Origin: Tyzzerella sp.
Lineage (GTDB): Bacteria; Bacillota; Clostridia; Lachnospirales; Lachnospiraceae
DNA: 64,000 nucleotides
Direction: 5' to 3'
Assembly: GCA_017472665.1 (NCBI GenBank)
Contig: JAFUOS010000020.1
Coordinates: forward strand, 1 to 64,000
The notes under the pieces were generated by a model. It had not been told where the DNA came from, did no database searches, and was given only the letters and a program-made list of their open reading frames with translations. Both the position numbers and the translations under genes were made by a program. Each line of letters begins with the position of its first letter. Position 1 is the first letter of the stretch. Below are positions 1-64,000 of the stretch, piece by piece.

Positions 1-375
1 AGAACGGATTTTCTACAGAAGTTATCTACTAAAATGATTCGTGAAAATGATGTCATATGCATTGAGGACTTGCAGGTAAAGAACATGATTCGTAACCACA
101 AGTTGGCAAGAAACATTGCAGATGTTTCTTGGTCAGAGTTTACCAGACAGTTGGAATATAAGGCAGACTGGTATGGAAGGAAACTTGTAAAGGTAGATAA
201 ATGGTATGCGAGTAGTCAGATATGTAACTGCTGTGGACATCAGTTTCCGATTACAAAGGACTTATCTGTTAGAGAATGGATATGTCCAAACTGTCACACA
301 ACATTAGACAGAGATAGAAATGCGGCAAAGAACATACTGAGAGAAGGGAAAAGAATCTTGGCTAATGCAGCCTAA
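1..375 (+). mobile_element. tnpB: IS200/IS605-family TnpB (OrfB), C-terminal part, cut by window edge
   Basis: The reading frame is open from the first base and ends at 375, so only the last 124 or so residues of an RNA-guided TnpB nuclease are visible. A CIEDL motif carries the second RuvC acidic residue. A four-cysteine zinc ribbon follows (CNCCG and CPNC), then [11 protein letters not shown], which holds the third RuvC aspartate. All three are standard for TnpB/OrfB. An ATG at position 34 lies inside the gene and is not the start. The 3' end is intact and is followed directly by a structured right end. TnpA and the left end, if present, lie outside the window. The visible catalytic residues look intact. 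Confidence 0.9.
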
Positions 376-481
376 TAACAACATATATAAGAACCGTAGG
401 AACTGCGGGGATAGCCTGGATATGCTTAGTGCGTTAGCACTATCGACCAGGAACCCTGCGACTTAAGTCGTGGGAGGTTCA
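376..481 (+). ncRNA. Probable TnpB omega RNA 3' region / IS right end
   Basis: The 106 bases after tnpB fold well. TAGTGC (427-432) pairs with GCACTA (437-442) over a GTTA loop. At the right tip GAACC (451-455) pairs with GGTTC (476-480), enclosing the perfect palindrome CGACTTAAGTCG (459-470). IS605-type elements end in such a subterminal hairpin, and the guide RNA of TnpB is transcribed from the 3' end of the gene through this hairpin, with the guide taken from flanking DNA. On that model the guide would start near 482, inside the interrupted MFS gene. The 5' limit of the RNA probably lies inside tnpB and cannot be fixed here. Confidence 0.65.
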
Positions 482-483
482 GG

Positions 484-789
484 ATTGCATTGGTGCCTTT
501 ACCGATTGTGAGCGTGATCGGATGCAGTATTTGTGGTTTTTCGGTTGGAATTATGTGGCCGGGGACGTTTAGTATGGCGTCGGCAAAGATTAGGAATGGC
601 GGAACGGCGATGTTTGCGCTGATGGCGCTGGCAGGGGATTTGGGATGTTCGAGTGGTCCGACTTTGGTTGGAACGGTTTCGGATTTGTTTTCGGAGAATC
701 TGCGAGTGGGGATTTTGGCGGCGTTGGTGTTCCCGGGGATGCTATTGATAGGGATTGGTTTGATTCGAAAAATGACGCGTGGGAGATAA
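484..789 (+). pseudogene. MFS transporter, C-terminal fragment interrupted by the IS element
   Basis: An in-frame stretch of about 101 residues starts at the IS right end and stops at 789. It has three hydrophobic segments separated by short polar turns, with glycine-rich helices (for example SICGFSVGIMWPGTFS and GDLGCSSGPTLVGTVSD) as in the last helices of major facilitator transporters. There is no ribosome-binding site or plausible start; a TTG at 490 is only an internal codon. The remainder of the gene must lie left of the IS, outside the window. The substrate cannot be inferred. Confidence 0.7.
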
Positions 790-810
790 AAATTTTTCTT
801 AGAATGTTTC

Positions 811-852
811 TGATACTCAACTACTTGACATATGTCAAGTGGATGAGTATCA
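811..852. repeat. 42-bp near-perfect palindrome
   Basis: The outer arms TGATACTCA (811-819) and TGAGTATCA (844-852) are exact inverse complements. They enclose the perfect palindrome ACTTGACATATGTCAAGT (823-840), with only a 3-nt imperfect step on each side. It sits exactly between the MFS fragment and the HipA-like fragment and overlaps the start of the latter frame. It could be a strong hairpin, a dyad operator, or the scar of a lost element. No T-run follows, so it is not a classical terminator. Confidence 0.6.
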
Positions 853-1226
853 TTTTATATAGAGATAGTCACGGCGCGAATATTGAGGCACTTCGAAGTC
901 AAAAGAAAAAGGAAATACGATTGGCACCATTATTCGACCATGGGCTTTCTTTTGCATGTAGATGCCACGATATGAATTTGATTGATAAAGTGGATGTTAT
1001 GGAAGATAAGCCGGTACAATGTTTTGTTGGAGGTCGTTCGGCGCAGGAAAATCTAAAGTTAATTCCGCAGGATAAGCTGCCCAAAATAAATGAATTAAAA
1101 GAAACAGACAGAGAATATCTGTTTGAAGGTTTGGATAATATTATGCCGCAATGTTGGCAAAATAAAATATGGGAAATGATTTGGAAAAGGTGGCAATACT
1201 ATGAAAGTTTTTGCAATCAGAGATGA
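843..1226 (+). pseudogene. HipA-like kinase, N-terminally truncated
   Basis: About 127 residues related to the C-terminal half of HipA-type serine/threonine kinases. YRDSHGANIEAL resembles the catalytic D-x-x-x-x-N segment, and APLFDHGLSF resembles the metal-binding D-x-G segment that follows it. The N-terminal lobe with the nucleotide-binding strands is absent, and the frame upstream reads into the MFS fragment. The first methionine, at 843, lies in the 42-bp palindrome and has no ribosome-binding site. The 3' end overlaps the next gene by 26 bp, an arrangement typical of toxin-antitoxin-like pairs. A functional kinase is unlikely. The family call rests on motif resemblance only. Confidence 0.5.
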
Positions 1227-2016
1227 ATTTGACACAAGTAATAAAAATCTCGCGTATTTATTTTATTATGAAAATGAAAAGAAATTTTATATAGAATTAC
1301 CGGAGGATGCGGATCCTTGGGAAACCCCTCTTTTATTATCATCATTTTTGAAACGAGGTCAAAAAACGGTGAATTCTTACTGGAGCCTGATGTGGGTGAG
1401 ACAGCGGATTGTTCCTTCGGACAGGCAGAATTTGGGCCAGATACTAAAAGAGAATGGATTGGAAGAATATGATGAATTTGAACTTCTTATGTTGGCTAAT
1501 GGTCGTTGTGCGCAGGATGATTATTACTTAACACTGCTTTCTGAGGAGCAATTGCCAAGAGAATTTTTGGGACGATATCAGAAAAGAATTGAAGATGTAG
1601 TACCTCTGAAAGAGGGAAATTTGTTAGTGTTTTTTCGAGAGGGCAGTTTAAAAAAGGTGAATGTGAAGGATATTTTTAAAAATGATGTAAGATTTGCTGC
1701 TATTATGAATCGGAAGGATTTATTTGAAAAAGTGCGTATTCAGACAGGTGGATATGGGATTTATTGGAATGAACAGATTACGATTGCAGATGAAGTATTG
1801 TATAAGAATGGAGTAGATATTCCTTTAACTTTGGGGGATTTTCGAAGTTTTGTCTCAAACAGGGTGGTTAATACGGCAGAGGTGATGGAACTTTTAGAGT
1901 GTTCGCGGCAGAATGTGAATGATCTTGTAAAGCGTGGGAAATTAACACCTGTAAAGAAAAATCAAAAGAATACGTTGTTTTTAAAAAGTGAAGTGTTGCA
2001 AAGGAAATGGAGTTAA
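1201..2016 (+). CDS. HTH-domain protein paired with HipA-like kinase (putative antitoxin/partner)
   Basis: A 271-residue soluble protein. Residues 1-130 resemble the HipA N-terminal subdomain found in split HipA systems, including a YDEFELLMLANGRCAQDDYY segment. Residues 135-200 look like a DUF2442-type small domain (LLVFFREGSLKKVNVKD, then GGYGIYWNEQI). The last 50 residues form a MerR/excisionase-like helix-turn-helix (NTAEVMELLECSRQNVNDLVKRGKLTPV). The ATG at 1201 overlaps the end of the kinase fragment, which implies translational coupling before truncation. A DNA-binding antitoxin or partner for the kinase is the natural inference. It may now be an orphan. Confidence 0.55.
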   Translation: MKVFAIRDEFDTSNKNLAYLFYYENEKKFYIELPEDADPWETPLLLSSFLKRGQKTVNSYWSLMWVRQRIVPSDRQNLGQILKENGLEEYDEFELLMLANGRCAQDDYYLTLLSEEQLPREFLGRYQKRIEDVVPLKEGNLLVFFREGSLKKVNVKDIFKNDVRFAAIMNRKDLFEKVRIQTGGYGIYWNEQITIADEVLYKNGVDIPLTLGDFRSFVSNRVVNTAEVMELLECSRQNVNDLVKRGKLTPVKKNQKNTLFLKSEVLQRKWS

Positions 2017-2060
2017 AAACAATCAATATTCAACGAATTTTTCGATACAGAGAAAAATCA

Positions 2061-2112
2061 TCTCATAATACCCTGAATTTATTTAAAATAAAGGGTATTA
2101 TGAGATATTTTT
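2061..2112. terminator. Bidirectional rho-independent terminator
   Basis: A 14-bp perfect stem (2061-2074 with 2092-2105, arms TCTCATAATACCCT and AGGGTATTATGAGA), preceded by an A-run and followed by TATTTTT. It lies between two convergent genes and can serve both strands. Its ATACCC/GGGTAT core and the ATATAGAAA that follows also resemble the first hairpin of the intergenic repeat family at 41264, 56659 and 57901. Confidence 0.8.
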
Positions 2113-2125
2113 GAGTATATAGAAA

Positions 2126-2782
2126 TTATCTATCCAGCATCTTCAAGATATCTTCCGGCATAAGCCCATCGAATCCAGTAATCCATTCATCAGCCTCCGG
2201 CAGATTTTCCTTGGTAACAACACCGATAGCCTTCATACCGCCTCGATGCGCCGCTTCAATACCTGAGAATGAATCTTCGAAGACAATACAGTCTGCTGGA
2301 TCCAGTGAAAGTGCCTCCGCGCCTTTCAAAAATACTTCTGGGTCTGGCTTTGCAGCAGAAACGAGCGTACCGTCGATAATCACATCAAGTAAATCCATCA
2401 AATCCAGTTTTTCTAAGATGAAAGCCGCGTTTTTACTTGCAGAACCGAGTGCAGTTGGAATTTTTGCTGCTCTTGCAGCTTCCAAAAAGTTACGAACACC
2501 TGGAAGTACTTCTTCTTTTTTCAATGTTTCTAAAAATGTTTTGTAAAGATTATTTTTCTTCGTGCAATAATATTCTTTTTCTTCATCCGACATGGTGCGT
2601 CCGCCGATTTCTAAGATGATTTCAAAAGATTGAAGGCGGCTAACTCCTTTTAAACGTTCGTTATCCTCGATAGTGAAAGGAATGTTAAGTTCAGCTGCGA
2701 GTTCTTTCCAAGCCAGATAGTGGTATTTTGCAGTGTCTACAATGACACCGTCTAAATCAAAAATAAATCCTGTTTTGTTCAT
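2126..2782 (-). CDS. pgmB: Beta-phosphoglucomutase
   Basis: A 218-residue HAD-superfamily enzyme that interconverts beta-D-glucose 1-phosphate and glucose 6-phosphate in the cytosol. Motif I is FDLDGVIVDT with nucleophile D9 and acid/base D11. A beta-PGM-type cap carries RLKGVSRLQS. Motif II GSAS (113-116), motif III lysine 145 in KPDPEVF, and metal ligands E169/D170 in VFEDSFSG follow. Length is normal for the family. The ATG at 2782 has an ACGGAGG ribosome-binding site. It lies 59 bp downstream of the AraC regulator on the same strand, probably as one transcript. GH65 phosphorylases release beta-glucose 1-phosphate, so its partner is the GH65 enzyme at 18848. Confidence 0.92.
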   Translation of the reverse strand: MNKTGFIFDLDGVIVDTAKYHYLAWKELAAELNIPFTIEDNERLKGVSRLQSFEIILEIGGRTMSDEEKEYYCTKKNNLYKTFLETLKKEEVLPGVRNFLEAARAAKIPTALGSASKNAAFILEKLDLMDLLDVIIDGTLVSAAKPDPEVFLKGAEALSLDPADCIVFEDSFSGIEAAHRGGMKAIGVVTKENLPEADEWITGFDGLMPEDILKMLDR

Positions 2783-2841
2783 GTTTTTCCTCCGTATTTG
2801 ACATAAGTGATTTATTGCAAATAACAGAGGGGGAAAATGAT

Positions 2842-3666
2842 TTATTCAGTTGTTTGTTTGTGTGCGTTGTTCTTTTGGTTCAGCTGTACATACTGCTTTG
2901 GCGAGAATTTGTAGTAAGCTTTAAATGCCCTTGAGAAGCTGGCAATATCAGCATATCCAACCATCGTACTTGCCTGAGCCACTGTATGTCCCTGTAAAAT
3001 AAGGTTGCGGGCTGCCTGCAGGCGGGTATTCGTCCAATAAGACTTAATCGAAATACCAGTAAATTGTTTGAAAATGCGGCTTAAATAGCAGCGGTTTAAG
3101 TGAAGCTGCTCTGCCAGTTGATTGACATTCATGGTTGCATAATGATCGTGGATCATTTGACAAGCCTGCTCTACGTATTCTTCAGCCTTTCTGTAGTTCT
3201 GGCTGACATCTGTATTCATCTGTTTCATTCGGAAAATGAATTCCCATATGTAAGAAAGCAAAAGTGGTTCTAATGGAAAATTTTCTTTCTTGTTACAATT
3301 TGCAATCTTTAAAAACAGATTTTCAAGGTTCTTTGCCGGGAATACGTCTTGATAGTATAACTCCGGCAGTTCCAAATTAGAGCGAAAGCCAATCCAAATA
3401 TAGGTCCAAGGGTCTAAGACATCCGCCTGAAGCTGAAACGTTTCACCTGGACGTAAAATAAATGCTTCTTTCGCACGAACCAGAGTGGTTTCGCCATCTT
3501 TGTAGACGGTGCCGCATCCACTGAGAACATACTGGATTGTAAAGCTGTCTCGGCATGAAGGTTCAAACGTCCAGCCGGGCGCACACTGTTGATAACCGGC
3601 ACGGACAGGAACAATGTCGTTTGCCGGAATGGGGTTTACTGTAAAACGGTCAACTAATTTTTTCAT
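2842..3666 (-). CDS. AraC-family transcriptional regulator
   Basis: A 274-residue regulator. The N-terminal half is a cupin-like sugar-sensing domain (SFTIQYVLSGCGTVYKDGE, then AFILRPGETFQL). The C-terminal 100 residues contain two helix-turn-helix motifs (MNVNQLAEQLHLNRCYLSRIF and TVAQASTMVGYADIASFSRAFK) and the family signature ending YYKFSPKQY. The start at 3666 is chosen because AAGGAG lies 7 nt upstream; a longer frame from 3717 has no such site. It is transcribed away from the operon beginning at 4027. It is the obvious local regulator of that operon, probably an activator responding to an imported sugar. Confidence 0.9.
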   Translation of the reverse strand: MKKLVDRFTVNPIPANDIVPVRAGYQQCAPGWTFEPSCRDSFTIQYVLSGCGTVYKDGETTLVRAKEAFILRPGETFQLQADVLDPWTYIWIGFRSNLELPELYYQDVFPAKNLENLFLKIANCNKKENFPLEPLLLSYIWEFIFRMKQMNTDVSQNYRKAEEYVEQACQMIHDHYATMNVNQLAEQLHLNRCYLSRIFKQFTGISIKSYWTNTRLQAARNLILQGHTVAQASTMVGYADIASFSRAFKAYYKFSPKQYVQLNQKNNAHKQTTE

Positions 3667-3717
3667 TTTGACTCCTTGAAACTGGTTGAAATTAACACGA
3701 AATTTAATGCAAGTCAC

Positions 3718-3747
3718 ATTATATCAAAAAATAGGAACAGTGTGCAA
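3718..3747 (-). promoter_or_regulatory. Promoter of araC-pgmB
   Basis: On the minus strand, TTGCAC (3747-3742) and TATAAT (3723-3718) are separated by 18 bp, about 50 bp upstream of the araC start. The same segment is duplicated near 21173, where the -10 hexamer is no longer recognisable. Confidence 0.7.
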
Positions 3748-3935
3748 TAGATTTTTTAAAATTTTTTTGTAAAATTAGAATTGAAAATGGGGTTAGAATG
3801 ACTGGAAATGAAATGAAAAAACGGAAAAAATTGGCAAAATTGTATGAACATTCGTGAAAATACACAAAAAAGAGTTTACATAAATTTGCCAAAAACTTAA
3901 CCTAAAATTTACCAAAAAGTTACTTATAAGGGATA
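3730..3935 (+). promoter_or_regulatory. Control region of the catabolic operon, with candidate AraC half-sites
   Basis: This AT-rich divergent intergenic region has two direct repeats, TTTGCCAAAAACTTA (3885-3899) and TTTACCAAAAAGTTA (3908-3922), 23 bp apart, in the arrangement AraC-family activators often bind. Two blocks of it recur upstream of 21373: AATAGGAACA-TGTGCAATAGATTTT, and the repeat pair. Conservation of the repeats in both copies supports a binding role. No convincing sigma-A -35/-10 pair was found for the plus strand, which fits an activator-dependent promoter. Confidence 0.55.
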
Positions 3936-4026
3936 AAAATTGTTTAATAGCAACAAAATGACAACTCTGGGACCTTTAGTGAGGATTGGGGAATCTTAGG
4001 AAAAAAGAAGAGGGAGAAAATGAAAA

Positions 4027-4857
4027 ATGAAACTTGAAAATGCTTTACAGAAAGCGCGACAAGAAAAGGGAGTGCTGATAGCCGCTCATCGCGGGGTATC
4101 TGGCGGGAACATCCCTTTTAACACAAGGAAGGCATTTGATGCCGCTTTGTGTCAGGGGGCAGATATCCTGGAAACAGATATTACTGCCAGTGGAGATGGT
4201 GAATTATTTATCTTCCATCCAAAACAAGAGATTAATCATTTAAATCTTGACATTCATCTGGAAGAAATGACGGGCGATGAAATTAGAAAATTACGATATG
4301 TGAATTTTGACAATGCGCCGACAGAATATGAACTTCCAACCTTGGATGATTTTTTGGAGGCTTATAAGAACCGTTGCATTATTAATCTGGATCATGCATG
4401 GGATGATTTTCCACAAGTAATTCAAGCAGTACGCCGCCATGGCATGGAAGAGCAGATTTTAATGAAAGCTCCAGGAAAATTAAAATATGCTAAAATGATG
4501 GAGGAATTGGCACCTGACATTATGTTTATGCCGATTTTCAAAGAAAAAGATGAGTTTTCAGAACAATTAGAGAAAATGAATGTGAACTTTATTGGTTCCG
4601 AGTTAGTGTTCAAGACAGAAGACTCACCACTTGTGCAGGATGCATATTTGGAACTTCAACATAAGAAGGGACGACTTTTGTGGGTGAATTCCCTTCTGTA
4701 TTCGTATGAGGCACAATTAAGTGCCGGTCACTCAGATGATATTGCGGTAGCAGGCGACCCTGATTATGGCTGGGGATGGCTGATTGATAAGGGGTTTGAT
4801 ATTATTCAGACGGACTGGGTAATGCCGCTACGCTGCTATATATCAAACAAAAAATAA
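4027..4857 (+). CDS. Glycerophosphodiester phosphodiesterase-like protein (GDPD family)
   Basis: A 276-residue protein without signal peptide or membrane helix, so cytosolic. The TIM-barrel GDPD pattern is visible: H21-R22-G23 at the first strand, E49 and D51 in ILETDI as metal ligands, and H64 in FIFHP. It departs from classical GDPDs in two places. The PENT segment after HRG reads PFNT, losing the usual glutamate, and the usual HD reads HP. This suggests a subfamily with a different or altered reaction, and glycerophosphodiesters need not be its substrate. AGGGAG lies about 10 nt before the ATG. It is the first gene of the importer operon, 16 bp before the binding protein, which suggests it acts on the imported compound. 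Confidence 0.75.
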   Translation: MKLENALQKARQEKGVLIAAHRGVSGGNIPFNTRKAFDAALCQGADILETDITASGDGELFIFHPKQEINHLNLDIHLEEMTGDEIRKLRYVNFDNAPTEYELPTLDDFLEAYKNRCIINLDHAWDDFPQVIQAVRRHGMEEQILMKAPGKLKYAKMMEELAPDIMFMPIFKEKDEFSEQLEKMNVNFIGSELVFKTEDSPLVQDAYLELQHKKGRLLWVNSLLYSYEAQLSAGHSDDIAVAGDPDYGWGWLIDKGFDIIQTDWVMPLRCYISNKK

Positions 4858-4873
4858 AGGAGGAGAAAAAAAT

Positions 4874-6571
4874 ATGAAAGGTAAAAGAGTATTGGCCCTG
4901 TTATTATCCGTTTGTATGGTAGCAGGAACAGCAGTAGGTTGTGGAAAAGGTTCTGATGACAAGGACAAATCAGGAAAAAGTAATGTATCAGCAGAAGTGC
5001 CTGACTACATGAACATGGACAGCCAGCTTCCAATTGTAAAGGAAGGAACAGACATCACATTAGAGGTAATGATTGTAAATGGTCCATTGTATTCGAACTT
5101 AGACAGCATTAAAGATGTATATTTCACAAGTGCTTACGAAGAAAAGACTGGTGTAAAGATTGAATGGACAGAAGTATCTTCCGATGCATTCGAAGATCAG
5201 TTGGCATTGCGTTTAACAACAGGAGATTTACCAGACGTCATCTTAAAAGGCGGAGTATCAAACTCATCACAGTTAAAATATGGTGATCAAGGATATTTCT
5301 TAAATCTCATGGAAAACAATTTGTTAGAAACTTATGCACCTAACTACTGGGCATTGGCCGAAAAATATCCAGAAATCTTATCTGCATCCATGATGCCGGA
5401 CGGATCTGTATATTCACTCGGTATGGTGAAAAACTCAACAGGTTCTACACTTGCAAGTAAGCTTTTCTTCAATCAGGAATGGCTGAGCAAACTTGGTCTT
5501 AGCGTGCCAACTACAGCAGATGAGTTTTACAATGTGCTGAATCAATCCAAGAACAATGACCCAAATGGAAACGGCAGAGCAGATGAAATTGGTCTTTACG
5601 TCAAACCAGACCACTTACAATACGTAACATTTGGTATGTTTGGAATTGGTAACCGTGGTAGAAACAACAGCTACATTGACTGGGATGAAGAAAACGAATG
5701 CGTACGTTACTTTGCAGCAACAGATGGTTTCCGTGACTGGGTCGAATGGGCAAGCAAATTATACAAAGAAGGTTTGCTTAACAAAGAATACTTTGACTTC
5801 ACAGAAAGTAACTTAGGTAACTACATTAACAACAATGTTTGTGGTACATTCGCTTACACAAACTTGTCTATGATTGGAGGAGAAACACAGCAGAAATTTA
5901 CATATCTGGATGGAACAATGACAGGTCCTAACGGAGATAACGATTATTATGGTGTGAACAGTATCGGTTCTACCGGTTCTTACATCATTACAACATCTTG
6001 TGAATATCCGGAAGTAGCACTTCGCTGGGCAGACTACTTCTTCTGTGATGAAGGTTCTTTATTCTTCTACTATGGAGATGAAGGCGTAACTTACGATGCA
6101 TTAGATGACGGTACATATAAATTTAATGACACAGTTTTAGCAGATTATTATTCAGGAGCAGATTCTTATGATGGATGTGCAACACGTGTCAGCCTTTACG
6201 GTTATGGTAACACACCAACTATGACAAAAGTACCATTTAACAGTGCAGATGATAACAAAGGTGTTGCATTAGAAGCAGCAAATGCTTTGATTGAAGACTG
6301 TGCAATTGCATGGCCAATGTTCACATTTACTTCTCAAGAACAGAGAATTATCGAAGATAACAAGAACGACCTTGATTCATATGTTGCTTCTATGAGAGAT
6401 GCATGGATCATGGGCACACAGCCTTTGGATGATGATTCATGGAATCAATTCTTAGATACCATTGAAAACATGGGTGTTCAAGATGTATTAGAGGTATATG
6501 AAGCTGCTTTGGAAAGAGCTTATGAAAATGGCTTTGAAGAAGGATATCATACTTTGAATGAATTTGAATAA
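4874..6571 (+). CDS. ABC transporter substrate-binding lipoprotein (oligosaccharide type)
   Basis: A 565-residue extracellular solute-binding protein. A lipoprotein signal peptide ends in VAGTAVGC, with the lipidated cysteine at residue 23. The size, about 130 residues longer than simple sugar-binding proteins, and the adjacent LplB/YtcP-type permeases place it in the LipO/YtcQ-like group that handles complex oligosaccharides. A DPNGNGRADEIGL segment is the calcium-loop-like motif seen in many members. A ribosome-binding site (AGGAGGAG) precedes the ATG. The ligand is unknown; the neighbouring GH65 phosphorylase suggests an alpha-glucoside. Confidence 0.9.
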   Translation: MKGKRVLALLLSVCMVAGTAVGCGKGSDDKDKSGKSNVSAEVPDYMNMDSQLPIVKEGTDITLEVMIVNGPLYSNLDSIKDVYFTSAYEEKTGVKIEWTEVSSDAFEDQLALRLTTGDLPDVILKGGVSNSSQLKYGDQGYFLNLMENNLLETYAPNYWALAEKYPEILSASMMPDGSVYSLGMVKNSTGSTLASKLFFNQEWLSKLGLSVPTTADEFYNVLNQSKNNDPNGNGRADEIGLYVKPDHLQYVTFGMFGIGNRGRNNSYIDWDEENECVRYFAATDGFRDWVEWASKLYKEGLLNKEYFDFTESNLGNYINNNVCGTFAYTNLSMIGGETQQKFTYLDGTMTGPNGDNDYYGVNSIGSTGSYIITTSCEYPEVALRWADYFFCDEGSLFFYYGDEGVTYDALDDGTYKFNDTVLADYYSGADSYDGCATRVSLYGYGNTPTMTKVPFNSADDNKGVALEAANALIEDCAIAWPMFTFTSQEQRIIEDNKNDLDSYVASMRDAWIMGTQPLDDDSWNQFLDTIENMGVQDVLEVYEAALERAYENGFEEGYHTLNEFE

Positions 6572-6582
6572 GGAGGAACGCT

Positions 6583-7551
6583 ATGAAAAAGGAGAAAGCT
6601 TCTTTGGCAGTAAGAACAAAGAATTGGCTTCGTAACGAAGCGTATCTTTGGAAACGTTCTCTCGGAAAATACCATCAGCTGTATTTTCTTCTGATACCGG
6701 TAATCTTGAACTTTGTGATTTTCCACTATGTTCCGATGGGCGGTATTCAGATTGCTTTTAAAGACTTTAAGATATCAGAAGGTGTCTTGGGAAGTGAGTG
6801 GATCGGTTGGGATCATTTTGAACGCTTTTTTGGCGCGTACAATTTCTGGACTATCTTGGGCAATACGTTAATTATTAGTTTGCTCAGTTTGGCTTTTTCA
6901 TTCCCACTCAGCATTTGTCTGGCATTGGTATTGAATGAAATTCAGAATAAAAAATTAAACAGTACTCTTCAGACGGTGTTCTTTGTGCCACACTTCATAT
7001 CTACGGTAGTAGTTGTAGGTATGTTACAGGCGTTTCTATCACCAGAGACAGGTATTGTTAACGTCCTGCTTATGAAATTGGGAGTAATTCAGGAAGGAAT
7101 TTACTTTACCAGATTGGAAGAGTATTTCCGTCCAATGTACATCATCTCAGGTTTATGGCAGAACATGGGATGGAATGCAGCAATTTACTTATCTGCTTTG
7201 ACTGCAATCGATCCGGAACTTTATGACGCGGCATCCGTAGATGGTGCTAACAAATGGCAGCAGTTAACACGTATTACATTGCCTTGTATATGGCCAACGA
7301 TTGTCATTCAGTTGATTCTGAAATGTGGACATATCATGAGCGTAGGTTATGAAAAAGTATTGCTTATGCAGACCTCAACAAATGAAAGCGTATCGCAGAT
7401 TATATCTACGTTCGTTTATGAAAAAGGTATTGTATCACAACAATACGACTACGCAACAGCCATAGGTTTGTTTAACTCCGTAATCAATCTGATTGTGCTT
7501 CTGATTGTAAACCGTATTGCGAAGAAGCGCAGCGATGTCAGCCTGTGGTAA
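6583..7551 (+). CDS. ABC transporter permease, LplB type
   Basis: A 322-residue inner-membrane permease with about six transmembrane segments. The family-specific N-terminal segment YFLLIPVILNFVIFHYVP is followed by MGGIQIAFKDFK. The cytoplasmic EAA-like loop is present (DPELYDAASVDGANKWQQLTRI), the docking site for the ATPase. GGAGG precedes the ATG and the gap to the binding-protein gene is 11 bp, so the two are co-transcribed. It forms the channel with the next gene product. No ATPase gene is present in this operon. Confidence 0.9.
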   Translation: MKKEKASLAVRTKNWLRNEAYLWKRSLGKYHQLYFLLIPVILNFVIFHYVPMGGIQIAFKDFKISEGVLGSEWIGWDHFERFFGAYNFWTILGNTLIISLLSLAFSFPLSICLALVLNEIQNKKLNSTLQTVFFVPHFISTVVVVGMLQAFLSPETGIVNVLLMKLGVIQEGIYFTRLEEYFRPMYIISGLWQNMGWNAAIYLSALTAIDPELYDAASVDGANKWQQLTRITLPCIWPTIVIQLILKCGHIMSVGYEKVLLMQTSTNESVSQIISTFVYEKGIVSQQYDYATAIGLFNSVINLIVLLIVNRIAKKRSDVSLW

Positions 7552-7564
7552 GGAGGGGATGTTC

Positions 7565-8449
7565 ATGAAAAGAAGAAGAAAAAAGTTTAACAGCAATACG
7601 GTGTATACCATCATCGTATACACCGTTGCGATTGTGGCAGCTTTGGCATGGCTCTATCCGCTGGTTTATGTAGTCAGTGCTTCATTCAGCAGCCCGGAAG
7701 AATTATTGTCAGGAAATGTAGTTCTTTTTCCAAAAGGATTCACCTTGGAAGCTTACAAATATGTTTTCAAGAACAAAGATATTATGACAGGTTATCGAAA
7801 TACGATTTTCTATTCGGTTGTCGGTACTCTGTACAATATGATTCTGACTGTATTTGCAGCGTATCCATTGTCAAAAAAGGATATGAAGGGTCAGACGTTC
7901 CTTACTATGATGATTACTTTCACTATGTTCTTCGGAGGCGGTATGATTCCGGTTTACTTGAACTTGAATAGTTTGGGATTATTGAATACACCATGGGTAA
8001 TGTTTATTCCGTCAGCAATTAGTGCTACGAACTTCATTATCATGCGAAATTATTTCACACATTCCATTTCGGCAGAACTATTGGAAGCGGCTCATATGGA
8101 AGGCGCAACTCAGCTGCAGACTTTGCGCAAGATTGTATTGCCATTGTCAACACCAATTCTAGGTGTCATCACCATTTACTATATGGCGGGACACTGGAAC
8201 GCATATTTCAGCGCGTTGATTTACTTGTCAGATGATAATTTGATGCCATTGCAGATTTTCTTGCGAAGAATCTTAATCTTGGGTGGTATGGAAGGTATGT
8301 CGACTGGAAGCAGTATGACGGACTCGCTGATTTATGAAAGTTTGAAATATGCAATTATTGTGGTTTCTACATTACCTATGTTAATTGCTTACTTGTTAGT
8401 GCAGAAGTCATTCAAGAAAGGTATTATGATGGGATCCCTGAAGGGATAA
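7565..8449 (+). CDS. ABC transporter permease, YtcP/LplC type
   Basis: A 294-residue CUT1 permease with six predicted membrane helices. The EAA loop is AELLEAAHMEGATQLQTLRKI, and the C-terminus GSLKG is typical of this subfamily. The start at 7565 is preferred because AAGGAGG at 7551-7557 lies 7 nt upstream. In-frame starts at 7517 and 7559 are too far into the preceding gene or too close to the ribosome-binding site. Two pieces of this gene, GGMIPVYLNLNS and the last codons with the following ribosome-binding site, recur as a remnant at 17938-17994. That shows this gene was once duplicated together with the EEP gene that follows. Confidence 0.9.
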   Translation: MKRRRKKFNSNTVYTIIVYTVAIVAALAWLYPLVYVVSASFSSPEELLSGNVVLFPKGFTLEAYKYVFKNKDIMTGYRNTIFYSVVGTLYNMILTVFAAYPLSKKDMKGQTFLTMMITFTMFFGGGMIPVYLNLNSLGLLNTPWVMFIPSAISATNFIIMRNYFTHSISAELLEAAHMEGATQLQTLRKIVLPLSTPILGVITIYYMAGHWNAYFSALIYLSDDNLMPLQIFLRRILILGGMEGMSTGSSMTDSLIYESLKYAIIVVSTLPMLIAYLLVQKSFKKGIMMGSLKG

Positions 8450-8458
8450 GGAGGAGCT

Positions 8459-9406
8459 ATGAAGAAATTTTTAAGTTTGCTGCTTGTGTGTGCGATGTTA
8501 GGTCTGACCGCATGCGGCAGTGGAAATGATGATGCAGAACCGAACACAGATGAACAAGTGGGAAATGGTTCTGAGGACGAAAACGCTTCCAAAGAAATAG
8601 ATTGGAGCAAATATGAAAATCAAGCAAATGTTCTGTGCTACAACATCTTTTATCAGGATGTGGCAGACAGAAGCGATGAAATTCAGGATTTAATTCTGAA
8701 AAAAGATCCAGATGTGCTGTTATTACAGGAAGTCAGTGTAGACTGGATTCCATATTTACAAAGCTTTATGCAGGAAAATGGATATAGTTACTATGGTTAT
8801 GGTCGTTACGGCGGAGAACTCTCTGGTTCTGATTTACAGAGTGGAGACCAGTTCACACCAGTGCTCTGGAAAACAGACAAATATGACCTGAAAGACAGTG
8901 GACATTTCTGGTTGTCTTCTACACCGGAAACTTATTCCGCAGCATGGTTGGACGGAACAGTTAGTAAGTACCCAAGATGCGTGAACTGGGTCATTCTCCA
9001 GGATAAAGAAACTGGTGGAGAATTTATGGCTGTCTGTGTACATACAGACCCAGAAAGCGAACAGGTAAGAACCAATTCCAGCAATTTAATTGTGGAAATG
9101 GTAAATGAAATTCGCGGTGACAGACCGGCAATCCTCGCTGGTGACTGGAACATGCAGCTCACAGATGAGGCTTATCTTGCTGTGGCAGAAAATGGTTATC
9201 CGGATGTACGTATGTTTGCAGAAGATACTACTTATGGTGGTTCGTTCAATGCATGGGGAGAACGTGCAGATGATAACTTCGCATTTGGCGATCATATTTT
9301 CGTATCTGATGGTGTGGCAGTAAAGAAATTTGAAGTAGTGGATGATTATTATGATGGAGTACATATCTCAGATCACAATCCACTTTTCACGGAGTTATAT
9401 TTCTAA
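8459..9406 (+). CDS. Secreted lipoprotein of the endonuclease/exonuclease/phosphatase (EEP) superfamily
   Basis: A 315-residue protein. The signal peptide ends in the lipobox LTAC (C19), followed by an acidic linker to about residue 48, so it is tethered outside the membrane. The EEP fold motifs are complete: N62 in CYN, metal-binding E91 in LLLQEV, D229 and N231 in AGDWNM, and S304-D305-H306 at the C-terminus. EEP enzymes cut phosphodiester or phosphomonoester bonds in substrates from nucleic acids to inositol phosphates and sphingomyelin. The substrate here is not evident. It is 9 bp after the permease and has a GGAGGAG site. The paralogue at 18012 matches it closely from residue 48 onward. 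Confidence 0.88.
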   Translation: MKKFLSLLLVCAMLGLTACGSGNDDAEPNTDEQVGNGSEDENASKEIDWSKYENQANVLCYNIFYQDVADRSDEIQDLILKKDPDVLLLQEVSVDWIPYLQSFMQENGYSYYGYGRYGGELSGSDLQSGDQFTPVLWKTDKYDLKDSGHFWLSSTPETYSAAWLDGTVSKYPRCVNWVILQDKETGGEFMAVCVHTDPESEQVRTNSSNLIVEMVNEIRGDRPAILAGDWNMQLTDEAYLAVAENGYPDVRMFAEDTTYGGSFNAWGERADDNFAFGDHIFVSDGVAVKKFEVVDDYYDGVHISDHNPLFTELYF

Positions 9407-9431
9407 TCAATAAAGGGAAAGGAGGACCTTT

Positions 9432-12400
9432 ATGAGTAACAAGGAAACGAAAACGGCAAAAGCTGTGGAAGTTGTGCAAGAACAGGGCGATAAGAAGAAA
9501 AAGAGTAAATGGCTCTTAATCTTATTATTGCTACTCCTTCTCATCTGCATTGGGATAGGATTTTGCGCAAAATCAACTGTATCAGCAGGGGAGCTGGAAC
9601 GCCGTTTGAAAGCAGACGGTACAGATACCATCGAGTTAAATGGTGATGTAAAAGTCAAAGAAGAGTTAGTAGTCAGCGGTGAAAAAACACTGACTGGTAA
9701 TGGTCGTATTATTCTTGCCAGCGAACTGGACGGCGAATGGCCGGAAGGAAAAGGCAAGACGAATTCATGGGGAATGGGTTGTACTACATTAGAAGCAGAA
9801 GATACCAGCGGTATGACAGCGCTTCTGACAGTAAGTGATGGTGCAACATTAACTGTGAAAGGCTCTACAAAAGTAGATGCAGGTAAAAAAGCGAATGCAA
9901 TCCACGTAGAAAACGGTGGAGAGCTGGTTGTGGATGGAAAAGCAGCCGTAAAAAATGGTCGTTATGCAAATATCGTGGTAAACGAAAAAGCGACTGCAGA
10001 GATTGCAGGTGGTAAAGTACAGGACGCACAGGCCTATGGCATTATCAATAACGGTACATTAGAAATCAGCGGCGGAACACTTTCTGGTGCAGAAACAGGA
10101 GCAGTTGTTTATACAACAGGAACTGCGACACAAAGCGGTGGAACAATCGAAAAAGCAGGCGTTCACAACGTATATGTAGCAGAAGGCGAATTCACCATGA
10201 CAGGTGGTAAAAATGACAGTGCATCGAAAGATGGTGTGCTCGTACAAGATGGAGCAAAAGCTGAAATCGAAGACGGCGACATTACAAACTGTGTGCACGG
10301 TTTATGTAACAGCGGTGAGATGACAGCAGGTGCCATTACATTGGAAGAATGCGGTATTATGAACTATAAGACTGGTGTTTTGACATTGAACAAAACAACA
10401 GTAGATACAGCAGCAGTATACTGTCTGTCAAACAATGGCGGAAAAGTAACAGCAAACAAATTCACAGCTAAGAAATGTGATACTTGTGCAGTATACAACT
10501 TCTCAGGTGATATGGAACTGACAGACCTGACTATTTCAGGTAGCCGTGATGGAAATATCGCAAACGGTGGCGGTAACATGACCGTAAATGGTGCTATGTT
10601 AGAAAATTGCCGTGACAAATCAATCGTAATAGCAAATGGTAAAGCAGTATTTAATGATGTAACTTTAGCAGGAACATCAAGAGAAAAATACGGCGTATAT
10701 GTATACGGCGGCGAACTTTACATGACAAACGGTACTCTTTATGATATTAGTTCAACAGCATTTAAAGTAGATACCGGCGGATATGTGGAAGCAAAAGATA
10801 TCTCTATGAAAGACATTGCGCAAATCGGTTTCCGTGCAGATGGCGGAAAGATTGTTGCTGAAAATGTCACAATGGAAAACTTAGGAAGCCATGCTATTTA
10901 TAACTTGGAAGGTGATATTACAATCACAAAAGCAACGATTGACGGCGTAGAGAAGAACATGCTTCAACAAAAAGGCGGCACAACAGTGCTGAACGAGTTG
11001 GATGTTGATAAAATCGGCAACCATGGCGCATACATCGATCTTGGTAAGGTGACTATTACAGATAGTACTATCAAGAACATGCAAGGAAATGGTATCTATC
11101 TGGTTGCAGGAGACAATGAAGCAACTCTGAAAAACGTAGTACTCGATGGAGTTCAAAAACAGGGTGTAAACAACGCATCCAAGTTAACAATCGACGGTTT
11201 GACAGTCCGCAATGCGGTACAAAACGGTATCTTTAATAAAGAAACCGGAACGATTACAGCGGAAAAAGTGGTTATTTCTGATGTGAGCGAACATGGTATC
11301 AATAACTACAACACAATGACGCTGAAAGATGCTGAGATCAGCAATACAGGTAAAGGTTCGAATGGTCTCCAAAATAAAGGAACCCTTACAATCGAAGAAG
11401 TATCTGTAAAAAATAGCAAGAACCATGGTGTTTACAACACAGGAACAATCAAAGGTTCTGCATTAGAAATCAAAAATGTAGCACAAAACGGTGTTTACAA
11501 TAATGATGGTACATTCAACGTAACAGAAGTTACTGTAAATGGTGCCGGCGAACATGGTCTTAACAATGGTGCCAGCATGACAGTTGCAGATGTAACTGTA
11601 AAAGACACTGGAAAAGGTAAGAACAGTGTTCAAAACTCAGGAACATTAAGTATTTCAAAAGCAACTTTAACAGGTTCTAAGAACCACGGTATTTACAATA
11701 CAGGAACTATTTCCGGTAAAGACGTAACAGTTGAAGATGCAGCTGCAAATGGTGTTTACAATGCAAAAGGAAAAATCGATGCAATTGACGGACTTGTGGT
11801 GAACAAGGCTGGAAGTCATGGTATTAACAATGATGCTGCAATGACAGTTTCTAACGTGACTGTAAAAAATACAGGAGCTGAAAAGAACAGCATCCAGAAC
11901 GCAGGTACTTTGACTGTAACAACTGCAACATTAACAGGTTCTAAGAATCACGGTGTTTACAACACAGGAACGATTTCAGGCAAAGATGTAACTGTAAAAG
12001 ATGCAGCTAAAAATGGTATCTACAATGCGAAGGGGACAGTTACTGTAGCAGGCTTGACTGTTGATGGCGTTGGTGAACATGGTATTAACAACGATGCAAC
12101 GGTTAAGGTATCAGACGTAGCTATTTCAAATACCGGAAAAGATAAGAATGGTATTCAAAATGCAGGTACAGCAACAGTTACAACTGCAACAATTAAAAAT
12201 TCTAAGAACCATGGAATTTACAATACTGGTAAACTTTCAGGTAAGAATATTACAGTAGAAGGCCCAGCAGGTAACGGGGTATATAACAATGAAGGAACTG
12301 TGGATGCAATTGCTGGTTTAACAGTGAAAAAATCAGGCGACCAAGGTGTTAACAATAAAGGTACATTTGTAGCTTCTAACGTAGAAATCAATGGAACTGC

Positions 12401-15400
12401 AAAGAATGGTATCTATAACAACAATGGTTCAGCTACAGTAAATGGATTAACAATCAGCAACACAGGAGAACATGGTGTAAGTAATGAAGGTACTATGACA
12501 GCTTCAAGTATTGACATCCGTGATACTGGCGCAGGCAAGAATGGTATCCAAAATAAAGGAACATTAACAACAAATGGTGTTGCTATTGATAGCTCTAAAA
12601 ACCATGGTTTCTACAATGCTGGTACAGTAACAGCAAAAGGTAATGTGGAAATTACAAACTCAGAAGTTAATGCCGTTTACAACTATCAAGGTGAATTTAA
12701 AGCTGAAAAAGTTGTAGCTGATGTTACTGGAGAACATGGTATTAACAATGCGGCTGCATTGGAAATTGAAACAGTGACAGTAACAAACGCTGGACAAAAC
12801 AGTATCCAAAACAGTGGCGATATGACTGTTAGCGGAAGCGCAGTTCTTAATGATTCTGGAAAACATGGTATCTACAATGGAGATACATTCTATGGCGAAA
12901 ACATTAGCATCACTAACGCTGGCGACTTAGCTCTCAGCAATGGCGGCGAAATGGAAGTTCATGGATTAGAAACAGCTGGAACAGCTCACAAGGCAATCTA
13001 CAATAATGGATATGCTGAACTTTACACAGCGACAATCGATGGAACAAGCGTAGCTAACTCAGGCGCTGAATACTTGATTGATAACAATGGCGGTGTGTTA
13101 GATCTTACAGATGCAACAATTAAAAACGCAAAAGGTACAGCGCTTCACAATCGTGGAAAAGCAGCGACGAGTGTAACGAATGTAGTTATTAATACAGCTG
13201 GAAACTACGGTACATTTGTAGAAAGTGGTTCAAGCTTATCTGGTGATGGTTTAGAAATCAACAACATTACAAAAGGCATCAGCGGAGCTGAAGGAATGCC
13301 AATTAAGAATGCTGGTAAGATTACAATGTTAGATCATGTAACAATTGGCGCAGATGATCCTGAAGTAACAGGAAGTGCTGCTGAAGTAAATACAACATTA
13401 GGAAACATTGTAAACAATGCAATTGTAAACGATGCAACAACAGCAAGCTACTCAGGTTATGACTTGGTAGTTAATAATGCAACAGCAGGTTGTGCAATTT
13501 ACAACAAAGGTATTGTATATGTAACAGACTTTGCAGCTGACAAACCAAAAGATGGTATTGTATCTCGTTACGATGGTTGGGCTACATTGTCAGGAAATAT
13601 TGTTTTGACAAATACAAGCAGAAACCCAATGGTTACATATGGGCCGGAAGGAAAATCTTACGCAAATGGTATTGAGTTAACTTCTGATTCAACAATGACA
13701 ATTGATGGAGCAGCTAGCCATGCGATTAACAACAAGGGTTCATTCCTTGCAGCAGCAGACACGGACATTAAAGTGAAGAATATTACTGGTACTAATGTAA
13801 ATGGTATTAACAACCAGTCTGGCGGAACCATGGAATTGGGCAATGTTAGTATTGACAATATGCATGTGGATATAACAGTAAATAGTAGTACTAATAAGAT
13901 TAACACAAACTCAGGAACAGCCCTTATGGTTGGAGCACCATTAACTTTAAATGGAAAACTTGAAATTTCAAACATTTATACAAAACCTGCAAATGGCGCA
14001 ACTGACAATACAAATGGCGGTGGTGTAGTTGTAAAAAATAGCGGAAGTATAAATGGAACAGGAAGCATTGTTGTTAACGGAAATGGTGCTGATGGAAATT
14101 ACATGGGACTTCAACAAGGTATCTTCTCAAGTGGACGCCCTATTAACATAACAGGAAATGTCTCAGTTAACAACACAAATCAGCAAGGTTTATACATTGC
14201 TGATGGTGCAAGCTTAAAAGCTGCAGATATTACAGTAGATACAACAGCGCAAAATGGTATCTATGTAAGAAAAGATAACAGTTCAGTGATTGCATCAGGC
14301 AAGGTAACAGTTAAAAATGCTGCTTCTGGAAAGCAAGGTATTAATATTGCTGATGGAACTAGCAAATTAGAAGCGAAGAATGTGGAAGTGACAACAGTTG
14401 GCGGAAATGGAATTGTGGTTGGCGCTGCTGATTATACAAAGGGTTCTTTGACCGTTACAGAAACGATTAAAGTTACTTCTCCAACAAAAGGAAGAGGTAT
14501 TAACAACTACGGTACAGTAAAGGTTGGAAATATCGAAATCAGTGGCATAACTGGTTATGCAGGTATTGAAAATAATAATAAGATAGAAGCTACGGGAAAT
14601 GTAACAATTCAAAATGTTACAGGTGGACCGGGTATTCGTAATAAAGGTACTATGACTGTAAATGGTACTACAACAATCCAGAACATTTCTGGTGCTAGTG
14701 CAAATGGTATCCAACAAGATGGTGGAAAGACATTGAATTTGAATAACTTAACGATTTCAAATGTATCATCGACTACAGCTGGCTCAAATTACGGAAATGG
14801 TATTTATACAAAAGGAACAATCAACTTAAGTGGTACGGCTAACATTTCAAATATCAAGCATGAAACTGCTACATTAGATACAGAAGGTTGTGGTATTGTA
14901 AATGCCGAAGCTGGAAGAACTATCCAAGGTGCAGGAAGCATTATTATTAGTGATGTACAAAGAGTTGGTATTAACAACCTTGGTACAATCAAGGTGACAA
15001 GTGTATCTGTAACAAAAGCTGGAACAGAAGGTATCCTTAATACAGGTACTATTGGTGGTGAAGGTACAGGTACTGTAACGGTAGATATGCAGAATACAGG
15101 AACATATGGTATCCACAATAATGCAGGAACTATCAAGGTGGCAGGTGTAACCGTTCAAAATACAAATGACGTTGGTATTTTCATGGAAAATGAGGCTGTT
15201 TTAGAAGCAACCACAGTAAATGTAAATAAAACGAGCGGTCAGGCAATTCAGTTGAATTACAAAAATAAACTTACTGTTGACACAATGACCATAACGGAAT
15301 CGGCTAAAAATGGATTACGTTTGTATAATAACAACAGCGACGTAGCGACATACCCAACTGTAACAGTTGGAACATTAATTACAAGAGATTGTACAGAGTA

Positions 15401-15548
15401 TGGTCTTGCTGCATCAAAGAGTATTACAACTGATTATTTAAATGTAACATTACTTCAATATTACAACTGTGGTTCAGCAAAAGAAGGAAAAATAGTACAT
15501 GATAATGCCCAAACTTGTGTTGGAACACTTGAGGCACTACCACAATAA
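9432..15548 (+). CDS. Giant membrane-anchored right-handed beta-helix surface protein
   Basis: A 2038-residue protein. A basic N-terminus (KKKKSK) precedes one hydrophobic helix (about residues 27-46) with no signal-peptidase or lipobox motif, suggesting an N-in signal anchor with everything else outside. The remainder is made of 20-24-residue coils with motifs such as HGIYNTGTI and NGVYNNDGT, typical of pectate-lyase-like parallel beta-helices. Between about residues 663 and 1060 the coils form an 87-88-residue super-repeat. Its KNHG landmarks fall at 11418, 11679, 11943, 12204 and 12597. No catalytic signature, LPxTG motif or C-terminal anchor was seen. AGGAGG precedes the ATG. It probably binds or presents a surface polymer; a lyase or hydrolase activity cannot be excluded. 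Confidence 0.8.
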   Translation: MSNKETKTAKAVEVVQEQGDKKKKSKWLLILLLLLLLICIGIGFCAKSTVSAGELERRLKADGTDTIELNGDVKVKEELVVSGEKTLTGNGRIILASELDGEWPEGKGKTNSWGMGCTTLEAEDTSGMTALLTVSDGATLTVKGSTKVDAGKKANAIHVENGGELVVDGKAAVKNGRYANIVVNEKATAEIAGGKVQDAQAYGIINNGTLEISGGTLSGAETGAVVYTTGTATQSGGTIEKAGVHNVYVAEGEFTMTGGKNDSASKDGVLVQDGAKAEIEDGDITNCVHGLCNSGEMTAGAITLEECGIMNYKTGVLTLNKTTVDTAAVYCLSNNGGKVTANKFTAKKCDTCAVYNFSGDMELTDLTISGSRDGNIANGGGNMTVNGAMLENCRDKSIVIANGKAVFNDVTLAGTSREKYGVYVYGGELYMTNGTLYDISSTAFKVDTGGYVEAKDISMKDIAQIGFRADGGKIVAENVTMENLGSHAIYNLEGDITITKATIDGVEKNMLQQKGGTTVLNELDVDKIGNHGAYIDLGKVTITDSTIKNMQGNGIYLVAGDNEATLKNVVLDGVQKQGVNNASKLTIDGLTVRNAVQNGIFNKETGTITAEKVVISDVSEHGINNYNTMTLKDAEISNTGKGSNGLQNKGTLTIEEVSVKNSKNHGVYNTGTIKGSALEIKNVAQNGVYNNDGTFNVTEVTVNGAGEHGLNNGASMTVADVTVKDTGKGKNSVQNSGTLSISKATLTGSKNHGIYNTGTISGKDVTVEDAAANGVYNAKGKIDAIDGLVVNKAGSHGINNDAAMTVSNVTVKNTGAEKNSIQNAGTLTVTTATLTGSKNHGVYNTGTISGKDVTVKDAAKNGIYNAKGTVTVAGLTVDGVGEHGINNDATVKVSDVAISNTGKDKNGIQNAGTATVTTATIKNSKNHGIYNTGKLSGKNITVEGPAGNGVYNNEGTVDAIAGLTVKKSGDQGVNNKGTFVASNVEINGTAKNGIYNNNGSATVNGLTISNTGEHGVSNEGTMTASSIDIRDTGAGKNGIQNKGTLTTNGVAIDSSKNHGFYNAGTVTAKGNVEITNSEVNAVYNYQGEFKAEKVVADVTGEHGINNAAALEIETVTVTNAGQNSIQNSGDMTVSGSAVLNDSGKHGIYNGDTFYGENISITNAGDLALSNGGEMEVHGLETAGTAHKAIYNNGYAELYTATIDGTSVANSGAEYLIDNNGGVLDLTDATIKNAKGTALHNRGKAATSVTNVVINTAGNYGTFVESGSSLSGDGLEINNITKGISGAEGMPIKNAGKITMLDHVTIGADDPEVTGSAAEVNTTLGNIVNNAIVNDATTASYSGYDLVVNNATAGCAIYNKGIVYVTDFAADKPKDGIVSRYDGWATLSGNIVLTNTSRNPMVTYGPEGKSYANGIELTSDSTMTIDGAASHAINNKGSFLAAADTDIKVKNITGTNVNGINNQSGGTMELGNVSIDNMHVDITVNSSTNKINTNSGTALMVGAPLTLNGKLEISNIYTKPANGATDNTNGGGVVVKNSGSINGTGSIVVNGNGADGNYMGLQQGIFSSGRPINITGNVSVNNTNQQGLYIADGASLKAADITVDTTAQNGIYVRKDNSSVIASGKVTVKNAASGKQGINIADGTSKLEAKNVEVTTVGGNGIVVGAADYTKGSLTVTETIKVTSPTKGRGINNYGTVKVGNIEISGITGYAGIENNNKIEATGNVTIQNVTGGPGIRNKGTMTVNGTTTIQNISGASANGIQQDGGKTLNLNNLTISNVSSTTAGSNYGNGIYTKGTINLSGTANISNIKHETATLDTEGCGIVNAEAGRTIQGAGSIIISDVQRVGINNLGTIKVTSVSVTKAGTEGILNTGTIGGEGTGTVTVDMQNTGTYGIHNNAGTIKVAGVTVQNTNDVGIFMENEAVLEATTVNVNKTSGQAIQLNYKNKLTVDTMTITESAKNGLRLYNNNSDVATYPTVTVGTLITRDCTEYGLAASKSITTDYLNVTLLQYYNCGSAKEGKIVHDNAQTCVGTLEALPQ

Positions 15549-15564
15549 TAAGGAGGGGAAATAA

Positions 15565-17907
15565 ATGAAAAAATCAGCAAAAGTAATTTTAGTTTCAGCA
15601 TTGCTTCTGATCGGAATTATTTCCTTTCAGTTAATAGCAGGAGCACAAGATTATCCTTTTGAAAATTTATTTGAAAGAGGATTCGCAGGTTACACCTCAG
15701 ATGAAAAAGAGGTTAAGACAAGCGATTATGTTTCCTCAAAACATATCGAAGTAGCAGCAGGCGAAACAGTGTGGTTTGGTCCATGTGACACAACACAGTA
15801 TTTCCAAATGGTAGGTTTTGACGCAAATGGAGATGCTACTACCGATAAAATCAGAGGAAAAGAATTGGAAGTAGCAGATACTTTCAATAACGACATGGTA
15901 ATTTACAAATATACAGTACCGGAAGGTGTGGCGAAGCTCTGCTTCTCTGCACCAGGTTCGGTAGCAGATGTATATGCTGTAGCGAAAACAGAAATAAGCT
16001 GCCTTAACTGGGATGCTTATTGGACCTTGAAGGGCGTTTCTACAGAAGAGTATGTAGGACAAAGCAGCTTCTACAAAGTGGCTGAAGGTGACAAAGTATA
16101 CTTCGGTGTAATCACAGAAGAAGATGCGTTGGATGGTATTGCATATGATGAATCAGCAAATAAGATTGGTGTAATTAATTCAGCTGATGTAAGATTGGTA
16201 GAATCATTTGGCGGAGCATATGGAATTTACTGTTATACAGTAAACGATTCTAATGTGAAGTATGTTCAAGTTCCATATGATACAGATTATGAACAATATT
16301 ACACATACATGCAGAAGACTGCTGACGATACTACTTCAGAAGAAGATATTGTTGATGCATTTATTACGGCATATGGTATCCAAAGACCAGTATCTTCTAC
16401 GGTAGAAGCATTGTCAGGTAAGAGTGCATTGTTCGTAGGTGACTCAATCACATATGGAGCAAGAGACCGTGCTAAGATTTACAAATACGGAAGCTGGGCA
16501 GGACGTATTGGATACTTCTGTAACATGGATGTATTAAATAATGGTGTATCTGGTGCATGTATCACTACAGCACGCGTGGAATCACACAGTGCACAACACT
16601 ACATCTACAATAACTTAGTTGCAGCAAAAGATCAGAAATTTGATTATGTAATTATGCATGGATTATTCAATGACGCTAGTATTCCAGTAGAACTTGGAAC
16701 AGTACAAGGAGCAGCTAACTTTGATCCAAGCAAAGCAGATGTAACCAAGTTTGCAAGTGCATTAGAATTATTATTCTACACAGCTAAGACACAACACCCT
16801 GAAGCAACATTAGGATACATTGTAAACTTCGAAACAGAACGTGCAGTAGACCAAGCTCCATACGCAGAAGTTGCAATTCAAATTTGTAAAGATTGGGGTA
16901 TTGAATACCTTGACTTATATCACAATAATACAGTGGATATCGAATTTGACGATGGTTTACATCCAAGTTCAAAAGGATACGATGATATCTACAGAATCGT
17001 AGCAAATTGGATGGCAGGTCTTGGTTCAGAAGACAATGATAGTGCTGAAAGTACAGCTAAAGTGATGAGCTACAATGTATTCTGGAATACTAATAACACT
17101 GAAACAGGAATTGAGGATAGAACTGCAAAAGTTGCTGGAGTAATTTCAAATGCAAATGCAGATATCCTTATGTTACAGGAAGTAAGCTCAGGTGTTAATG
17201 GATGGGCAAATCTGTTGAAAAATTATGCACCTCAAATGGGATATTCATATTATGGATATACGCATAAAGCAGATTTGGATCTTAATGCAGCAGCGCAATC
17301 TCAGACAGGCAATGAAGGAGAATTAACTCCTATCCTTTGGAAGACAGAAAAATACGACCTGGTTGACAGCGGTCATTTCTGGGCATCTTCAACCCCGGAT
17401 GTGCCTGGCTCTGAAAGCTGGACAGCATATGGCAAGTATCCTCGTTGCATCAACTGGGTAGTATTAAAAGATAAGCAAACAAAGGAACAAATTTTGGTAG
17501 TAAGTTATCATGCAATTCCAGACAAAGAAGACGCTCCTGTTACAAATGAGGAAGGACGTAATAAGACTGCTGAGTTAATTGTAGAAAAAGTTTCAGAAAT
17601 CAGTGAAAAATATGATAACCTTGCAATCGTCATGGGTGGTGACTGGAACATGCAGCGTTCGCATACAGCATATGCAACCATAAGTGGTAACGGTTATGTT
17701 GATGCACAGAAGCAGGCAGCAGATACTACAACACAAGGTTCTTACAATGCTTGGAACAGAGAACCAAGTAAATTTGGTTTTGGAGATTACTTATTCATGA
17801 ATAGTGATGTAACAGCAACTAAATACGAAGTAGTAAACGATTACGATTCAGACGCAGCAAAATATCTCTCAGACCATAGCCCAATTGTGGCAGAAATTAA
17901 ATACTAA
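15565..17907 (+). CDS. Secreted SGNH hydrolase - EEP phosphodiesterase fusion
   Basis: A 780-residue protein. A signal peptide (about 1-28, ending AGAQD) is followed by a 250-residue all-beta region that may contain two carbohydrate-binding-like modules. An SGNH/GDSL esterase domain spans about 285-490, with S294 in GDSIT, G in GVSG, N369 in HGLFND, and D463/H466 in DGLHP. The C-terminal 280 residues, from about 499, are an EEP domain with MLQEV, GGDWNM and SDHSP motifs. Two hydrolases in one secreted chain imply a substrate carrying both an ester (for example an acyl group) and a phosphodiester or phosphate. No membrane or wall anchor is visible, so it is probably released. GGAGGGG precedes the start and the operon continues from the beta-helix gene. 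Confidence 0.87.
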   Translation: MKKSAKVILVSALLLIGIISFQLIAGAQDYPFENLFERGFAGYTSDEKEVKTSDYVSSKHIEVAAGETVWFGPCDTTQYFQMVGFDANGDATTDKIRGKELEVADTFNNDMVIYKYTVPEGVAKLCFSAPGSVADVYAVAKTEISCLNWDAYWTLKGVSTEEYVGQSSFYKVAEGDKVYFGVITEEDALDGIAYDESANKIGVINSADVRLVESFGGAYGIYCYTVNDSNVKYVQVPYDTDYEQYYTYMQKTADDTTSEEDIVDAFITAYGIQRPVSSTVEALSGKSALFVGDSITYGARDRAKIYKYGSWAGRIGYFCNMDVLNNGVSGACITTARVESHSAQHYIYNNLVAAKDQKFDYVIMHGLFNDASIPVELGTVQGAANFDPSKADVTKFASALELLFYTAKTQHPEATLGYIVNFETERAVDQAPYAEVAIQICKDWGIEYLDLYHNNTVDIEFDDGLHPSSKGYDDIYRIVANWMAGLGSEDNDSAESTAKVMSYNVFWNTNNTETGIEDRTAKVAGVISNANADILMLQEVSSGVNGWANLLKNYAPQMGYSYYGYTHKADLDLNAAAQSQTGNEGELTPILWKTEKYDLVDSGHFWASSTPDVPGSESWTAYGKYPRCINWVVLKDKQTKEQILVVSYHAIPDKEDAPVTNEEGRNKTAELIVEKVSEISEKYDNLAIVMGGDWNMQRSHTAYATISGNGYVDAQKQAADTTTQGSYNAWNREPSKFGFGDYLFMNSDVTATKYEVVNDYDSDAAKYLSDHSPIVAEIKY

Positions 17908-17915
17908 AATTATTT

Positions 17916-17942
17916 CCGCCATGGCATTCATTGCCATGGCGG
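17916..17942 (+). terminator. Strong stem-loop after the SGNH-EEP gene
   Basis: A perfect 11-bp stem, CCGCCATGGCA (17916-17926) with TGCCATGGCGG (17932-17942), and a 5-nt loop. No T-run follows, so it may act as an mRNA-stabilising or processing hairpin rather than a full terminator. Its 3' arm overlaps the permease remnant. Confidence 0.5.
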
Positions 17943-17994
17943 TGTGATTCCGCTTTATTTGAATTTGAATAGCCCGGGATCTTTAAAAAGATAA
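17938..17994 (+). pseudogene. Remnant of a duplicated YtcP-type permease gene
   Basis: In frame, these 57 bp encode GGVIPLYLNLNSPGSLKR and a stop. The first 36 bp match 7937-7972 of the second permease gene (about 31 of 36 bases), encoding GGMIPVYLNLNS there. The next 19 bp match the last codons of that gene (8431-8449, GSLKG and stop), including the GGAGGAG after it. The intervening roughly 460 bp are deleted. As in the intact copy, an EEP gene follows directly. This is the scar of a duplicated permease-EEP segment. Confidence 0.8.
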
Positions 17995-18011
17995 GGGAGG
18001 AGTAAAAAGAG

Positions 18012-18818
18012 ATGTTAAGCGATTATAAAAATAAAGTCAACCTAATGTGTTACAACATCTTCTATAAAGACGTAGCGGAAAGAAGCGACAAGATTCAGGA
18101 TCTAATTTTGAAAAATGATCCTGATGTACTGCTTTTGCAGGAGGTCAGTGTCGACTGGATTCCATATTTACAAAATTTCATGGAAGAAAATGGGTATAGC
18201 TATTATGGCTATGGCCGCCATGGAGGAGAAATGAGTGCCTCTGAGTTTCACATCAAAGAGCAATTCACACCAATTTTATGGAAAACAGCAAAATATGACC
18301 TGAAAGACAGCGGACATTTTTGGCTGTCTTCGACTCCGGAAGTTTACTCAGCAGACTGGGCAGATGGAACTGTCAGCAAGTTTCCGAGATGTGTCAACTG
18401 GGTAATTCTCCATGATAAGGAAACAGGTGGCGAATTTATGGCATTATGTATCCATACTGATCCGGAAAGTGGGGAAGTAAGAACAAAATCAAGCCATTTG
18501 ACAGTAGAAATGGTAGACAAAATCCGTGGTGAACTGCCGATGGCGATGGGCGGAGACTGGAACATGCTTCTGGAAGATGACGCTTATCATGCGGTAATCG
18601 AGGGCGGTTATCAGGACGTGCGCTTCACGGCAGAAAGAGCGATGCAAGGCGGCTCGTTTAATGCGTGGGGAAAACGTACAGAAGAAAATTACGCATATGG
18701 TGACCACATTTTTGTTTCAGATAATGTGGCAGTAGAAAGCTTGAAAGTAGTAAATGATTATTATGACGGAGTACATATTTCGGACCATTGCCCGCTCCGG
18801 ACAGTGCTGTACTACTAA
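18012..18818 (+). CDS. Cytosolic EEP-superfamily phosphodiesterase/phosphatase
   Basis: A 268-residue paralogue of the lipoprotein at 8459, similar over its full length (MCYNIFYKDVAERSDKIQD against LCYNIFYQDVADRSDEIQD). It lacks the signal peptide and linker and starts directly at the fold. The catalytic motifs remain: E44 in LLLQEV, GGDWNM, and SDH near the C-terminus. GGGAGGAG lies 11 nt before the ATG. The permease scar immediately upstream shows how it arose, by duplication and then deletion of the leader. It is expected to act inside the cell, probably on the imported product of its secreted relatives. It is followed 29 bp later by the GH65 gene. Confidence 0.88.
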   Translation: MLSDYKNKVNLMCYNIFYKDVAERSDKIQDLILKNDPDVLLLQEVSVDWIPYLQNFMEENGYSYYGYGRHGGEMSASEFHIKEQFTPILWKTAKYDLKDSGHFWLSSTPEVYSADWADGTVSKFPRCVNWVILHDKETGGEFMALCIHTDPESGEVRTKSSHLTVEMVDKIRGELPMAMGGDWNMLLEDDAYHAVIEGGYQDVRFTAERAMQGGSFNAWGKRTEENYAYGDHIFVSDNVAVESLKVVNDYYDGVHISDHCPLRTVLYY

Positions 18819-18847
18819 TATATTAGAAGGAAAGGAATTATTGTATT

Positions 18848-21082
18848 ATGAAAAACTGGGTAGTAAGAGAATCTGGTTTTCAAAAGAATTATGTTCGCAA
18901 ATATGAGTCCATTATGTGTCAGGGAAATGGATATATGGGAGTGCGTGCGGCCACGGAGGAAAAATATGAGAGAAGCGTTCGCTATACGCTGGTGGCTGGT
19001 ACTTTCGACCAGATGGAGTCGGAAAATACGACAGAACTTCCAAACGCGGCAGATACAACAGCGGTGTTCCTGAAGGCGGATGGAATTCCTCTGGAGTTGA
19101 CACAGGAAAATGTGAAGGATTATGAACGTAGTCTAAATCTGTATAATGGTTTGCTGCAAAGAAGATTTGTATGGGAGCCACAAAAAGGCCTGCGTTTGGG
19201 ATTTTATTCGGAGCGTTTTGTTTCCTTAAAAGAACGTCATGTGCTGGGACAAAGAGTAACGATTAAAGTGCTGGAAGGTAATGCTGCGTTAGAACTACAA
19301 AGTGGTATCCTTGGTGGAAAACGTTATGGTGATCCACATTTTACTGCGATGCAGGGTTATGCGCAGGATGGAATTATGCAGTATGCAGAGATTACTCATG
19401 AAAGCGAAATTACTTTTGTGACCAGTGCTGTGGCAAAAGCTTGGATAAAAAATGGTGACGGTAAAGAAACTGTTATCGAAATGGCAATTCAGCCGGAAAA
19501 AGAACAGGTGATGTCTTCTTGCCAGGTGACACTGGAAGAAGGTCAAGAACTGTGTTTAGAAAAATTGTGTAGAGTCGCTACTACCAGAGATAAGGATATT
19601 GAGCTGGAAAATGAAAATATCAGTAAATATGGAAGAGATGTCCTCTTGCGATATGAGAAAGAGGAGATGCAGAAACTCTGGGAAAGAGGTTATGAAAAGA
19701 CTTGGGAAGGTTCCAAGGAAGCCTGGAAGAAACTCTGGGAAGAAAAAGATGTAAAGATTTCCGGGGATGCTGATTATGACCAGCTTGCAGTGAGATTTGC
19801 AATCTATCATTTAACAGTGATGGCACCAGTTCATGACAATCGTATGAATATCGGTGCAAAAGGATTGTCTGGCAAGGGATATTTTGGACATACTTTCTGG
19901 GATACGGAAATCTATATGTTGCCGTATTTCGTATGGGAAGATCCGAAAAGTGCACGTTCGCTGCTGGAATACCGTTTCCTTTCATTGGATAGCGCAAGAA
20001 AAAAAGCGCAGGAAAGTGGATATGAAGGAGCCATGTATCCTTGGGAGGCAGCGTGGATTACAGATGGAGATACCTGTCCGAAACCACATTTTACACAGTA
20101 TGAACTTCATGTGACGGCGGATGTGGCTTACGGTGTGTATTATTATTATGAAATTACACATGATGTTGATTTTATGCGTAAATGTGGCTGCGAAATCATT
20201 TTTGAAACAGCGCAGTTCTGGAAATCCAGACTGGAATATCGTCCGGAGAAGGATATTTATGAAATCTGCAATGTGATTGGCCCAGATGAATTTACACATG
20301 AAGCTGATAATAATGCATATACAAATTATTTGACACATTTGAATTTGAAGCTGGCAATTGAGTGGAAAGAACGATTGGAAAAGGAATTTCCAGAAGATTA
20401 TGCACGTCTGAATCAGAAATTAGACTTGGAGAGCAGGGTATCTGATTGGGTAGACCGGAGAGATAAACTGGTGCTTCCAAAGGCAAATGAAGACAACATT
20501 TTGCCACAGGATGACACCTATCTTACTCTGCCGGAAATCGATTTGTCTATTTATAGAAGAGGCGAGAAAAAGCTTCGCGTGGATTATCCATACCCGACTT
20601 ATACGAGACTGAAAGTATCGAAACAGGCAGACGTAATGAATCTCTTCTTATTACTAGAAGAATTGTTTACGGACGAGGTGAAGAGAGCAAGTCTTGCGTA
20701 TTATGAACCATATTGTGTTCATGAATCTTCTTTGAGTTTGTGCGCATATTCGATGCTGGCTGCGGACTGTGGAGAAAAAGCAAAAGCTTATGAACTCTTT
20801 GTGGGAGCCAGAGATATCGATTTGAGTTTAAAGAAGGATTCTGACCATGGAATTCATGCGGCATCGCTTGGCGGTATCTGGCAGTGCTGTGTATTAGGAT
20901 TTGCAGGCGTTCGTATGTGCGGTGGAAAACTGCGCATAATACCAAATCTTCCAGATAATTGGGATCAGGTGACTTTCCGTTTGTGGTGGAGAGGAAGCTG
21001 GTTAGAAGTGACGGTGACGAAAGACGATGTAGATGTGAAGGTGCTTCAGGGACCAAAACATGTAGAAATCATAACAAAATAG
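18848..21082 (+). CDS. GH65 glycoside phosphorylase (kojibiose/maltose-type)
   Basis: A 744-residue cytosolic inverting phosphorylase that cleaves an alpha-glucoside with phosphate to give beta-glucose 1-phosphate. The N-terminal beta-sandwich (1-270) begins with WVVRESGF and contains QGNGYMGVRA. The (alpha/alpha)6 barrel carries the catalytic acid E481 in GPDEF. The phosphate-contacting region has K592 in SKQADVM and the later HESSLSLC segment. Length is normal for the family. Linkage specificity (kojibiose, nigerose, maltose, trehalose and so on) cannot be read from sequence alone; kojibiose phosphorylase is the closest impression. Beta-phosphoglucomutase at 2126 would use its product. A damaged paralogue lies at 21373. 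Confidence 0.9.
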   Translation: MKNWVVRESGFQKNYVRKYESIMCQGNGYMGVRAATEEKYERSVRYTLVAGTFDQMESENTTELPNAADTTAVFLKADGIPLELTQENVKDYERSLNLYNGLLQRRFVWEPQKGLRLGFYSERFVSLKERHVLGQRVTIKVLEGNAALELQSGILGGKRYGDPHFTAMQGYAQDGIMQYAEITHESEITFVTSAVAKAWIKNGDGKETVIEMAIQPEKEQVMSSCQVTLEEGQELCLEKLCRVATTRDKDIELENENISKYGRDVLLRYEKEEMQKLWERGYEKTWEGSKEAWKKLWEEKDVKISGDADYDQLAVRFAIYHLTVMAPVHDNRMNIGAKGLSGKGYFGHTFWDTEIYMLPYFVWEDPKSARSLLEYRFLSLDSARKKAQESGYEGAMYPWEAAWITDGDTCPKPHFTQYELHVTADVAYGVYYYYEITHDVDFMRKCGCEIIFETAQFWKSRLEYRPEKDIYEICNVIGPDEFTHEADNNAYTNYLTHLNLKLAIEWKERLEKEFPEDYARLNQKLDLESRVSDWVDRRDKLVLPKANEDNILPQDDTYLTLPEIDLSIYRRGEKKLRVDYPYPTYTRLKVSKQADVMNLFLLLEELFTDEVKRASLAYYEPYCVHESSLSLCAYSMLAADCGEKAKAYELFVGARDIDLSLKKDSDHGIHAASLGGIWQCCVLGFAGVRMCGGKLRIIPNLPDNWDQVTFRLWWRGSWLEVTVTKDDVDVKVLQGPKHVEIITK

Positions 21083-21095
21083 AGTAATGAGATTT

Positions 21096-21126
21096 GAACG
21101 GGGCTGTGTAGCTCCGTTCTTTTTTG
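21096..21126 (+). terminator. Rho-independent terminator after GH65
   Basis: GAACGGGGCT pairs with AGCTCCGTTC (one G-T wobble) over a GTGT loop, followed by TTTTTT. It ends the operon begun at 4027. Confidence 0.85.
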
Positions 21127-21159
21127 TTGCAAAAATATCTTAAAATCATATAAAGTCAC

Positions 21160-21340
21160 ATTTAGTCAATAAAATAGGAACACTGTGCAATAGATTTTAT
21201 GATTTTTTATTGTAAAATAAGATGTGCAAAAAGGAAAAAATGGCTTAAAACAGGGAAAAACTTATAAACAATCATAAAAATAAGAAAAAATGGTTAACTG
21301 GAATCTTGCAAAAAATCTACACAAAATTTATCAAAAAGTT
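21160..21340 (+). promoter_or_regulatory. Second copy of the araC/operon control region
   Basis: AATAGGAACACTGTGCAATAGATTTT (21173-21198) matches 3730-3755 at 25 of 26 positions. The repeat pair around 21305-21341 (CTTGCAAAAAATCTA, then TTTATCAAAAAGTTA) matches 3885-3922. The middle is diverged. The divergent araC promoter keeps its -35 but not its -10, consistent with loss of selection where no araC gene is present. It sits just upstream of the deleted GH65 gene, which it probably drives under the same regulator. Confidence 0.65.
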
Positions 21341-21372
21341 ACCTAATTGTTAAAGAAAGGAATTATGATGTT

Positions 21373-22740
21373 ATGAAAGGCTGGGTAGTAAAAGAATCTG
21401 GTTTTCAAAAGAATTATGTTCGCAAATATGAATCTATTATGTGTCAAGGCAATGGATATATGGGAGTACGTGCAGCTACGGATGAGAACTACGAGAAAAA
21501 TATCCGTTGTACTTGGGTGGCAGGCACTTTTGATAAAACGGAAGGCAAAAACACGAACGAACTTCCAAATGCAGCAGATACGACAGCAGTCTTTCTGACA
21601 GCTGATGGGATTCCGTTAAATTTAACACAGGAGAATGTGAAGGACTACAAACGTAGTTTATTATTGTATAATGGTTTATTGGAGAGAAGTTTCACATGGA
21701 AACCACGAAAAGGGTTGTGTCTGGCGTTTCGCTCAGAACGTTTTGTTTCACTGCAAGAACGTCATGTACTAGGTCAAAGGGTATTGATTAGAGTGTTGGA
21801 AGGCAGTGCAACACTGGAACTGCAAAGCGGCATTCTCGGAGGCGAGCGTTGTGGTAATTCGCATTTTACTGCGATGCAGGGGTATGTGCAGGATGGAATT
21901 ATGCAATATGCAGAAACAACCTATGAAAGCAAAATTACTTTTGTAACCAGTGCAGTAGTAAAAACATGGATAAAAGACAGTAATGGCAAAGAAAACGCTG
22001 TAGAAATGGCAATTCATGCAGAGAAAGAACGGGTGATGTCTTCCTGTCGGGTGGTGTTGCAACAAGGTCAAGAATTGTGTCTGGAAAAAATATGCAGAAT
22101 TGTGACTACCAGAGATGAAGATGTGGAACTGGCAGATGAAGATAGCAGCAAACCAGGAAGAGATTTCCTCTTATGCCGTGAAAAAGCAGAAATGAAAAAA
22201 CTTTGCGAAAGAGGTTATAGAAAGATCTGGGAAAGATCGCAAAAATGCTGGAAACAGTTGTGGCAGAAACGAGATGTTGAGATCTCGGGAAAAGTTGAGT
22301 ATGACCAGCTTGCGGTAAGATTTGCAATCTATCACTTGACTATAATGACTCCACACGAAAAGAATGTTTGGACACAGGATGCCCCATTTTTTTCTCTTCC
22401 AGAAATAGATTTGAATATTTACAGGAGTGAGGAGAAGCTGAGAGCGTATCAGCTCTTTGTTGAATCCAGAGATACTGATTTGTGCCTGCGAAATAATTCT
22501 GATTATGGAGTTCATACTACCTCTCTTGGAGTTATCTGGCAGAGCTGCGTATTGGGATTTGCAGGAGTTCGCATATGCAATGAAAAACTGTACATCACAC
22601 CAAACCTTCCAGATAACTGGGAACGGGTAACCTTCCGTTTATGGTGGAGAGAAAGTCAGTTGAAAGTGACGGTGACCAAGGATAACGTAGATGTTAAGGT
22701 GCTGAAAGGACCTAAGGATATAGAGGTAATAACGGAATGA
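21373..22740 (+). pseudogene. GH65 paralogue lacking the catalytic core (in-frame deletions)
   Basis: An open frame of 455 residues, closely similar to the 18848 product at both ends. After VRFAIYHLTIMTP it jumps to FFSLPEIDLNIYR, omitting about 230 residues that include the GPDEF catalytic acid. After SEEKLR it jumps to AYQLFVESRD, omitting about 65 more, including the SKQAD and HESS phosphate-site segments. Both deletions keep the frame. The N-terminal beta-sandwich and C-terminal region remain. It cannot be a GH65 phosphorylase. It could be a decaying copy, or a retained beta-sandwich used for binding or oligomerisation. The intact frame and private copy of the operon control region argue against very recent, unconstrained decay. 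Confidence 0.75.
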
Positions 22741-22899
22741 AGTATATTCAGATAAAAGGATCTGAACTTGTAGTTGCGTCAGAAACATATTGATTAAAAT
22801 AAATTGTAATCCCCCTCTTTTTATGCTAAACTAAACATAGTCTCTTGCTAAAATTTAACAAGAATTAGGTAGGATAAAAAGAGAAAGGACATGAGAGTT

Positions 22900-24237
22900 A
22901 TGAGTAATAACGAACAAAAAACTGGTGGCTGGCGCACCAACAAATGGATTAGAGCCGCAATCCCTGCATTGCTTTTACACTGCAGTATCGGTACCGTATA
23001 TTGCTGGTCCATTTTCAGCCAGGAAATTGCTGATTACATCGGATTCTCCAAAGGAGCAACCGAATGGGCATTCAGCTTCGCGATTTTCTTCTTAGGAATG
23101 TCAGCAGCATTTTTAGGAAATGTCGTAGAAAAAGATATTCACAAATCTTCATTAATCGCAGCAATCTGCTTTGCGGTAGGTATGGCTGGTACAGGCGGAT
23201 TCATTTATTATGGTGGTTTACATAAGGGAAGCATGCTTGCGCTGATTGGTATTTATGTATGTTACGGCTTGATTATGGGTATCGGTCTTGGTACAGGTTA
23301 TCTTTCTCCAGTTAAGACATTGATGCTTTGGTTCGCAGACAGAAAAGGTCTTGCAACAGGTCTTGCAGTAGCAGGATTTGGTGCAGCAAAAGCGATTGCA
23401 AGCCCAATTATGCAGTCAATGCTTGAAGGACTTGGAGAAGGCGGCATTTACAAAATGTTCCTTATTCTTGCAGTTGTTTATTTTGTGATGATGTTCGTAG
23501 GACATTTATTATTGAAGAAACCAGATGATTGGCACGAACCACAATCAAAAGAAAAAGGACAAGGCATCTTAGATGTCATCAAGACAAAACCAATTATGAA
23601 CTATGTTGGTATTTGGCTGATGTTCTATATTAATATCACATGTGGTCTTGCACTTATTTCACAGGAAAAGATGATTGTGAAATGCATCGGTTTGGCAAGT
23701 TTCGTAGGTGTTATCTCAACAGTTTCAGCTATCTTTAATGCGGGTGGTCGTTTGGGACTTTCTGCATTAGCAGATAAGATGAAAGACAGAAATACCATTT
23801 ACAAGATTATTTTTGTTTGTTCCATCGTATTTACAGGACTTGTAATCTTAACAAATGGTATTAAGAATGGCGATGGAAATACAGCATTAGTGATCCTTGT
23901 TCTTGCATTGATTATGGTGGTGAACGCAGGATACGGCGGTGGATTCTCGAATGTGCCGACATTGCTTTCTGACCAATATGGAATGGGAAGTATCAGTGCA
24001 CTTCACGGCATTACATTGTCTGCTTGGGGATTTGCAGGTCTTACAGGAAATCAGATGGCAAACTGGATTGTAAATCATTTCGGAGAATGGAACGAAGTTC
24101 ACGGAGTTATGGTAAATCCAGTGGGTTACCAGACAGTGCTTTATGTAACGATTGTGCTTTATGTTGTTGCACTTATTTTAAGTATGGTATTTGTAAGACC
24201 ATCGGATAAAGCGTTAGAAGCAAAAAAAGCGAAATAA
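22900..24237 (+). CDS. MFS transporter, OFA (oxalate/formate antiporter) family
   Basis: A 445-residue protein with 12 predicted membrane helices. Family-typical features are YCWSIFSQEI in helix 1, GLGTGYLSPVKT in the fourth helix region, and WFADRKGLATGLAVAGFG at the central loop. The start at 22900 is preferred over 22891 because AAGGA ends at 22889, giving 10-nt rather than 1-nt spacing. Members transport small carboxylates, and some Firmicutes members act as pyruvate or lactate carriers; the substrate here is unknown. It is monocistronic, ended by a strong terminator. Confidence 0.85.
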   Translation: MSNNEQKTGGWRTNKWIRAAIPALLLHCSIGTVYCWSIFSQEIADYIGFSKGATEWAFSFAIFFLGMSAAFLGNVVEKDIHKSSLIAAICFAVGMAGTGGFIYYGGLHKGSMLALIGIYVCYGLIMGIGLGTGYLSPVKTLMLWFADRKGLATGLAVAGFGAAKAIASPIMQSMLEGLGEGGIYKMFLILAVVYFVMMFVGHLLLKKPDDWHEPQSKEKGQGILDVIKTKPIMNYVGIWLMFYINITCGLALISQEKMIVKCIGLASFVGVISTVSAIFNAGGRLGLSALADKMKDRNTIYKIIFVCSIVFTGLVILTNGIKNGDGNTALVILVLALIMVVNAGYGGGFSNVPTLLSDQYGMGSISALHGITLSAWGFAGLTGNQMANWIVNHFGEWNEVHGVMVNPVGYQTVLYVTIVLYVVALILSMVFVRPSDKALEAKKAK

Positions 24238-24247
24238 AAAAGGATAG

Positions 24248-24287
24248 CCGAGTTTGGAAAGTTTTTCACTTTTCGGACTCGGTTTTT
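24248..24287 (+). terminator. Rho-independent terminator
   Basis: CCGAGTTTGGAAAG (24248-24261) pairs with CTTTTCGGACTCGG (24269-24282), with wobbles, followed by TTTTT. Confidence 0.85.
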
Positions 24288-24321
24288 AAATATATTTGGT
24301 TATTTTGGAGATAAATAACTG

Positions 24322-24350
24322 TTGATACATGGAGTTTTTTCATGTATAAT
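24322..24350 (+). promoter_or_regulatory. Sigma-A promoter of carB
   Basis: TTGATA (24322-24327) and a perfect TATAAT (24345-24350) with 17-bp spacing, 65 bp before the carB start. No PyrR-type attenuator hairpin was seen in the short leader. Confidence 0.8.
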
Positions 24351-24414
24351 ATTCAAGATAGGTCGATTAGGGCTTATCGTACATTACAGATTATAAAATA
24401 GGAGGAAAATAGAT

Positions 24415-27400
24415 ATGTCACAAAGAAAAGACATTCATAAAGTACTGATTATTGGTTCAGGTCCTATTATTATTGGACAGGCATGTGAATTTGACTATTC
24501 AGGTACACAAGCATGTAAAGCTCTTAGAAACTTAGGTTATGAAATTGTGTTAGTAAACTCAAATCCTGCCACTATTATGACAGACCCTGAGATTGCTGAC
24601 GTTACTTATATTGAGCCACTTAACGTGGACCGCATTGAGCAAATCATTGCAAAAGAAAGACCAGATGCATTACTTCCAAATTTAGGGGGACAGTCCGGTC
24701 TTAATTTATGCTCAGAATTAGCTGAAGCAGGCGTTCTGGAAAAATACAATGTAGAGGTTATCGGTGTTCAGGTAGATGCGATCGAACGTGGTGAAGACCG
24801 TATCGAATTCAAGCATACAATGGAAAGCCTCGGAATCGAGATGGCAAGAAGTGAAGTTGCTTACTCAGTTGAAGAAGCTCTTGCAATCGCAGATAAATTA
24901 GGATATCCAGTCGTACTTCGTCCAGCTTACACCATGGGTGGAGCAGGCGGCGGCCTTGTATATAATGTAGAAGAATTAAAGACAGTATGTGCGCGTGGGC
25001 TTCAAGCCAGCTTAGTAGGACAAGTATTAGTAGAAGAATCTATCTTGGGATGGGAAGAATTAGAGTTAGAAGTTGTACGTGATGCAGAAGGTAACATGAT
25101 TACCGTATGCTTCATCGAAAACATTGACCCACTTGGTGTTCACACAGGTGATTCATTCTGTTCCGCACCAATGCTTACCATTTCTGAAGAAGTTCAGAAA
25201 CGTTTACAGGAAAAAGCTTACAAAATCGTAGATTCTGTTCAAGTAATCGGTGGATGTAACGTGCAATGGGCTCACGATCCAAAGACAGACAGAGATATCA
25301 TTATTGAAATCAACCCTAGAACATCTCGTTCATCAGCACTTGCTTCCAAAGCAACAGGTTTCCCTATCGCTTTAGTATCTGCAATGCTTGCAACAGGATT
25401 GACATTGAAAGATATCCCATGTGGAAAATATGGAACCTTAGACAAATACGTTCCAGACGGAGATTACGTTGTAATCAAATTTGCTCGCTGGGCATTTGAA
25501 AAATTCAAAGGCGTAGAAGATAAATTAGGTACTCAGATGCGTGCAGTTGGTGAAGTTATGAGTATTGGTAAGAACTTTAAAGAAGCATTCCAAAAAGCCA
25601 TTCGAAGCCTTGAAACAGGACGTTACGGCCTTGGACATGCAAAAGACTTTGGTTCAAAATCAAAAGACGAATTGCTTAAGATGTTAATCACACCAACAAG
25701 CGAACGTTACTTCGTAATTTACGAAGCACTCCGCAAAGGTGCTACGCCAGATGAAATCTTCGAACTTACAAAAGTAAAACATTACTTCTTGGAACAAATG
25801 AAAGAATTGGTGGAAGAGGAAGAAGCTCTTCTTGCAGGCAAAGGTTCACTGCCTTCAGATGAAGCTTTGACACAAGCTAAGAAAGATGGTTTCTCAGATA
25901 AATACCTCAGCCAGATCTTAGAAGTGCCAGAAGCAGATATCAGAGAGAAGAGAATCGCACTTGGAGTAGAAGAAGCTTGGGAACCAGTACACGTAAGTGG
26001 TACACAGGACAGTGCTTACTACTATTCAACATACAATGCAGCAGACAAAAATCCAATCAAGGAAGACAAACCAAAGGTTATGATTCTTGGCGGCGGTCCT
26101 AACAGAATTGGTCAAGGTATCGAATTTGACTACTGTTGTGTACATGCATCTCTTGCATTGAAGAAATTAGGATTTGAAACAATCATTGTAAACTGTAACC
26201 CAGAAACAGTTTCAACTGACTACGATACATCTGATAAACTTTACTTCGAACCACTTACATTGGAAGATGTATTAAGCATTTACAAGAAAGAAAAACCAGT
26301 TGGGGTTATCGCTCAGTTCGGTGGACAGACACCACTTAACCTGGCAGCAGACCTTGAAAAGAACGGCGTGAAGATTCTCGGAACAGCTCCTGCAGTAATT
26401 GACCTTGCAGAAGACAGAGATTTATTCCGTGCAATGATGGATAAATTGGAAATCCCAATGCCAGAATCAGGAATGGCTGTTAACGTAGAAGAAGCACTTG
26501 CAATCGCAGACAAAATCGGCTACCCAGTTATGGTTCGTCCTTCATACGTACTTGGCGGACGTGGTATGGAAGTCGTTTACGACGCTGAAAACTTAACAAA
26601 ATATATGGAAGCAGCTGTTGGTGTTACACCTGACAGACCAATTCTCATCGATAGATTCCTGAATCACGCATTAGAATGTGAAGCTGACGCAATCAGCGAT
26701 GGAACACATGCATTCGTTCCAGCAGTTATGGAACACATTGAGCTTGCCGGAGTTCACTCAGGAGACTCAGCATGTATCATTCCTTCAAGACACATTTCAG
26801 AAGAAAATGTGAAGACAATTAAGGAATACACAAGAAAGATTGCAGAAGAAATGCACGTAAAAGGTCTTATGAACATGCAGTATGCAATCGAAAATGGTAA
26901 AGTTTACGTATTAGAAGCAAACCCACGTGCATCTCGTACAGTGCCTCTTGTTTCTAAAGTATGTAACATCAGAATGGTGCCACTTGCAATTGACATTGTA
27001 ACATCAGAATTAACAGGAAGAAAATCTCCAGTTCCAGAACTGAAAGAACAGGATATTCCTTACTACGGTGTAAAAGAAGCGGTATTCCCATTCAATATGT
27101 TCCAAGAAGTTGACCCTGTATTAGGACCAGAAATGCGTTCTACAGGTGAAGTACTTGGTTTATCAAAATTCTATGGAGAAGCATTCTTCAAAGCACAGGA
27201 AGCTACTCAGACGAAACTTCCAATGAGTGGAACAGTTTTGATCTCTGTATGTGATAAGGATAAAGCTGAAGTAGTAGAAGTTGCGAGGGATTTTGCAGAA
27301 GCTGGATTCAAGATTCTTGCTACAAAGGGCACATGCGATGTGTTAAATGCTGCAGGTGTTGAAGCAGAATTTGTGAATAAAATAAAAGAAGGCAGACCAA

Positions 27401-27639
27401 ATATTAATGACCTGATTACAAATGGTAAGATTGATTTAATTATCAATACGCCAATTGGAGCTGACAAGCAAGAGGATGATAGTTACCTTCGTAAGGCAGC
27501 GATTAAGAAGAAGGTTCCTTATATGACGACGATTGCGGCTGCGAAAGCGACGGCAAGCGGGGTTAAGTCGATGAATAAGCCGGGATGTGGTGATGTGAAG
27601 TCATTGCAGGAGTGGCATGCGTCGATTACGGATAAATAG
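24415..27639 (+). CDS. carB: Carbamoyl-phosphate synthase large subunit
   Basis: A 1074-residue enzyme that makes carbamoyl phosphate from bicarbonate, ammonia and two ATP for arginine and pyrimidine synthesis. Two homologous ATP-grasp halves are evident. The first starts at KVLIIGSGPIIIGQACEFDYSG, with RPAYTMGGAGGG in its ATP site. The second starts at VMILGGGPNRIGQGIEFDY near residue 556, with RPSYVLGGRGMEVVY. The last 140 residues form the MGS-like allosteric domain. Full length and intact. The small subunit carA is not adjacent, so glutaminase activity must come from elsewhere. AGGAGG precedes the ATG. Confidence 0.97.
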   Translation: MSQRKDIHKVLIIGSGPIIIGQACEFDYSGTQACKALRNLGYEIVLVNSNPATIMTDPEIADVTYIEPLNVDRIEQIIAKERPDALLPNLGGQSGLNLCSELAEAGVLEKYNVEVIGVQVDAIERGEDRIEFKHTMESLGIEMARSEVAYSVEEALAIADKLGYPVVLRPAYTMGGAGGGLVYNVEELKTVCARGLQASLVGQVLVEESILGWEELELEVVRDAEGNMITVCFIENIDPLGVHTGDSFCSAPMLTISEEVQKRLQEKAYKIVDSVQVIGGCNVQWAHDPKTDRDIIIEINPRTSRSSALASKATGFPIALVSAMLATGLTLKDIPCGKYGTLDKYVPDGDYVVIKFARWAFEKFKGVEDKLGTQMRAVGEVMSIGKNFKEAFQKAIRSLETGRYGLGHAKDFGSKSKDELLKMLITPTSERYFVIYEALRKGATPDEIFELTKVKHYFLEQMKELVEEEEALLAGKGSLPSDEALTQAKKDGFSDKYLSQILEVPEADIREKRIALGVEEAWEPVHVSGTQDSAYYYSTYNAADKNPIKEDKPKVMILGGGPNRIGQGIEFDYCCVHASLALKKLGFETIIVNCNPETVSTDYDTSDKLYFEPLTLEDVLSIYKKEKPVGVIAQFGGQTPLNLAADLEKNGVKILGTAPAVIDLAEDRDLFRAMMDKLEIPMPESGMAVNVEEALAIADKIGYPVMVRPSYVLGGRGMEVVYDAENLTKYMEAAVGVTPDRPILIDRFLNHALECEADAISDGTHAFVPAVMEHIELAGVHSGDSACIIPSRHISEENVKTIKEYTRKIAEEMHVKGLMNMQYAIENGKVYVLEANPRASRTVPLVSKVCNIRMVPLAIDIVTSELTGRKSPVPELKEQDIPYYGVKEAVFPFNMFQEVDPVLGPEMRSTGEVLGLSKFYGEAFFKAQEATQTKLPMSGTVLISVCDKDKAEVVEVARDFAEAGFKILATKGTCDVLNAAGVEAEFVNKIKEGRPNINDLITNGKIDLIINTPIGADKQEDDSYLRKAAIKKKVPYMTTIAAAKATASGVKSMNKPGCGDVKSLQEWHASITDK

Positions 27640-27647
27640 GAAAAGTG

Positions 27648-27681
27648 AAAAGTGTTTCAGCAAGAGCTGGAGCACTTTTTG
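27648..27681 (+). terminator. Rho-independent terminator after carB
   Basis: AAAAGTG (27648-27654) pairs with CACTTTTT (27673-27680), and an inner CAGC/GCTG pair is separated by AAGA. A T-run ends the structure. Confidence 0.8.
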
Positions 27682-27807
27682 TGTTTTCAATGTAATAAAG
27701 TTATCCACATTATCAACAAATAATTCATTTCTAAAAGTCGTGGTAATTCGCCAGGTTATTTCAATATTGGGACAAAAGAAGATAGAAGATGAAAGGAGTA
27801 GATGCCC

Positions 27808-27986
27808 ATGATTGTAAAAAACTGAATTGACGATACTTGTTATGCGTATTATACTAATGGAAAGGCGGTTCCTGAATGCGATTTCGGGAAGTTGAGAAAA
27901 TACTATTGAATGATGCGTATGCTTTTGAGAAGTTTCCAAAGGTGTCAGGGGGCAACAGACAGCTCAAAGCAAGCGAAGAAGGATAA
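27808..27986 (+). pseudogene. Decayed small gene of unknown function
   Basis: AAAGGAG precedes an ATG at 27808, but the frame meets TGA after five codons. Reading on gives IDDTCYAYYTNGKAVPECDF. After a shift near 27880 a second frame gives EVEKILLNDAYAFEKFPKV and ends at 27986. Joined, the pieces look like one roughly 60-residue protein broken by a stop and a frameshift. The rest of 27682-28007 shows no gene. A 36-codon piece from the ATG at 27876 could still be translated. Confidence 0.4.
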
Positions 27987-28007
27987 ATAGACAAAGGAGA
28001 CATTGAC

Positions 28008-28664
28008 ATGAAACTAAAAGGAATTAAGATGGGGGTTCTTGGCGACAGCATCACAGAAGGCGTTGGCGTATCAGACCTCAGCAATATGTATTACAATCGT
28101 ATTCAAAGGGAATGCGGTATCAGAGAACTTTATGTAGACGGAATTGGCGGAACACGTATTGCGCGTCAGCAAAACCCAAGCGAAAATACAAGACATGATT
28201 TGTATTTTATTCCAAGAGTAGATGAAATTGACGAAGATTGCGACTTGGTAGTAGTATTTGGTGGAACCAATGACTTTGGTCATGGTGATGCACCGATAGG
28301 AACGCCGGATGACCGTACGGAAGATACATTCTGGGGTGCCTGCCATGTGATTTGCGAGAAGCTGATCAATCGCTTTCCAAAATCGCAGATTGTTTTTATG
28401 AGTCCGCTTCATAGATTGACCGAAGACAGTGTATGTGGCACCAATAAACCAGAACCGGTGGGAACCCTATATGATTACGTGGAAATATTGAAAACAGTTA
28501 CAAGAAAGTATTCCATTCCATTTCTTGATATGATGCAAGTAGGTGGAATGACACCGAAGGTTCCGATTTATCAGGAACTTTATATGCCGGATGGATTGCA
28601 TCCGAATGATGCGGGTCATGAACGGATTGCGGCGAGACTCAAGGGATTTTTGGAGAGTTTGTAA
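28008..28664 (+). CDS. SGNH/GDSL-family hydrolase
   Basis: A 218-residue cytosolic esterase-like protein. Block I is GVLGDSITEG with nucleophile S14. Block II glycine is in GIGGTRIA. Block III is FGGTNDFGHG with the oxyanion asparagine. Block V is DGLHPNDAGH with D195 and H198. All four SGNH residues are present. No signal peptide. AAAGGAG precedes the ATG. Such enzymes remove acyl groups from sugars or lipids; the substrate is unknown. It sits between two decayed genes, so its original operon context has been lost. Confidence 0.85.
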   Translation: MKLKGIKMGVLGDSITEGVGVSDLSNMYYNRIQRECGIRELYVDGIGGTRIARQQNPSENTRHDLYFIPRVDEIDEDCDLVVVFGGTNDFGHGDAPIGTPDDRTEDTFWGACHVICEKLINRFPKSQIVFMSPLHRLTEDSVCGTNKPEPVGTLYDYVEILKTVTRKYSIPFLDMMQVGGMTPKVPIYQELYMPDGLHPNDAGHERIAARLKGFLESL

Positions 28665-28719
28665 TATTGGGGATTTTTGATGGAAGAATAGCAGAATATA
28701 ATTCTAAAGGAGTTTTCAT

Positions 28720-28980
28720 ATGATTACATCACAGATTAAAAGATTATATTGTAACTTAACATCGGCCGAACGCAAAGTAGCCACCTACGTAATCGAATTA
28801 CCACACGAGATTACCGGTTTGACAGTACATCAATTGGCAGAAAAATTTGACGTTGCATCTTCTGCCGTCATTTGATCTTGCAAATCCATTCAATTAACTG
28901 GCTTCGCTGAATTGAAAATTGAACTGGCGAGAGAACTGAGAAGCAAAAGAGAAGAATGCTTTGCCATTTGTAGAGCATGA
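28720..28980 (+). pseudogene. RpiR-family regulator remnant with in-frame stop
   Basis: AAAGGAG precedes the ATG at 28720. The frame encodes the N-terminal RpiR helix-turn-helix (LTSAERKVATYVIELPHEI, then TVHQLAEKFDVASSAVI). A TGA at 28873 falls where the family has an arginine codon, so a CGA-to-TGA change is likely. The same frame continues as SCKSIQLTGFAELKIELAREL to a stop at 28980. The whole SIS sugar-phosphate-sensing domain is missing. It therefore cannot work as a normal RpiR regulator. It probably once controlled a neighbouring sugar gene set. Confidence 0.8.
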
Positions 28981-29024
28981 GATTGTGTTGAAAAAAGGTA
29001 AACATAAATTAGAGGAGGAGCAAT

Positions 29025-30209
29025 ATGCAGGAAATAGAAAACAAAAGAATGCCAGAATATGATGTAATTGTTGTTGGCGGTGGAGTTGCAGGCGTGGCAG
29101 CAGCAGTTGCGGCATCAAGAAACGGCGCAAAAACATTGCTTATGGAAAAAACAGTGATACTAGGAGGGCTTGCCACAATAGGACTCATTAACTGGTATGA
29201 GCCACTCTGTGATGGAGAAGGAAATCAGATGGTCACTGGCATCGCAGAAGAACTTATTAAGCTCTCTGTAAAATATGGTCTTGAAAGTCTGCCTGTGAAA
29301 TGGGGCGGCGAAGGAAAATATCCACCTCGCGGAGAAAGGTATGCGACCCATTTTTCACCAAATATTTTTGCTCTGGCCTTAATTGAATATTTAGAAGAAA
29401 ATGGAGTTTCCTTGAGACTAGATACGCTTGCAACCTATCCGGATGTGGAAGATGGCATTTGCAAAGGAATCTTGGTGGAAACGATAGGTGGAAGAGAATA
29501 TTTTCCAGCAAAGATGGTAGTGGATGCAACTGGTGATGCGTGTATCTGCCATCGTGCAGGGATTCCAACGGAACTTGGTGATAACTATTTCTCTTATATT
29601 ACACACGAAATCGATGATAAAGATGCAGAGAAACTTGCCGAGACAGGCGACTTTCGCATAACAAGAAAGTGGAAGAGTGCTGGAAGCGACATGCTTGGCA
29701 ATGGTCAGCCGGAAGGAAAGACGACGATGCAGGTTTCTACAGCCGATGATGTGACAGAATACATGGTTTGGGGTGGCAAGAAAGTGCTGAATCGCCTGAA
29801 ATCAGAAGATAAAAACAGCAGAGAGGTGGTGAGCATTCCAGCGATGCCGCAATTTCGCAAAATCCGCAGAATTATCGGCGAGATAGAATTTGATGGCAGT
29901 GAAGACGGCGTTGCGATTGAAAATTCGGTTGGAACATTTGGAGACTTTAGAAAAGCTGGAAGACATTTTCAACTGCCATACGCCTCTTTATATAATAGGA
30001 AAGTTGGCAACCTGTTTGCGGCCGGACGTGTCATTAGTGCAAAGGATGACGGTTGGGAATTGACCCGAGTAATTCCGGTGGCAGCTCTTTCGGGAGAAGC
30101 GGCGGGAACGGCAGCTGCGCTCTGCGTGAAAGAAAAATGTGGGAATCATGAGTTGGATGTAAAGATGCTTCAAAAGAGTTTGAAAGAAGCAGGTGTAAAA
30201 CTTAAATAG
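29025..30209 (+). CDS. FAD-dependent oxidoreductase (FAD_oxidored family)
   Basis: A 394-residue flavoprotein. The dinucleotide-binding motif VVGGGVAGVAAAVAA lies at about residues 16-30, followed by the conserved LLMEKTVILGGLAT, which contacts the flavin. A second FAD contact is VVDATGDACICHRAGIPTE near 165-185. A C-terminal segment, NLFAAGRVISAKDDGWE, ends the nucleotide site. There is no signal peptide. GAGGAGGAG precedes the ATG. Homologues are annotated only generally as FAD-dependent; the substrate is unknown. It follows the rpiR remnant and ends in a good terminator, so it is now effectively a single-gene unit. Confidence 0.88.
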   Translation: MQEIENKRMPEYDVIVVGGGVAGVAAAVAASRNGAKTLLMEKTVILGGLATIGLINWYEPLCDGEGNQMVTGIAEELIKLSVKYGLESLPVKWGGEGKYPPRGERYATHFSPNIFALALIEYLEENGVSLRLDTLATYPDVEDGICKGILVETIGGREYFPAKMVVDATGDACICHRAGIPTELGDNYFSYITHEIDDKDAEKLAETGDFRITRKWKSAGSDMLGNGQPEGKTTMQVSTADDVTEYMVWGGKKVLNRLKSEDKNSREVVSIPAMPQFRKIRRIIGEIEFDGSEDGVAIENSVGTFGDFRKAGRHFQLPYASLYNRKVGNLFAAGRVISAKDDGWELTRVIPVAALSGEAAGTAAALCVKEKCGNHELDVKMLQKSLKEAGVKLK

Positions 30210-30226
30210 AATGACAGGGTTCCTTG

Positions 30227-30262
30227 CCACTATTTGTGGAGACACAAGTAGTGGTGTTTTTT
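30227..30262 (+). terminator. Rho-independent terminator
   Basis: CCACTATTTGTG (30227-30238) pairs with CACAAGTAGTGG (30243-30254), one G-T wobble, followed by a T-run. Confidence 0.85.
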
Positions 30263-30302
30263 GTTTAATTTATATAAAAATAATTTCTTATATGAATTGC
30301 AC

Positions 30303-30331
30303 TTGAAATTCAAAAAATACAATGCTATAGT
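30303..30331 (+). promoter_or_regulatory. Promoter of the HTH-HATPase-STAS gene
   Basis: TTGAAA (30303-30308) and TATAGT (30326-30331) with 17-bp spacing, about 60 bp before the start. Confidence 0.6.
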
Positions 30332-30391
30332 TTGATATACAAGAAGTAAAGTTTGAAAATAGAGAAATAAAATTTGGATGAGGGATGTAAT

Positions 30392-31441
30392 ATGTCATTT
30401 CAAGAGGAAAAAAGAGAAAACATTAAACGATACATGCTTGAAAAGATTCGGCAGGACGACGTGGAATTTATCCAAAAAACCATGGAAAACTTTGAAATAT
30501 CCATCACCACTGTGAAACGTTATTTGCGCGAATGCCTAGAGAATCAGATTTTATGCGAGGATAAAGATAAGAAAACAGGATATAAACTAAATACTTCGTT
30601 TTATACATTCTCGTATCAATCAGAGTGCCATCCCGACGAAGATGAGATCTATTGCGAAGACATAAGACCTTTGTTAGAAGATGATTCCAAAGAAGCAAAG
30701 TCTGTATGGTATTATGCATTTACAGAGATGATGAATAATGCGATTGAACATTCTGGTTGTGGGAGTATTCAATGTATTTTGAAAAAAGACTATTTATATA
30801 CCGAGATTAGTATCATTGACGATGGAATAGGCATTTATATGAATGTCCAAGATTATTTGCAGGAAAAACTAGCGAGGGCTGTCTCTTATCAAGATGTCTT
30901 GACTGAACTCTATAAAGGGAAATTAACTACAAAACCAGGAAATCATTCTGGAGAAGGGATTTTCTTTACATCAAAAGTGTTAAATGAGTTTGCAATATGG
31001 TCTGATAATGCCATTTTCTCACAGGGATGCTATGATAAAGACCGATTTATAGAGTCTTATTTGATTTCGTATTTTAATAAGGTGAACCATATAGGCACTA
31101 TGGTCGTGATGAAACTTGAAAATCAAACGACACGTACGATTAAGGAGGTGTTTGATATGTTTGCACCGATAGAGGAAGGATTTATAAAGACAAGGATACC
31201 GATAGCAGAAGTCTGCCCATATGCAGAGCCAGTTGCAAGGTCGCAGGCACGGCGGCTTTTATACCGATTGGAAGAATTCAAACAGATTGAGTTTGATTTT
31301 GAAGGTGTGGAATTTATGGGACAAGGGTTTGCCGATGAGGTCTTTCGGGTTTTCCAGAATAACCATCCGGAGATTGAGTTAGTACCGATAAATGCGAATC
31401 GGACGGTGCTTGGGATGGTGAAGCATGTGCAGAGAAATTGA
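30392..31441 (+). CDS. HTH - histidine-kinase-like ATPase - STAS-like (DUF4325) regulator
   Basis: A 349-residue cytosolic protein with three parts. Residues 1-65 form a winged-helix-like domain (ISITTVKRYLRECLENQIL). Residues 95-240 form a GHKL ATPase with an N-box EMMNNAIEHSG, G1 box IDDGIGIY and a G2-like GNHSGEGIF. The C-terminal 100 residues match the STAS-like DUF4325 pattern (IKTRIPIAEVCPYAEPVARSQARRL, then VEFMGQGFADEVFRVF). No membrane segment or phosphoacceptor histidine domain is present. ATPase-plus-STAS pairs normally act as anti-sigma/anti-anti-sigma partner switches, and here both are in one chain with a DNA-binding-like head. The start at 30392 is the first ATG; an upstream TTG has no support. 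Confidence 0.75.
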   Translation: MSFQEEKRENIKRYMLEKIRQDDVEFIQKTMENFEISITTVKRYLRECLENQILCEDKDKKTGYKLNTSFYTFSYQSECHPDEDEIYCEDIRPLLEDDSKEAKSVWYYAFTEMMNNAIEHSGCGSIQCILKKDYLYTEISIIDDGIGIYMNVQDYLQEKLARAVSYQDVLTELYKGKLTTKPGNHSGEGIFFTSKVLNEFAIWSDNAIFSQGCYDKDRFIESYLISYFNKVNHIGTMVVMKLENQTTRTIKEVFDMFAPIEEGFIKTRIPIAEVCPYAEPVARSQARRLLYRLEEFKQIEFDFEGVEFMGQGFADEVFRVFQNNHPEIELVPINANRTVLGMVKHVQRN

Positions 31442-31453
31442 TTTACAAATTTA

Positions 31454-31482
31454 TTGCCTATAAATACACAGTTTGTTACAAT
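31454..31482 (+). promoter_or_regulatory. Possible promoter of the nucleotide-kinase/holB operon
   Basis: TTGCCT (31454-31459) and TACAAT (31477-31482) with 17-bp spacing, 38 bp before the start at 31520. No terminator lies between this and the preceding gene, so read-through is also possible. Confidence 0.45.
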
Positions 31483-31519
31483 AAAAAGAACAAGGAAAAT
31501 CCAAAAAGTGAGAGAACCA

Positions 31520-32101
31520 ATGAGCAAAATATTTTATCTAATGGGCAAAAGTGCCTCCGGAAAAGACACCATTTACAAAAAAATCAAAGAGACCATGCCG
31601 GAACTAAAAACAATCGTAATCTACACCACCCGTCCAATCCGCGAAGGGGAAACCGAAGGCGTAGAATATCATTTTGTAGATGAAAACAAACTACAGGAAT
31701 TTCAAAAAGAAGGCAAAGTCATCGAACTGCGGGAATATAATACAGTACATGGTATCTGGAAATATTTCACGGTAAACGATGGTCAGTTTGATGTGGATGA
31801 TAATTACATTGCGATTGGAACGCTGGAATCTTACAAGGGGATGCGCGAACACCTTGGGGCAGATAAATTAGTTCCGATTTATATAGAAGTGGAAGATGGA
31901 GTACGTCTGGAACGTGCGCTTGCGAGAGAGCGCTCGCAGAAGGAACCGAAGTACGAGGAACTCTGCAGGAGATTTTTGGCAGATGCGGCGGATTTTTCTG
32001 TGGATAAGCTTAAGGAAGCTGGGATCACTCGCAGATTTTTTAACACGAATGTGGAGAAATGTGTAGATGAAATTGTGCTAGGTATTCGGGAAAAATTATG
32101 A
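31520..32101 (+). CDS. Guanylate kinase-like nucleoside monophosphate kinase
   Basis: A 193-residue P-loop protein. The Walker A loop is GKSASGKDT near residues 9-17. The GMP-binding pattern follows (YTTRPIREGETEGVEYHFV), and a lid segment ALARERSQKEPKYEELCRRF is present. It is shorter and more diverged than the housekeeping guanylate kinase. The start at 31520 is the only ATG before the P-loop; the ribosome-binding site is weak. It precedes holB by 45 bp, the place where many Firmicutes have thymidylate kinase. It may phosphorylate GMP or another nucleotide. Confidence 0.8.
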   Translation: MSKIFYLMGKSASGKDTIYKKIKETMPELKTIVIYTTRPIREGETEGVEYHFVDENKLQEFQKEGKVIELREYNTVHGIWKYFTVNDGQFDVDDNYIAIGTLESYKGMREHLGADKLVPIYIEVEDGVRLERALARERSQKEPKYEELCRRFLADAADFSVDKLKEAGITRRFFNTNVEKCVDEIVLGIREKL

Positions 32102-32146
32102 TATACTAGAAAGACAGAGAGAATTTTGTTAAAGGAAGGTGATGAC

Positions 32147-33136
32147 ATGAGTGGTTTCAAAGATGTTGTAGGACACAGAGACATAATTCAATATATTCAG
32201 GACGCAGTGCAGCAAAATAAAGTGTCGCACGCATATATTTTAAATGGACAGAGGGGCTCCGGCAAGAAGATGCTGGCGAAGCTGTTCGCGACGACCTTGC
32301 AGTGTGAAACAGAAGAGTCAGAACCTTGTAACGAATGCCGTTCCTGCATTCAGGCAAACAGTGGAAATCACCCGGATATTATTACCGTGAAGCATGAGAA
32401 ACCAGGTTCTATCAGCGTGGATGACATTAGAACGCAGGTAAATGGCGACATTATGATTAAGCCATACAGCAGTCCATATAAGATTTACATTGTTCCGGAA
32501 GCAGATTTACTGACCGTACAGGCGCAGAATGCCCTTCTGAAAACGATTGAAGAGCCGCCGGAGTACGCGATTATTTTCTTATTGACGGAAAATGCAGATA
32601 GCCTCCTGCCGACGATTCGCTCTCGTTGCGTCATGCTGAAATTGCGCAACATTAAGGACAAACTGGTTAAGAAATACTTGATGGAGCAGCTTCAGATTCC
32701 GGATTATCAGGCAGACTTATGTGCAGCGTTTGCACAAGGCAATATTGGACGTGCAGTTATGCTTGCAAAATCGGAGCATTTTAACGAGATTAAAGAAGAA
32801 GCAATCCAATTGTTAAAATATATTAACGAGATGGAACTCTCTGAGATTGTCAGTGCGATCAAAGAGATTAATAAATATAAACTGGAAGTTACAGATTATT
32901 TAGATATCATCACCATCTGGTATCGCGATGTGTTATTGTACAAAGCCACGAAGGATGTGGGCAGTCTCGTATTTGGAGATCAGCTGAAGTACATCAAGGA
33001 GAGAGCGTCGAAGAGTTCTTATGAAGGCATCGAGACGATTTTAGAGAGCATCGAAAAAGCGAAAGTCAGATTGAAAGCCAATGTGAATTTTGATTTGGTG
33101 ATGGAATTACTGTTGCTTACGATAAAGGAGAACTAG
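32147..33136 (+). CDS. holB: DNA polymerase III subunit delta'
   Basis: A 329-residue AAA+ clamp-loader subunit. It begins FKDVVGHRDIIQYIQDAV. A Walker A-like GQRGSGKKMLA and a four-cysteine zinc module (CETEESEPCNECRSC) follow. Further motifs are ALLKTIEEPPEYAIIFLLT and the sensor-like TIRSRC. The C-terminal helical domain is present. The start at 32147 follows AAGGAAGGTG; a longer TTG start at 32126 would precede that site. It works in the replisome loading the beta clamp. It is followed 3 bp later by ricT, as in many Firmicutes. Confidence 0.92.
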   Translation: MSGFKDVVGHRDIIQYIQDAVQQNKVSHAYILNGQRGSGKKMLAKLFATTLQCETEESEPCNECRSCIQANSGNHPDIITVKHEKPGSISVDDIRTQVNGDIMIKPYSSPYKIYIVPEADLLTVQAQNALLKTIEEPPEYAIIFLLTENADSLLPTIRSRCVMLKLRNIKDKLVKKYLMEQLQIPDYQADLCAAFAQGNIGRAVMLAKSEHFNEIKEEAIQLLKYINEMELSEIVSAIKEINKYKLEVTDYLDIITIWYRDVLLYKATKDVGSLVFGDQLKYIKERASKSSYEGIETILESIEKAKVRLKANVNFDLVMELLLLTIKEN

Positions 33137-33139
33137 AAC

Positions 33140-34024
33140 ATGACAAGAGTAATTGGGGTAAGATTCCGTCAGGCTGGAAAGGTGTATTATTTCTCGCCGG
33201 GAAAGCTTCACATTAAAAAGGGCGATAAAGTAATCGTGGAGACAGCCCGTGGCGTGGAATTCGGCAGGGTTGTGTCAGGACCGAGAGAAGTGCCGGATGA
33301 AGAGATTATGCAGCCGCTTAAGTCAGTCATCCGCATTGCGACCGAGGAAGATAAGCGAAACGAAGAAAAGAATCGCGAGAAAGAGAAAGAAGCATTTGAC
33401 ATTTGTCTGGAGAAGATTCGCAAACATAATCTGGACATGAAATTGATTAATGCAGAGTATACCTTTGATAATAATAAAGTGCTATTTTATTTTACAGCAG
33501 ATGGAAGAATCGACTTCCGTGAGTTGGTAAAGGATTTGGCAGCCGTGTTCCGTACGAGAATTGAACTTCGCCAGATTGGGGTTCGTGACGAGACAAAGAT
33601 TCGCGGTGGAATCGGCATTTGCGGACGTCCGCTTTGCTGCCACACCTATTTATCAGAGTTTGCCCCTGTTTCGATTAAGATGGCAAAAGAACAGAATCTT
33701 TCTTTGAATCCGACGAAGATTTCTGGAGTTTGTGGAAGATTGATGTGCTGTCTTACAAACGAAGAGGAAACTTATGAGGAGCTTAACAGCCGTCTGCCGG
33801 CGATTGGAGATTACGTAACTACTCGTGATGGTTTAAAAGGGGAAGTGCAGAGTGTGAGTGTGCTTCGCCAACAGGTCAAGGTAGTTGTAACTTTGGATGA
33901 TGATGAGAAGGAAATACGCGATTATAAAGTGGACGAGCTCCGATTCAAACCTCGCAAGAGAAAAAATGACATGAAACTTACGAAAGAAGAGATGCGCGAA
34001 TTATCCGCATTAGAGAAAGAATAA
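33140..34024 (+). CDS. ricT: PSP1-domain protein RicT (YaaT)
   Basis: A 294-residue cytosolic protein with the PSP1 C-terminal domain. Conserved cysteines lie in CGRPLCCHTYL and GVCGRLMCCL, the ligands of the iron-sulfur clusters of the RicAFT (Y) complex. In Bacillus that complex promotes RNase Y-dependent mRNA processing and supports sporulation and competence. The N-terminus opens VIGVRFRQAGKVYYFSPG, typical of the family. AAGGAG lies within the end of holB just upstream of the ATG. The next gene follows after 17 bp. Confidence 0.92.
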   Translation: MTRVIGVRFRQAGKVYYFSPGKLHIKKGDKVIVETARGVEFGRVVSGPREVPDEEIMQPLKSVIRIATEEDKRNEEKNREKEKEAFDICLEKIRKHNLDMKLINAEYTFDNNKVLFYFTADGRIDFRELVKDLAAVFRTRIELRQIGVRDETKIRGGIGICGRPLCCHTYLSEFAPVSIKMAKEQNLSLNPTKISGVCGRLMCCLTNEEETYEELNSRLPAIGDYVTTRDGLKGEVQSVSVLRQQVKVVVTLDDDEKEIRDYKVDELRFKPRKRKNDMKLTKEEMRELSALEKE

Positions 34025-34041
34025 AGGAGCATCAGGATTAG

Positions 34042-34782
34042 ATGGACACGAATCTGAAATCAGAAGAGCGTCTGGATGATTTGCAGGTCAATGGATATGA
34101 GATCATCCAGCATCCAGGGAAGTTCTGTTTTGGAATGGACGCTGTGCTTTTAGCTAATTTTGCTCGTGTGAAAAAGAATGAACGTGCACTGGATATGGGA
34201 ACTGGGACAGGTATTATTCCGATTCTGCTGACTGCAAAGACGGAAGGAGAATCCTTTATCGGCTTAGAAATCCAAGAAGAAAGTGCTGATATGGCACGCA
34301 GAAGTGTAGCGCACAATCATTTGGAAGAAAAAGTGGAGATTGTAACTGGTGATATTAAAGAGGCAGCCGAAATCTTTGGGCCTGTCTCTTTTGACGTCGT
34401 AACTGTTAATCCACCGTATATGATCGGGCAGCATGGTATTGCGAATCCTTCGGATGCGAAGGCGATTGCGAGACATGAGGTGCTTTGTACGTTAGACGAT
34501 ATTTTGAGAGAAAGTGCAAAGTTGCTCAAGTTCAGAGGCAGGTTTTATATGGTACATAGGCCGTTTCGCTTGGCGGAGATTTTGTCGAAGATGGTACAAG
34601 CCGGGATTGAGCCGAAGAGAATGAGGATGGTACACCCGTTTATTGATAAGGAGCCGAATATGGTTCTGATTGAGGGAATGCGCGGAGGGAATTCGCGGAT
34701 GACGGTGGAGCCACCGCTTGTTGTGTATAAGGAAGTCGGAGTGTATAACGACGAGTTGCTAGTGGAATATGGCATGAAGTGA
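34042..34782 (+). CDS. trmN6: tRNA1(Val) (adenine37-N6)-methyltransferase-like enzyme
   Basis: A 246-residue Rossmann-fold methyltransferase. The family N-terminus ERLDDLQVNGYEIIQHPGKF is followed by PGKFCFGMDAVLLANF. S-adenosylmethionine is bound by LDMGTGTGIIPILL. The catalytic NPPY motif is in TVNPPYM. These features fit TrmN6/YfiC/YabB, which methylates N6 of adenosine 37 in valine tRNA in E. coli; the RNA target here is inferred. AAGGAG precedes the ATG. It ends 11 bp before rsmI begins. Confidence 0.87.
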   Translation: MDTNLKSEERLDDLQVNGYEIIQHPGKFCFGMDAVLLANFARVKKNERALDMGTGTGIIPILLTAKTEGESFIGLEIQEESADMARRSVAHNHLEEKVEIVTGDIKEAAEIFGPVSFDVVTVNPPYMIGQHGIANPSDAKAIARHEVLCTLDDILRESAKLLKFRGRFYMVHRPFRLAEILSKMVQAGIEPKRMRMVHPFIDKEPNMVLIEGMRGGNSRMTVEPPLVVYKEVGVYNDELLVEYGMK

Positions 34783-34793
34783 AGGAGAGTCTT

Positions 34794-35630
34794 ATGGTTG
34801 GAAAATTGTATTTGTGTGCAACGCCAATCGGTAATTTAGAGGATATGACGTATCGCGTGGTGCGTACTTTGGGAGAAGTGGATTTGATTGCGGCAGAAGA
34901 TACGAGAAATAGTATCAAACTTTTGAATCACTTTGACATTAAAACGCCGATGACGAGTTATCATGAATATAACAAGATCGAAAAAGGGAAGAAACTGGTA
35001 GAAAAACTTCAGTCGGGGATGAACATTGCACTGATTACGGACGCAGGAACGCCAGGTATTTCTGACCCAGGTGAAGAACTGGTGAAGATGTGCTACGAAG
35101 CGGGGATCGAAGTAACTTCACTACCAGGGGCAGCGGCGTGTATCACGGCACTGACCTTATCGGGACTCTCCACAAGAAGATTCGCATTTGAAGCATTTTT
35201 GCCAACAGATAAAAAAGAGAAACAGGCCGTGCTGAAAGAGTTGGAAGATGAGACGAGAACGATTATTCTGTATGAAGCACCACATCGTTTGGTACGTACA
35301 CTACAGGAACTGCTTGAAAATCTCGGAAATCGCAGAATTACGGTTTGTCGTGAACTTACGAAAAAGCATGAAACGGCATTTGCGACAACGTTAGAAGAAG
35401 CACTTTCATATTATGAAGCAAATGAGCCAAAAGGAGAATGTGTGCTTGTTTTGGAAGGACGGAGCCGGGCAGAACTGCGTAAGGAAGAAGTGGCGAAATG
35501 GGAAGAAATGAGCATTGAAGAGCACATGGATTATTATTTGAACCAGGGAATCGATAAGAAAGAAGCTATGAAAAAGGTAGCCAAAGACCGTGGCATTGGA
35601 AAGAGGGACGTATACCAGCAGTTGCTTTAG
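34794..35630 (+). CDS. rsmI: 16S rRNA 2'-O-methyltransferase (C1402)
   Basis: A 278-residue tetrapyrrole-methylase-fold enzyme that methylates the ribose of C1402 in 16S rRNA. Signature segments are LYLCATPIGNLEDMTYR, DLIAAEDTRNS, ALITDAGTPGISDPG and SLPGAAACITALTLSG. The start at 34794 is chosen for the AAGGAGA site about 6 nt upstream; a GTG at 34779 overlaps the preceding gene and has no such site. It is the last gene of the holB operon and is followed by a terminator. Confidence 0.94.
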   Translation: MVGKLYLCATPIGNLEDMTYRVVRTLGEVDLIAAEDTRNSIKLLNHFDIKTPMTSYHEYNKIEKGKKLVEKLQSGMNIALITDAGTPGISDPGEELVKMCYEAGIEVTSLPGAAACITALTLSGLSTRRFAFEAFLPTDKKEKQAVLKELEDETRTIILYEAPHRLVRTLQELLENLGNRRITVCRELTKKHETAFATTLEEALSYYEANEPKGECVLVLEGRSRAELRKEEVAKWEEMSIEEHMDYYLNQGIDKKEAMKKVAKDRGIGKRDVYQQLL

Positions 35631-35679
35631 AAAATTTTTAGATGTTTCGTCGGATTGTACAGGAAAACCAAAAAAATTT

Positions 35680-35716
35680 GGTCAACTTGGTCATAGACCA
35701 GGTTGACTTTTTTTTA
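35680..35716 (+). terminator. Rho-independent terminator after rsmI
   Basis: GTCAACTTGGTC pairs with GACCAGGTTGAC (one wobble) over an ATA loop, followed by eight or more Ts. Confidence 0.9.
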
Positions 35717-35765
35717 TATACTTAAACAAGGTTAAAAAACGCAAAGTTATTAGGAGGAGATTAAA

Positions 35766-36878
35766 ATGGCAAGTTTATCATTAAAAGGCATTAACAAAAC
35801 ATACCCAAACGGTTTTGAAGCTGTAAAAGACTTCAACCTTGAAATTGAAGATAAAGAATTTATTATCTTCGTAGGACCTTCAGGATGTGGTAAATCTACA
35901 ACACTTCGTATGATCGCAGGTCTTGAAGATATTTCAGCTGGTGAATTAAAAATCGGCGACAAAGTTGTAAACGACGTAGAACCAAAAGACAGAGATATCG
36001 CGATGGTATTCCAAAACTACGCTTTGTATCCACACATGACAGTATACGATAACATGGCATTTGGTTTGAAATTAAGAAAAGTACCAAAAGACGAAATCGA
36101 CAGAATGGTTCGTGAAGCAGCTAAAATTCTTGACCTTGAACCATTGTTAGACCGTAAGCCAAAGGCTTTATCAGGTGGACAAAGACAGCGTGTTGCTATG
36201 GGACGTGCTATCGTTCGTAATCCTAAGGTATTCCTTATGGACGAACCTTTATCAAACTTGGATGCTAAATTAAGAGGACAGATGCGTATCGAAATCTCTA
36301 AATTACACCAAAGATTAGGTACAACTATCATCTACGTTACTCATGACCAAACAGAAGCTATGACACTTGGTACAAGAATCGTAGTTATGAGCGCTGGTGT
36401 AATCCAACAGGTAGATACACCTCAAGCATTATACGATGCACCATGTAACTTATTCGTTGCTGGATTCATTGGATCACCACAGATGAACTTCATGGATGCT
36501 GTATGTAAAGTAAATGGAGATAAAGCTTCTCTTCAAGTAGGACCAGCTTCTATCGAATTAACAGCTGCAAAATCTAAGAAATTAATCGATGGTGGATACG
36601 ATGGAAAGACAGTTGTTCTTGGTATTCGTCCAGAAGACGTACATGATGAAGAAGAATTCATCGCTAAATCACCAAACACAGTAATCGAATCTACAATTCG
36701 TGTATATGAAATGTTAGGTGCTGAAGTTTACTTATACTTCGATTACGAAGGTGCTAGCATGACAGCAAGAGTAAATCCTAAGACATCAGCTAGAACAGGC
36801 GATACAGTGAAATTTGCATTAGATGCAGAAAAGATTCACGTATTTGACAAAGAAACAGAAATGGCTATCACAAACTAG
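35766..36878 (+). CDS. Sugar ABC transporter ATPase, MsmX/UgpC/MalK type
   Basis: A 370-residue ATPase. Walker A is GPSGCGKST (about 38-46), the Q-loop is VFQNYALYPHM, the signature is LSGGQRQRVAMGRA, Walker B is VFLMDEPLSNLDA, and the switch histidine is in YVTHDQTEA. A C-terminal TOBE/MOP regulatory region of 130 residues follows (VVLGIRPEDVHDE). It stands alone between two terminators with no permease or binding protein. MsmX-type ATPases are known to serve several CUT1 importers. The importer at 4874-8449 lacks its own ATPase and may use this one. Codon use is strongly biased (frequent AAC, TTC, CGT, GTA/GTT), suggesting high expression. Confidence 0.93.
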   Translation: MASLSLKGINKTYPNGFEAVKDFNLEIEDKEFIIFVGPSGCGKSTTLRMIAGLEDISAGELKIGDKVVNDVEPKDRDIAMVFQNYALYPHMTVYDNMAFGLKLRKVPKDEIDRMVREAAKILDLEPLLDRKPKALSGGQRQRVAMGRAIVRNPKVFLMDEPLSNLDAKLRGQMRIEISKLHQRLGTTIIYVTHDQTEAMTLGTRIVVMSAGVIQQVDTPQALYDAPCNLFVAGFIGSPQMNFMDAVCKVNGDKASLQVGPASIELTAAKSKKLIDGGYDGKTVVLGIRPEDVHDEEEFIAKSPNTVIESTIRVYEMLGAEVYLYFDYEGASMTARVNPKTSARTGDTVKFALDAEKIHVFDKETEMAITN

Positions 36879-36899
36879 TCATTACATAAGAGGAAATGC

Positions 36900-36932
36900 G
36901 GGGCAGGGAATGAAAGTTTCCTGCTCTTTTCT
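36900..36932 (+). terminator. Probable terminator after the ATPase gene
   Basis: GGGCAGGGAA pairs with TTTCCTGCTC (two G-T pairs) over a TGAAAG loop, followed by TTTT. Confidence 0.65.
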
Positions 36933-37021
36933 ATGGAGCAAAGTGGGAAATATGTCAATTGACATTTACAGATTTCCAGGTTGTAATGGAAGATAAAAAA
37001 TTATAAATTTGCAGGTTTGTG

Positions 37022-37051
37022 TTGACAGATTTTTCCGCAAGAGTATATACT
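37022..37051 (+). promoter_or_regulatory. Promoter of the P-type ATPase leader
   Basis: A consensus TTGACA (37022-37027) and TATACT (37046-37051) with 18-bp spacing, immediately upstream of the riboswitch. Confidence 0.75.
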
Positions 37052-37059
37052 ATTTAACA

Positions 37060-37182
37060 TAAAAGGGAGTAACTGGCGCCATGTGCGTTTGCGATATCGT
37101 CAATACGATGAAATCTTCATCCGGTTCGTAATGAAATAGTGAGACTTTTGTTGCCATGTGCAATGATAGTCTCTTTTTTGTT
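37060..37182 (+). promoter_or_regulatory. Probable yybP-ykoY manganese riboswitch with terminator
   Basis: The leader opens AAAAGGGAGTAAC and ends GTGAGACTTTTGTTGCC, which fit the conserved 5' and 3' segments of the yybP-ykoY class. AAAAG (37061-37065) can pair with CTTTT (37145-37149) as stem P1. GAGACT (37141-37146) can instead pair with AGTCTC (37168-37173), followed by seven Ts, as a terminator. The two pairings share bases, so ligand binding would favour read-through. The class senses Mn2+ and commonly precedes cation P-type ATPases, matching the next gene. Class assignment is by eye. Confidence 0.72.
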
Positions 37183-37261
37183 GCATAAAAAAGGCGCATG
37201 AAAAAGAAACTATCAGACATATTCAAAATTTTGTTAAGGAAGAAAAAATGGAGGATGTAAC

Positions 37262-39895
37262 ATGAAATTTTATTGTGAGAACAAAGAGGAAGTTTTAAAA
37301 GAATTAAAAACTTCCGAAACCGGCCTCAGCGAAAATGAGGCAGGAAAACGATTAGAACAGAACGGAAAAAACCGGCTGGAAGCTGCAAAAGGAAAATCTT
37401 TGATTCGCAGATTCTTAGAGCAGCTTATGGACCCAATGATTCTTATTTTGCTTGCTGCAGCTGCAATCAGTGGAGTGCTTGCAGTTGTAGAAAATGAAAG
37501 TTTTGCGGATGTGATTATCATTCTGGCAGTCGTAATTGTAAATGCTGTGCTTGGCGTTTATCAGGAAAGCAAGGCAGAAAAAGCGATTGAGGCATTGCAG
37601 GAAATGTCCGCGGCCACATCCAAGGTAATACGTGATGGCAAAGTACAGGTCGTTCATAGCGAGGATTTGGTTGTCGGGGATGTGATTCTTTTGGAAGCAG
37701 GAGATGCTGTTCCAGCAGATGCGAGAATCTTAGAAAGTGCAAGCTTAAAGGTAGAAGAGGCTGCACTGACAGGGGAATCCGTTCCAGTTACAAAATTTAT
37801 CGATATTATTAATTTGAAAGAAAATGAGAAGGATGTTCCTCTGGGAGACCGTAAAAACATGATGTACATGGGAAGCACGGTTGTTTATGGAAGAGGCAGC
37901 GCAGTCATTACCGCAACTGGAATGGATACGGAAATGGGAAAAATTGCAGATGCCTTAACACAGGCAGAGGAAGGACAGACACCATTACAGAGAAAACTGA
38001 GTCAATTGTCAAAAATTTTGACGTGGCTGGTACTTGGAATCTGTGTGATCGTTTTTGCAGTACAGATTATCAGAGCAGGAAGTTTTGATTTTGAAGTGGC
38101 ACTCAATTCATTTATGGTTGCTGTTTCATTGGCGGTTGCTGCGATTCCGGAAGGGCTTGCAGCAGTTGTTACAGTTGTTTTGTCAATTGGCGTTACAAAT
38201 ATGTCAGAAAGAAATGCGATTATTCGTAAATTGACAGCAGTAGAAACACTCGGTTGTGCGCAAATTATTTGTTCAGATAAAACAGGTACATTGACACAAA
38301 ACAAGATGACAGTCGTTGATTTCTTTGGAGAAGATGAAAAACATCTTGCGACGGCTATGGCACTTTGCAATGATGCCGAAATCGATGAAGAGGGCAATGT
38401 GACAGGAGAACCAACGGAAGCTGCACTTGTCGCTTGGGCATATAAATTAGGATTGAATAAGAATGCATTAAAGAAAGAATTAGTGAGATGTGGAGAGGCA
38501 CCTTTTGATTCTGGAAGAAAAATGATGTCTACCGTACATCAAACAGAAGGAAGGTGTGTACAATATACAAAAGGGGCACCAGATGTCATTATTCAAAAAT
38601 GTGAATATTATCTGAAAGACGGAAAACCGGTGCCGATGACACAAGAGTATGTCAAAGAAATTTTGGCTGCAAATAAAGCGATGGCAGACAAAGCATTGCG
38701 TGTGCTTGCTTGTGCAGAAAGAGCATGGGATGCAGAACCGGCAGAATATGAAGCGGACAGTTTGGAACAAAAACTTTGTTTCACAGGACTTTGCGGCATG
38801 ATTGACCCAGTGCGTCCGGAAGTAAAGGATGCGATTGTAGAGTGCCGCGGCGCAGGTATTCGCCCAATTATGATTACCGGAGATCACATCGACACAGCGG
38901 TTGCTATTGCAAAAGAACTGGGTATTATTACAGAAGGAACCTATGCAATTACAGGTTCTCAGCTGAATGAAATGAATGATGAAATGTTCGAAAAAGAATT
39001 CCAGAACATCAGTGTCTATGCACGTGTTCAGCCAGAACATAAGACTCGTATTGTAAATGCATGGAGAAAAGCCGGATACGTAACAGCGATGACAGGAGAT
39101 GGTGTGAATGATGCACCTTCCATCAAGTCAGCAGATATTGGTGTTGGTATGGGAATTACCGGTACGGACGTTACAAAAAATGTTGCCGATATGGTATTGA
39201 CGGATGATAATTTTGCAACGATTGTTGGAGCGGTAGAAGAGGGACGTAGGATTTATGATAATATCCGAAAAGCAATTCAGTTCCTGCTTGGCTCAAACAT
39301 GAGCGAGGTGCTCAGTATTTTCGCCGCAACTCTTATGGGATTTACAATTTTAAAACCAGTCCATTTATTGTGGATTAACCTTGTAACAGACTGTTTCCCA
39401 GCTCTTGCGTTAGGTATGGAAAAGGCGGAACCAAATATCATGCGTCGTAAACCGCGTGATGCAAAAGCAGGTATTTTTGCAGACGGTATGGGCGTTGATA
39501 TCGCATACCAGGGTATTTTGGTAACGGCTCTTACGCTTATTTCTTATTTCACTGGACATTTTATGGAAACAGGAACATGGGAAATGACAAACAGTGCGCA
39601 TGGAATGACGATGGCATTTTTGACCATGTCTATGGCGGAAATTTTCCACAGCTTCAACATGCGTTCACAGAGACAAAGTATCTTCAAACTTGGTTCTCAA
39701 AACAAAGTGCTGTGGTTTGCAGCGATTGGCTCATTGATTGCGACCACTCTTGTTTGTGAGGTTCCATTCCTTGCAGCAGCGTTTGGATTTACAAGCGTAG
39801 AATTTAAAGAGTATATCATTGCAATTCTCCTTGGTGCATGTGTGATTCCAGTTGTGGAACTTGTAAAATTTATTCAAAGACGAAAGACACAATAG
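37262..39895 (+). CDS. P-type ATPase, calcium-transporting type (Ca2+/Mn2+ export)
   Basis: An 877-residue membrane pump. A cation-ATPase N-terminal domain precedes the first helix pair. The actuator motif is LTGESVPV, and the fourth helix has AAIPEGLAAVV, the PEGL ion-site motif of SERCA-like pumps. The phosphorylated aspartate is D339 in CSDKTGTLT. KGAPDVI lies in the nucleotide domain and TGDGVNDAPS closes the P-domain. The C-terminal six-helix unit is present. AGGATG precedes the ATG weakly. The manganese-type riboswitch upstream suggests that Mn2+ efflux is at least one role; bacterial members of this group are often annotated as calcium pumps. Confidence 0.93.
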   Translation: MKFYCENKEEVLKELKTSETGLSENEAGKRLEQNGKNRLEAAKGKSLIRRFLEQLMDPMILILLAAAAISGVLAVVENESFADVIIILAVVIVNAVLGVYQESKAEKAIEALQEMSAATSKVIRDGKVQVVHSEDLVVGDVILLEAGDAVPADARILESASLKVEEAALTGESVPVTKFIDIINLKENEKDVPLGDRKNMMYMGSTVVYGRGSAVITATGMDTEMGKIADALTQAEEGQTPLQRKLSQLSKILTWLVLGICVIVFAVQIIRAGSFDFEVALNSFMVAVSLAVAAIPEGLAAVVTVVLSIGVTNMSERNAIIRKLTAVETLGCAQIICSDKTGTLTQNKMTVVDFFGEDEKHLATAMALCNDAEIDEEGNVTGEPTEAALVAWAYKLGLNKNALKKELVRCGEAPFDSGRKMMSTVHQTEGRCVQYTKGAPDVIIQKCEYYLKDGKPVPMTQEYVKEILAANKAMADKALRVLACAERAWDAEPAEYEADSLEQKLCFTGLCGMIDPVRPEVKDAIVECRGAGIRPIMITGDHIDTAVAIAKELGIITEGTYAITGSQLNEMNDEMFEKEFQNISVYARVQPEHKTRIVNAWRKAGYVTAMTGDGVNDAPSIKSADIGVGMGITGTDVTKNVADMVLTDDNFATIVGAVEEGRRIYDNIRKAIQFLLGSNMSEVLSIFAATLMGFTILKPVHLLWINLVTDCFPALALGMEKAEPNIMRRKPRDAKAGIFADGMGVDIAYQGILVTALTLISYFTGHFMETGTWEMTNSAHGMTMAFLTMSMAEIFHSFNMRSQRQSIFKLGSQNKVLWFAAIGSLIATTLVCEVPFLAAAFGFTSVEFKEYIIAILLGACVIPVVELVKFIQRRKTQ

Positions 39896-39913
39896 ACGAA
39901 TGGGAAAATAAAG

Positions 39914-39942
39914 TTGACGAATACTAACTGAGAGACTATCAT
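39914..39942 (+). promoter_or_regulatory. Promoter of the AI-2E family gene
   Basis: TTGACG (39914-39919) and TATCAT (39937-39942) with 17-bp spacing, about 48 bp before the start. Confidence 0.6.
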
Positions 39943-39989
39943 TGAATCATCAAGAATATAAAGTGAGCGAGAGATGAAAAGGTGAGAAA

Positions 39990-41141
39990 ATGGATTTAAG
40001 CAAAGAAAATATGAAAAAAATCAGAGGGTTAATTTTATTTACAATTTTTGTTTTGGTGGCCCTGTGGAATTACAAGTTATTGTTTTCAGGTGTGAAATTT
40101 TTAGGTCATGTGATTTTTCCATTCGTTCTGGGCGGCGGGATTGCATTTGTGTTGAATGTGCCAATGTGTTTTATCGAAAAGAAGTTGTTTCGTGAATCGA
40201 AGCTGAACCAGAAAAAATGGGGAAGCAGGTTGGCAAGACCCCTTAGTTTAGTCTTGACGGTAGTTTCTGTGGTGGGCGTTATCGCTCTCGTTGTATTTGT
40301 GGTTGTTCCGGAGCTTGGAAACACGGTGCTTAACATTGGGAAGAAACTGCAGGAGTTCATTCCGCAAGTGCAGGCATGGGCAGTGCAGTTGTTCGAAGAT
40401 AATCCGGAGATTGTAGCAGAAATACAAAAGCTGGAGTTTGACTGGGATCAAATTCTTGGAAGTTTGATTGATTTTCTGAAAAATGGTGCGGGAAGCGTAC
40501 TTGACAGTACGTTCTCGGCGGCGATGAGTATCGTAAGTGGAATTTCTACATTCTTCATTGCATTTGTATTCTCTTGTTATATTTTGCTGCAGAAGGAGAA
40601 GTTAAGTGTGCAGGTGCGCAAATTGATGTATGCATTTCTGCCTCGTGACTGGACGGAGATTTTCATTGCGCTTGGTTCTGTTACCCATAAGACGTTTTCA
40701 AACTTTTTGACAGGGCAATGTCTGGAAGCAGTAATATTGGGAGGTATGTTTTTCGTTGTGATGACTATCTTTCTATTGCCATATGCACTTTTGATTGCGG
40801 TGCTGATTGCATTTACGGCACTGATTCCGATTTTTGGTGCGTTTATTGGATGTGCGGTGGGCGCACTGCTTATCTTTATGGTGGACCCGATGAAAGCGAT
40901 TTTCTTTGTGGTGATGTTTCTTGTATTGCAGCAGATTGAAGGAAACTTTATTTATCCGCATGTGGTTGGAAACTCAGTTGGGCTGCCGTCTATCTGGGTG
41001 CTTGTGGCGGTCAGCGTTGGCGCAAGTCTGATGGGCGTTGTGGGCATGCTGATATTTATTCCGATTGTGTCGGTGGTTTATACGATGCTGAGAGGGATTG
41101 TGAATCGGAGATTGAAAGAGAAGAAGATAGAGGTTGTTTAG
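39990..41141 (+). CDS. AI-2E family transporter (PerM-like membrane protein)
   Basis: A 383-residue membrane protein. Two hydrophobic segments at the N-terminus are followed by a soluble region with coiled-coil character (KKLQEFIPQVQAWAVQLFED). A block of further helices carries the family signature (LTGQCLEAVILGG, then ALIPIFGAFIGCAVGALLI and EGNFIYPHVVGNSVGLPSIWVLVAV). Length is typical. The family includes autoinducer-2 exporters and sodium/proton antiporters, so the substrate is open. Likely monocistronic, with a weak AGGTG/CGCCT plus T-run hairpin just after the stop. Confidence 0.85.
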   Translation: MDLSKENMKKIRGLILFTIFVLVALWNYKLLFSGVKFLGHVIFPFVLGGGIAFVLNVPMCFIEKKLFRESKLNQKKWGSRLARPLSLVLTVVSVVGVIALVVFVVVPELGNTVLNIGKKLQEFIPQVQAWAVQLFEDNPEIVAEIQKLEFDWDQILGSLIDFLKNGAGSVLDSTFSAAMSIVSGISTFFIAFVFSCYILLQKEKLSVQVRKLMYAFLPRDWTEIFIALGSVTHKTFSNFLTGQCLEAVILGGMFFVVMTIFLLPYALLIAVLIAFTALIPIFGAFIGCAVGALLIFMVDPMKAIFFVVMFLVLQQIEGNFIYPHVVGNSVGLPSIWVLVAVSVGASLMGVVGMLIFIPIVSVVYTMLRGIVNRRLKEKKIEVV

Positions 41142-41263
41142 GTGTTTCGCCTCTTTTTGAGGTTGATTTTGCTCCTCTTGATAGTGATTTTCTATTAAGG
41201 TGTTTGGGTATAAAATGTTTTTTTGTGTGTCCACTTTATAGGGTACATTTTATATATAGTGAT

Positions 41264-41430
41264 TTTCTATATAGTTAAAAATTGTCCTGTGATACCCGGA
41301 TTTCAGGTTGAAGAGAGGGTATTTCGGGGCAATTTTTCTCTATACAGAAAAAATGCTCAAAAAAAGCGATAAAATCTGTGCATTTTGGACCATTTTAGGG
41401 TATGGCGCACCAAAAATTTTGTATATACCA
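41264..41430 (+). repeat. Intergenic two-hairpin repeat, copy A
   Basis: It starts TTTCTATATAG, then a hairpin with arms ATACCC and GGGTAT, then TATACAGAAA closing back on the first segment. A conserved run around AATGCTCAAAAAAAGCG follows, then GACCATTTTAGGGTAT, and a last hairpin GGTAT/ATACC. The same order occurs in copies at 56659 and, inverted, at 57901. It fills most of the 430-bp gap before spmA. A shorter direct repeat, TAGTGATTTTCTAT, occurs at 41182 and 41257. No coding potential was seen. Confidence 0.65.
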
Positions 41431-41571
41431 TTTATGAGATGCATGTTATCTTATATGAGATGCAAGTTATCTTATATTAAGAAAATGAATAGGTATCATT
41501 AGTAATAATTTAAAATATTCCTAGTATATATTATAATTATATGAGATTACATAATAAACCACGGAGGTCAT

Positions 41572-42180
41572 ATGCTGAATTATCTTTGGGCAGGAATGAT
41601 AGTAATAGGAATCTTATACGGCGCTTTTCAAGGAAACATGGCAGACATCACAAACGCCGCACTAGACTCATCAAAAGAAGCAGTAACCCTTTGCATCACC
41701 ATGATGGGCGTAATGTCTTTATGGGTAGGCTTGATGGAAATCGCAACCAAAGCAGGTATCATACAGGCAGCTTCCAAAGCAATGGCACCAGTAATCCGAT
41801 TCTTCTTTCCAAACATTCCAAAAGGACATCGTGCGAACGAATATATCACAACAAATTTTATCGCAAATATCCTTGGATTGGGTTGGGCCGCAACGCCAGC
41901 CGGCTTACAGGCAATGGAAGCCCTTGGCGAGTTGGAGAATGACAGGCGAAATGGAATGGCGCCTGGCATTGTGAGAAAGAAAGGGATAGCAAGCAATGAA
42001 ATGTGCACCTTTTTGATTTTAAATATTTCTTCGTTGCAATTGATTCCGATTAATATTATTGCGTACAGAAGCCAGTATGGCAGCGTAAATCCTGCGGGCA
42101 TTGTGGGAGCAGGACTGATAGCGACAGCAATCAGTACATTGGTAGCGTGTCTGTTTTGTAGAATAAAGGAGAAGTTATAA
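41572..42180 (+). CDS. spmA: Spore maturation protein A
   Basis: A 202-residue membrane protein of the nucleoside-recognition (Gate) family. It has four or so hydrophobic segments and family motifs MLNYLWAGMIVIGI, MSLWVGLMEIATKAG and NILGLGWAATPAGLQAM. In Bacillus, SpmA and SpmB together are needed for spore core dehydration. Here spmB does not follow; a GIY-YIG gene begins 1 bp later. GGAGG precedes the ATG. Confidence 0.9.
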   Translation: MLNYLWAGMIVIGILYGAFQGNMADITNAALDSSKEAVTLCITMMGVMSLWVGLMEIATKAGIIQAASKAMAPVIRFFFPNIPKGHRANEYITTNFIANILGLGWAATPAGLQAMEALGELENDRRNGMAPGIVRKKGIASNEMCTFLILNISSLQLIPINIIAYRSQYGSVNPAGIVGAGLIATAISTLVACLFCRIKEKL

Positions 42181-42181
42181 A

Positions 42182-42445
42182 ATGAATTACACATATATTT
42201 TAAAATGTAAAGATGGCTCATTATACACTGGTTGGACCAATAATTTAGAAAAACGCGTGAAAGACCACAACGACGGAAAAGGTGCCAAGTATACAAAATC
42301 AAGACGGCCAGTGGTTTTGGCATATCAAGAAGTTTTTGAAACAAAAGAAGAAGCCATGCGGCGGGAGTATGCAATCAAGCAAATGACGAGGGCGCAGAAA
42401 GAAAAATTGATTTTGGGACAAAAAGGTGATATCCAAACAGAATGA
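42182..42445 (+). CDS. GIY-YIG domain protein (UPF0213 type)
   Basis: An 87-residue single-domain GIY-YIG nuclease-like protein. The first motif is YTYILKC and the second LYTGWTNNLEKRVKDHN, with the catalytic arginine in the latter. A glutamate in MRREYAIKQM is the expected metal ligand. Stand-alone members are common in Firmicutes and their role is uncertain, with DNA repair suggested. It starts 1 bp after spmA ends, so translation is probably coupled. It ends at a bidirectional terminator. Confidence 0.88.
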   Translation: MNYTYILKCKDGSLYTGWTNNLEKRVKDHNDGKGAKYTKSRRPVVLAYQEVFETKEEAMRREYAIKQMTRAQKEKLILGQKGDIQTE

Positions 42446-42470
42446 GGCGAGTTTCCCCGCCTCATTTATT
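42441..42470. terminator. Bidirectional terminator
   Basis: AATGAGGCG (42441-42449) pairs with CGCCTCATT (42459-42467), followed by a T-rich tail. It lies between convergent genes. Confidence 0.75.
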
Positions 42471-42501
42471 ATATACCATAAAAGTAACACTATATCTACA
42501 C

Positions 42502-43851
42502 CTACGACTCCATCTCCGCTTTCGCACCCAAATTCAACATAAACGAAGCACAAAACATCTCGCCCTTTTTCTCCGCCGTAAACACCCCGTGATACCGTTC
42601 CACAATATGCTTCACCGACTCAATTCCGATACCAGAGCCGTCTTTTTTGGTCGTGACAAATTGCCCTTTAGCATTTTGCTTCACTGTATTCTCACAAGTA
42701 TTATCAATTGTAAAGAAAAGAGAATGTTTGTCCCCTTTCCCGCGAATGATTATCCTGCGTTTCCCTTGCGTTTGCTCCTTGCACGCATCCAGCGCATTCT
42801 CCAAAAGATTCCCCAGCAAAACAGAAATATCAATGTCCGGAATATTCAGTTTATCCGGAATCGACAGCTGCACCTGAAAATCAATCTCATGTTCCTGGGC
42901 CTGGTGCGCAAAATAAAGAATCAGCCCATTTACTGTACGGTGTGGACAAAAGACAATCGGCTGTTCGCTATCAGACGCCTTGCGGTAATGATTCATGTAA
43001 TCTTTCAAACGCGCGTAATCACCAGTGTCCAAATACTCGCCCATAACTACCATGTGATGACGCACATCATGTCTCGCACGCCGCGCATCCTCGATACGTT
43101 CCTCCAAAATCTGATATTCCAATTCCTCAATGTCGCGATAATGATTCTTCGTCTCCAACTCCAGATTTTTGAAAAGCTGATTACTTAACTGAATGATCAT
43201 GTAATAAATTAAAATCGAACCTACATTAATAATAAAAAGAAAAATCACAGTTTGAGGTTTATAAACTACGTCAATTCGTTTCTGCCCTCCGCCATGAATC
43301 TGATACTGCCATATCAAGTAAAACGTTGCAGGAATCAACCAATAATACCACCATTCATTCCCCACTGGTTTACTTCCCATCATCCATTTAATTTTCTTTT
43401 CCACTAGAACAAAAAACGGTAATGTAATAAAAAGATGAAGAACCACCATAATCAAAGAAGCATGCCAACAGTAATGCCGAAGCACCTCACCCGAGAAAAG
43501 AATACCCTCAATGCACGTTGCAGCAATCATAATAAAATTGGCAATATTGGAAGAAATAAGCCCGGCAAACAGAAGTTTCCCAGGGTGCTCCTGTATCGCC
43601 AATATCAACAACAATATATATATAACGAGTCGGGTGATTGAAATGTCGACAGTATCTCCAGTGTCCGTATAAATCGCAAAAAATCTCGTTCCAATCTGTA
43701 CCGCCATACCCAAAGCGCAGAACAACGCTGTAATCCATTTTGAAAATCGCAAATGCTTGGAAAATACATAAACGGATAAGATTAGATACGGCAAAAAACC
43801 AACCATTGCATGCGTTATAATTTCAAATATACGAAAGGCAGAAAACACCAT
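42502..43851 (-). CDS. AgrC-like sensor histidine kinase (GHKL type)
   Basis: A 449-residue membrane kinase. Six or so hydrophobic segments fill the first 220 residues. A coiled-coil region (ETKNHYRDIEELEYQILEER) leads to the phosphoacceptor RARHDVRHHM. The ATPase domain has an N-box GNLLENALDAC and G-box GSGIGIESVKHI. This is the layout of quorum-sensing AgrC-type kinases that sense peptides. No agrB/agrD-like genes lie nearby, so the signal is unknown. It follows the response regulator with a 1-bp overlap. Confidence 0.9.
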   Translation of the reverse strand: MVFSAFRIFEIITHAMVGFLPYLILSVYVFSKHLRFSKWITALFCALGMAVQIGTRFFAIYTDTGDTVDISITRLVIYILLLILAIQEHPGKLLFAGLISSNIANFIMIAATCIEGILFSGEVLRHYCWHASLIMVVLHLFITLPFFVLVEKKIKWMMGSKPVGNEWWYYWLIPATFYLIWQYQIHGGGQKRIDVVYKPQTVIFLFIINVGSILIYYMIIQLSNQLFKNLELETKNHYRDIEELEYQILEERIEDARRARHDVRHHMVVMGEYLDTGDYARLKDYMNHYRKASDSEQPIVFCPHRTVNGLILYFAHQAQEHEIDFQVQLSIPDKLNIPDIDISVLLGNLLENALDACKEQTQGKRRIIIRGKGDKHSLFFTIDNTCENTVKQNAKGQFVTTKKDGSGIGIESVKHIVERYHGVFTAEKKGEMFCASFMLNLGAKAEMES

Positions 43852-44555
43852 TAACTCTCCCTTCTCATCTTCTCAAAACGAAAATGCGCAAATGCCTCCA
43901 GCGCATCCTTCGTCTTTCTGCGGCTAATCGGAAGCCATGTGCCATCACTCATAAGGAACATTCCATTTTCCTGTTCCTCAATCTCATGGAAATTCACCAC
44001 AATCCCCTTGGAACAACTATAAAAATATGAATATTCCGAAAGCGTATTTTCCCAGTCTGTCTGCGACATACGTGTCTGGAGCACCATGCTCTGTTTGCAG
44101 TGAATCGTAATCGAATGATTGTGATATTCAGAATAAATCACATTGCGAAGCACGATCCGCTGTCCATCTGGAAGCCGGATAAAACGTTTCATTTCATATT
44201 GAGAAAGATTAATCATTTCCAACATTTTGCCAAAACTTGCTTCGGAGACTGGCTTATGTAAATAATAATTTGCTCCCACTTCATAGCTTTCACAGGCAAA
44301 ATCATTGCTGGTCGTGCAAAATACAAGGCGCACATCCTCGTCTTCCATACGAACTTTTCTCGCTACTTCGATGCCAAGCTGTCCATCCATAAAAATATCA
44401 AGGAGAACCAAGTCAAATTCCCCTCTTTTCCAAGTTTCTAAAAAAGCCTCACCGCATGAAAACGAAAAAATTTTGGCATGCGGGAGCGCTTTCTCTATTA
44501 TAATTAAAAGCCGGTCGATTTCCTCCGGTCTGTCGTCAACTAATGCAATTTTCAT
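43851..44555 (-). CDS. LytTR-family response regulator (AgrA-like)
   Basis: A 234-residue regulator. The receiver domain has the acidic pair in ALVDDRPEE, the phosphorylated aspartate in LVLLDIFMDG, the conserved threonine region FCTTSND, and lysine in YLHKPVSE. The C-terminal 100 residues form a LytTR DNA-binding domain (IVLRNVIYSEYHNHSITIH, then SKGIVVNFHEI and LPISRRK). GGAGGTG precedes the ATG at 44555. It diverges from the surface-protein operon, whose promoter carries direct repeats spaced as LytTR sites. Confidence 0.92.
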   Translation of the reverse strand: MKIALVDDRPEEIDRLLIIIEKALPHAKIFSFSCGEAFLETWKRGEFDLVLLDIFMDGQLGIEVARKVRMEDEDVRLVFCTTSNDFACESYEVGANYYLHKPVSEASFGKMLEMINLSQYEMKRFIRLPDGQRIVLRNVIYSEYHNHSITIHCKQSMVLQTRMSQTDWENTLSEYSYFYSCSKGIVVNFHEIEEQENGMFLMSDGTWLPISRRKTKDALEAFAHFRFEKMRRES

Positions 44556-44642
44556 ATGTCACCTCCCCAAATATGACATCTACAATCATTATACTCCCGT
44601 TCTTTTCAGGAGGCAAGAAAATAACTTTTTGAACATGAAAAT

Positions 44643-44675
44643 TGCCACTTGAGTAAAAAAAATGCCGTTTAAGTA
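44643..44675 (+). promoter_or_regulatory. Candidate LytTR binding sites (direct repeats)
   Basis: TGCCACTTGAGTA (44643-44655) and TGCCGTTTAAGTA (44663-44675) agree at 10 of 13 positions and start 20 bp apart, close to two helical turns as expected for LytTR dimers. They end 7 bp before the -35 element. Confidence 0.6.
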
Positions 44676-44682
44676 GAAAATA

Positions 44683-44710
44683 TTGTAAAAAATGACTTGT
44701 CAATTATAAT
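44683..44710 (+). promoter_or_regulatory. Promoter of the pseudo-receiver/surface-protein operon
   Basis: TTGTAA (44683-44688) and a perfect TATAAT (44705-44710) with 16-bp spacing. The weak -35 element beside an upstream repeat pair suggests activation by the divergent regulator. Confidence 0.7.
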
Positions 44711-44739
44711 AAAATCAAGAAACTAGAGGAGGTGTGGAA

Positions 44740-45117
44740 ATGAATGTCTTGATATATGGAAATGAGAGAGACAAAGAAATTATCATACAGCATATAAAGT
44801 CACAGGCCTGTATGGCTTTTCGGTTACTTCGTTTTTCACAGTCAGATGACTACGATGAATTCCTAACATTGCTCCAGAACGGTAATCCTGATCTGGTTTT
44901 TGTGACGGCAGACAATGCGGCAGGAATGGAAGGAGTCATTGCAGTAAAAAATCTATATCCACATGTTCCTGTGGTTTGGTTTTCAAATGATAAAAATTTC
45001 GTGGCGCAATCGTATAGACTGGGAGTGACCTACTTTTCGGTGAAGCCAATAGATGAAAGAATAATGAGTCTGGCGCTCGGAAGATGCCAGAGGAAGGAGG
45101 AATTTATTTATGAATAA
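44740..45117 (+). CDS. Degenerate response-regulator receiver protein
   Basis: A 125-residue single-domain protein with receiver-like secondary structure. It shows MNVLIYGNERDKEI, DLVFVTADNAAGMEG, PVVWFSNDKNF and a conserved-lysine segment YFSVKPID. The site of phosphorylation, normally aspartate after the third strand, is a threonine (LVFVT), and the N-terminal acidic pair is lost. It cannot be phosphorylated in the usual way. No output domain follows. The ATG at 44740 is 7 nt after GGAGGTG; a GTG at 44734 overlaps that site. Its end overlaps the giant surface-protein gene by 8 bp (ATGAATAA), which implies translational coupling. Confidence 0.78.
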   Translation: MNVLIYGNERDKEIIIQHIKSQACMAFRLLRFSQSDDYDEFLTLLQNGNPDLVFVTADNAAGMEGVIAVKNLYPHVPVVWFSNDKNFVAQSYRLGVTYFSVKPIDERIMSLALGRCQRKEEFIYE

Positions 45118-48100
45118 GTTCAAAGGATTTAAATTAGGAAAGGGAAAAGCGGATGTGCGCAAGATTGGCGCGGCGCTTGTGGCGACGATGCTGGTTGTGG
45201 CGATGGTGATTGGGCTGCTGCCGAATGATGCGGCACAGGTATTGGCGGCGGATAAGACGACCAATATAGAAGGCTTTTCAGCGACAATGATCGCAGACCC
45301 GGATACTTCAGAGGATAACCACATTTTCAACGGAACACCTGCTGAAGATGGAAAGATTTGGACAGATAAGTCGGTAACTACAGGTGCTATCTATGGTGTG
45401 ACATCAAAAGAAAATAATTTCTATGTGGCATTGTCAGCTATGGCACAGACTTATAATACAGTAGAAACTGGAATGTCAACAGAACAAAAGAACATCGCAT
45501 ATGATGTTGTTTTTGTATTGGATTTTTCAGGAAGTATGAATGATTCCAGCGGCGGCACACGTAAGGCTCTGTCGATGGTAAATGCCTTGAATCCGGCAAT
45601 CGTTACTTTGATGGAAAATGCACAAAGCCGAATTGCAGTTGTAGGATATGCAGGAAGTGATGTAAGTACATCTAGTGCAACTACTTTGTTGAGCTTGGAT
45701 CACTATAATACAACATCAACAAATGATAATAATGAAAAAATTTATTTCCAATATTCTAATAATACCATTAGTACAGTCAGCGGAGTGACTAACAGCAATA
45801 ATCAGACACAAACTGTTAGCAAACAGGTAAATGGAGGTACTCCTACTCAGAGGGGTATTTATCGTGGTATGGACATTCTGCAGCAAGCAGCATCAAATGC
45901 GACGGATGCAGATAAAGTGACACGTGTTCCTATTATAGTACTACTTACAGATGGTGCGGCTGGAAGTGCAAGAAGTAATTATACGACTCTTTCAGGCGGT
46001 ACTTTCTATGAAGGTGATGCAAATAATGGTGATGATGATGCTGAAGTAGGTGCTTACACTGTTTTAACAGCAAATTATGCGAAGGATACCGTTGCAGCTG
46101 CATACAAGGCTGTATATGATTACAGTGGTATCAGCAACGCTTCGATTGCTAAGTTTTATACAATTGGATTAGGTATTACAGAAAATAGCTGGACACACTT
46201 TATGTTGAATCCAGGAGCGTCGATTACTGCTACAGGCAATAATAAAACTATAATAGATGACATGAAGACCATTTTGACAAAAGATACCACATATGGCTCG
46301 GACTATGCGTATTCAGATTACTACAAAGGTGGCAGCATGACTGAGGAAGAGTTAAAGACAGTATTTCAAAATATTGTTGATTCTTTACAAGTAACTCCAC
46401 AGGTGACATCTACGGTTAATGACCCGGTTGCAACTGAGTTAAGTGGTAGCGCAACAGGAACTGTAAAATTTACAGATTATCTTGGATATAAAATGGAGTT
46501 AAAAGGCGACCATCAGTACCTCCGTTATGGCGGTGTAAACTATCGATTTGATAAACAAAACGATGGTTTCTATAAGTTCAGTGGATACGATCAAGCTGGA
46601 AATGCCGTAACAGGTCCGGTTATTACAAAAAATGATATTACATATACATTGGCAAATGTGACATTTAAAGCAGAATGGACGGAAGAAGAATATAATGACC
46701 AGAATGGATACTGGAAGATTACATGGGAGTTCCCAAGTGCATTGCTTCCAACATATTCACGTCTCAATGATTATGATAATACAGACCTTGACCCGATTCG
46801 TATGTTATATGAAGTGGGTCTTACAGAAGATGTTGATTTACAAAAGGATAGTTTGAAGATTACTGAAGCTGGAAAATTGGCTTCTGATTCGGATGTGGTT
46901 GCACAGTATGTGTTCCATACAAATCTGTATGATTATACAAACTCAAAGGCAATGACATGGTCTGAATATACACCAGCTGCAGATAATCCATTCTATTACG
47001 AAACAGGGTATACAACAGATAGTTCCATAGCTGGAACAGAAACTCCATATATCAGACTTGATATGACTATCGGTGGTACTCAGCAGGAAACCAAGCAAGC
47101 AACTGCAGATGTTCAATTAAACAATATTTCATTAAATCTGTCTGATGCTAAAGCGACATTCTATTATGATGGTGTACAATACACTGTAGACTTGAGTGGT
47201 GATGAAACGGATGGTGCTATTTGGAGCGGTGAAGTTTCAATTCCTGTGAGAGGCTATACGGCTGATGGTCAGGAAGTTTCGGTAAATGTTGCTGCACGTA
47301 TTGAGGCAACATATGTGGATGTTCGCCGTAATGATTATCTAGATCTCTCAAAAGTTACTATCAAAGGAACAGAGGCAACAATAAGTGGTGACAGAAATAA
47401 TGGATGGAGCGCAGACTTAGAAAATTTTGTTGTTGGCACAGTAAGTGGAGATACTGGTGATGCCCAAGAAGAAATTGTTTCTGTATACATGGAATTAAAA
47501 GGAAATGAAACAGACGGATACTATGTAGAGGATGCAAATGGCAACAAAATTGCAGTTACAAAAGATGGTAACAACTACAAAGTCGTATTAGGTGATACAA
47601 CATATTATAGCAGCGTCTATTACAAATACGCTGATGGAACAACTAGTTATGTAGAAAAAGATTTGGCAAAAGGTACGATTGCAAGATCCTTAGTTGGTCA
47701 ATTTAAGATTGATCAATCAAAAGGAACAATGACTGCCGATAATTTTGCAGATATTTTCACTTACTATGCTTCAAACGGAGCGGAATATCCTGCAACAAGA
47801 ATTACATACCCAGATGGAACGTATTGGGGAGAAGAAGCGGATCCAAACGCTGTTTTACCGCCAAAGGGAACCTTCAAGGTATGTGTGGATGACATTTGGA
47901 ATGGTCTTACCGATGTAAATGGTGACAAAATGATTATCCATTTTGACTTTATCATAGAGGAACAAACTTTGGAAGGTGGCGGAACCAGATATGTAGTTCT
48001 TGACTGCTCATATTATGAAGCACCAAGTGCAGATGGAAACACATACGCAGTAGATGTTGTTGTTTCAGACACACCGGAAATCGATGAAGAAAAGAATTAT

Positions 48101-51100
48101 TTGTATGATGTTTCTTACACGATTGAAAGTACACATGCATCAGGAGCAGCTAATGTAACACAGACGGACCCACATTTCTTCCACTCACATTTTACAAGTG
48201 GACACATGCAAGTGCTTTTAGGAAATAACGGACGTGTGGCAGTGGATATTAATACAGCATATGAAAAGGCGATTACTGCAGAGAAAGAATGGTATGACAG
48301 ATTAGGAAACAAACTGGATGTGACTAGTGATGCATTGAAAGATGTTAGTGTTACAGTAGGGCTCTATCAGCAATATTCTTATACAGGAAAAGATGCAGAT
48401 AATAATGAAGTAGAATATTCGCAGGAAGGTACAAATGGTGTTCCGTTTGCAACTGTAGTATTGAATCAGGCAAACAACTTTACTTATACATGGGAAACGC
48501 CTACACTTCCAAAATACTTGGTTGATGATAATGGGGATTACAGACTGGATAAGAATAATAGTAAAGTAGAAGTTACTTATGTGGTTGATGAAGTAGAGGG
48601 TGCAACTGGTTGGACATTGTCAACAATAGTAAATAACTCAACAGATGATAAAGATATATTTACTTTACATAATGTTCCATTGACTGAGTTTAGTCCAAGT
48701 GTACAAAAAGTATGGACGGATGGCGCACCTGATGGATATAAGGTTAAGATGGAATTATTGGCAAATGGAGTGCCAGTAACAGAAGAAAAGAAACTGGATG
48801 CAGAGCATATTATTGTTGCTGAATTAAAACAGGAAAATGCGGATGGGAATGCTGAATTGAAAGTTACCTTTGGTGGCGATAGTAATGTCGAAAATTCTCC
48901 ACAGACAGTTTTAATTAAAGACTTCGGAGGAGACCAGACTGTAAGTAAGGATTATACATTCATTTATAGAGGTGAAGATGGAAACGGTTTTGGTGGTGAA
49001 GCAGGTACAGGAACCCATGCAGAATATGCAACGGTTAAAATTACAGTCTCTAATACTGGTGGTGCCAAACTGAGCATTGCAAATGCAACTGTATCTTATC
49101 ATTATACGGATTTAACAACAAAAGAACCTGCGGAAGCTATTTTGGAAACATATCGTACAAAGAGCGAAGAAACAGATACAACCAAAACATCTACGTTCTT
49201 GATGTATTTTACTACTCAAGAAAAGGCAGAGGTTATTTTGGACGGAGTTGTAGATACGGAAGAAACAAAGGCTTGGTACAACAAGTTGGATAAATGGAAT
49301 CTTCCAATGCTCGATGCAGACAAGAAGGTAATTACTTATTCTGTTCGTGAAACGTTATTAGTGCCATTTGAAGAAAGTATGAACATAGGTGAAAGACAAA
49401 CCGAGACAATAGACGGAGTAGACTATGTTTTATGCCTAGTTAAAAATGGATTAATCATTGTTCCACAGGCAGATGGAAGCGAAAAAGTATTTAAGTCTAC
49501 CATCACAAATACAGAAGATTATCAGTTCACAGTAACAAATGACGAAGCTGTGACAAGTATTACTGCTGAGAAAGTATGGGTTGACAATAACAATGCATAC
49601 GGAACAAGACCAGATAAGATTACTTTTAAGTTAAAAGCAGATGGTAATGTAGTAGGCGGTAAGGATATTGTAGTTGAACCAGGCACAGGCATTTGGAATG
49701 GAACTGCAAAAGCAGAATGGACAGATCTTCCTGTATACGATACAGAAACAGGTGAAGAGATTACTTATACAGTAGAAGAAGTAATGGGAACACTTCCAAC
49801 TTCAGATGAGTATGAGGTGAAAGTAGAAGCAGATCCAGATAATGCTCAGAACTTTATTGTAACAAATAGTCTCTATGCATCTACATCTATGGAAGTAGAG
49901 AAAGTATGGATCGACAATAATAATAATTATGGAACAAGACCAGACAATATTTACATGGTATTGTACCGTAGAGTAGATGGTACAGATGTGGAAGAAATAG
50001 TACCAGATGCAGTCGTTATCACATTAACAAGCAATGGTTTGGAAGGTAAGTGGGAAAACCTTGCGAAGTATAATGAAAAAGGCAAGAAATATTTCTACTC
50101 TGTAAAAGAATATGAAAGCCTTACGGCGAGAAACGTAGAAGGTGTAAGTGGTTACAAAGATGTATCTGCAGTTGGCGATAAGACAGAAACATCTTACAAG
50201 TTTACAAACCAACTGGATGATGGCGCGATTTCAAAGACAGTTACAAAAGAATGGAAGGATAAAGCGTTAGAAAGTACTCGTCCGACAAACGTGACAGTCG
50301 TATTAAGCGGAACGATAACTGTTGGAGGAGAAGAAAAAGCAGTTGATTTAACTGCCTATAATCCAACACAAATATTAACTTCACCATGGAGTTATACATG
50401 GGAGAACCTTCCAGAATACTCTGGTGGTTACAAGATTGATTATACAATCACAGAAACAAAAGTCGGAAATACTGGCGTAGCAGATAATAAAGCAGGCAAT
50501 TATGTAGTTTCTGTTCAAGATGATGGAGTGGGAAATGATTTTGTTGTAACAAATACTCTGACAGGAGAAACTACTGTAACTGTAAAGAAAGAATGGAAAG
50601 ATACACCAGAAGGATTTGTAATTCCAACTGTAACATTTGATATTTACAACAGATATGGTGGAAAACAAGATGCTACATTAACAGTTACAGAAGACAATCC
50701 GGAAGATAGTGCAACACTTCCGAAGTACAATGCAGATGGCGATACAATTTATTATACAGTTGTAGAACAGCCAATACTGGATGGTACAAATTACAAGATT
50801 GATTCCGTGGTAGGAAGCAATGAAGGTACAGATGGTAACTTCTATTACAACGCAGTAAATACTTATGTACAATTAGTTCAAGATATTAGCGGAACTAAGA
50901 CATGGGTTGGCGTGACTGGAGAGAATATTCCAGAAGCAATCACAATCAAACTTTATCGTCAAGCTGGCGACGGAGAGAAAGTAGAAGTAACTGACGTAAC
51001 ACCTACATGGAAGAATACAGATAGCACTATATGGACATATACTTATACAGGTTTACCAATCTATGAAAATGATGATACGACAAAACCGTATACTTATAGT

Positions 51101-54100
51101 GTAGAAGAAACAGGAATCGACGGAACTGCAGTTGCAGATACAGATTATACAGCTACAAAAGACGGTGATTTGAATATCATCAATACATTGGGCGGAACTG
51201 TAGATGGTGTAAACCTTAAAGGAACAAAGCAGTGGTATGGTGTGACATCAGGAAACGTACCAGACAGTATTCAAGTACAATTAATGAGAAGTGTTTCTGG
51301 TGGAGCATTAGAAGCAGCGGTAGATACAGATGGAAAGAGCGTTGGAATCACTGTTTCGAAATCAAGTCAATCGGAAGAGATGTCATGGAACTATGACTTT
51401 AGTGGCGTTACACTTCCGAAATATGACGCAAATGGTAATGAGTATACTTATTCTGTAAAAGAAATTAGTGTAACAGCAGGCAGCACAACAAGACCGGTTG
51501 TTTACCCAGTTGTAAGTCCAACAAGCGGAACAGTAGGCGATTATACTGTGGCATTGAATGGAATGAATATTACCAACACTCTTAAAGGTGGAACGGCTAA
51601 AGACTTAACAGTCACATTCCCAATGATAAAAGAATGGATTACTACAGAAGGATACAGCATACCAAACAGTATTACAGTGAAATTAACAGGTAGTGGTGTT
51701 GCGCAAATCACGGAAACTAAACAGTTAACTTCAACTACAGAGGGAGTAACAATAGAGGGAAATGTTTGGAAGTATACCTTTAAGAATCTCCGCAAGTATA
51801 CAGATAATGGTATTACTGAATATGTATACAGTATAGAAGAAACATATGTTGGAGATACTGCGGTACAAAATGGTGTAGCAGGCGAATGGCATGTAAGTAT
51901 GCCAGATAAAGATTTGATTATCAATAGCCATGATGTTGACCTTGTTAACATTACTGTTAATAAGAAATGGGCTGGCGTAACTGGTAACAATATTCCTGAT
52001 TCTATCCAGATACAGCTTTATCAAAATGGTGTGAAATTTGGTGTTCCAACAACTTTAACTAAAACGGCTTGTGCGACTGACGATGAAACCACATGGAGTT
52101 ATACTTTTACAGGACTTCCAAAGAGCTCTGATGGAACGGTTGAGAATCAATATGTTTATACTGTGAAAGAACTTAGTGTTACAGCAGGAGCAGATACAGA
52201 AACTGTTGATGAGCAAAATAATACAGTAGGAGATTATACTGTAAGTTATAGTGCAGATAGTCTTACAATTACAAATACTCTGAATGCAGGTGACAATAAA
52301 GTTAAAACTACTTATCCTGTAACCAAGAACTGGATCAATGCGGATGGTCAAATTCCAGACAGCATTACAATTCAGTTGATGCAGAGTGGTGTAGATGCCA
52401 AATCAAAAGATCTGACAAACGCTAATGCTGTTTCAGGTAATGATGCGCAGTGGCAATACACATTTACAGGTCTCCGCAAATATACAGACAATGGTATTTC
52501 CAAGTATGTATATACAGCAAAAGAGACTAAGATTGAAACCATAAATGTAGAAACAAAAGATGGTCAGTTAAAAGCAGGTGACTTCTTTGTAACTTACACA
52601 CAACAGAACAAAGATGCAACAATTATCAACAACCGTTTAGCAACTGTAAATGTAGATAAAGAATTAATCGACTATCCAGTTGAAAAAGTTTGGTTAGATA
52701 AAGATGGCAATCCATTAACTGAAAACTTGCCAGAAACCATCACGGTACAGTTGTATCAAGACGATGCAGCATATGGAGCTCCATATACATTTACGACAGA
52801 TGATATTGCAAATAACTGGAAGCATGTATTCACAGATTTACGCAAATATCAAGACGATGGTTTGACAGAATATGAATATAGCGTACAAGAAATAAAAATT
52901 GATGATACAGAAGTAGTAGGTGATGAAGCTGGAGCATTTGCTGTGACATATGCGGATGGCAAAATCACAAACAAACTTACTGGTGCGACAACAAAAGATG
53001 TAACGATTACAAAGGAATGGGTTGATGTAACTGGAGAAAATATTCCTGACTCTATCCAGATACAACTTTACCAGAATGGTAAAAAATTCGATGATCCAAC
53101 AACTTTGACAAAACCAACAACTGGCGATGCAACTACATGGACCTACACATTCGAGGATATGCCGATTTACACTGATGGCGTTAAAGAAATCGAATATACA
53201 GTAAAAGAAATTAGTGTGACTGCAGGTGATACAACTGCAAATGTTGTATATACAGACAGTACAAACGGAACTGTAGGAGATTACATTGTTAAACTGAATG
53301 GTCTTAATATTACAAATACCTTAAAACAAGGTGATGACAAAGACTTAACAGTAGAATATCCTGTAATCAAGAAATGGGATGTCCCAACAGGAGCAACACT
53401 TCCGGCAAGCATTACTGTACAATTGTATCGAGATAATGCAGCGTATAAAGACCCATATACATTTACCGCGGAAGATATTGCAAACAACTGGAAACATGTA
53501 TTCACAAACTTGCGTAAATACACTGACAATGGTATTTCAGAATATCAATATAGTGTAAAAGAAACAAAAGTTGATAATTATGAAGTAACTGATGGAAAAG
53601 TTGGTGCATATACCGTAACAGTAGACGGCAACGTTATTACCAATAAGTTATCTGATAACTCAACTGATTTGTTGACAGAGATCACTGTTACTAAGGAGTG
53701 GGAAAATGTAAACACCAATAACATGCCTAGTGCTATCAAAGTTCATTTGTACAGAGACGGCGAACCATATGGTATCGTTACTCAGATAAGTGGAACTGGA
53801 ACCACATGGACTCATACATTTAAACATCTTCCAAAATACTCTGATGGTGTAACACCTTCTGTATATACAGTAAAAGAGTTAAGCATTCATGCTGGTGAAG
53901 ATTCAGAAACAGTTGTTTACACAACAGATACAAAAGGAACTGCAGGAGATTATGATGTAACTCTGGATCAAGATAAGCTGACTATTAAAAATACATTGAA
54001 ACAGGATGACGATAAGGATAAGACAGTAGATATACCATTTACAAAACTTTGGAGAAAAGCAGATGGTACTGCAATGACAGAAAATCTCCCAACAGAGATT

Positions 54101-56449
54101 ACAGTACAGTTGTTAAGAGACGGAACTGCTATGGCAGGCGAAGCTTACACGAAACAACTTACAATAGCAGGCAAAGATGCATCCGATGCAAGTAAATGGA
54201 CTGGTGAATTTACAGGTCTTCGTAAGTACAGCGACAATGGTATTACAAAATACAAATATACTGTAACAGAAACTGCTATTAAGATGGTGGTAGATGGAAA
54301 GCCTGAAACAGTTTCAGTAAGCAACAATAAGGCTGGAAGCTATGAAGTAAGTATCAATGATGCAGGAAATGTAATTACCAACCAATTATCTCAGGATCCA
54401 AACGTTACTAAGACTAGCGCAACGATTACTAAGACATGGGTAGGTGTAACAGGAACTAACATTCCAAGTATTAAAGTGCAACTCTTACAGGACGGCGAAA
54501 ACTATGGAGAACCAGTTGTTCTGAAAGCCGATACAGAAGGTTTAACGGTTGTAAATGGTGTTTGGAATTATACATTCAATGATTTACCAGTTTATCAGTC
54601 AAATGGTATTATAAGACACGTTTACACCGTAGCGGAAGTTGAAATAGATGGCGTTAAGGTAGAAAACGGAAAAGCTGGCGATTATGAATCTAACGTAAAT
54701 GGTCTTGCTATTACAAATGAATTGACTGGAACAGTTGATAAGATTGAAGGTCAGAAGATTTGGAAGGATGCAGCGAAAGTAAGCGAACGTCCAGCAGAAA
54801 TCATGGTAGTTCTACGCCGCACAATTGATGGTAAGAACTTTGAAGATGTAGAAACCAAAGTTGTAGAGGGAACGAAGGATAAGGCTGAGTGGTCATTCAA
54901 ATTTGACAATGATGAAGAGGGTTATCCAAAATATGATTCAAACGGTAACGAGTATACTTATTCTGTAAAAGAACAAGGTGAAGTAGATGGCGACATTACT
55001 CTTGGAACCAATGATTACAAGGTTGCTTATGGAAAAGCAGATACAGTTTATACTATTACAAATACATTGTATGGTGAATACGATCCGAAGGACAATCCAA
55101 TCAAAGTGAACAAGGTGTGGTTAGATGATGATAACAGCCAGAAGAAACGTCCAGATTCAATAAGCATGACACTCGTTCAAAATGGCGATTTAGAAACGAT
55201 TGAATTGACTGCTCAAAACCAAGTATCGCAAGAAAAGAAAAATGAGTGGTCAGGCGCATTTACAAAAACATATCCAATGTATGATGCAGAAGGCGCTTTG
55301 ATTTCATACAGCGTTAAAGAAAATCCTTTGGCAGATTATACGTTGAAAGAAACCAAAGGAACTGCAGCCGAAGGATTTACATTAACAAACGTATATGCAC
55401 CGGGCAAAACTACAATTACAGTTAATAAGGTTTGGGTGGATAACAGCAATGCGTTAAAGACTCGTCCTGAAACACTTACATTGAATTTACTTCAAAATGG
55501 CAATGCGTTTGGTACAATTGAACTGAAAGCTTCTGAGGGCAACACATGGACAGCAACGAAAGAAGTTCCTTCAACAGACGAAAATGGTAAATTATACACA
55601 TATACAGTGGAAGAACCAAAAGAAGCATTAAAAGGAACTGATTATGTAAAAACAGCGGAAGAGGGCTTAACAGTAACCAACACTCTGCAAGCTGAGGTTC
55701 ACGTTCAAGGTACTAAAACTTGGAAGAACATCGACAAAGAATACCGTCCAGAATCTATCACAGTAGAACTTTGGAGAAAAACTGCAGAAGGAACTGAAGT
55801 TCAGATGACGGATGTTGATGGAAAGGTAATTTCAATCACAACCAATGAAGAAAAAGAATGGAAGTATGATTTCGGTAACTTTGCTAAATACGATGAAAAT
55901 GGTGCATTATACACATACATCGTAAAAGAAACTAAGATTGGTAACACACCGGTTGAACAATCAGATTATACAGTTTCAAATGGTGAAGGATATGACTTAA
56001 TCAATAAACTGAAAGATGTCAAGATTATAATCAGCGGAAAGAAGACTTGGGTTGATAACAACGACCAATACAAGATGCGTCCAGAATCTATCACAGTAAA
56101 TCTTCTTCGCGATGGTGTAAAAGTGACTTCTGTTCAAGTGAAAGCAGCAGCGGATGGAACATGGACTTACGAGTTTAAGGATCTTCCGAAGTACAATATG
56201 GATAATGGAAAATTGTATGCATACAGTGTAGAAGAAGCAGCAGTTGAGAACTACAAGAGCTCAGTAAACGGCTACGATATTACAAATACATTGGATGAAA
56301 CAAAGATTCCAACTCCAGAAGAACCAACAACTCCATCAGCACCAAAGACAAGTGACAGTAGAACAGCAGCAGGTTATGCACTGACTACAATAATTGCACT
56401 TGCAGCGGTAGCAACAGCATTCTTTAAACGTAAAAGAATCGTAAAATAA
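45110..56449 (+). CDS. Giant cell-wall-anchored VWA/Cna-B repeat surface protein
   Basis: A 3779-residue secreted adhesin-like protein. The signal peptide spans about 1-48 (cleavage near QVLAAD). A von Willebrand A domain follows, with the MIDAS motif DFSGS near residue 137 and LLTDGAAG. About 22 Cna-B modules then run to the end, each marked by a segment such as KVWVDNNN or KEWVDVTGENIP followed by RPDSI or IPDSI and closing YTVKE and ITNTL. Such modules often carry lysine-asparagine isopeptide bonds. The C-terminus has a sortase-type signal: APKTSD, a hydrophobic helix and KRKRIVK. The motif is PKTS rather than LPxTG. A VWA head on a Cna-B stalk resembles pilus tip or fibrillar adhesins. 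No sortase gene is nearby. Confidence 0.9.
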   Translation: MNKFKGFKLGKGKADVRKIGAALVATMLVVAMVIGLLPNDAAQVLAADKTTNIEGFSATMIADPDTSEDNHIFNGTPAEDGKIWTDKSVTTGAIYGVTSKENNFYVALSAMAQTYNTVETGMSTEQKNIAYDVVFVLDFSGSMNDSSGGTRKALSMVNALNPAIVTLMENAQSRIAVVGYAGSDVSTSSATTLLSLDHYNTTSTNDNNEKIYFQYSNNTISTVSGVTNSNNQTQTVSKQVNGGTPTQRGIYRGMDILQQAASNATDADKVTRVPIIVLLTDGAAGSARSNYTTLSGGTFYEGDANNGDDDAEVGAYTVLTANYAKDTVAAAYKAVYDYSGISNASIAKFYTIGLGITENSWTHFMLNPGASITATGNNKTIIDDMKTILTKDTTYGSDYAYSDYYKGGSMTEEELKTVFQNIVDSLQVTPQVTSTVNDPVATELSGSATGTVKFTDYLGYKMELKGDHQYLRYGGVNYRFDKQNDGFYKFSGYDQAGNAVTGPVITKNDITYTLANVTFKAEWTEEEYNDQNGYWKITWEFPSALLPTYSRLNDYDNTDLDPIRMLYEVGLTEDVDLQKDSLKITEAGKLASDSDVVAQYVFHTNLYDYTNSKAMTWSEYTPAADNPFYYETGYTTDSSIAGTETPYIRLDMTIGGTQQETKQATADVQLNNISLNLSDAKATFYYDGVQYTVDLSGDETDGAIWSGEVSIPVRGYTADGQEVSVNVAARIEATYVDVRRNDYLDLSKVTIKGTEATISGDRNNGWSADLENFVVGTVSGDTGDAQEEIVSVYMELKGNETDGYYVEDANGNKIAVTKDGNNYKVVLGDTTYYSSVYYKYADGTTSYVEKDLAKGTIARSLVGQFKIDQSKGTMTADNFADIFTYYASNGAEYPATRITYPDGTYWGEEADPNAVLPPKGTFKVCVDDIWNGLTDVNGDKMIIHFDFIIEEQTLEGGGTRYVVLDCSYYEAPSADGNTYAVDVVVSDTPEIDEEKNYLYDVSYTIESTHASGAANVTQTDPHFFHSHFTSGHMQVLLGNNGRVAVDINTAYEKAITAEKEWYDRLGNKLDVTSDALKDVSVTVGLYQQYSYTGKDADNNEVEYSQEGTNGVPFATVVLNQANNFTYTWETPTLPKYLVDDNGDYRLDKNNSKVEVTYVVDEVEGATGWTLSTIVNNSTDDKDIFTLHNVPLTEFSPSVQKVWTDGAPDGYKVKMELLANGVPVTEEKKLDAEHIIVAELKQENADGNAELKVTFGGDSNVENSPQTVLIKDFGGDQTVSKDYTFIYRGEDGNGFGGEAGTGTHAEYATVKITVSNTGGAKLSIANATVSYHYTDLTTKEPAEAILETYRTKSEETDTTKTSTFLMYFTTQEKAEVILDGVVDTEETKAWYNKLDKWNLPMLDADKKVITYSVRETLLVPFEESMNIGERQTETIDGVDYVLCLVKNGLIIVPQADGSEKVFKSTITNTEDYQFTVTNDEAVTSITAEKVWVDNNNAYGTRPDKITFKLKADGNVVGGKDIVVEPGTGIWNGTAKAEWTDLPVYDTETGEEITYTVEEVMGTLPTSDEYEVKVEADPDNAQNFIVTNSLYASTSMEVEKVWIDNNNNYGTRPDNIYMVLYRRVDGTDVEEIVPDAVVITLTSNGLEGKWENLAKYNEKGKKYFYSVKEYESLTARNVEGVSGYKDVSAVGDKTETSYKFTNQLDDGAISKTVTKEWKDKALESTRPTNVTVVLSGTITVGGEEKAVDLTAYNPTQILTSPWSYTWENLPEYSGGYKIDYTITETKVGNTGVADNKAGNYVVSVQDDGVGNDFVVTNTLTGETTVTVKKEWKDTPEGFVIPTVTFDIYNRYGGKQDATLTVTEDNPEDSATLPKYNADGDTIYYTVVEQPILDGTNYKIDSVVGSNEGTDGNFYYNAVNTYVQLVQDISGTKTWVGVTGENIPEAITIKLYRQAGDGEKVEVTDVTPTWKNTDSTIWTYTYTGLPIYENDDTTKPYTYSVEETGIDGTAVADTDYTATKDGDLNIINTLGGTVDGVNLKGTKQWYGVTSGNVPDSIQVQLMRSVSGGALEAAVDTDGKSVGITVSKSSQSEEMSWNYDFSGVTLPKYDANGNEYTYSVKEISVTAGSTTRPVVYPVVSPTSGTVGDYTVALNGMNITNTLKGGTAKDLTVTFPMIKEWITTEGYSIPNSITVKLTGSGVAQITETKQLTSTTEGVTIEGNVWKYTFKNLRKYTDNGITEYVYSIEETYVGDTAVQNGVAGEWHVSMPDKDLIINSHDVDLVNITVNKKWAGVTGNNIPDSIQIQLYQNGVKFGVPTTLTKTACATDDETTWSYTFTGLPKSSDGTVENQYVYTVKELSVTAGADTETVDEQNNTVGDYTVSYSADSLTITNTLNAGDNKVKTTYPVTKNWINADGQIPDSITIQLMQSGVDAKSKDLTNANAVSGNDAQWQYTFTGLRKYTDNGISKYVYTAKETKIETINVETKDGQLKAGDFFVTYTQQNKDATIINNRLATVNVDKELIDYPVEKVWLDKDGNPLTENLPETITVQLYQDDAAYGAPYTFTTDDIANNWKHVFTDLRKYQDDGLTEYEYSVQEIKIDDTEVVGDEAGAFAVTYADGKITNKLTGATTKDVTITKEWVDVTGENIPDSIQIQLYQNGKKFDDPTTLTKPTTGDATTWTYTFEDMPIYTDGVKEIEYTVKEISVTAGDTTANVVYTDSTNGTVGDYIVKLNGLNITNTLKQGDDKDLTVEYPVIKKWDVPTGATLPASITVQLYRDNAAYKDPYTFTAEDIANNWKHVFTNLRKYTDNGISEYQYSVKETKVDNYEVTDGKVGAYTVTVDGNVITNKLSDNSTDLLTEITVTKEWENVNTNNMPSAIKVHLYRDGEPYGIVTQISGTGTTWTHTFKHLPKYSDGVTPSVYTVKELSIHAGEDSETVVYTTDTKGTAGDYDVTLDQDKLTIKNTLKQDDDKDKTVDIPFTKLWRKADGTAMTENLPTEITVQLLRDGTAMAGEAYTKQLTIAGKDASDASKWTGEFTGLRKYSDNGITKYKYTVTETAIKMVVDGKPETVSVSNNKAGSYEVSINDAGNVITNQLSQDPNVTKTSATITKTWVGVTGTNIPSIKVQLLQDGENYGEPVVLKADTEGLTVVNGVWNYTFNDLPVYQSNGIIRHVYTVAEVEIDGVKVENGKAGDYESNVNGLAITNELTGTVDKIEGQKIWKDAAKVSERPAEIMVVLRRTIDGKNFEDVETKVVEGTKDKAEWSFKFDNDEEGYPKYDSNGNEYTYSVKEQGEVDGDITLGTNDYKVAYGKADTVYTITNTLYGEYDPKDNPIKVNKVWLDDDNSQKKRPDSISMTLVQNGDLETIELTAQNQVSQEKKNEWSGAFTKTYPMYDAEGALISYSVKENPLADYTLKETKGTAAEGFTLTNVYAPGKTTITVNKVWVDNSNALKTRPETLTLNLLQNGNAFGTIELKASEGNTWTATKEVPSTDENGKLYTYTVEEPKEALKGTDYVKTAEEGLTVTNTLQAEVHVQGTKTWKNIDKEYRPESITVELWRKTAEGTEVQMTDVDGKVISITTNEEKEWKYDFGNFAKYDENGALYTYIVKETKIGNTPVEQSDYTVSNGEGYDLINKLKDVKIIISGKKTWVDNNDQYKMRPESITVNLLRDGVKVTSVQVKAAADGTWTYEFKDLPKYNMDNGKLYAYSVEEAAVENYKSSVNGYDITNTLDETKIPTPEEPTTPSAPKTSDSRTAAGYALTTIIALAAVATAFFKRKRIVK

Positions 56450-56474
56450 TTTAACACATTGATTTAACGCATTG

Positions 56475-56508
56475 ATATGGCTGGCCCGATTGGGTCAGCC
56501 ATATTTTC
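56475..56508 (+). terminator. Rho-independent terminator
   Basis: ATATGGCTG pairs exactly with CAGCCATAT, with an extra CC/GG pair near the CGATT loop, followed by TTTTCTT. Confidence 0.88.
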
Positions 56509-56658
56509 TTCCATTTCTTCAAATATTGAGAATAGACATAATCTATAATTTGTGATATTATGTGAAAACAACACATGACAATTCTATCAACATTTTATAT
56601 GTGCAATTTTAGAAAGAAAAGTTTTCTATTTAACATTCCACATTTTTAAATTTAAAAG

Positions 56659-56812
56659 TTTCTATATAGATGAAAAAGGGCTTGCTATACCTTTGCTTTT
56701 TGTGGACTTGGGGTATTATGAAATACTTTTTTTCTCATATAGAAAAATGGTCAAATTTGAGGATTTTAGGCTGTTTTTAGGGTATGACGTCTCGAAATTT
56801 TTGTATATACCC
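56659..56812 (+). repeat. Intergenic two-hairpin repeat, copy B
   Basis: TTTCTATATAG, hairpin 1 (ATACC and GGTAT), CTCATATAGAAAAATGGTCAAA, then TTTTTAGGGTATG and the closing hairpin GGGTAT/ATACCC. It is shorter than copy A (154 against 167 bp) and lacks the AATCTGTGC stretch. It fills the middle of the 460-bp gap before 56912; the flanks hold only AT-rich sequence and the terminator. Confidence 0.65.
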
Positions 56813-56911
56813 GCGGCTTGCATTGGTAAGGACTAAATGAAGTGTTTTGATAATTGATATTATAAAATTGTTGTGTGATTCGGTTACATATAAGGTAAGG
56901 AGGTTTATATT

Positions 56912-57691
56912 ATGATTTACGAAAAAATGATTGCTGAGCATCAAAGACTCGAAAAACAAATCGAGCAGCTACAATTGCAACTCAAAGATTTCCCTGAGGG
57001 AAAACTAATTATTGCTTCTAACGGCAAAGGAAACAAGTGGTACCAGAGTGACGGACATAATCCGGTTTATCTTTCTAAAAAAGAAAGGAAGCTTGCTGAA
57101 AAATTGGCACATAAAAAATATCTATTGCTTCAGATGAAAAACATGATTCATGAAAAGAAAGCAATTGATTTTTATCTCAGACATCACGATTCAAATGCGT
57201 ATCAAACAGAACAATCTTTTATCAATTCATCAGAATACAAAGAGTTGCTTGCTCCAAGTTTCACCCCATTATCACAAGAATTAAATGATTGGATGAATTC
57301 CCCATATGAGAAGAACGAAATGCACCCGGAAAATTTAGTCAATAGGACACATTCAGGGAATCTTGTCAGATCAAAATCGGAAGCGATTATAGATATGTTT
57401 TTATTCAAACATAAAATACCTTTTCGATATGAATGTATTTTACAATTAGATGATATTTTTGTTTTCCCGGATTTTACGATTCGTCATCCTGAAACAGGAG
57501 AAGTGTTTTATTGGGAGCATTTTGGGATGATGGATAATCCTAATTATAGTAAAAAAGTATCTTCTAAACTTCAACACTACATTTCAAATGGAATTATTCC
57601 ATCAATTCAGTTGATTACGACTTATGAAACAAAAGAAAAGCCTTTGAGTCCAGAGATGGTGGAGAAAATTGTGGAGCATTATTTTCTTTGA
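56912..57691 (+). CDS. Coiled-coil protein with PD-(D/E)XK nuclease-like domain
   Basis: A 259-residue soluble protein of unknown role. Residues 5-30 (QRLEKQIEQLQLQL) and 60-95 look like coiled coil, with a long helical N-terminal half. The C-terminal 120 residues carry a possible PD-(D/E)XK core: RSKSEAIIDMFL, FRYECIL, FPDFTIRHPETGE, then YWEHFG, where a histidine replaces the usual lysine. This layout resembles restriction-endonuclease-fold proteins, but the last motif is unusual. AAGGAGG precedes the ATG. It is flanked by two copies of the intergenic repeat, and its last codons seed a tandem repeat. Confidence 0.55.
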   Translation: MIYEKMIAEHQRLEKQIEQLQLQLKDFPEGKLIIASNGKGNKWYQSDGHNPVYLSKKERKLAEKLAHKKYLLLQMKNMIHEKKAIDFYLRHHDSNAYQTEQSFINSSEYKELLAPSFTPLSQELNDWMNSPYEKNEMHPENLVNRTHSGNLVRSKSEAIIDMFLFKHKIPFRYECILQLDDIFVFPDFTIRHPETGEVFYWEHFGMMDNPNYSKKVSSKLQHYISNGIIPSIQLITTYETKEKPLSPEMVEKIVEHYFL

Positions 57692-57704
57692 TGAGAAAAA
57701 GTGA

Positions 57705-57890
57705 AGGATTATCATTGGTGATGGAGCAAAAGCAGAGGATTATCATTGGTGATGGAGCAAAAGCGGAGGATTATCATTGGTGATGGAGCAAAAACGGAGG
57801 ATTATCATTGGTGATGGAGCAAAAACGGAGGATTATCATTGGTGATGAAATAAAAGTGGAGCATTATAGTCGTCGATGAGGCAAAAACAG
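57705..57890. repeat. 31-bp tandem repeat array (6 units)
   Basis: Six contiguous units of 31 bp of the form AGGATTATCATTGGTGATGG-AGCAAAARCRG. The first four are nearly identical, the fifth carries several changes and the sixth is diverged. The end of the preceding gene (57674-57704, coding EHYFL and stop) is a weaker seventh match, so the array appears to have grown out of the gene's 3' end. There are no unique spacers, so it is not a CRISPR. Confidence 0.85.
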
Positions 57891-57900
57891 AGTAAGCCAT

Positions 57901-58066
57901 GGGTATATACAAATTTTTTTGTGCGAGATACCCTAAAAGGTCCCAAAACACAAAGATTTCAGCGCTTTTTTAGGGCAATTTTTCAATATGGGAAGAAGTT
58001 GCTTTAAAATACCCTGGATTTGCTAAAAAGTGAGGGTATGGCAAGATGATTTTTGCTATATAGAAA
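57901..58066 (-). repeat. Intergenic two-hairpin repeat, copy C (inverted)
   Basis: On the minus strand it reads TTTCTATATAG, hairpin 1 (ATACCCT and AGGGTAT), CATATTGAAAAATTGCCC, AAAAAAGCGCTGAAATCT, GACCTTTTAGGGTAT, and the closing hairpin ending ATACCC. Length 166 bp, close to copy A. Confidence 0.65.
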
Positions 58067-58087
58067 TTATTCAATTATGGGAGGAAC

Positions 58088-58310
58088 GCCAAGTCCCGAA
58101 AAGCTGTCGCCAAGCCCCGAAAAGCTGTCGCCAAGCCCCAAAAAGCTGTCGCCAAGCCCCAAAAAGCTGTTGCAAGTCCCAAAAAGCTGTTGCAAGTCCC
58201 CAAAAAGCTGTTGCAAGTCCCCAAAAAGCTGTTGCAAGTCCCAAAAAGCTGTTGCAAGCCCCAGAAAGCTGCCACAAGCCTCAAAAGTCTGTCACCAACT
58301 CCAAAAACCC
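58088..58310. repeat. 20/21-bp tandem repeat array (about 11 units)
   Basis: Units such as GTCGCCAAGCCCCAAAAAGCT (21 bp) pass into GTTGCAAGTCCCAAAAAGCT (20 bp) and 21-bp variants, then decay at the right end. Unit lengths alternate between 20 and 21, so no single reading frame is kept, and the open frames crossing it are most likely incidental. It is unusually C-rich for this genome. The remainder up to 58404 shows nothing else recognisable. Confidence 0.8.
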
Positions 58311-58404
58311 ACCACTAATCCTGAAAAAATCCCCCTAAAATTCATACTTCCCCCAAGCTCGTCATACATTAGAAAGAACAAGGAAATGAAACATAGGGGG
58401 CAGT

Positions 58405-59391
58405 ATGAACGAAAAAGAACTGGAAGTGCTACAGCAGTATGATATAGATGTGAAAAGCACCCGCAAAGTTCGCGGTGCTGTTTTATGTGAAACAAAACAA
58501 GGCTTGTTTCTGTTAAAAGAAATGCGTTCTTCCGAAAAACAAATCCCGGCATTATATGAAATTCATCTGCATTTAAAAAAGCAAGGTTACGAAAATGTAG
58601 ATATGATTCAAAAAAATAAAGAAGATGCTTTTTGGAGCATTTCAGAAGATGAAACAAAATACACATTAAAAAAATGGTTTTACGGAAAAGAGTGCGACAA
58701 TAAAAAAGAGTCAGACATCATGCAAGGCGTGCAGAATCTGGCATTGCTGCATCGGATTTTGAGCAAACCTCCAGGGGTAGAAGTAAAGAAAAAAGAAGAC
58801 CTCGAGCAGGAATTTTTCCGGCATAACCGCGAATTAAAAAAGGTGAGAACATTTATCCGGGATAAGGTTGGCAAAGGAGAGTTCGAACTGTTTTTCTTGA
58901 AGCATTTTGATGCTATGTATAATTGGGCTGTATGTGCGAGTGAAAGATTGCAGCGTTGCGACTATGAGAGTCTGAAGATGCAATCAGACCAGAAAAAAAC
59001 TTTGGTACATGGTGATTATAATTACCATAATGTTTTGCTGACACCGACTGGCATCGCAACCACCAATTTCGAACATCTTTATGAAGGGATTCAGATTGCC
59101 GATTTCTATTATTTTTTAAGAAAAACGATGGAAAAGAATCAATGGGATGTCAGACTGGGTCACAAGATGATTGAATGCTATAATCGTATCCTTCCGTTTT
59201 CGCCGGCGGAATTGGAATATCTTTCTGTGTGCATTGCATATCCGGAGAAGTTTTGGAAGGTGACAAATTCCTACTATCGCTCTCGAAAATCATGGATTTC
59301 AGCAAAGAGTTTGGAGAAATTAGAGCTTGCAGTGAAGCAGACGGAAGAGAAGAAATATTTCTTGGAAACGCTGTTCTCTTTTCATTTATAG
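58405..59391 (+). CDS. CotS-family spore coat kinase-like protein
   Basis: A 328-residue protein of the aminoglycoside-phosphotransferase/CotS fold. The nucleotide lobe has GLFLLKEM with the likely lysine. The catalytic loop VHGDYNYHNVLL is intact. The following metal-binding position, usually an aspartate before F, reads TTNFEH, so an asparagine replaces it. CotS-like proteins are spore coat components in Bacilli and Clostridia. The GGGGGC before the ATG is a plausible ribosome-binding site. It sits just after the 20/21-bp array and before hup. Confidence 0.78.
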   Translation: MNEKELEVLQQYDIDVKSTRKVRGAVLCETKQGLFLLKEMRSSEKQIPALYEIHLHLKKQGYENVDMIQKNKEDAFWSISEDETKYTLKKWFYGKECDNKKESDIMQGVQNLALLHRILSKPPGVEVKKKEDLEQEFFRHNRELKKVRTFIRDKVGKGEFELFFLKHFDAMYNWAVCASERLQRCDYESLKMQSDQKKTLVHGDYNYHNVLLTPTGIATTNFEHLYEGIQIADFYYFLRKTMEKNQWDVRLGHKMIECYNRILPFSPAELEYLSVCIAYPEKFWKVTNSYYRSRKSWISAKSLEKLELAVKQTEEKKYFLETLFSFHL

Positions 59392-59463
59392 GTGACATAG
59401 ACATGTTAGACTGTAAAAAGTGCCGAAAACCTTATAAAATGGGGCAAAAGTGGCATTTTTCAC

Positions 59464-59492
59464 TTGACAAATCTATGTCAAACAGGTATAAC
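59464..59492 (+). promoter_or_regulatory. Promoter of hup
   Basis: TTGACA (59464-59469) and TATAAC (59487-59492) with 17-bp spacing, 40 bp before the start. Confidence 0.75.
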
Positions 59493-59531
59493 AGTATCTA
59501 GGTGTTGAAAATAAAAGGAGGAGAATTATCC

Positions 59532-59807
59532 ATGAACAGAGCAGAATTAGTTGCAGCTATGGCTGAAAAAGCTGGCTTATCAAAAAAAGATTCTGAAGCA
59601 GCATTAAAAGCATTTGCTGATGTAGTAGCTGATGAACTTAAAAAAGGCGAAAAAGTTCAATTAGTTGGATTTGGAACATTCGAAGTAAGCGAAAGAGGAG
59701 CAAGAGAAGGAAGAAATCCACAAACTGGTGAGACAATGACAATCGCAGCTTGCAAAGCTCCAAAATTCAAAGCTGGTAAAGCTTTAAAAGATGCTGTAAA
59801 CGCATAA
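59532..59807 (+). CDS. hup: DNA-binding protein HU
   Basis: A 91-residue histone-like protein that bends and compacts DNA as a dimer. It begins [22 protein letters not shown], has the [26 protein letters not shown] arm with its RNP segment, and ends [12 protein letters not shown]. The start at 59532 follows AAAGGAGGAG; a longer frame from 59502 begins before that site. Strong promoter and terminator make it a single-gene unit ahead of rqcP. Confidence 0.96.
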
Positions 59808-59831
59808 TTTACAAAGAATATGAAGAATTAA

Positions 59832-59861
59832 AGAGATTGTGCTTGTGCACAGTCTCTTTTT
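59832..59861 (+). terminator. Rho-independent terminator after hup
   Basis: AGAGATTGTGC pairs with GCACAGTCTCT (one wobble) over a TTGT loop, followed by TTTT. Confidence 0.88.
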
Positions 59862-59871
59862 CGCCTTAGCG

Positions 59872-59907
59872 CCTCGGCACAAAGCTCCAGTGGAGGTTTT
59901 GCCGAGG
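59872..59907 (+). other. Stable hairpin upstream of rqcP
   Basis: CCTCGGC (59872-59878) pairs with GCCGAGG (59901-59907), with an inner CTCC/GGAG pair. There is no T-run. It lies between the hup terminator and rqcP; its function is unknown. Confidence 0.45.
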
Positions 59908-59946
59908 TTCCTTGATTAGAACATATTCACATAATATGGAGGAAAC

Positions 59947-60186
59947 ATGAGATTAGACAAATTTTTAAAAGTATCCCGCTTGATCAAAAGAAGAACCGTC
60001 GCAAATGAAGCCTGCGACGCAGGAAGAGTCCTAGTGAACGGCACCGTAGCAAAAGCTTCGGTCAAAGTAAAGGTCGGAGACATCATCGAGATTCAATTCG
60101 GAACCAAAACGGTAAAAGTGGAAGTGCTGGACATCCAGGATACCACGAAAAAAGAAGAAGCAAAAGACTTATTCAAATATTTATAA
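59947..60186 (+). CDS. rqcP: S4-domain RNA-binding protein RqcP
   Basis: A 79-residue S4 RNA-binding protein, MRLDKFLKVSRLIKRRTVANEACDAGRVLVNG and so on, matching RqcP (YabO) in size and position. In Bacillus it binds 23S rRNA/tRNA on stalled 50S subunits and helps RqcH add alanine tails to stalled nascent chains. GGAGG precedes the ATG. It heads the yabP-yabQ-divIC run. Confidence 0.92.
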   Translation: MRLDKFLKVSRLIKRRTVANEACDAGRVLVNGTVAKASVKVKVGDIIEIQFGTKTVKVEVLDIQDTTKKEEAKDLFKYL

Positions 60187-60268
60187 AACAGAAAAGTGTG
60201 ACAACCTGTCATAAAGGCGAACAACCTTTCATACAATAACAATGAAATGTAGGAAAGGTTGTGATTTT

Positions 60269-60553
60269 TTGGAAGAAAGACAGATGCCGAAAGCGCATAA
60301 ATTGGTTGTAAATAATAGAAAGACAAGTATGGTAACGGGGGTGCTGGATGTACTTGCCTTCGATTTGAACGAAGTGCTTCTAGAGACGGAGCAAGGAATG
60401 CTGATGGTGAAAGGAAAGGATTTACATGTGAACCGGTTGAGTCTGGAAAAAGGGGAAGTGGACCTGGCAGGACATATCGACAGCATTGCTTATTCTGACG
60501 TGCAGCATAACAACAAGAAGGGCGAAAATTTCTTCGTGAAATTATTTAAATAA
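60269..60553 (+). CDS. yabP: Sporulation protein YabP
   Basis: A 94-residue protein of the YabP/YqfC family: PKAHKLVVNNRKTSMVTGVLDVLAFD, then EVLLETEQGMLMVKGKDLHV. The start is taken as TTG at 60269 (reading MEERQMPKAHK), which fits the family N-terminus and follows AAGGTTGTG. An ATG at 60242 in the same frame would add nine atypical residues. YabP is needed for normal spore formation in Bacillus. It is followed 5 bp later by yabQ. Confidence 0.87.
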   Translation: MEERQMPKAHKLVVNNRKTSMVTGVLDVLAFDLNEVLLETEQGMLMVKGKDLHVNRLSLEKGEVDLAGHIDSIAYSDVQHNNKKGENFFVKLFK

Positions 60554-60558
60554 ATCCT

Positions 60559-60867
60559 ATGATTGGTATCGAAAATGAATTAGCGATTTTTTTATCTGCA
60601 TGCCTGCTTGGGAACATGATGTGCCTGATTTATTGTGCGATTCGGGTATTTCGTCGAATTGTAAAGCATACGCTCTTTTGGATTTCTCTAGAGGACTTTG
60701 TTTTCTGGGTGAGCATGGGGGTATATTTGTTTACGGAGATGTATCGGACTTGTGAGGGAAGCATCCGTTGGTACTTTGTTTTGGGTGTACTGGCAGGCGG
60801 TGGAATTACTTGTGAAATTATACGAAAAGTAGTGAAAAAAGTTATTGATAAAACTCATAAAAAATAG
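60559..60867 (+). CDS. yabQ: Spore cortex biosynthesis protein YabQ
   Basis: A 102-residue membrane protein with three hydrophobic segments (LAIFLSACLLGNMMCLIYCAI, LEDFVFWVSMGVYLF and WYFVLGVLAGGGIT) and a basic C-terminus. The position between yabP and divIC and the EDFVFW segment are typical of YabQ, which is required for spore cortex synthesis in Bacillus. It is shorter than the Bacillus protein but normal for Lachnospiraceae as far as I can judge. Confidence 0.85.
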   Translation: MIGIENELAIFLSACLLGNMMCLIYCAIRVFRRIVKHTLFWISLEDFVFWVSMGVYLFTEMYRTCEGSIRWYFVLGVLAGGGITCEIIRKVVKKVIDKTHKK

Positions 60868-60915
60868 TAGAATAGTCTTATATGGGTGAGTAAAAATAAA
60901 AAGGGTGTGTACATA

Positions 60916-61242
60916 ATGGGGAGCATGAAAAAGAGGAAGCATGGTACTCGTAATCAGGATCGCGTTTCGCAGCACAAAATCAGCGTTCTCGGCATTTCCG
61001 GCGTGATTGTAATGTTGATTGTGGTTTTATCTGTTGCGAGCATTTCGCTGCATGAGAAGAATCAGAATTACAAAGAGCAGGAAGCGAAACTGGAAGCGCA
61101 GCTGGAAGAGCAAAAAGCACGTTCAGAAGAGATTGATGAATTAGAAGAATACGTTGGAACAGATGAATACATAGAGGACGTAGCAAAGGAAAAATTAGGA
61201 TTGATTAATCCGAATGAGATTCTGTTTAAAGCAGAACCTTAA
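60916..61242 (+). CDS. divIC: Septum formation initiator DivIC (FtsB-like)
   Basis: A 108-residue division protein. A basic N-terminus is followed by one membrane helix (VLGISGVIVMLIVVLSVASI), a coiled coil (NQNYKEQEAKLEAQLEEQKARSEEI is within it), and the C-terminal YVGTDEYIEDVAKEKLGLINP-type segment typical of DivIC. The ATG at 60916 follows AAGGGTG with 8-nt spacing; upstream GTG codons lack such a site. It acts in the divisome with FtsL and DivIB. Confidence 0.88.
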   Translation: MGSMKKRKHGTRNQDRVSQHKISVLGISGVIVMLIVVLSVASISLHEKNQNYKEQEAKLEAQLEEQKARSEEIDELEEYVGTDEYIEDVAKEKLGLINPNEILFKAEP

Positions 61243-61272
61243 TGAAATAGAAAAGAGAAGACGATACAAATG

Positions 61273-61308
61273 ATAGCTTTGGGAAAGATTTCCCGAAGCT
61301 ATTTTTTT
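61273..61308 (+). terminator. Strong terminator/attenuator just upstream of the spoIIE homologue
   Basis: ATAGCTTTGGGAAA pairs with TTTCCCGAAGCTAT (one wobble) over a 3-nt loop, followed by seven Ts. Only about 17 bp separate it from the next start codon, leaving no room for a downstream promoter. Confidence 0.85.
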
Positions 61309-61325
61309 CGTTGTGGAGGGGCAAG

Positions 61326-62720
61326 ATGAAAGATTTAGAAATGAATCCTTATGTGATACAAATTGATAAATTTGTAAATTCGTTGGAAAAGCTATCCAAG
61401 GTTTTCTTGGATTTGGAAGAAAAGAAAACCTATTTTTCGGAAGAAGAATTGAAAGGAATGTGTCAGAAGGTGTGCGATAAGGTCTGCCAGGTTTGTGGCA
61501 ACCGGGAAATCTGTCTGGGAAGAGAACGCATGAACACATATGGGCTGATATGGGATATTTTTCGGGCGGTTGAGAACTATGGAACGGAATTGAACGTAGA
61601 GGTGAAGCGGAAAGTACAGAAAAATTGTGTACAAGCTCCAAAGTTTGTAAGGAATGCTTTAGAAATATATAAAAATGAAAAGCAGACGATGTTGTGGAAT
61701 CAGAAGATGGCGCAAAGCAGAGAGGGATGTGCCATTCAACTGGATTCATTTGCCCAGATGATACAGCATGCCACGAGAGAGCTGGACGCCAGTATTTTTG
61801 CGGACGAGCATTTGGAAAAGAAAATCAGGAGTCGGTTTACAAAGCTTGGGATGAAAATTTTGACTACTGTATTTCTTGTGACGGAAGACGGAAGGTATGA
61901 AATCCATGTGACTACAAAAGCGCAGAAGGGAGATTGCATTACAACGAAGGAATTGGCGCAGATTATTTCTGAGTGCTGCGGAAGAAATATGGTGTTGGGA
62001 AAAGAAGAAAGAGCGGTTCTGGGCTCGGAATACTGCACGATTACTTGCGTGGAAGGGCCAAGATATCATACCTTGCAGGGAGTTGCAAAAATAGGGAAAG
62101 GATGCCGGAAGGTTTCTGGAGACAGTTTTTCGATGTTGGATTTGCCGGGAGGAAAGCAGGGAGTGATTTTGTCCGACGGAATGGGTGCCGGCGAAATTGC
62201 CTATCGGGAAAGCACGATGGTGGTGGAACTGTTGGAAGAACTGCTGGATGCTGGATTTCCAAAAGAAACCGCACTGCAGATGCTGAATACGGCATTGGTA
62301 ATCGGCCGAGAGGAAGTCCGTTTTTCTACCATTGATATGAGTGTGTTTGATTTGTACAATGGGAAATGTGAAATTGTAAAAGCGGGGGCTTCTATGACCT
62401 TTATTAAACGGGAGGATAAGGTGGAATGTATCAAATCCACGAGTCTGCCGATTGGAGTGGTTCCAAAACTGGAAGTGGATGAAGAAGTCTGCAAGTTGTC
62501 AGATGGTGATATTGTGATTATGGTGACGGATGGAGTGATGGACGCACTTCCGACTGGAGAACAGGAATTTTTGATGAGAATGATTATCGAAGGAACTCAG
62601 AAGACGAATCCGAAGGAAATTGCACAGCATATCCTGGAACAGGTGCTGGAGTGCTCGGGCGAGGTGCCGATGGATGACATGACTGTTTTGGCAGTGGGCA
62701 TATGGAGTCTTGAAAAATAA
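61326..62720 (+). CDS. SpoIIE-family PP2C phosphatase without the membrane domain
   Basis: A 464-residue protein. The C-terminal PP2C domain is complete, with metal ligands in VILSDGMGAGEIA and IVIMVTDGVMD. The TALVIGREEVRFSTIDMSVFDL segment and KAGASMTFIKR are typical of SpoIIE, which dephosphorylates SpoIIAA to activate sigma F. The central region has the conserved cysteines CQKVCDKVCQVCGNREICLG. The ten-helix N-terminal membrane domain of classical SpoIIE (about 800 residues) is absent; no hydrophobic segment is present and only 83 bp lie upstream after divIC. The ATG at 61326 follows GGAGGGG closely. The place in the cluster is that of spoIIE. Confidence 0.83.
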   Translation: MKDLEMNPYVIQIDKFVNSLEKLSKVFLDLEEKKTYFSEEELKGMCQKVCDKVCQVCGNREICLGRERMNTYGLIWDIFRAVENYGTELNVEVKRKVQKNCVQAPKFVRNALEIYKNEKQTMLWNQKMAQSREGCAIQLDSFAQMIQHATRELDASIFADEHLEKKIRSRFTKLGMKILTTVFLVTEDGRYEIHVTTKAQKGDCITTKELAQIISECCGRNMVLGKEERAVLGSEYCTITCVEGPRYHTLQGVAKIGKGCRKVSGDSFSMLDLPGGKQGVILSDGMGAGEIAYRESTMVVELLEELLDAGFPKETALQMLNTALVIGREEVRFSTIDMSVFDLYNGKCEIVKAGASMTFIKREDKVECIKSTSLPIGVVPKLEVDEEVCKLSDGDIVIMVTDGVMDALPTGEQEFLMRMIIEGTQKTNPKEIAQHILEQVLECSGEVPMDDMTVLAVGIWSLEK

Positions 62721-62768
62721 GAGGGAATGAGATAGAATTGAGTTAAATTTACAAAGGAAAACAGGGAA

Positions 62769-64000
62769 ATGCTGAAAAAGATAGAAGAATATGCAGCAAA
62801 ATGGCACATGCTAGAAAAAGAAGATAAGGTTATCGCAGGCGTATCCGGAGGCGCAGACTCCATATGCCTTCTTTTTGTACTCTTAGAGCTGCAGAAGAAG
62901 ATTCCATTTGAGCTGATTGCGGTGCATGTCAACCACGGATTACGGGGAGAAGCGGCAGATGCGGATGAGGCTTATGTGAAGGAGATTTGCAGACAGCAGA
63001 ATATTTTGTGCCTCAGCTATTCTGAAAATGTGGAATTAATTGCAAAAAACAGGAAACAATCTACAGAGGAGGCCGGACGGGATATAAGGCGCGAGGCTTT
63101 CCAGCGTGCGTTGGAGCAGTATGGCGGGACCAAGATTGCACTTGCACATCATAAAAATGATAATGTGGAGACGTTTTTCATGAATCTAGCCAGAGGTACC
63201 GGCATAAAAGGTATGGGCGGCATCCGGCCTGTGGCGGGAAATATCATTCGACCATTACTTTGTGTAGAGCGAAGTGAGATTGAGCAGTATTTGCAGGACA
63301 GAAAGATTTCTTATTGTATTGACCAGACAAATGCGACCGATGACTATACCAGAAATCGCATCCGGAACAATGTCATTCCATATCTGGAGTCAGAGGTGAA
63401 TGCGCAGGCTGTTTCTCACATTGACAGTGCGATGGAGCAACTGCGGGAATTGCAGGTTTATATAGAGGAACAGGTGAATCAGTATTTTGGGGCTTGTGTG
63501 AAGGAGCAGGGAACGGGATACTTGGTGGCGAAAGAGGAGTTTGAAAAGAGTCCAAAGATTTTTCAATCACTTGTGTTAAAAAAAGTTCTGGTGCAGATTT
63601 GCAAGAAGGAAAAGGATATGGAGGCTGTTCATTTGAAAGACTTGCAGGAGCTGTTTGGGAAGCAGGTAGGAAGAAAAGTGGACTTGCCATATGGGATGGA
63701 AGGAAGACGTGTCTACGAGGGACTGAGTATTCGAGAGAAGTCGGGCGCAGAAACAGACAAGAAAGAATGCCAGATTTCTTGCAAGGTTGGAGAAAAGCAG
63801 GAAATCTTCTGTGGCAGCCAGAAAATCACCTGCAGAATATTTGAAAAAAACATCGGTACGCCGATATGTTTACAAAAAGGTGGCGCGAAGTGGTTCGATT
63901 ATGGTATAATAGCATCTGAAATATGTGTTCGGACGAGGCGGCCAGGCGATTACATTTCGATTCATTCAAGTGGAAAAAAGCAGAAATTAAAATCTTTTTT
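62769..64000 (+). CDS. tilS: tRNA(Ile)-lysidine synthetase, cut by window edge
   Basis: About 410 codons are visible and the frame is open at the end of the window. The PP-loop VSGGADS lies near residue 28, followed by AVHVNHGLRGEAADADE and LAHHKNDNVETFFMNLARGTGIKGMGG, all typical of TilS. The DYTRNRIRNNVIPYLE segment and the start of the C-terminal domain (VRTRRPGDYI) are present. TilS converts cytidine 34 of isoleucine tRNA(CAU) to lysidine, an essential step. AAAGGAAA lies upstream of the ATG at 62769. The gene follows the spoIIE homologue, as in Bacillus. Confidence 0.93.
   Translation, partial: MLKKIEEYAAKWHMLEKEDKVIAGVSGGADSICLLFVLLELQKKIPFELIAVHVNHGLRGEAADADEAYVKEICRQQNILCLSYSENVELIAKNRKQSTEEAGRDIRREAFQRALEQYGGTKIALAHHKNDNVETFFMNLARGTGIKGMGGIRPVAGNIIRPLLCVERSEIEQYLQDRKISYCIDQTNATDDYTRNRIRNNVIPYLESEVNAQAVSHIDSAMEQLRELQVYIEEQVNQYFGACVKEQGTGYLVAKEEFEKSPKIFQSLVLKKVLVQICKKEKDMEAVHLKDLQELFGKQVGRKVDLPYGMEGRRVYEGLSIREKSGAETDKKECQISCKVGEKQEIFCGSQKITCRIFEKNIGTPICLQKGGAKWFDYGIIASEICVRTRRPGDYISIHSSGKKQKLKSF

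What the first reader, a model, noticed from the sequence alone, without database searches (positions are those of the whole stretch)
2126..22740. Possible pathway for a phosphodiester-linked alpha-glucan or teichoic-acid-like polymer
One locus joins an oligosaccharide importer, GH65 phosphorylase and beta-phosphoglucomutase with three EEP domains, a GDPD-like enzyme, an SGNH esterase domain and a giant beta-helix surface protein. GH65 plus beta-PGM is a known route for alpha-glucosides; the phosphoesterases are not part of it. A substrate with alpha-glucosyl units (for example kojibiosyl), ester groups and phosphodiester links would explain all of them. Kojibiose-substituted poly-glycerolphosphate, as in enterococcal lipoteichoic acid, is one known polymer of that kind. 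Enzymes outside and inside the cell appear matched. The substrate is inference.
Basis: partly seen in the sequence, partly recalled or inferred. Interest (0 to 1): 0.78.

Follow-up and report, generated by a model that had tools for sequence, protein, structure and literature searches.

The report
Operon for eating phosphate-bearing kojibiose sugars
A gut bacterium carries a compact gene set that probably strips phosphate and ester groups from a sugar chain containing kojibiose, imports the pieces and burns the glucose; the sugar pathway is known, but its coupling to five phosphate- and ester-cutting domains was seen in only one other genome here.

Summary
Window 2126-21082 is a divergent gene set: beta-phosphoglucomutase, AraC, GDPD-DUF4996, oligosaccharide importer, lipoprotein EEP, beta-helix protein, secreted SGNH-EEP, cytosolic EEP, GH65. 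Its order is conserved in a second genome (Tyzzerella sp. RGIG4201, roe deer colon), in different surroundings. Two corrections. There are two GH65 genes: GH65a is intact, while GH65b (21373-22740) lacks the catalytic domain, was not found in the second genome and has its own copy of the operon's upstream regulatory DNA. And GH65a can be assigned: its specificity residues (EEAPFP), +1-subsite residues and phosphate serines fit kojibiose phosphorylase. All three EEPs are closest to a 'mannosyl-6-phosphatase' group, not to nucleases. None of 20 other kojibiose-phosphorylase-type loci examined in the family has an EEP, so the pairing is unusual; related EEPs occur in some other glycan loci, but also beside housekeeping genes. 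Best reading: catabolism of an extracellular, ester- and phosphate-bearing alpha-1,2-glucoside. Teichoic acid or its glycolipid is chemically plausible (one Lactiplantibacillus wall teichoic acid is poly(6-kojibiosyl-glycerol phosphate)), but phosphodiester versus phosphomonoester is unresolved and the GDPD seems cytosolic. A new variant of a known kind.

The parts
2126..2782 (-). beta-phosphoglucomutase (turns beta-glucose 1-phosphate into glucose 6-phosphate)
   Evidence: TIGR01990 equivalog above cut-off; 88% identical in the syntenic relative
2842..3717 (-). AraC-family regulator, divergent from the operon
   Evidence: HTH_18 and AraC_binding; 83% identical in the relative
3712..3787 (.). 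regulatory DNA between AraC and GDPD; core is repeated upstream of GH65b
   Evidence: partly conserved in G002; 25-base core found only at 3731 and 21174 in 64 kb, 0 expected; 60-nt repeat 83% identical
4027..4857 (+). GDPD-type phosphodiesterase with DUF4996, no visible signal peptide (cytosolic by inspection)
   Evidence: PF03009 50.6 bits, PF16387 84.3 bits; closest solved structure 3I10; the AHRG, E-x-D and second His positions align (catalytic roles recalled)
4874..6571 (+). lipoprotein oligosaccharide-binding protein (lipobox by inspection)
   Evidence: SBP_bac_1; closest solved AlgQ1/AlgQ2, then 5g5y
6583..7551 (+). ABC permease A
   Evidence: BPD_transp_1
7517..8449 (+). ABC permease B (start probably near 7565)
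   Evidence: BPD_transp_1; the relative's ORF is 294 aa from ATG
8459..9406 (+). EEP1, lipoprotein phosphoesterase (LTAC lipobox by inspection)
   Evidence: PF03372 62.8 bits; EEP motifs conserved
9432..15548 (+). 2038-aa membrane-anchored right-handed beta-helix surface protein; no catalytic family found
   Evidence: PF13229; about 261-264-nt repeats; 59% identical over residues 44-1780 in the relative
15565..17907 (+). secreted SGNH esterase-EEP fusion (signal peptide by inspection)
   Evidence: Lipase_GDSL_2 290-473 and EEP 501-771; GDS, FND, DGLH and EEP motifs shared with the relative (SGNH motif names recalled)
18012..18818 (+). EEP3, no visible signal peptide (cytosolic by inspection)
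   Evidence: PF03372 50.7 bits; closest solved 4C1R, E 2.4e-18
18848..21082 (+). GH65a, kojibiose-phosphorylase-type
   Evidence: three GH65 domains; best solved match 3WIQ kojibiose phosphorylase; EEAPFP motif; SS phosphate pair
21096..21119 (+). terminator-like hairpin after GH65a
   Evidence: 10-bp stem, T run (15 such sites found against 11.9 in shuffles, so weak alone)
21154..21230 (.). second copy of the operon's regulatory DNA, upstream of GH65b
21373..22740 (+). GH65b, duplicate lacking the catalytic domain; open reading frame kept
   Evidence: no PF03632 hit; 73% and 69% identical flanking parts; not found in the relative's assembly
35766..36878 (+). MalK-like ABC ATPase that may energise the importer (inference)
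   Evidence: ABC_tran, OB_MalK, TOBE_2

Best explanation
A substrate-inducible catabolic operon for an extracellular alpha-1,2-glucoside (kojibioside) that carries ester and phosphate groups. Outside the cell, the lipoprotein EEP1 and the secreted SGNH-EEP remove ester and phosphate groups or cut phosphate links; the beta-helix protein holds the substrate or the enzymes at the surface. The binding protein and two permeases, energised by a shared ATPase, import the trimmed oligosaccharide. Inside, GDPD and EEP3 remove remaining phosphate substituents, GH65a phosphorolyses the alpha-1,2-glucosyl bond to beta-glucose 1-phosphate, and beta-phosphoglucomutase makes glucose 6-phosphate. Shown: gene content, order, conservation as a unit, kojibiose-type residues of GH65a, intact active-site motifs of EEPs, SGNH and GDPD. 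Inferred: induction, localisation (read by eye), order of steps, and that the phosphoesterases act on the same substrate as GH65a. A teichoic-acid-like kojibiosyl-glycerol phosphate is one fitting substrate, not a demonstrated one.
For: Whole order conserved in a second genome; the similarity ends at the unit's borders and five flanking proteins of the window found no match in the relative's 35 kb. In the genus, full-length GH65a (79% identity), GDPD (86%) and SGNH-EEP (67%) orthologues occur together in G002; the window's genome and G002 are 2 of 10, the other 8 have only distant matches, if any. GH65a: EEAPFP against the EEAPxx of kojibiose phosphorylases, W399/E400/T416 at the +1 subsite and two consecutive serines for phosphate. 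EEP profile: 3g6s 242, 3mpr 207.5, 4c1r 206.8, 3l1w 184.3 bits; the other 32 listed chains, nucleases included, 69.7 or less. Related EEPs in other glycan-uptake loci: beside a SOGP-type glycoside phosphorylase (L017), with a GDPD homologue and GH3 (L055), GH4 and PfkB with (L095) or without (L093) GH38, GH31 and a metallophosphoesterase (L101). Close GDPD homologues lie within 10 kb of related permeases in 9 of 15 loci. No extracellular glycoside hydrolase family was hit in the unit, so only esterases and phosphoesterases are on hand to release importable pieces. Kojibiosyl-phosphodiester polymers and glycolipids are known (PMC9396385, PMC3428275; passages).
Against: No activity data. EEPs are absent from 20 of 20 other kojibiose-phosphorylase-type loci, so the link rests on one lineage (2 genomes). 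The EEP domain itself is common: it rings in all 16 and all 17 genomes and in 10 of 14 control genomes. Some related EEPs sit beside housekeeping genes (L089: POR, MscS, CheC; L096: tRNA synthetase, UvrD). EEP adjacency (1.1 kb or less) to this permease type is 4 of 20 against 0.62 expected (P 0.003), but 2 of 16 (P 0.09) if only EEPs are used, and two of the four share one cluster type. No second enzyme for the aglycone (for example glucosylglycerol) is in the unit.
Confidence: 0.5

Rival explanations
1. The EEPs are sugar phosphomonoesterases. The substrate is an alpha-1,2-glucoside with phosphate monoesters, and GDPD serves some other glycerophosphodiester; no phosphodiester polymer is involved.
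For: Closest solved EEP with a functional name is 'mannosyl-6-phosphatase' 4C1R; related EEPs sit in loci with GH4 and, in one, GH38 (an alpha-mannosidase family).
Against: The GDPD family is a phosphodiesterase family and the gene is kept in the unit in both genomes. The three window EEPs differ from most compared relatives at THLDH (HTDPE or HAIPD here) and IDYIF (GDHIF or GDYLF), so specificity may have changed.
Confidence: 0.25
2. Turnover or remodelling of the bacterium's own envelope polymer (own teichoic acid or glycolipid), with GH65a recycling the sugar.
For: Surface-anchored beta-helix, lipoprotein EEP, and known kojibiosyl membrane glycolipids in enterococci.
Against: The unit is in only 2 of 10 genus genomes (some incomplete) and sits in different surroundings; it has a divergent AraC regulator and an importer, as in catabolic loci.
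Confidence: 0.1
3. The EEPs are nucleases or nucleotide phosphatases for phosphate scavenging and only share an operon with kojibiose use.
For: EEP is a broad superfamily that includes nucleases; weak NCBIfam hits, far below cut-offs, to MnuA nuclease (31.1 of 185) and exodeoxyribonuclease III (19.6 of 182.6).
Against: Profile scores for nuclease and other EEP structures are 69.7 bits or less against 184-242 for the Bacteroides-type group.
Confidence: 0.08
4. GH65a acts on another alpha-1,2-glucoside such as glucosyl-galactose or glucosyl-glycerol.
For: The last two specificity positions (F, P) and DEF at the general acid differ from all 20 compared kojibiose-type homologues (DEY or DEW).
Against: All four core motif letters and the +1-subsite residues match kojibiose phosphorylase; the glucosylglycerol phosphorylase structure scores lower (313 against 361 bits).
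Confidence: 0.15

Closest known systems
GH65 kojibiose-phosphorylase-type loci with beta-phosphoglucomutase and ABC importer in the same family
   Same: GH65a motif and phosphate residues (20 of 20); betaPGM homologue by BLAST in 10 of the 20 loci; permease homologues in many
   Different: 0 of 20 compared loci hold an EEP; the importer here is nearest to AlgQ-type binding proteins, and GDPD, SGNH and beta-helix genes are added
Bacteroides-type EEP 'mannosyl-6-phosphatase' (PDB 4C1R); recalled as BT3783 of a yeast-mannan locus, paper not held
   Same: closest solved relatives of the window EEPs; active-site motifs shared
   Different: different glycan, three copies, one fused to SGNH; changed residues near the active-site motifs
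Use of osmoregulated periplasmic glucans by beta-1,2-oligoglucan phosphorylase
   Same: G033 locus L017 has an EEP next to a SOGP-family gene, importer, LacI, GH3; such glucans carry phosphoglycerol (PMC10514313, passages), so an EEP beside a phosphorylase may have the same role
   Different: beta-1,2- rather than alpha-1,2-glucan (SOGP specificity recalled); no GDPD or SGNH hit in the L017 stretch
Teichoic acid degradation by GlpQ
   Same: GDPD fold; glycerol-phosphate polymers (PMC7086022, abstract)
   Different: GDPD here shows no signal peptide, is DUF4996-type, and EEPs are the extracellular phosphoesterases

Membership tests
GH65 kojibiose phosphorylase | N, catalytic and C domains | tested here: met
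   GH65a; GH65b fails (no PF03632)
GH65 kojibiose phosphorylase | EEAPxx at six correlated positions (De Beul 2021) | tested here: met
   EEAPFP
GH65 kojibiose phosphorylase | two consecutive phosphate-binding serines and general-acid Glu | tested here: met
   HESSLS and PDEF
GH65 kojibiose phosphorylase | phosphorolysis of kojibiose | not testable with these tools
   needs enzyme assay
GH65 kojibiose phosphorylase | catalytic domain in GH65b | tested here: not met
   GH65b is not filed as an enzyme
beta-phosphoglucomutase | TIGR01990 above curated cut-off | tested here: met
   234 against 189.4 bits
Bacteroides-type sugar-phosphatase EEP group (4C1R) | closest sequence relatives among solved EEPs, active-site motifs kept | tested here: met
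Bacteroides-type sugar-phosphatase EEP group (4C1R) | sugar phosphatase activity | not testable with these tools
   needs assay; the activity is known here only from the PDB molecule name
Glycerophosphodiester phosphodiesterase | PF03009 above cut-off with conserved motif residues | tested here: met
   NCBIfam equivalog cut-offs not reached
Secreted teichoicase (GlpQ-like) system | exported GDPD | tested here: not met
   no signal peptide by inspection; no prediction program was run
Teichoic-acid foraging system | growth on or release from teichoic acid | not testable with these tools
   needs experiment

The most novel reading that the evidence does not exclude
A mobile teichoic-acid- or glycolipid-foraging operon in herbivore-gut Lachnospiraceae in which extracellular depolymerisation is done by phosphodiesterases and an esterase instead of glycoside hydrolases, releasing kojibiosyl-glycerol-type units for import and phosphorolysis; the catalytically dead GH65b, under its own copy of the operon's regulatory DNA, would be a sugar-binding or regulatory by-product.
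Probability: 0.18. Interest if true: 0.75.

Novelty: new variant of a known kind. Interest (0 to 1): 0.45.

Why it matters
Gut bacteria meet each other's teichoic acids and phosphoglycolipids (general knowledge). Two searches of the held open-access library for a system joining kojibiose use to teichoic acids gave no paper and one unrelated-looking genome report, seen as a listing only. The operon is a concrete, testable gene set and suggests a role in glycan uptake for two poorly characterised families: Bacteroides-type EEPs and DUF4996-GDPDs.

Tried and rejected
A nucleic-acid role for the EEPs was considered and ranked low. A wide-spread EEP-GH65 pairing was expected and not found: 0 of 20 loci, which are 20 of the 28 non-own matches, by my own profile and by Pfam PF03372 over the 17 genomes concerned, where no EEP lies near the GH65 genes. 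A wide EEP-GDPD pairing was not found either: 1 of 15 loci, L055 (by my profile over all 15; by PF03372 over their 11 genomes). EEP adjacency to permeases proved only weakly enriched: it uses 7 of the 16 genomes plus 3 genomes, and the permease list was cut, so weak permeases near an EEP may be missed. A selection test on GH65b was inconclusive: changes unique to GH65b 47 synonymous / 30 non-synonymous, to GH65a 47/12, so it is relaxed but far from free drift, and the age of the deletion is unknown. The paper recalled for the Bacteroides mannan phosphatase is not held and a search for its gene name found nothing relevant. Other paper searches that gave nothing used here; passages opened in PMC9522356 were not relevant.

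The genome-contig scan with EEP3 returned one locus, the roe-deer MAG (records of the window's own genome may be left out there). The EEP of G147:C4 (L100) was not recovered by my seven-sequence profile, so that profile has limited reach.
Full report
What is there. The window is part of a 1.66-Mb, 65%-complete assembly. From 2126 to 21082 lie betaPGM and AraC on the minus strand, and on the plus strand GDPD-DUF4996, a solute-binding lipoprotein, two permeases, a lipoprotein EEP, a 2038-aa beta-helix protein, a secreted SGNH-EEP fusion, a third EEP and GH65a. Gaps between the plus-strand genes are at most 104 bases (coordinates), a terminator-like hairpin follows GH65a, and 309 bases separate the AraC ORF from GDPD. 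By eye, the binding protein and EEP1 have lipoboxes, SGNH-EEP a signal peptide, the beta-helix protein a membrane anchor, and GDPD, EEP3 and GH65a none; no prediction program was run.

It is one unit. Genome G002 (taken to be the record Tyzzerella sp. RGIG4201 from roe deer colon, L018, because contig length and gene positions agree) carries the same genes in the same order; eight proteins are 83-91% identical, GH65a 78%, SGNH-EEP 64% and beta-helix 59%. DNA similarity runs from 2138 to 21081 with two breaks; outside it there is a 50-base match at 816-863 and the match of GH65b to the relative's GH65a. None of five flanking window proteins tested (an HTH/DUF2442 protein, MFS, carB, a second SGNH, a FAD enzyme) matched the relative's 35 kb, and its own flanking genes look different. 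Of 10 genomes of the genus, full-length GH65a and SGNH-EEP orthologues occur in these two only; elsewhere there is a 37% identical GH65 in G001, SGNH-only matches (54%) in G009 and a 35% identical GDPD in G006. Several of these assemblies are incomplete. The unit thus seems to move or be kept as a whole.

GH65a is a kojibiose-phosphorylase-type enzyme. Its best solved match is kojibiose phosphorylase 3WIQ (361 bits; glucosylglycerol phosphorylase 313, maltose phosphorylase 279). De Beul et al. (PMC8537180; abstract, Results and figure/table sections read) name six correlated positions whose motif EEAPxx is characteristic of kojibiose phosphorylases; GH65a reads EEAPFP. Residues described as surrounding the +1 glucose (Trp391, Glu392, Thr407 in FjGH65A, conserved in kojibiose phosphorylase; PMC8626586, passages read) correspond to W399, E400 and, by my alignment, T416. 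The two consecutive phosphate-binding serines of phosphorylases are present, as is the general-acid glutamate. All 20 homologues compared (33-45% identity) also carry EEAP, but with other last two letters and DEY or DEW instead of DEF, so GH65a is a distinct branch and its acceptor may differ.

The EEPs. A single-sequence search up to E 1 gives 4C1R 'mannosyl-6-phosphatase' first (E 2.4e-18), then 3MPR (near-identical in its alignment), 3G6S and 3L1W, and only a Rep chain at E 0.1 besides. A profile of 15 EEPs scores this group 184-242 bits; the other 32 chains listed at E 1e-8 or better (CCR4, nocturnin, PDE12, TDP2, exodeoxyribonuclease, beta-hemolysin and others) score 69.7 or less. The profile was built from sequences chosen for likeness to the window EEPs, which favours this result. 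Seventeen columns are invariant, among them the positions I recall as catalytic except one Asn that is nearly so. The window EEPs depart from most compared relatives at two motifs next to the active site, so mono- or diesterase activity cannot be read off.

How unusual is the pairing? Among 397 family genomes, 26 have a GH65 at E 1e-100 or better; I fetched 20 of the 28 non-own matches. None of the 20 loci (12 to 20 kb, some cut by contig ends) has an EEP by a seven-sequence profile, and in the 17 genomes concerned Pfam's EEP model finds no EEP near these GH65 genes, although every genome has one elsewhere. GDPD homologues above 100 bits: 15 non-own in 299 family genomes (DUF4996 was not scanned in them). 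Nine of the 15 loci have related permeases; of seven loci in which some neighbours were scanned (L049-L055), three have a metallo-beta-lactamase-fold gene; 1 of 15 (L055) has an EEP. Among 24 EEP loci laid out, Pfam was run only on selected neighbours: L017 has the EEP next to a SOGP-type glycoside phosphorylase; L055 GH3; L093 and L095 GH4 with PfkB and, in L095, GH38; L101 GH31 and a metallophosphoesterase; L084 GH3 and a metallophosphoesterase; L103 GH77 and a PTS gene. Against this, L089 (and, by similar gene sizes, its genus mates) and L096 show housekeeping neighbours, and the rest were annotated little or not at all. Counted against permease density, 4 of 20 EEPs lie within 1.1 kb of a related permease against 0.62 expected (P 0.003), 5 of 20 within 5 kb against 1.78 (P 0.03), but 2 of 16 and 3 of 16 (P 0.09, 0.17) without the later-found genomes; G498 and G512 have one type of cluster, so they are not independent.

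What the substrate may be. No glycoside hydrolase was recognised among the unit's exported proteins; the beta-helix protein hit only a generic beta-helix model. If the unit works by itself, release of importable pieces falls to the esterase and phosphoesterases, which is what a phosphate-linked polymer would need. Such polymers exist: a Lactiplantibacillus plantarum wall teichoic acid is poly(6-kojibiosyl-alpha1-glycerol 3-phosphate) (PMC9396385, passages read), and enterococci hold glycerophosphoryl-phosphatidyl-kojibiosyl-diacylglycerol (PMC3428275, passages read). The L017 case is a parallel: osmoregulated periplasmic beta-1,2-glucans carry phosphoglycerol, succinate and phosphoethanolamine (PMC10514313, passages read), and there too an EEP sits beside an oligoglucan-phosphorylase-type gene. 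These are chemical fits, not proof; phosphate monoesters would fit the EEPs equally well, and other bacteria may release the pieces.

The second GH65. GH65b has the N and C domains but no catalytic domain, lost by at least two in-frame gaps relative to GH65a; the ORF has no stop. Its upstream DNA repeats the AraC-GDPD intergenic sequence: a 25-base core occurs twice in 64 kb, none expected, and 60 bases are 83% identical. The core is also conserved in part before GDPD in G002. It is either a decaying duplicate or a non-catalytic sugar-binding product under the same control.

Verdict. I file it as a new variant of the GH65-betaPGM catabolic operon, with a phosphoesterase and esterase module not seen in the compared loci.

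Noticed in passing
window 21154-21230 and 3712-3787: Regulatory DNA upstream of the operon is copied upstream of the catalytically dead GH65b; only two copies of the core in the window.
   Followed up: yes
window 45110-56449: 3779-aa protein with 20 Cna_B stretches, probably a giant surface protein.
   Followed up: no
window 34-375: Short ORF with a Cas12f1-like TNB domain (PF07282, as in TnpB) near the 5' border of the unit, possibly a mobile-element remnant.
   Followed up: no
L017 (G033:C71) 859-12368: EEP beside a SOGP-type glycoside phosphorylase, importer, LacI and GH3: candidate locus for phosphoglycerol-bearing beta-1,2-glucans.
   Followed up: partly
L050, L051, L053: GDPD homologue near a metallo-beta-lactamase-fold gene and sugar importer genes; L049 has an ABC ATPase, fused permease and SBP_bac_6-type binding protein instead.
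   Followed up: no
L104 and L105 (G009): SGNH domain 54% identical to that of SGNH-EEP, stand-alone, followed by DUF5054 and DUF6259 genes and, in L104, preceded by a GH123-like gene; the same stretch occurs on two contigs of one assembly.
   Followed up: no
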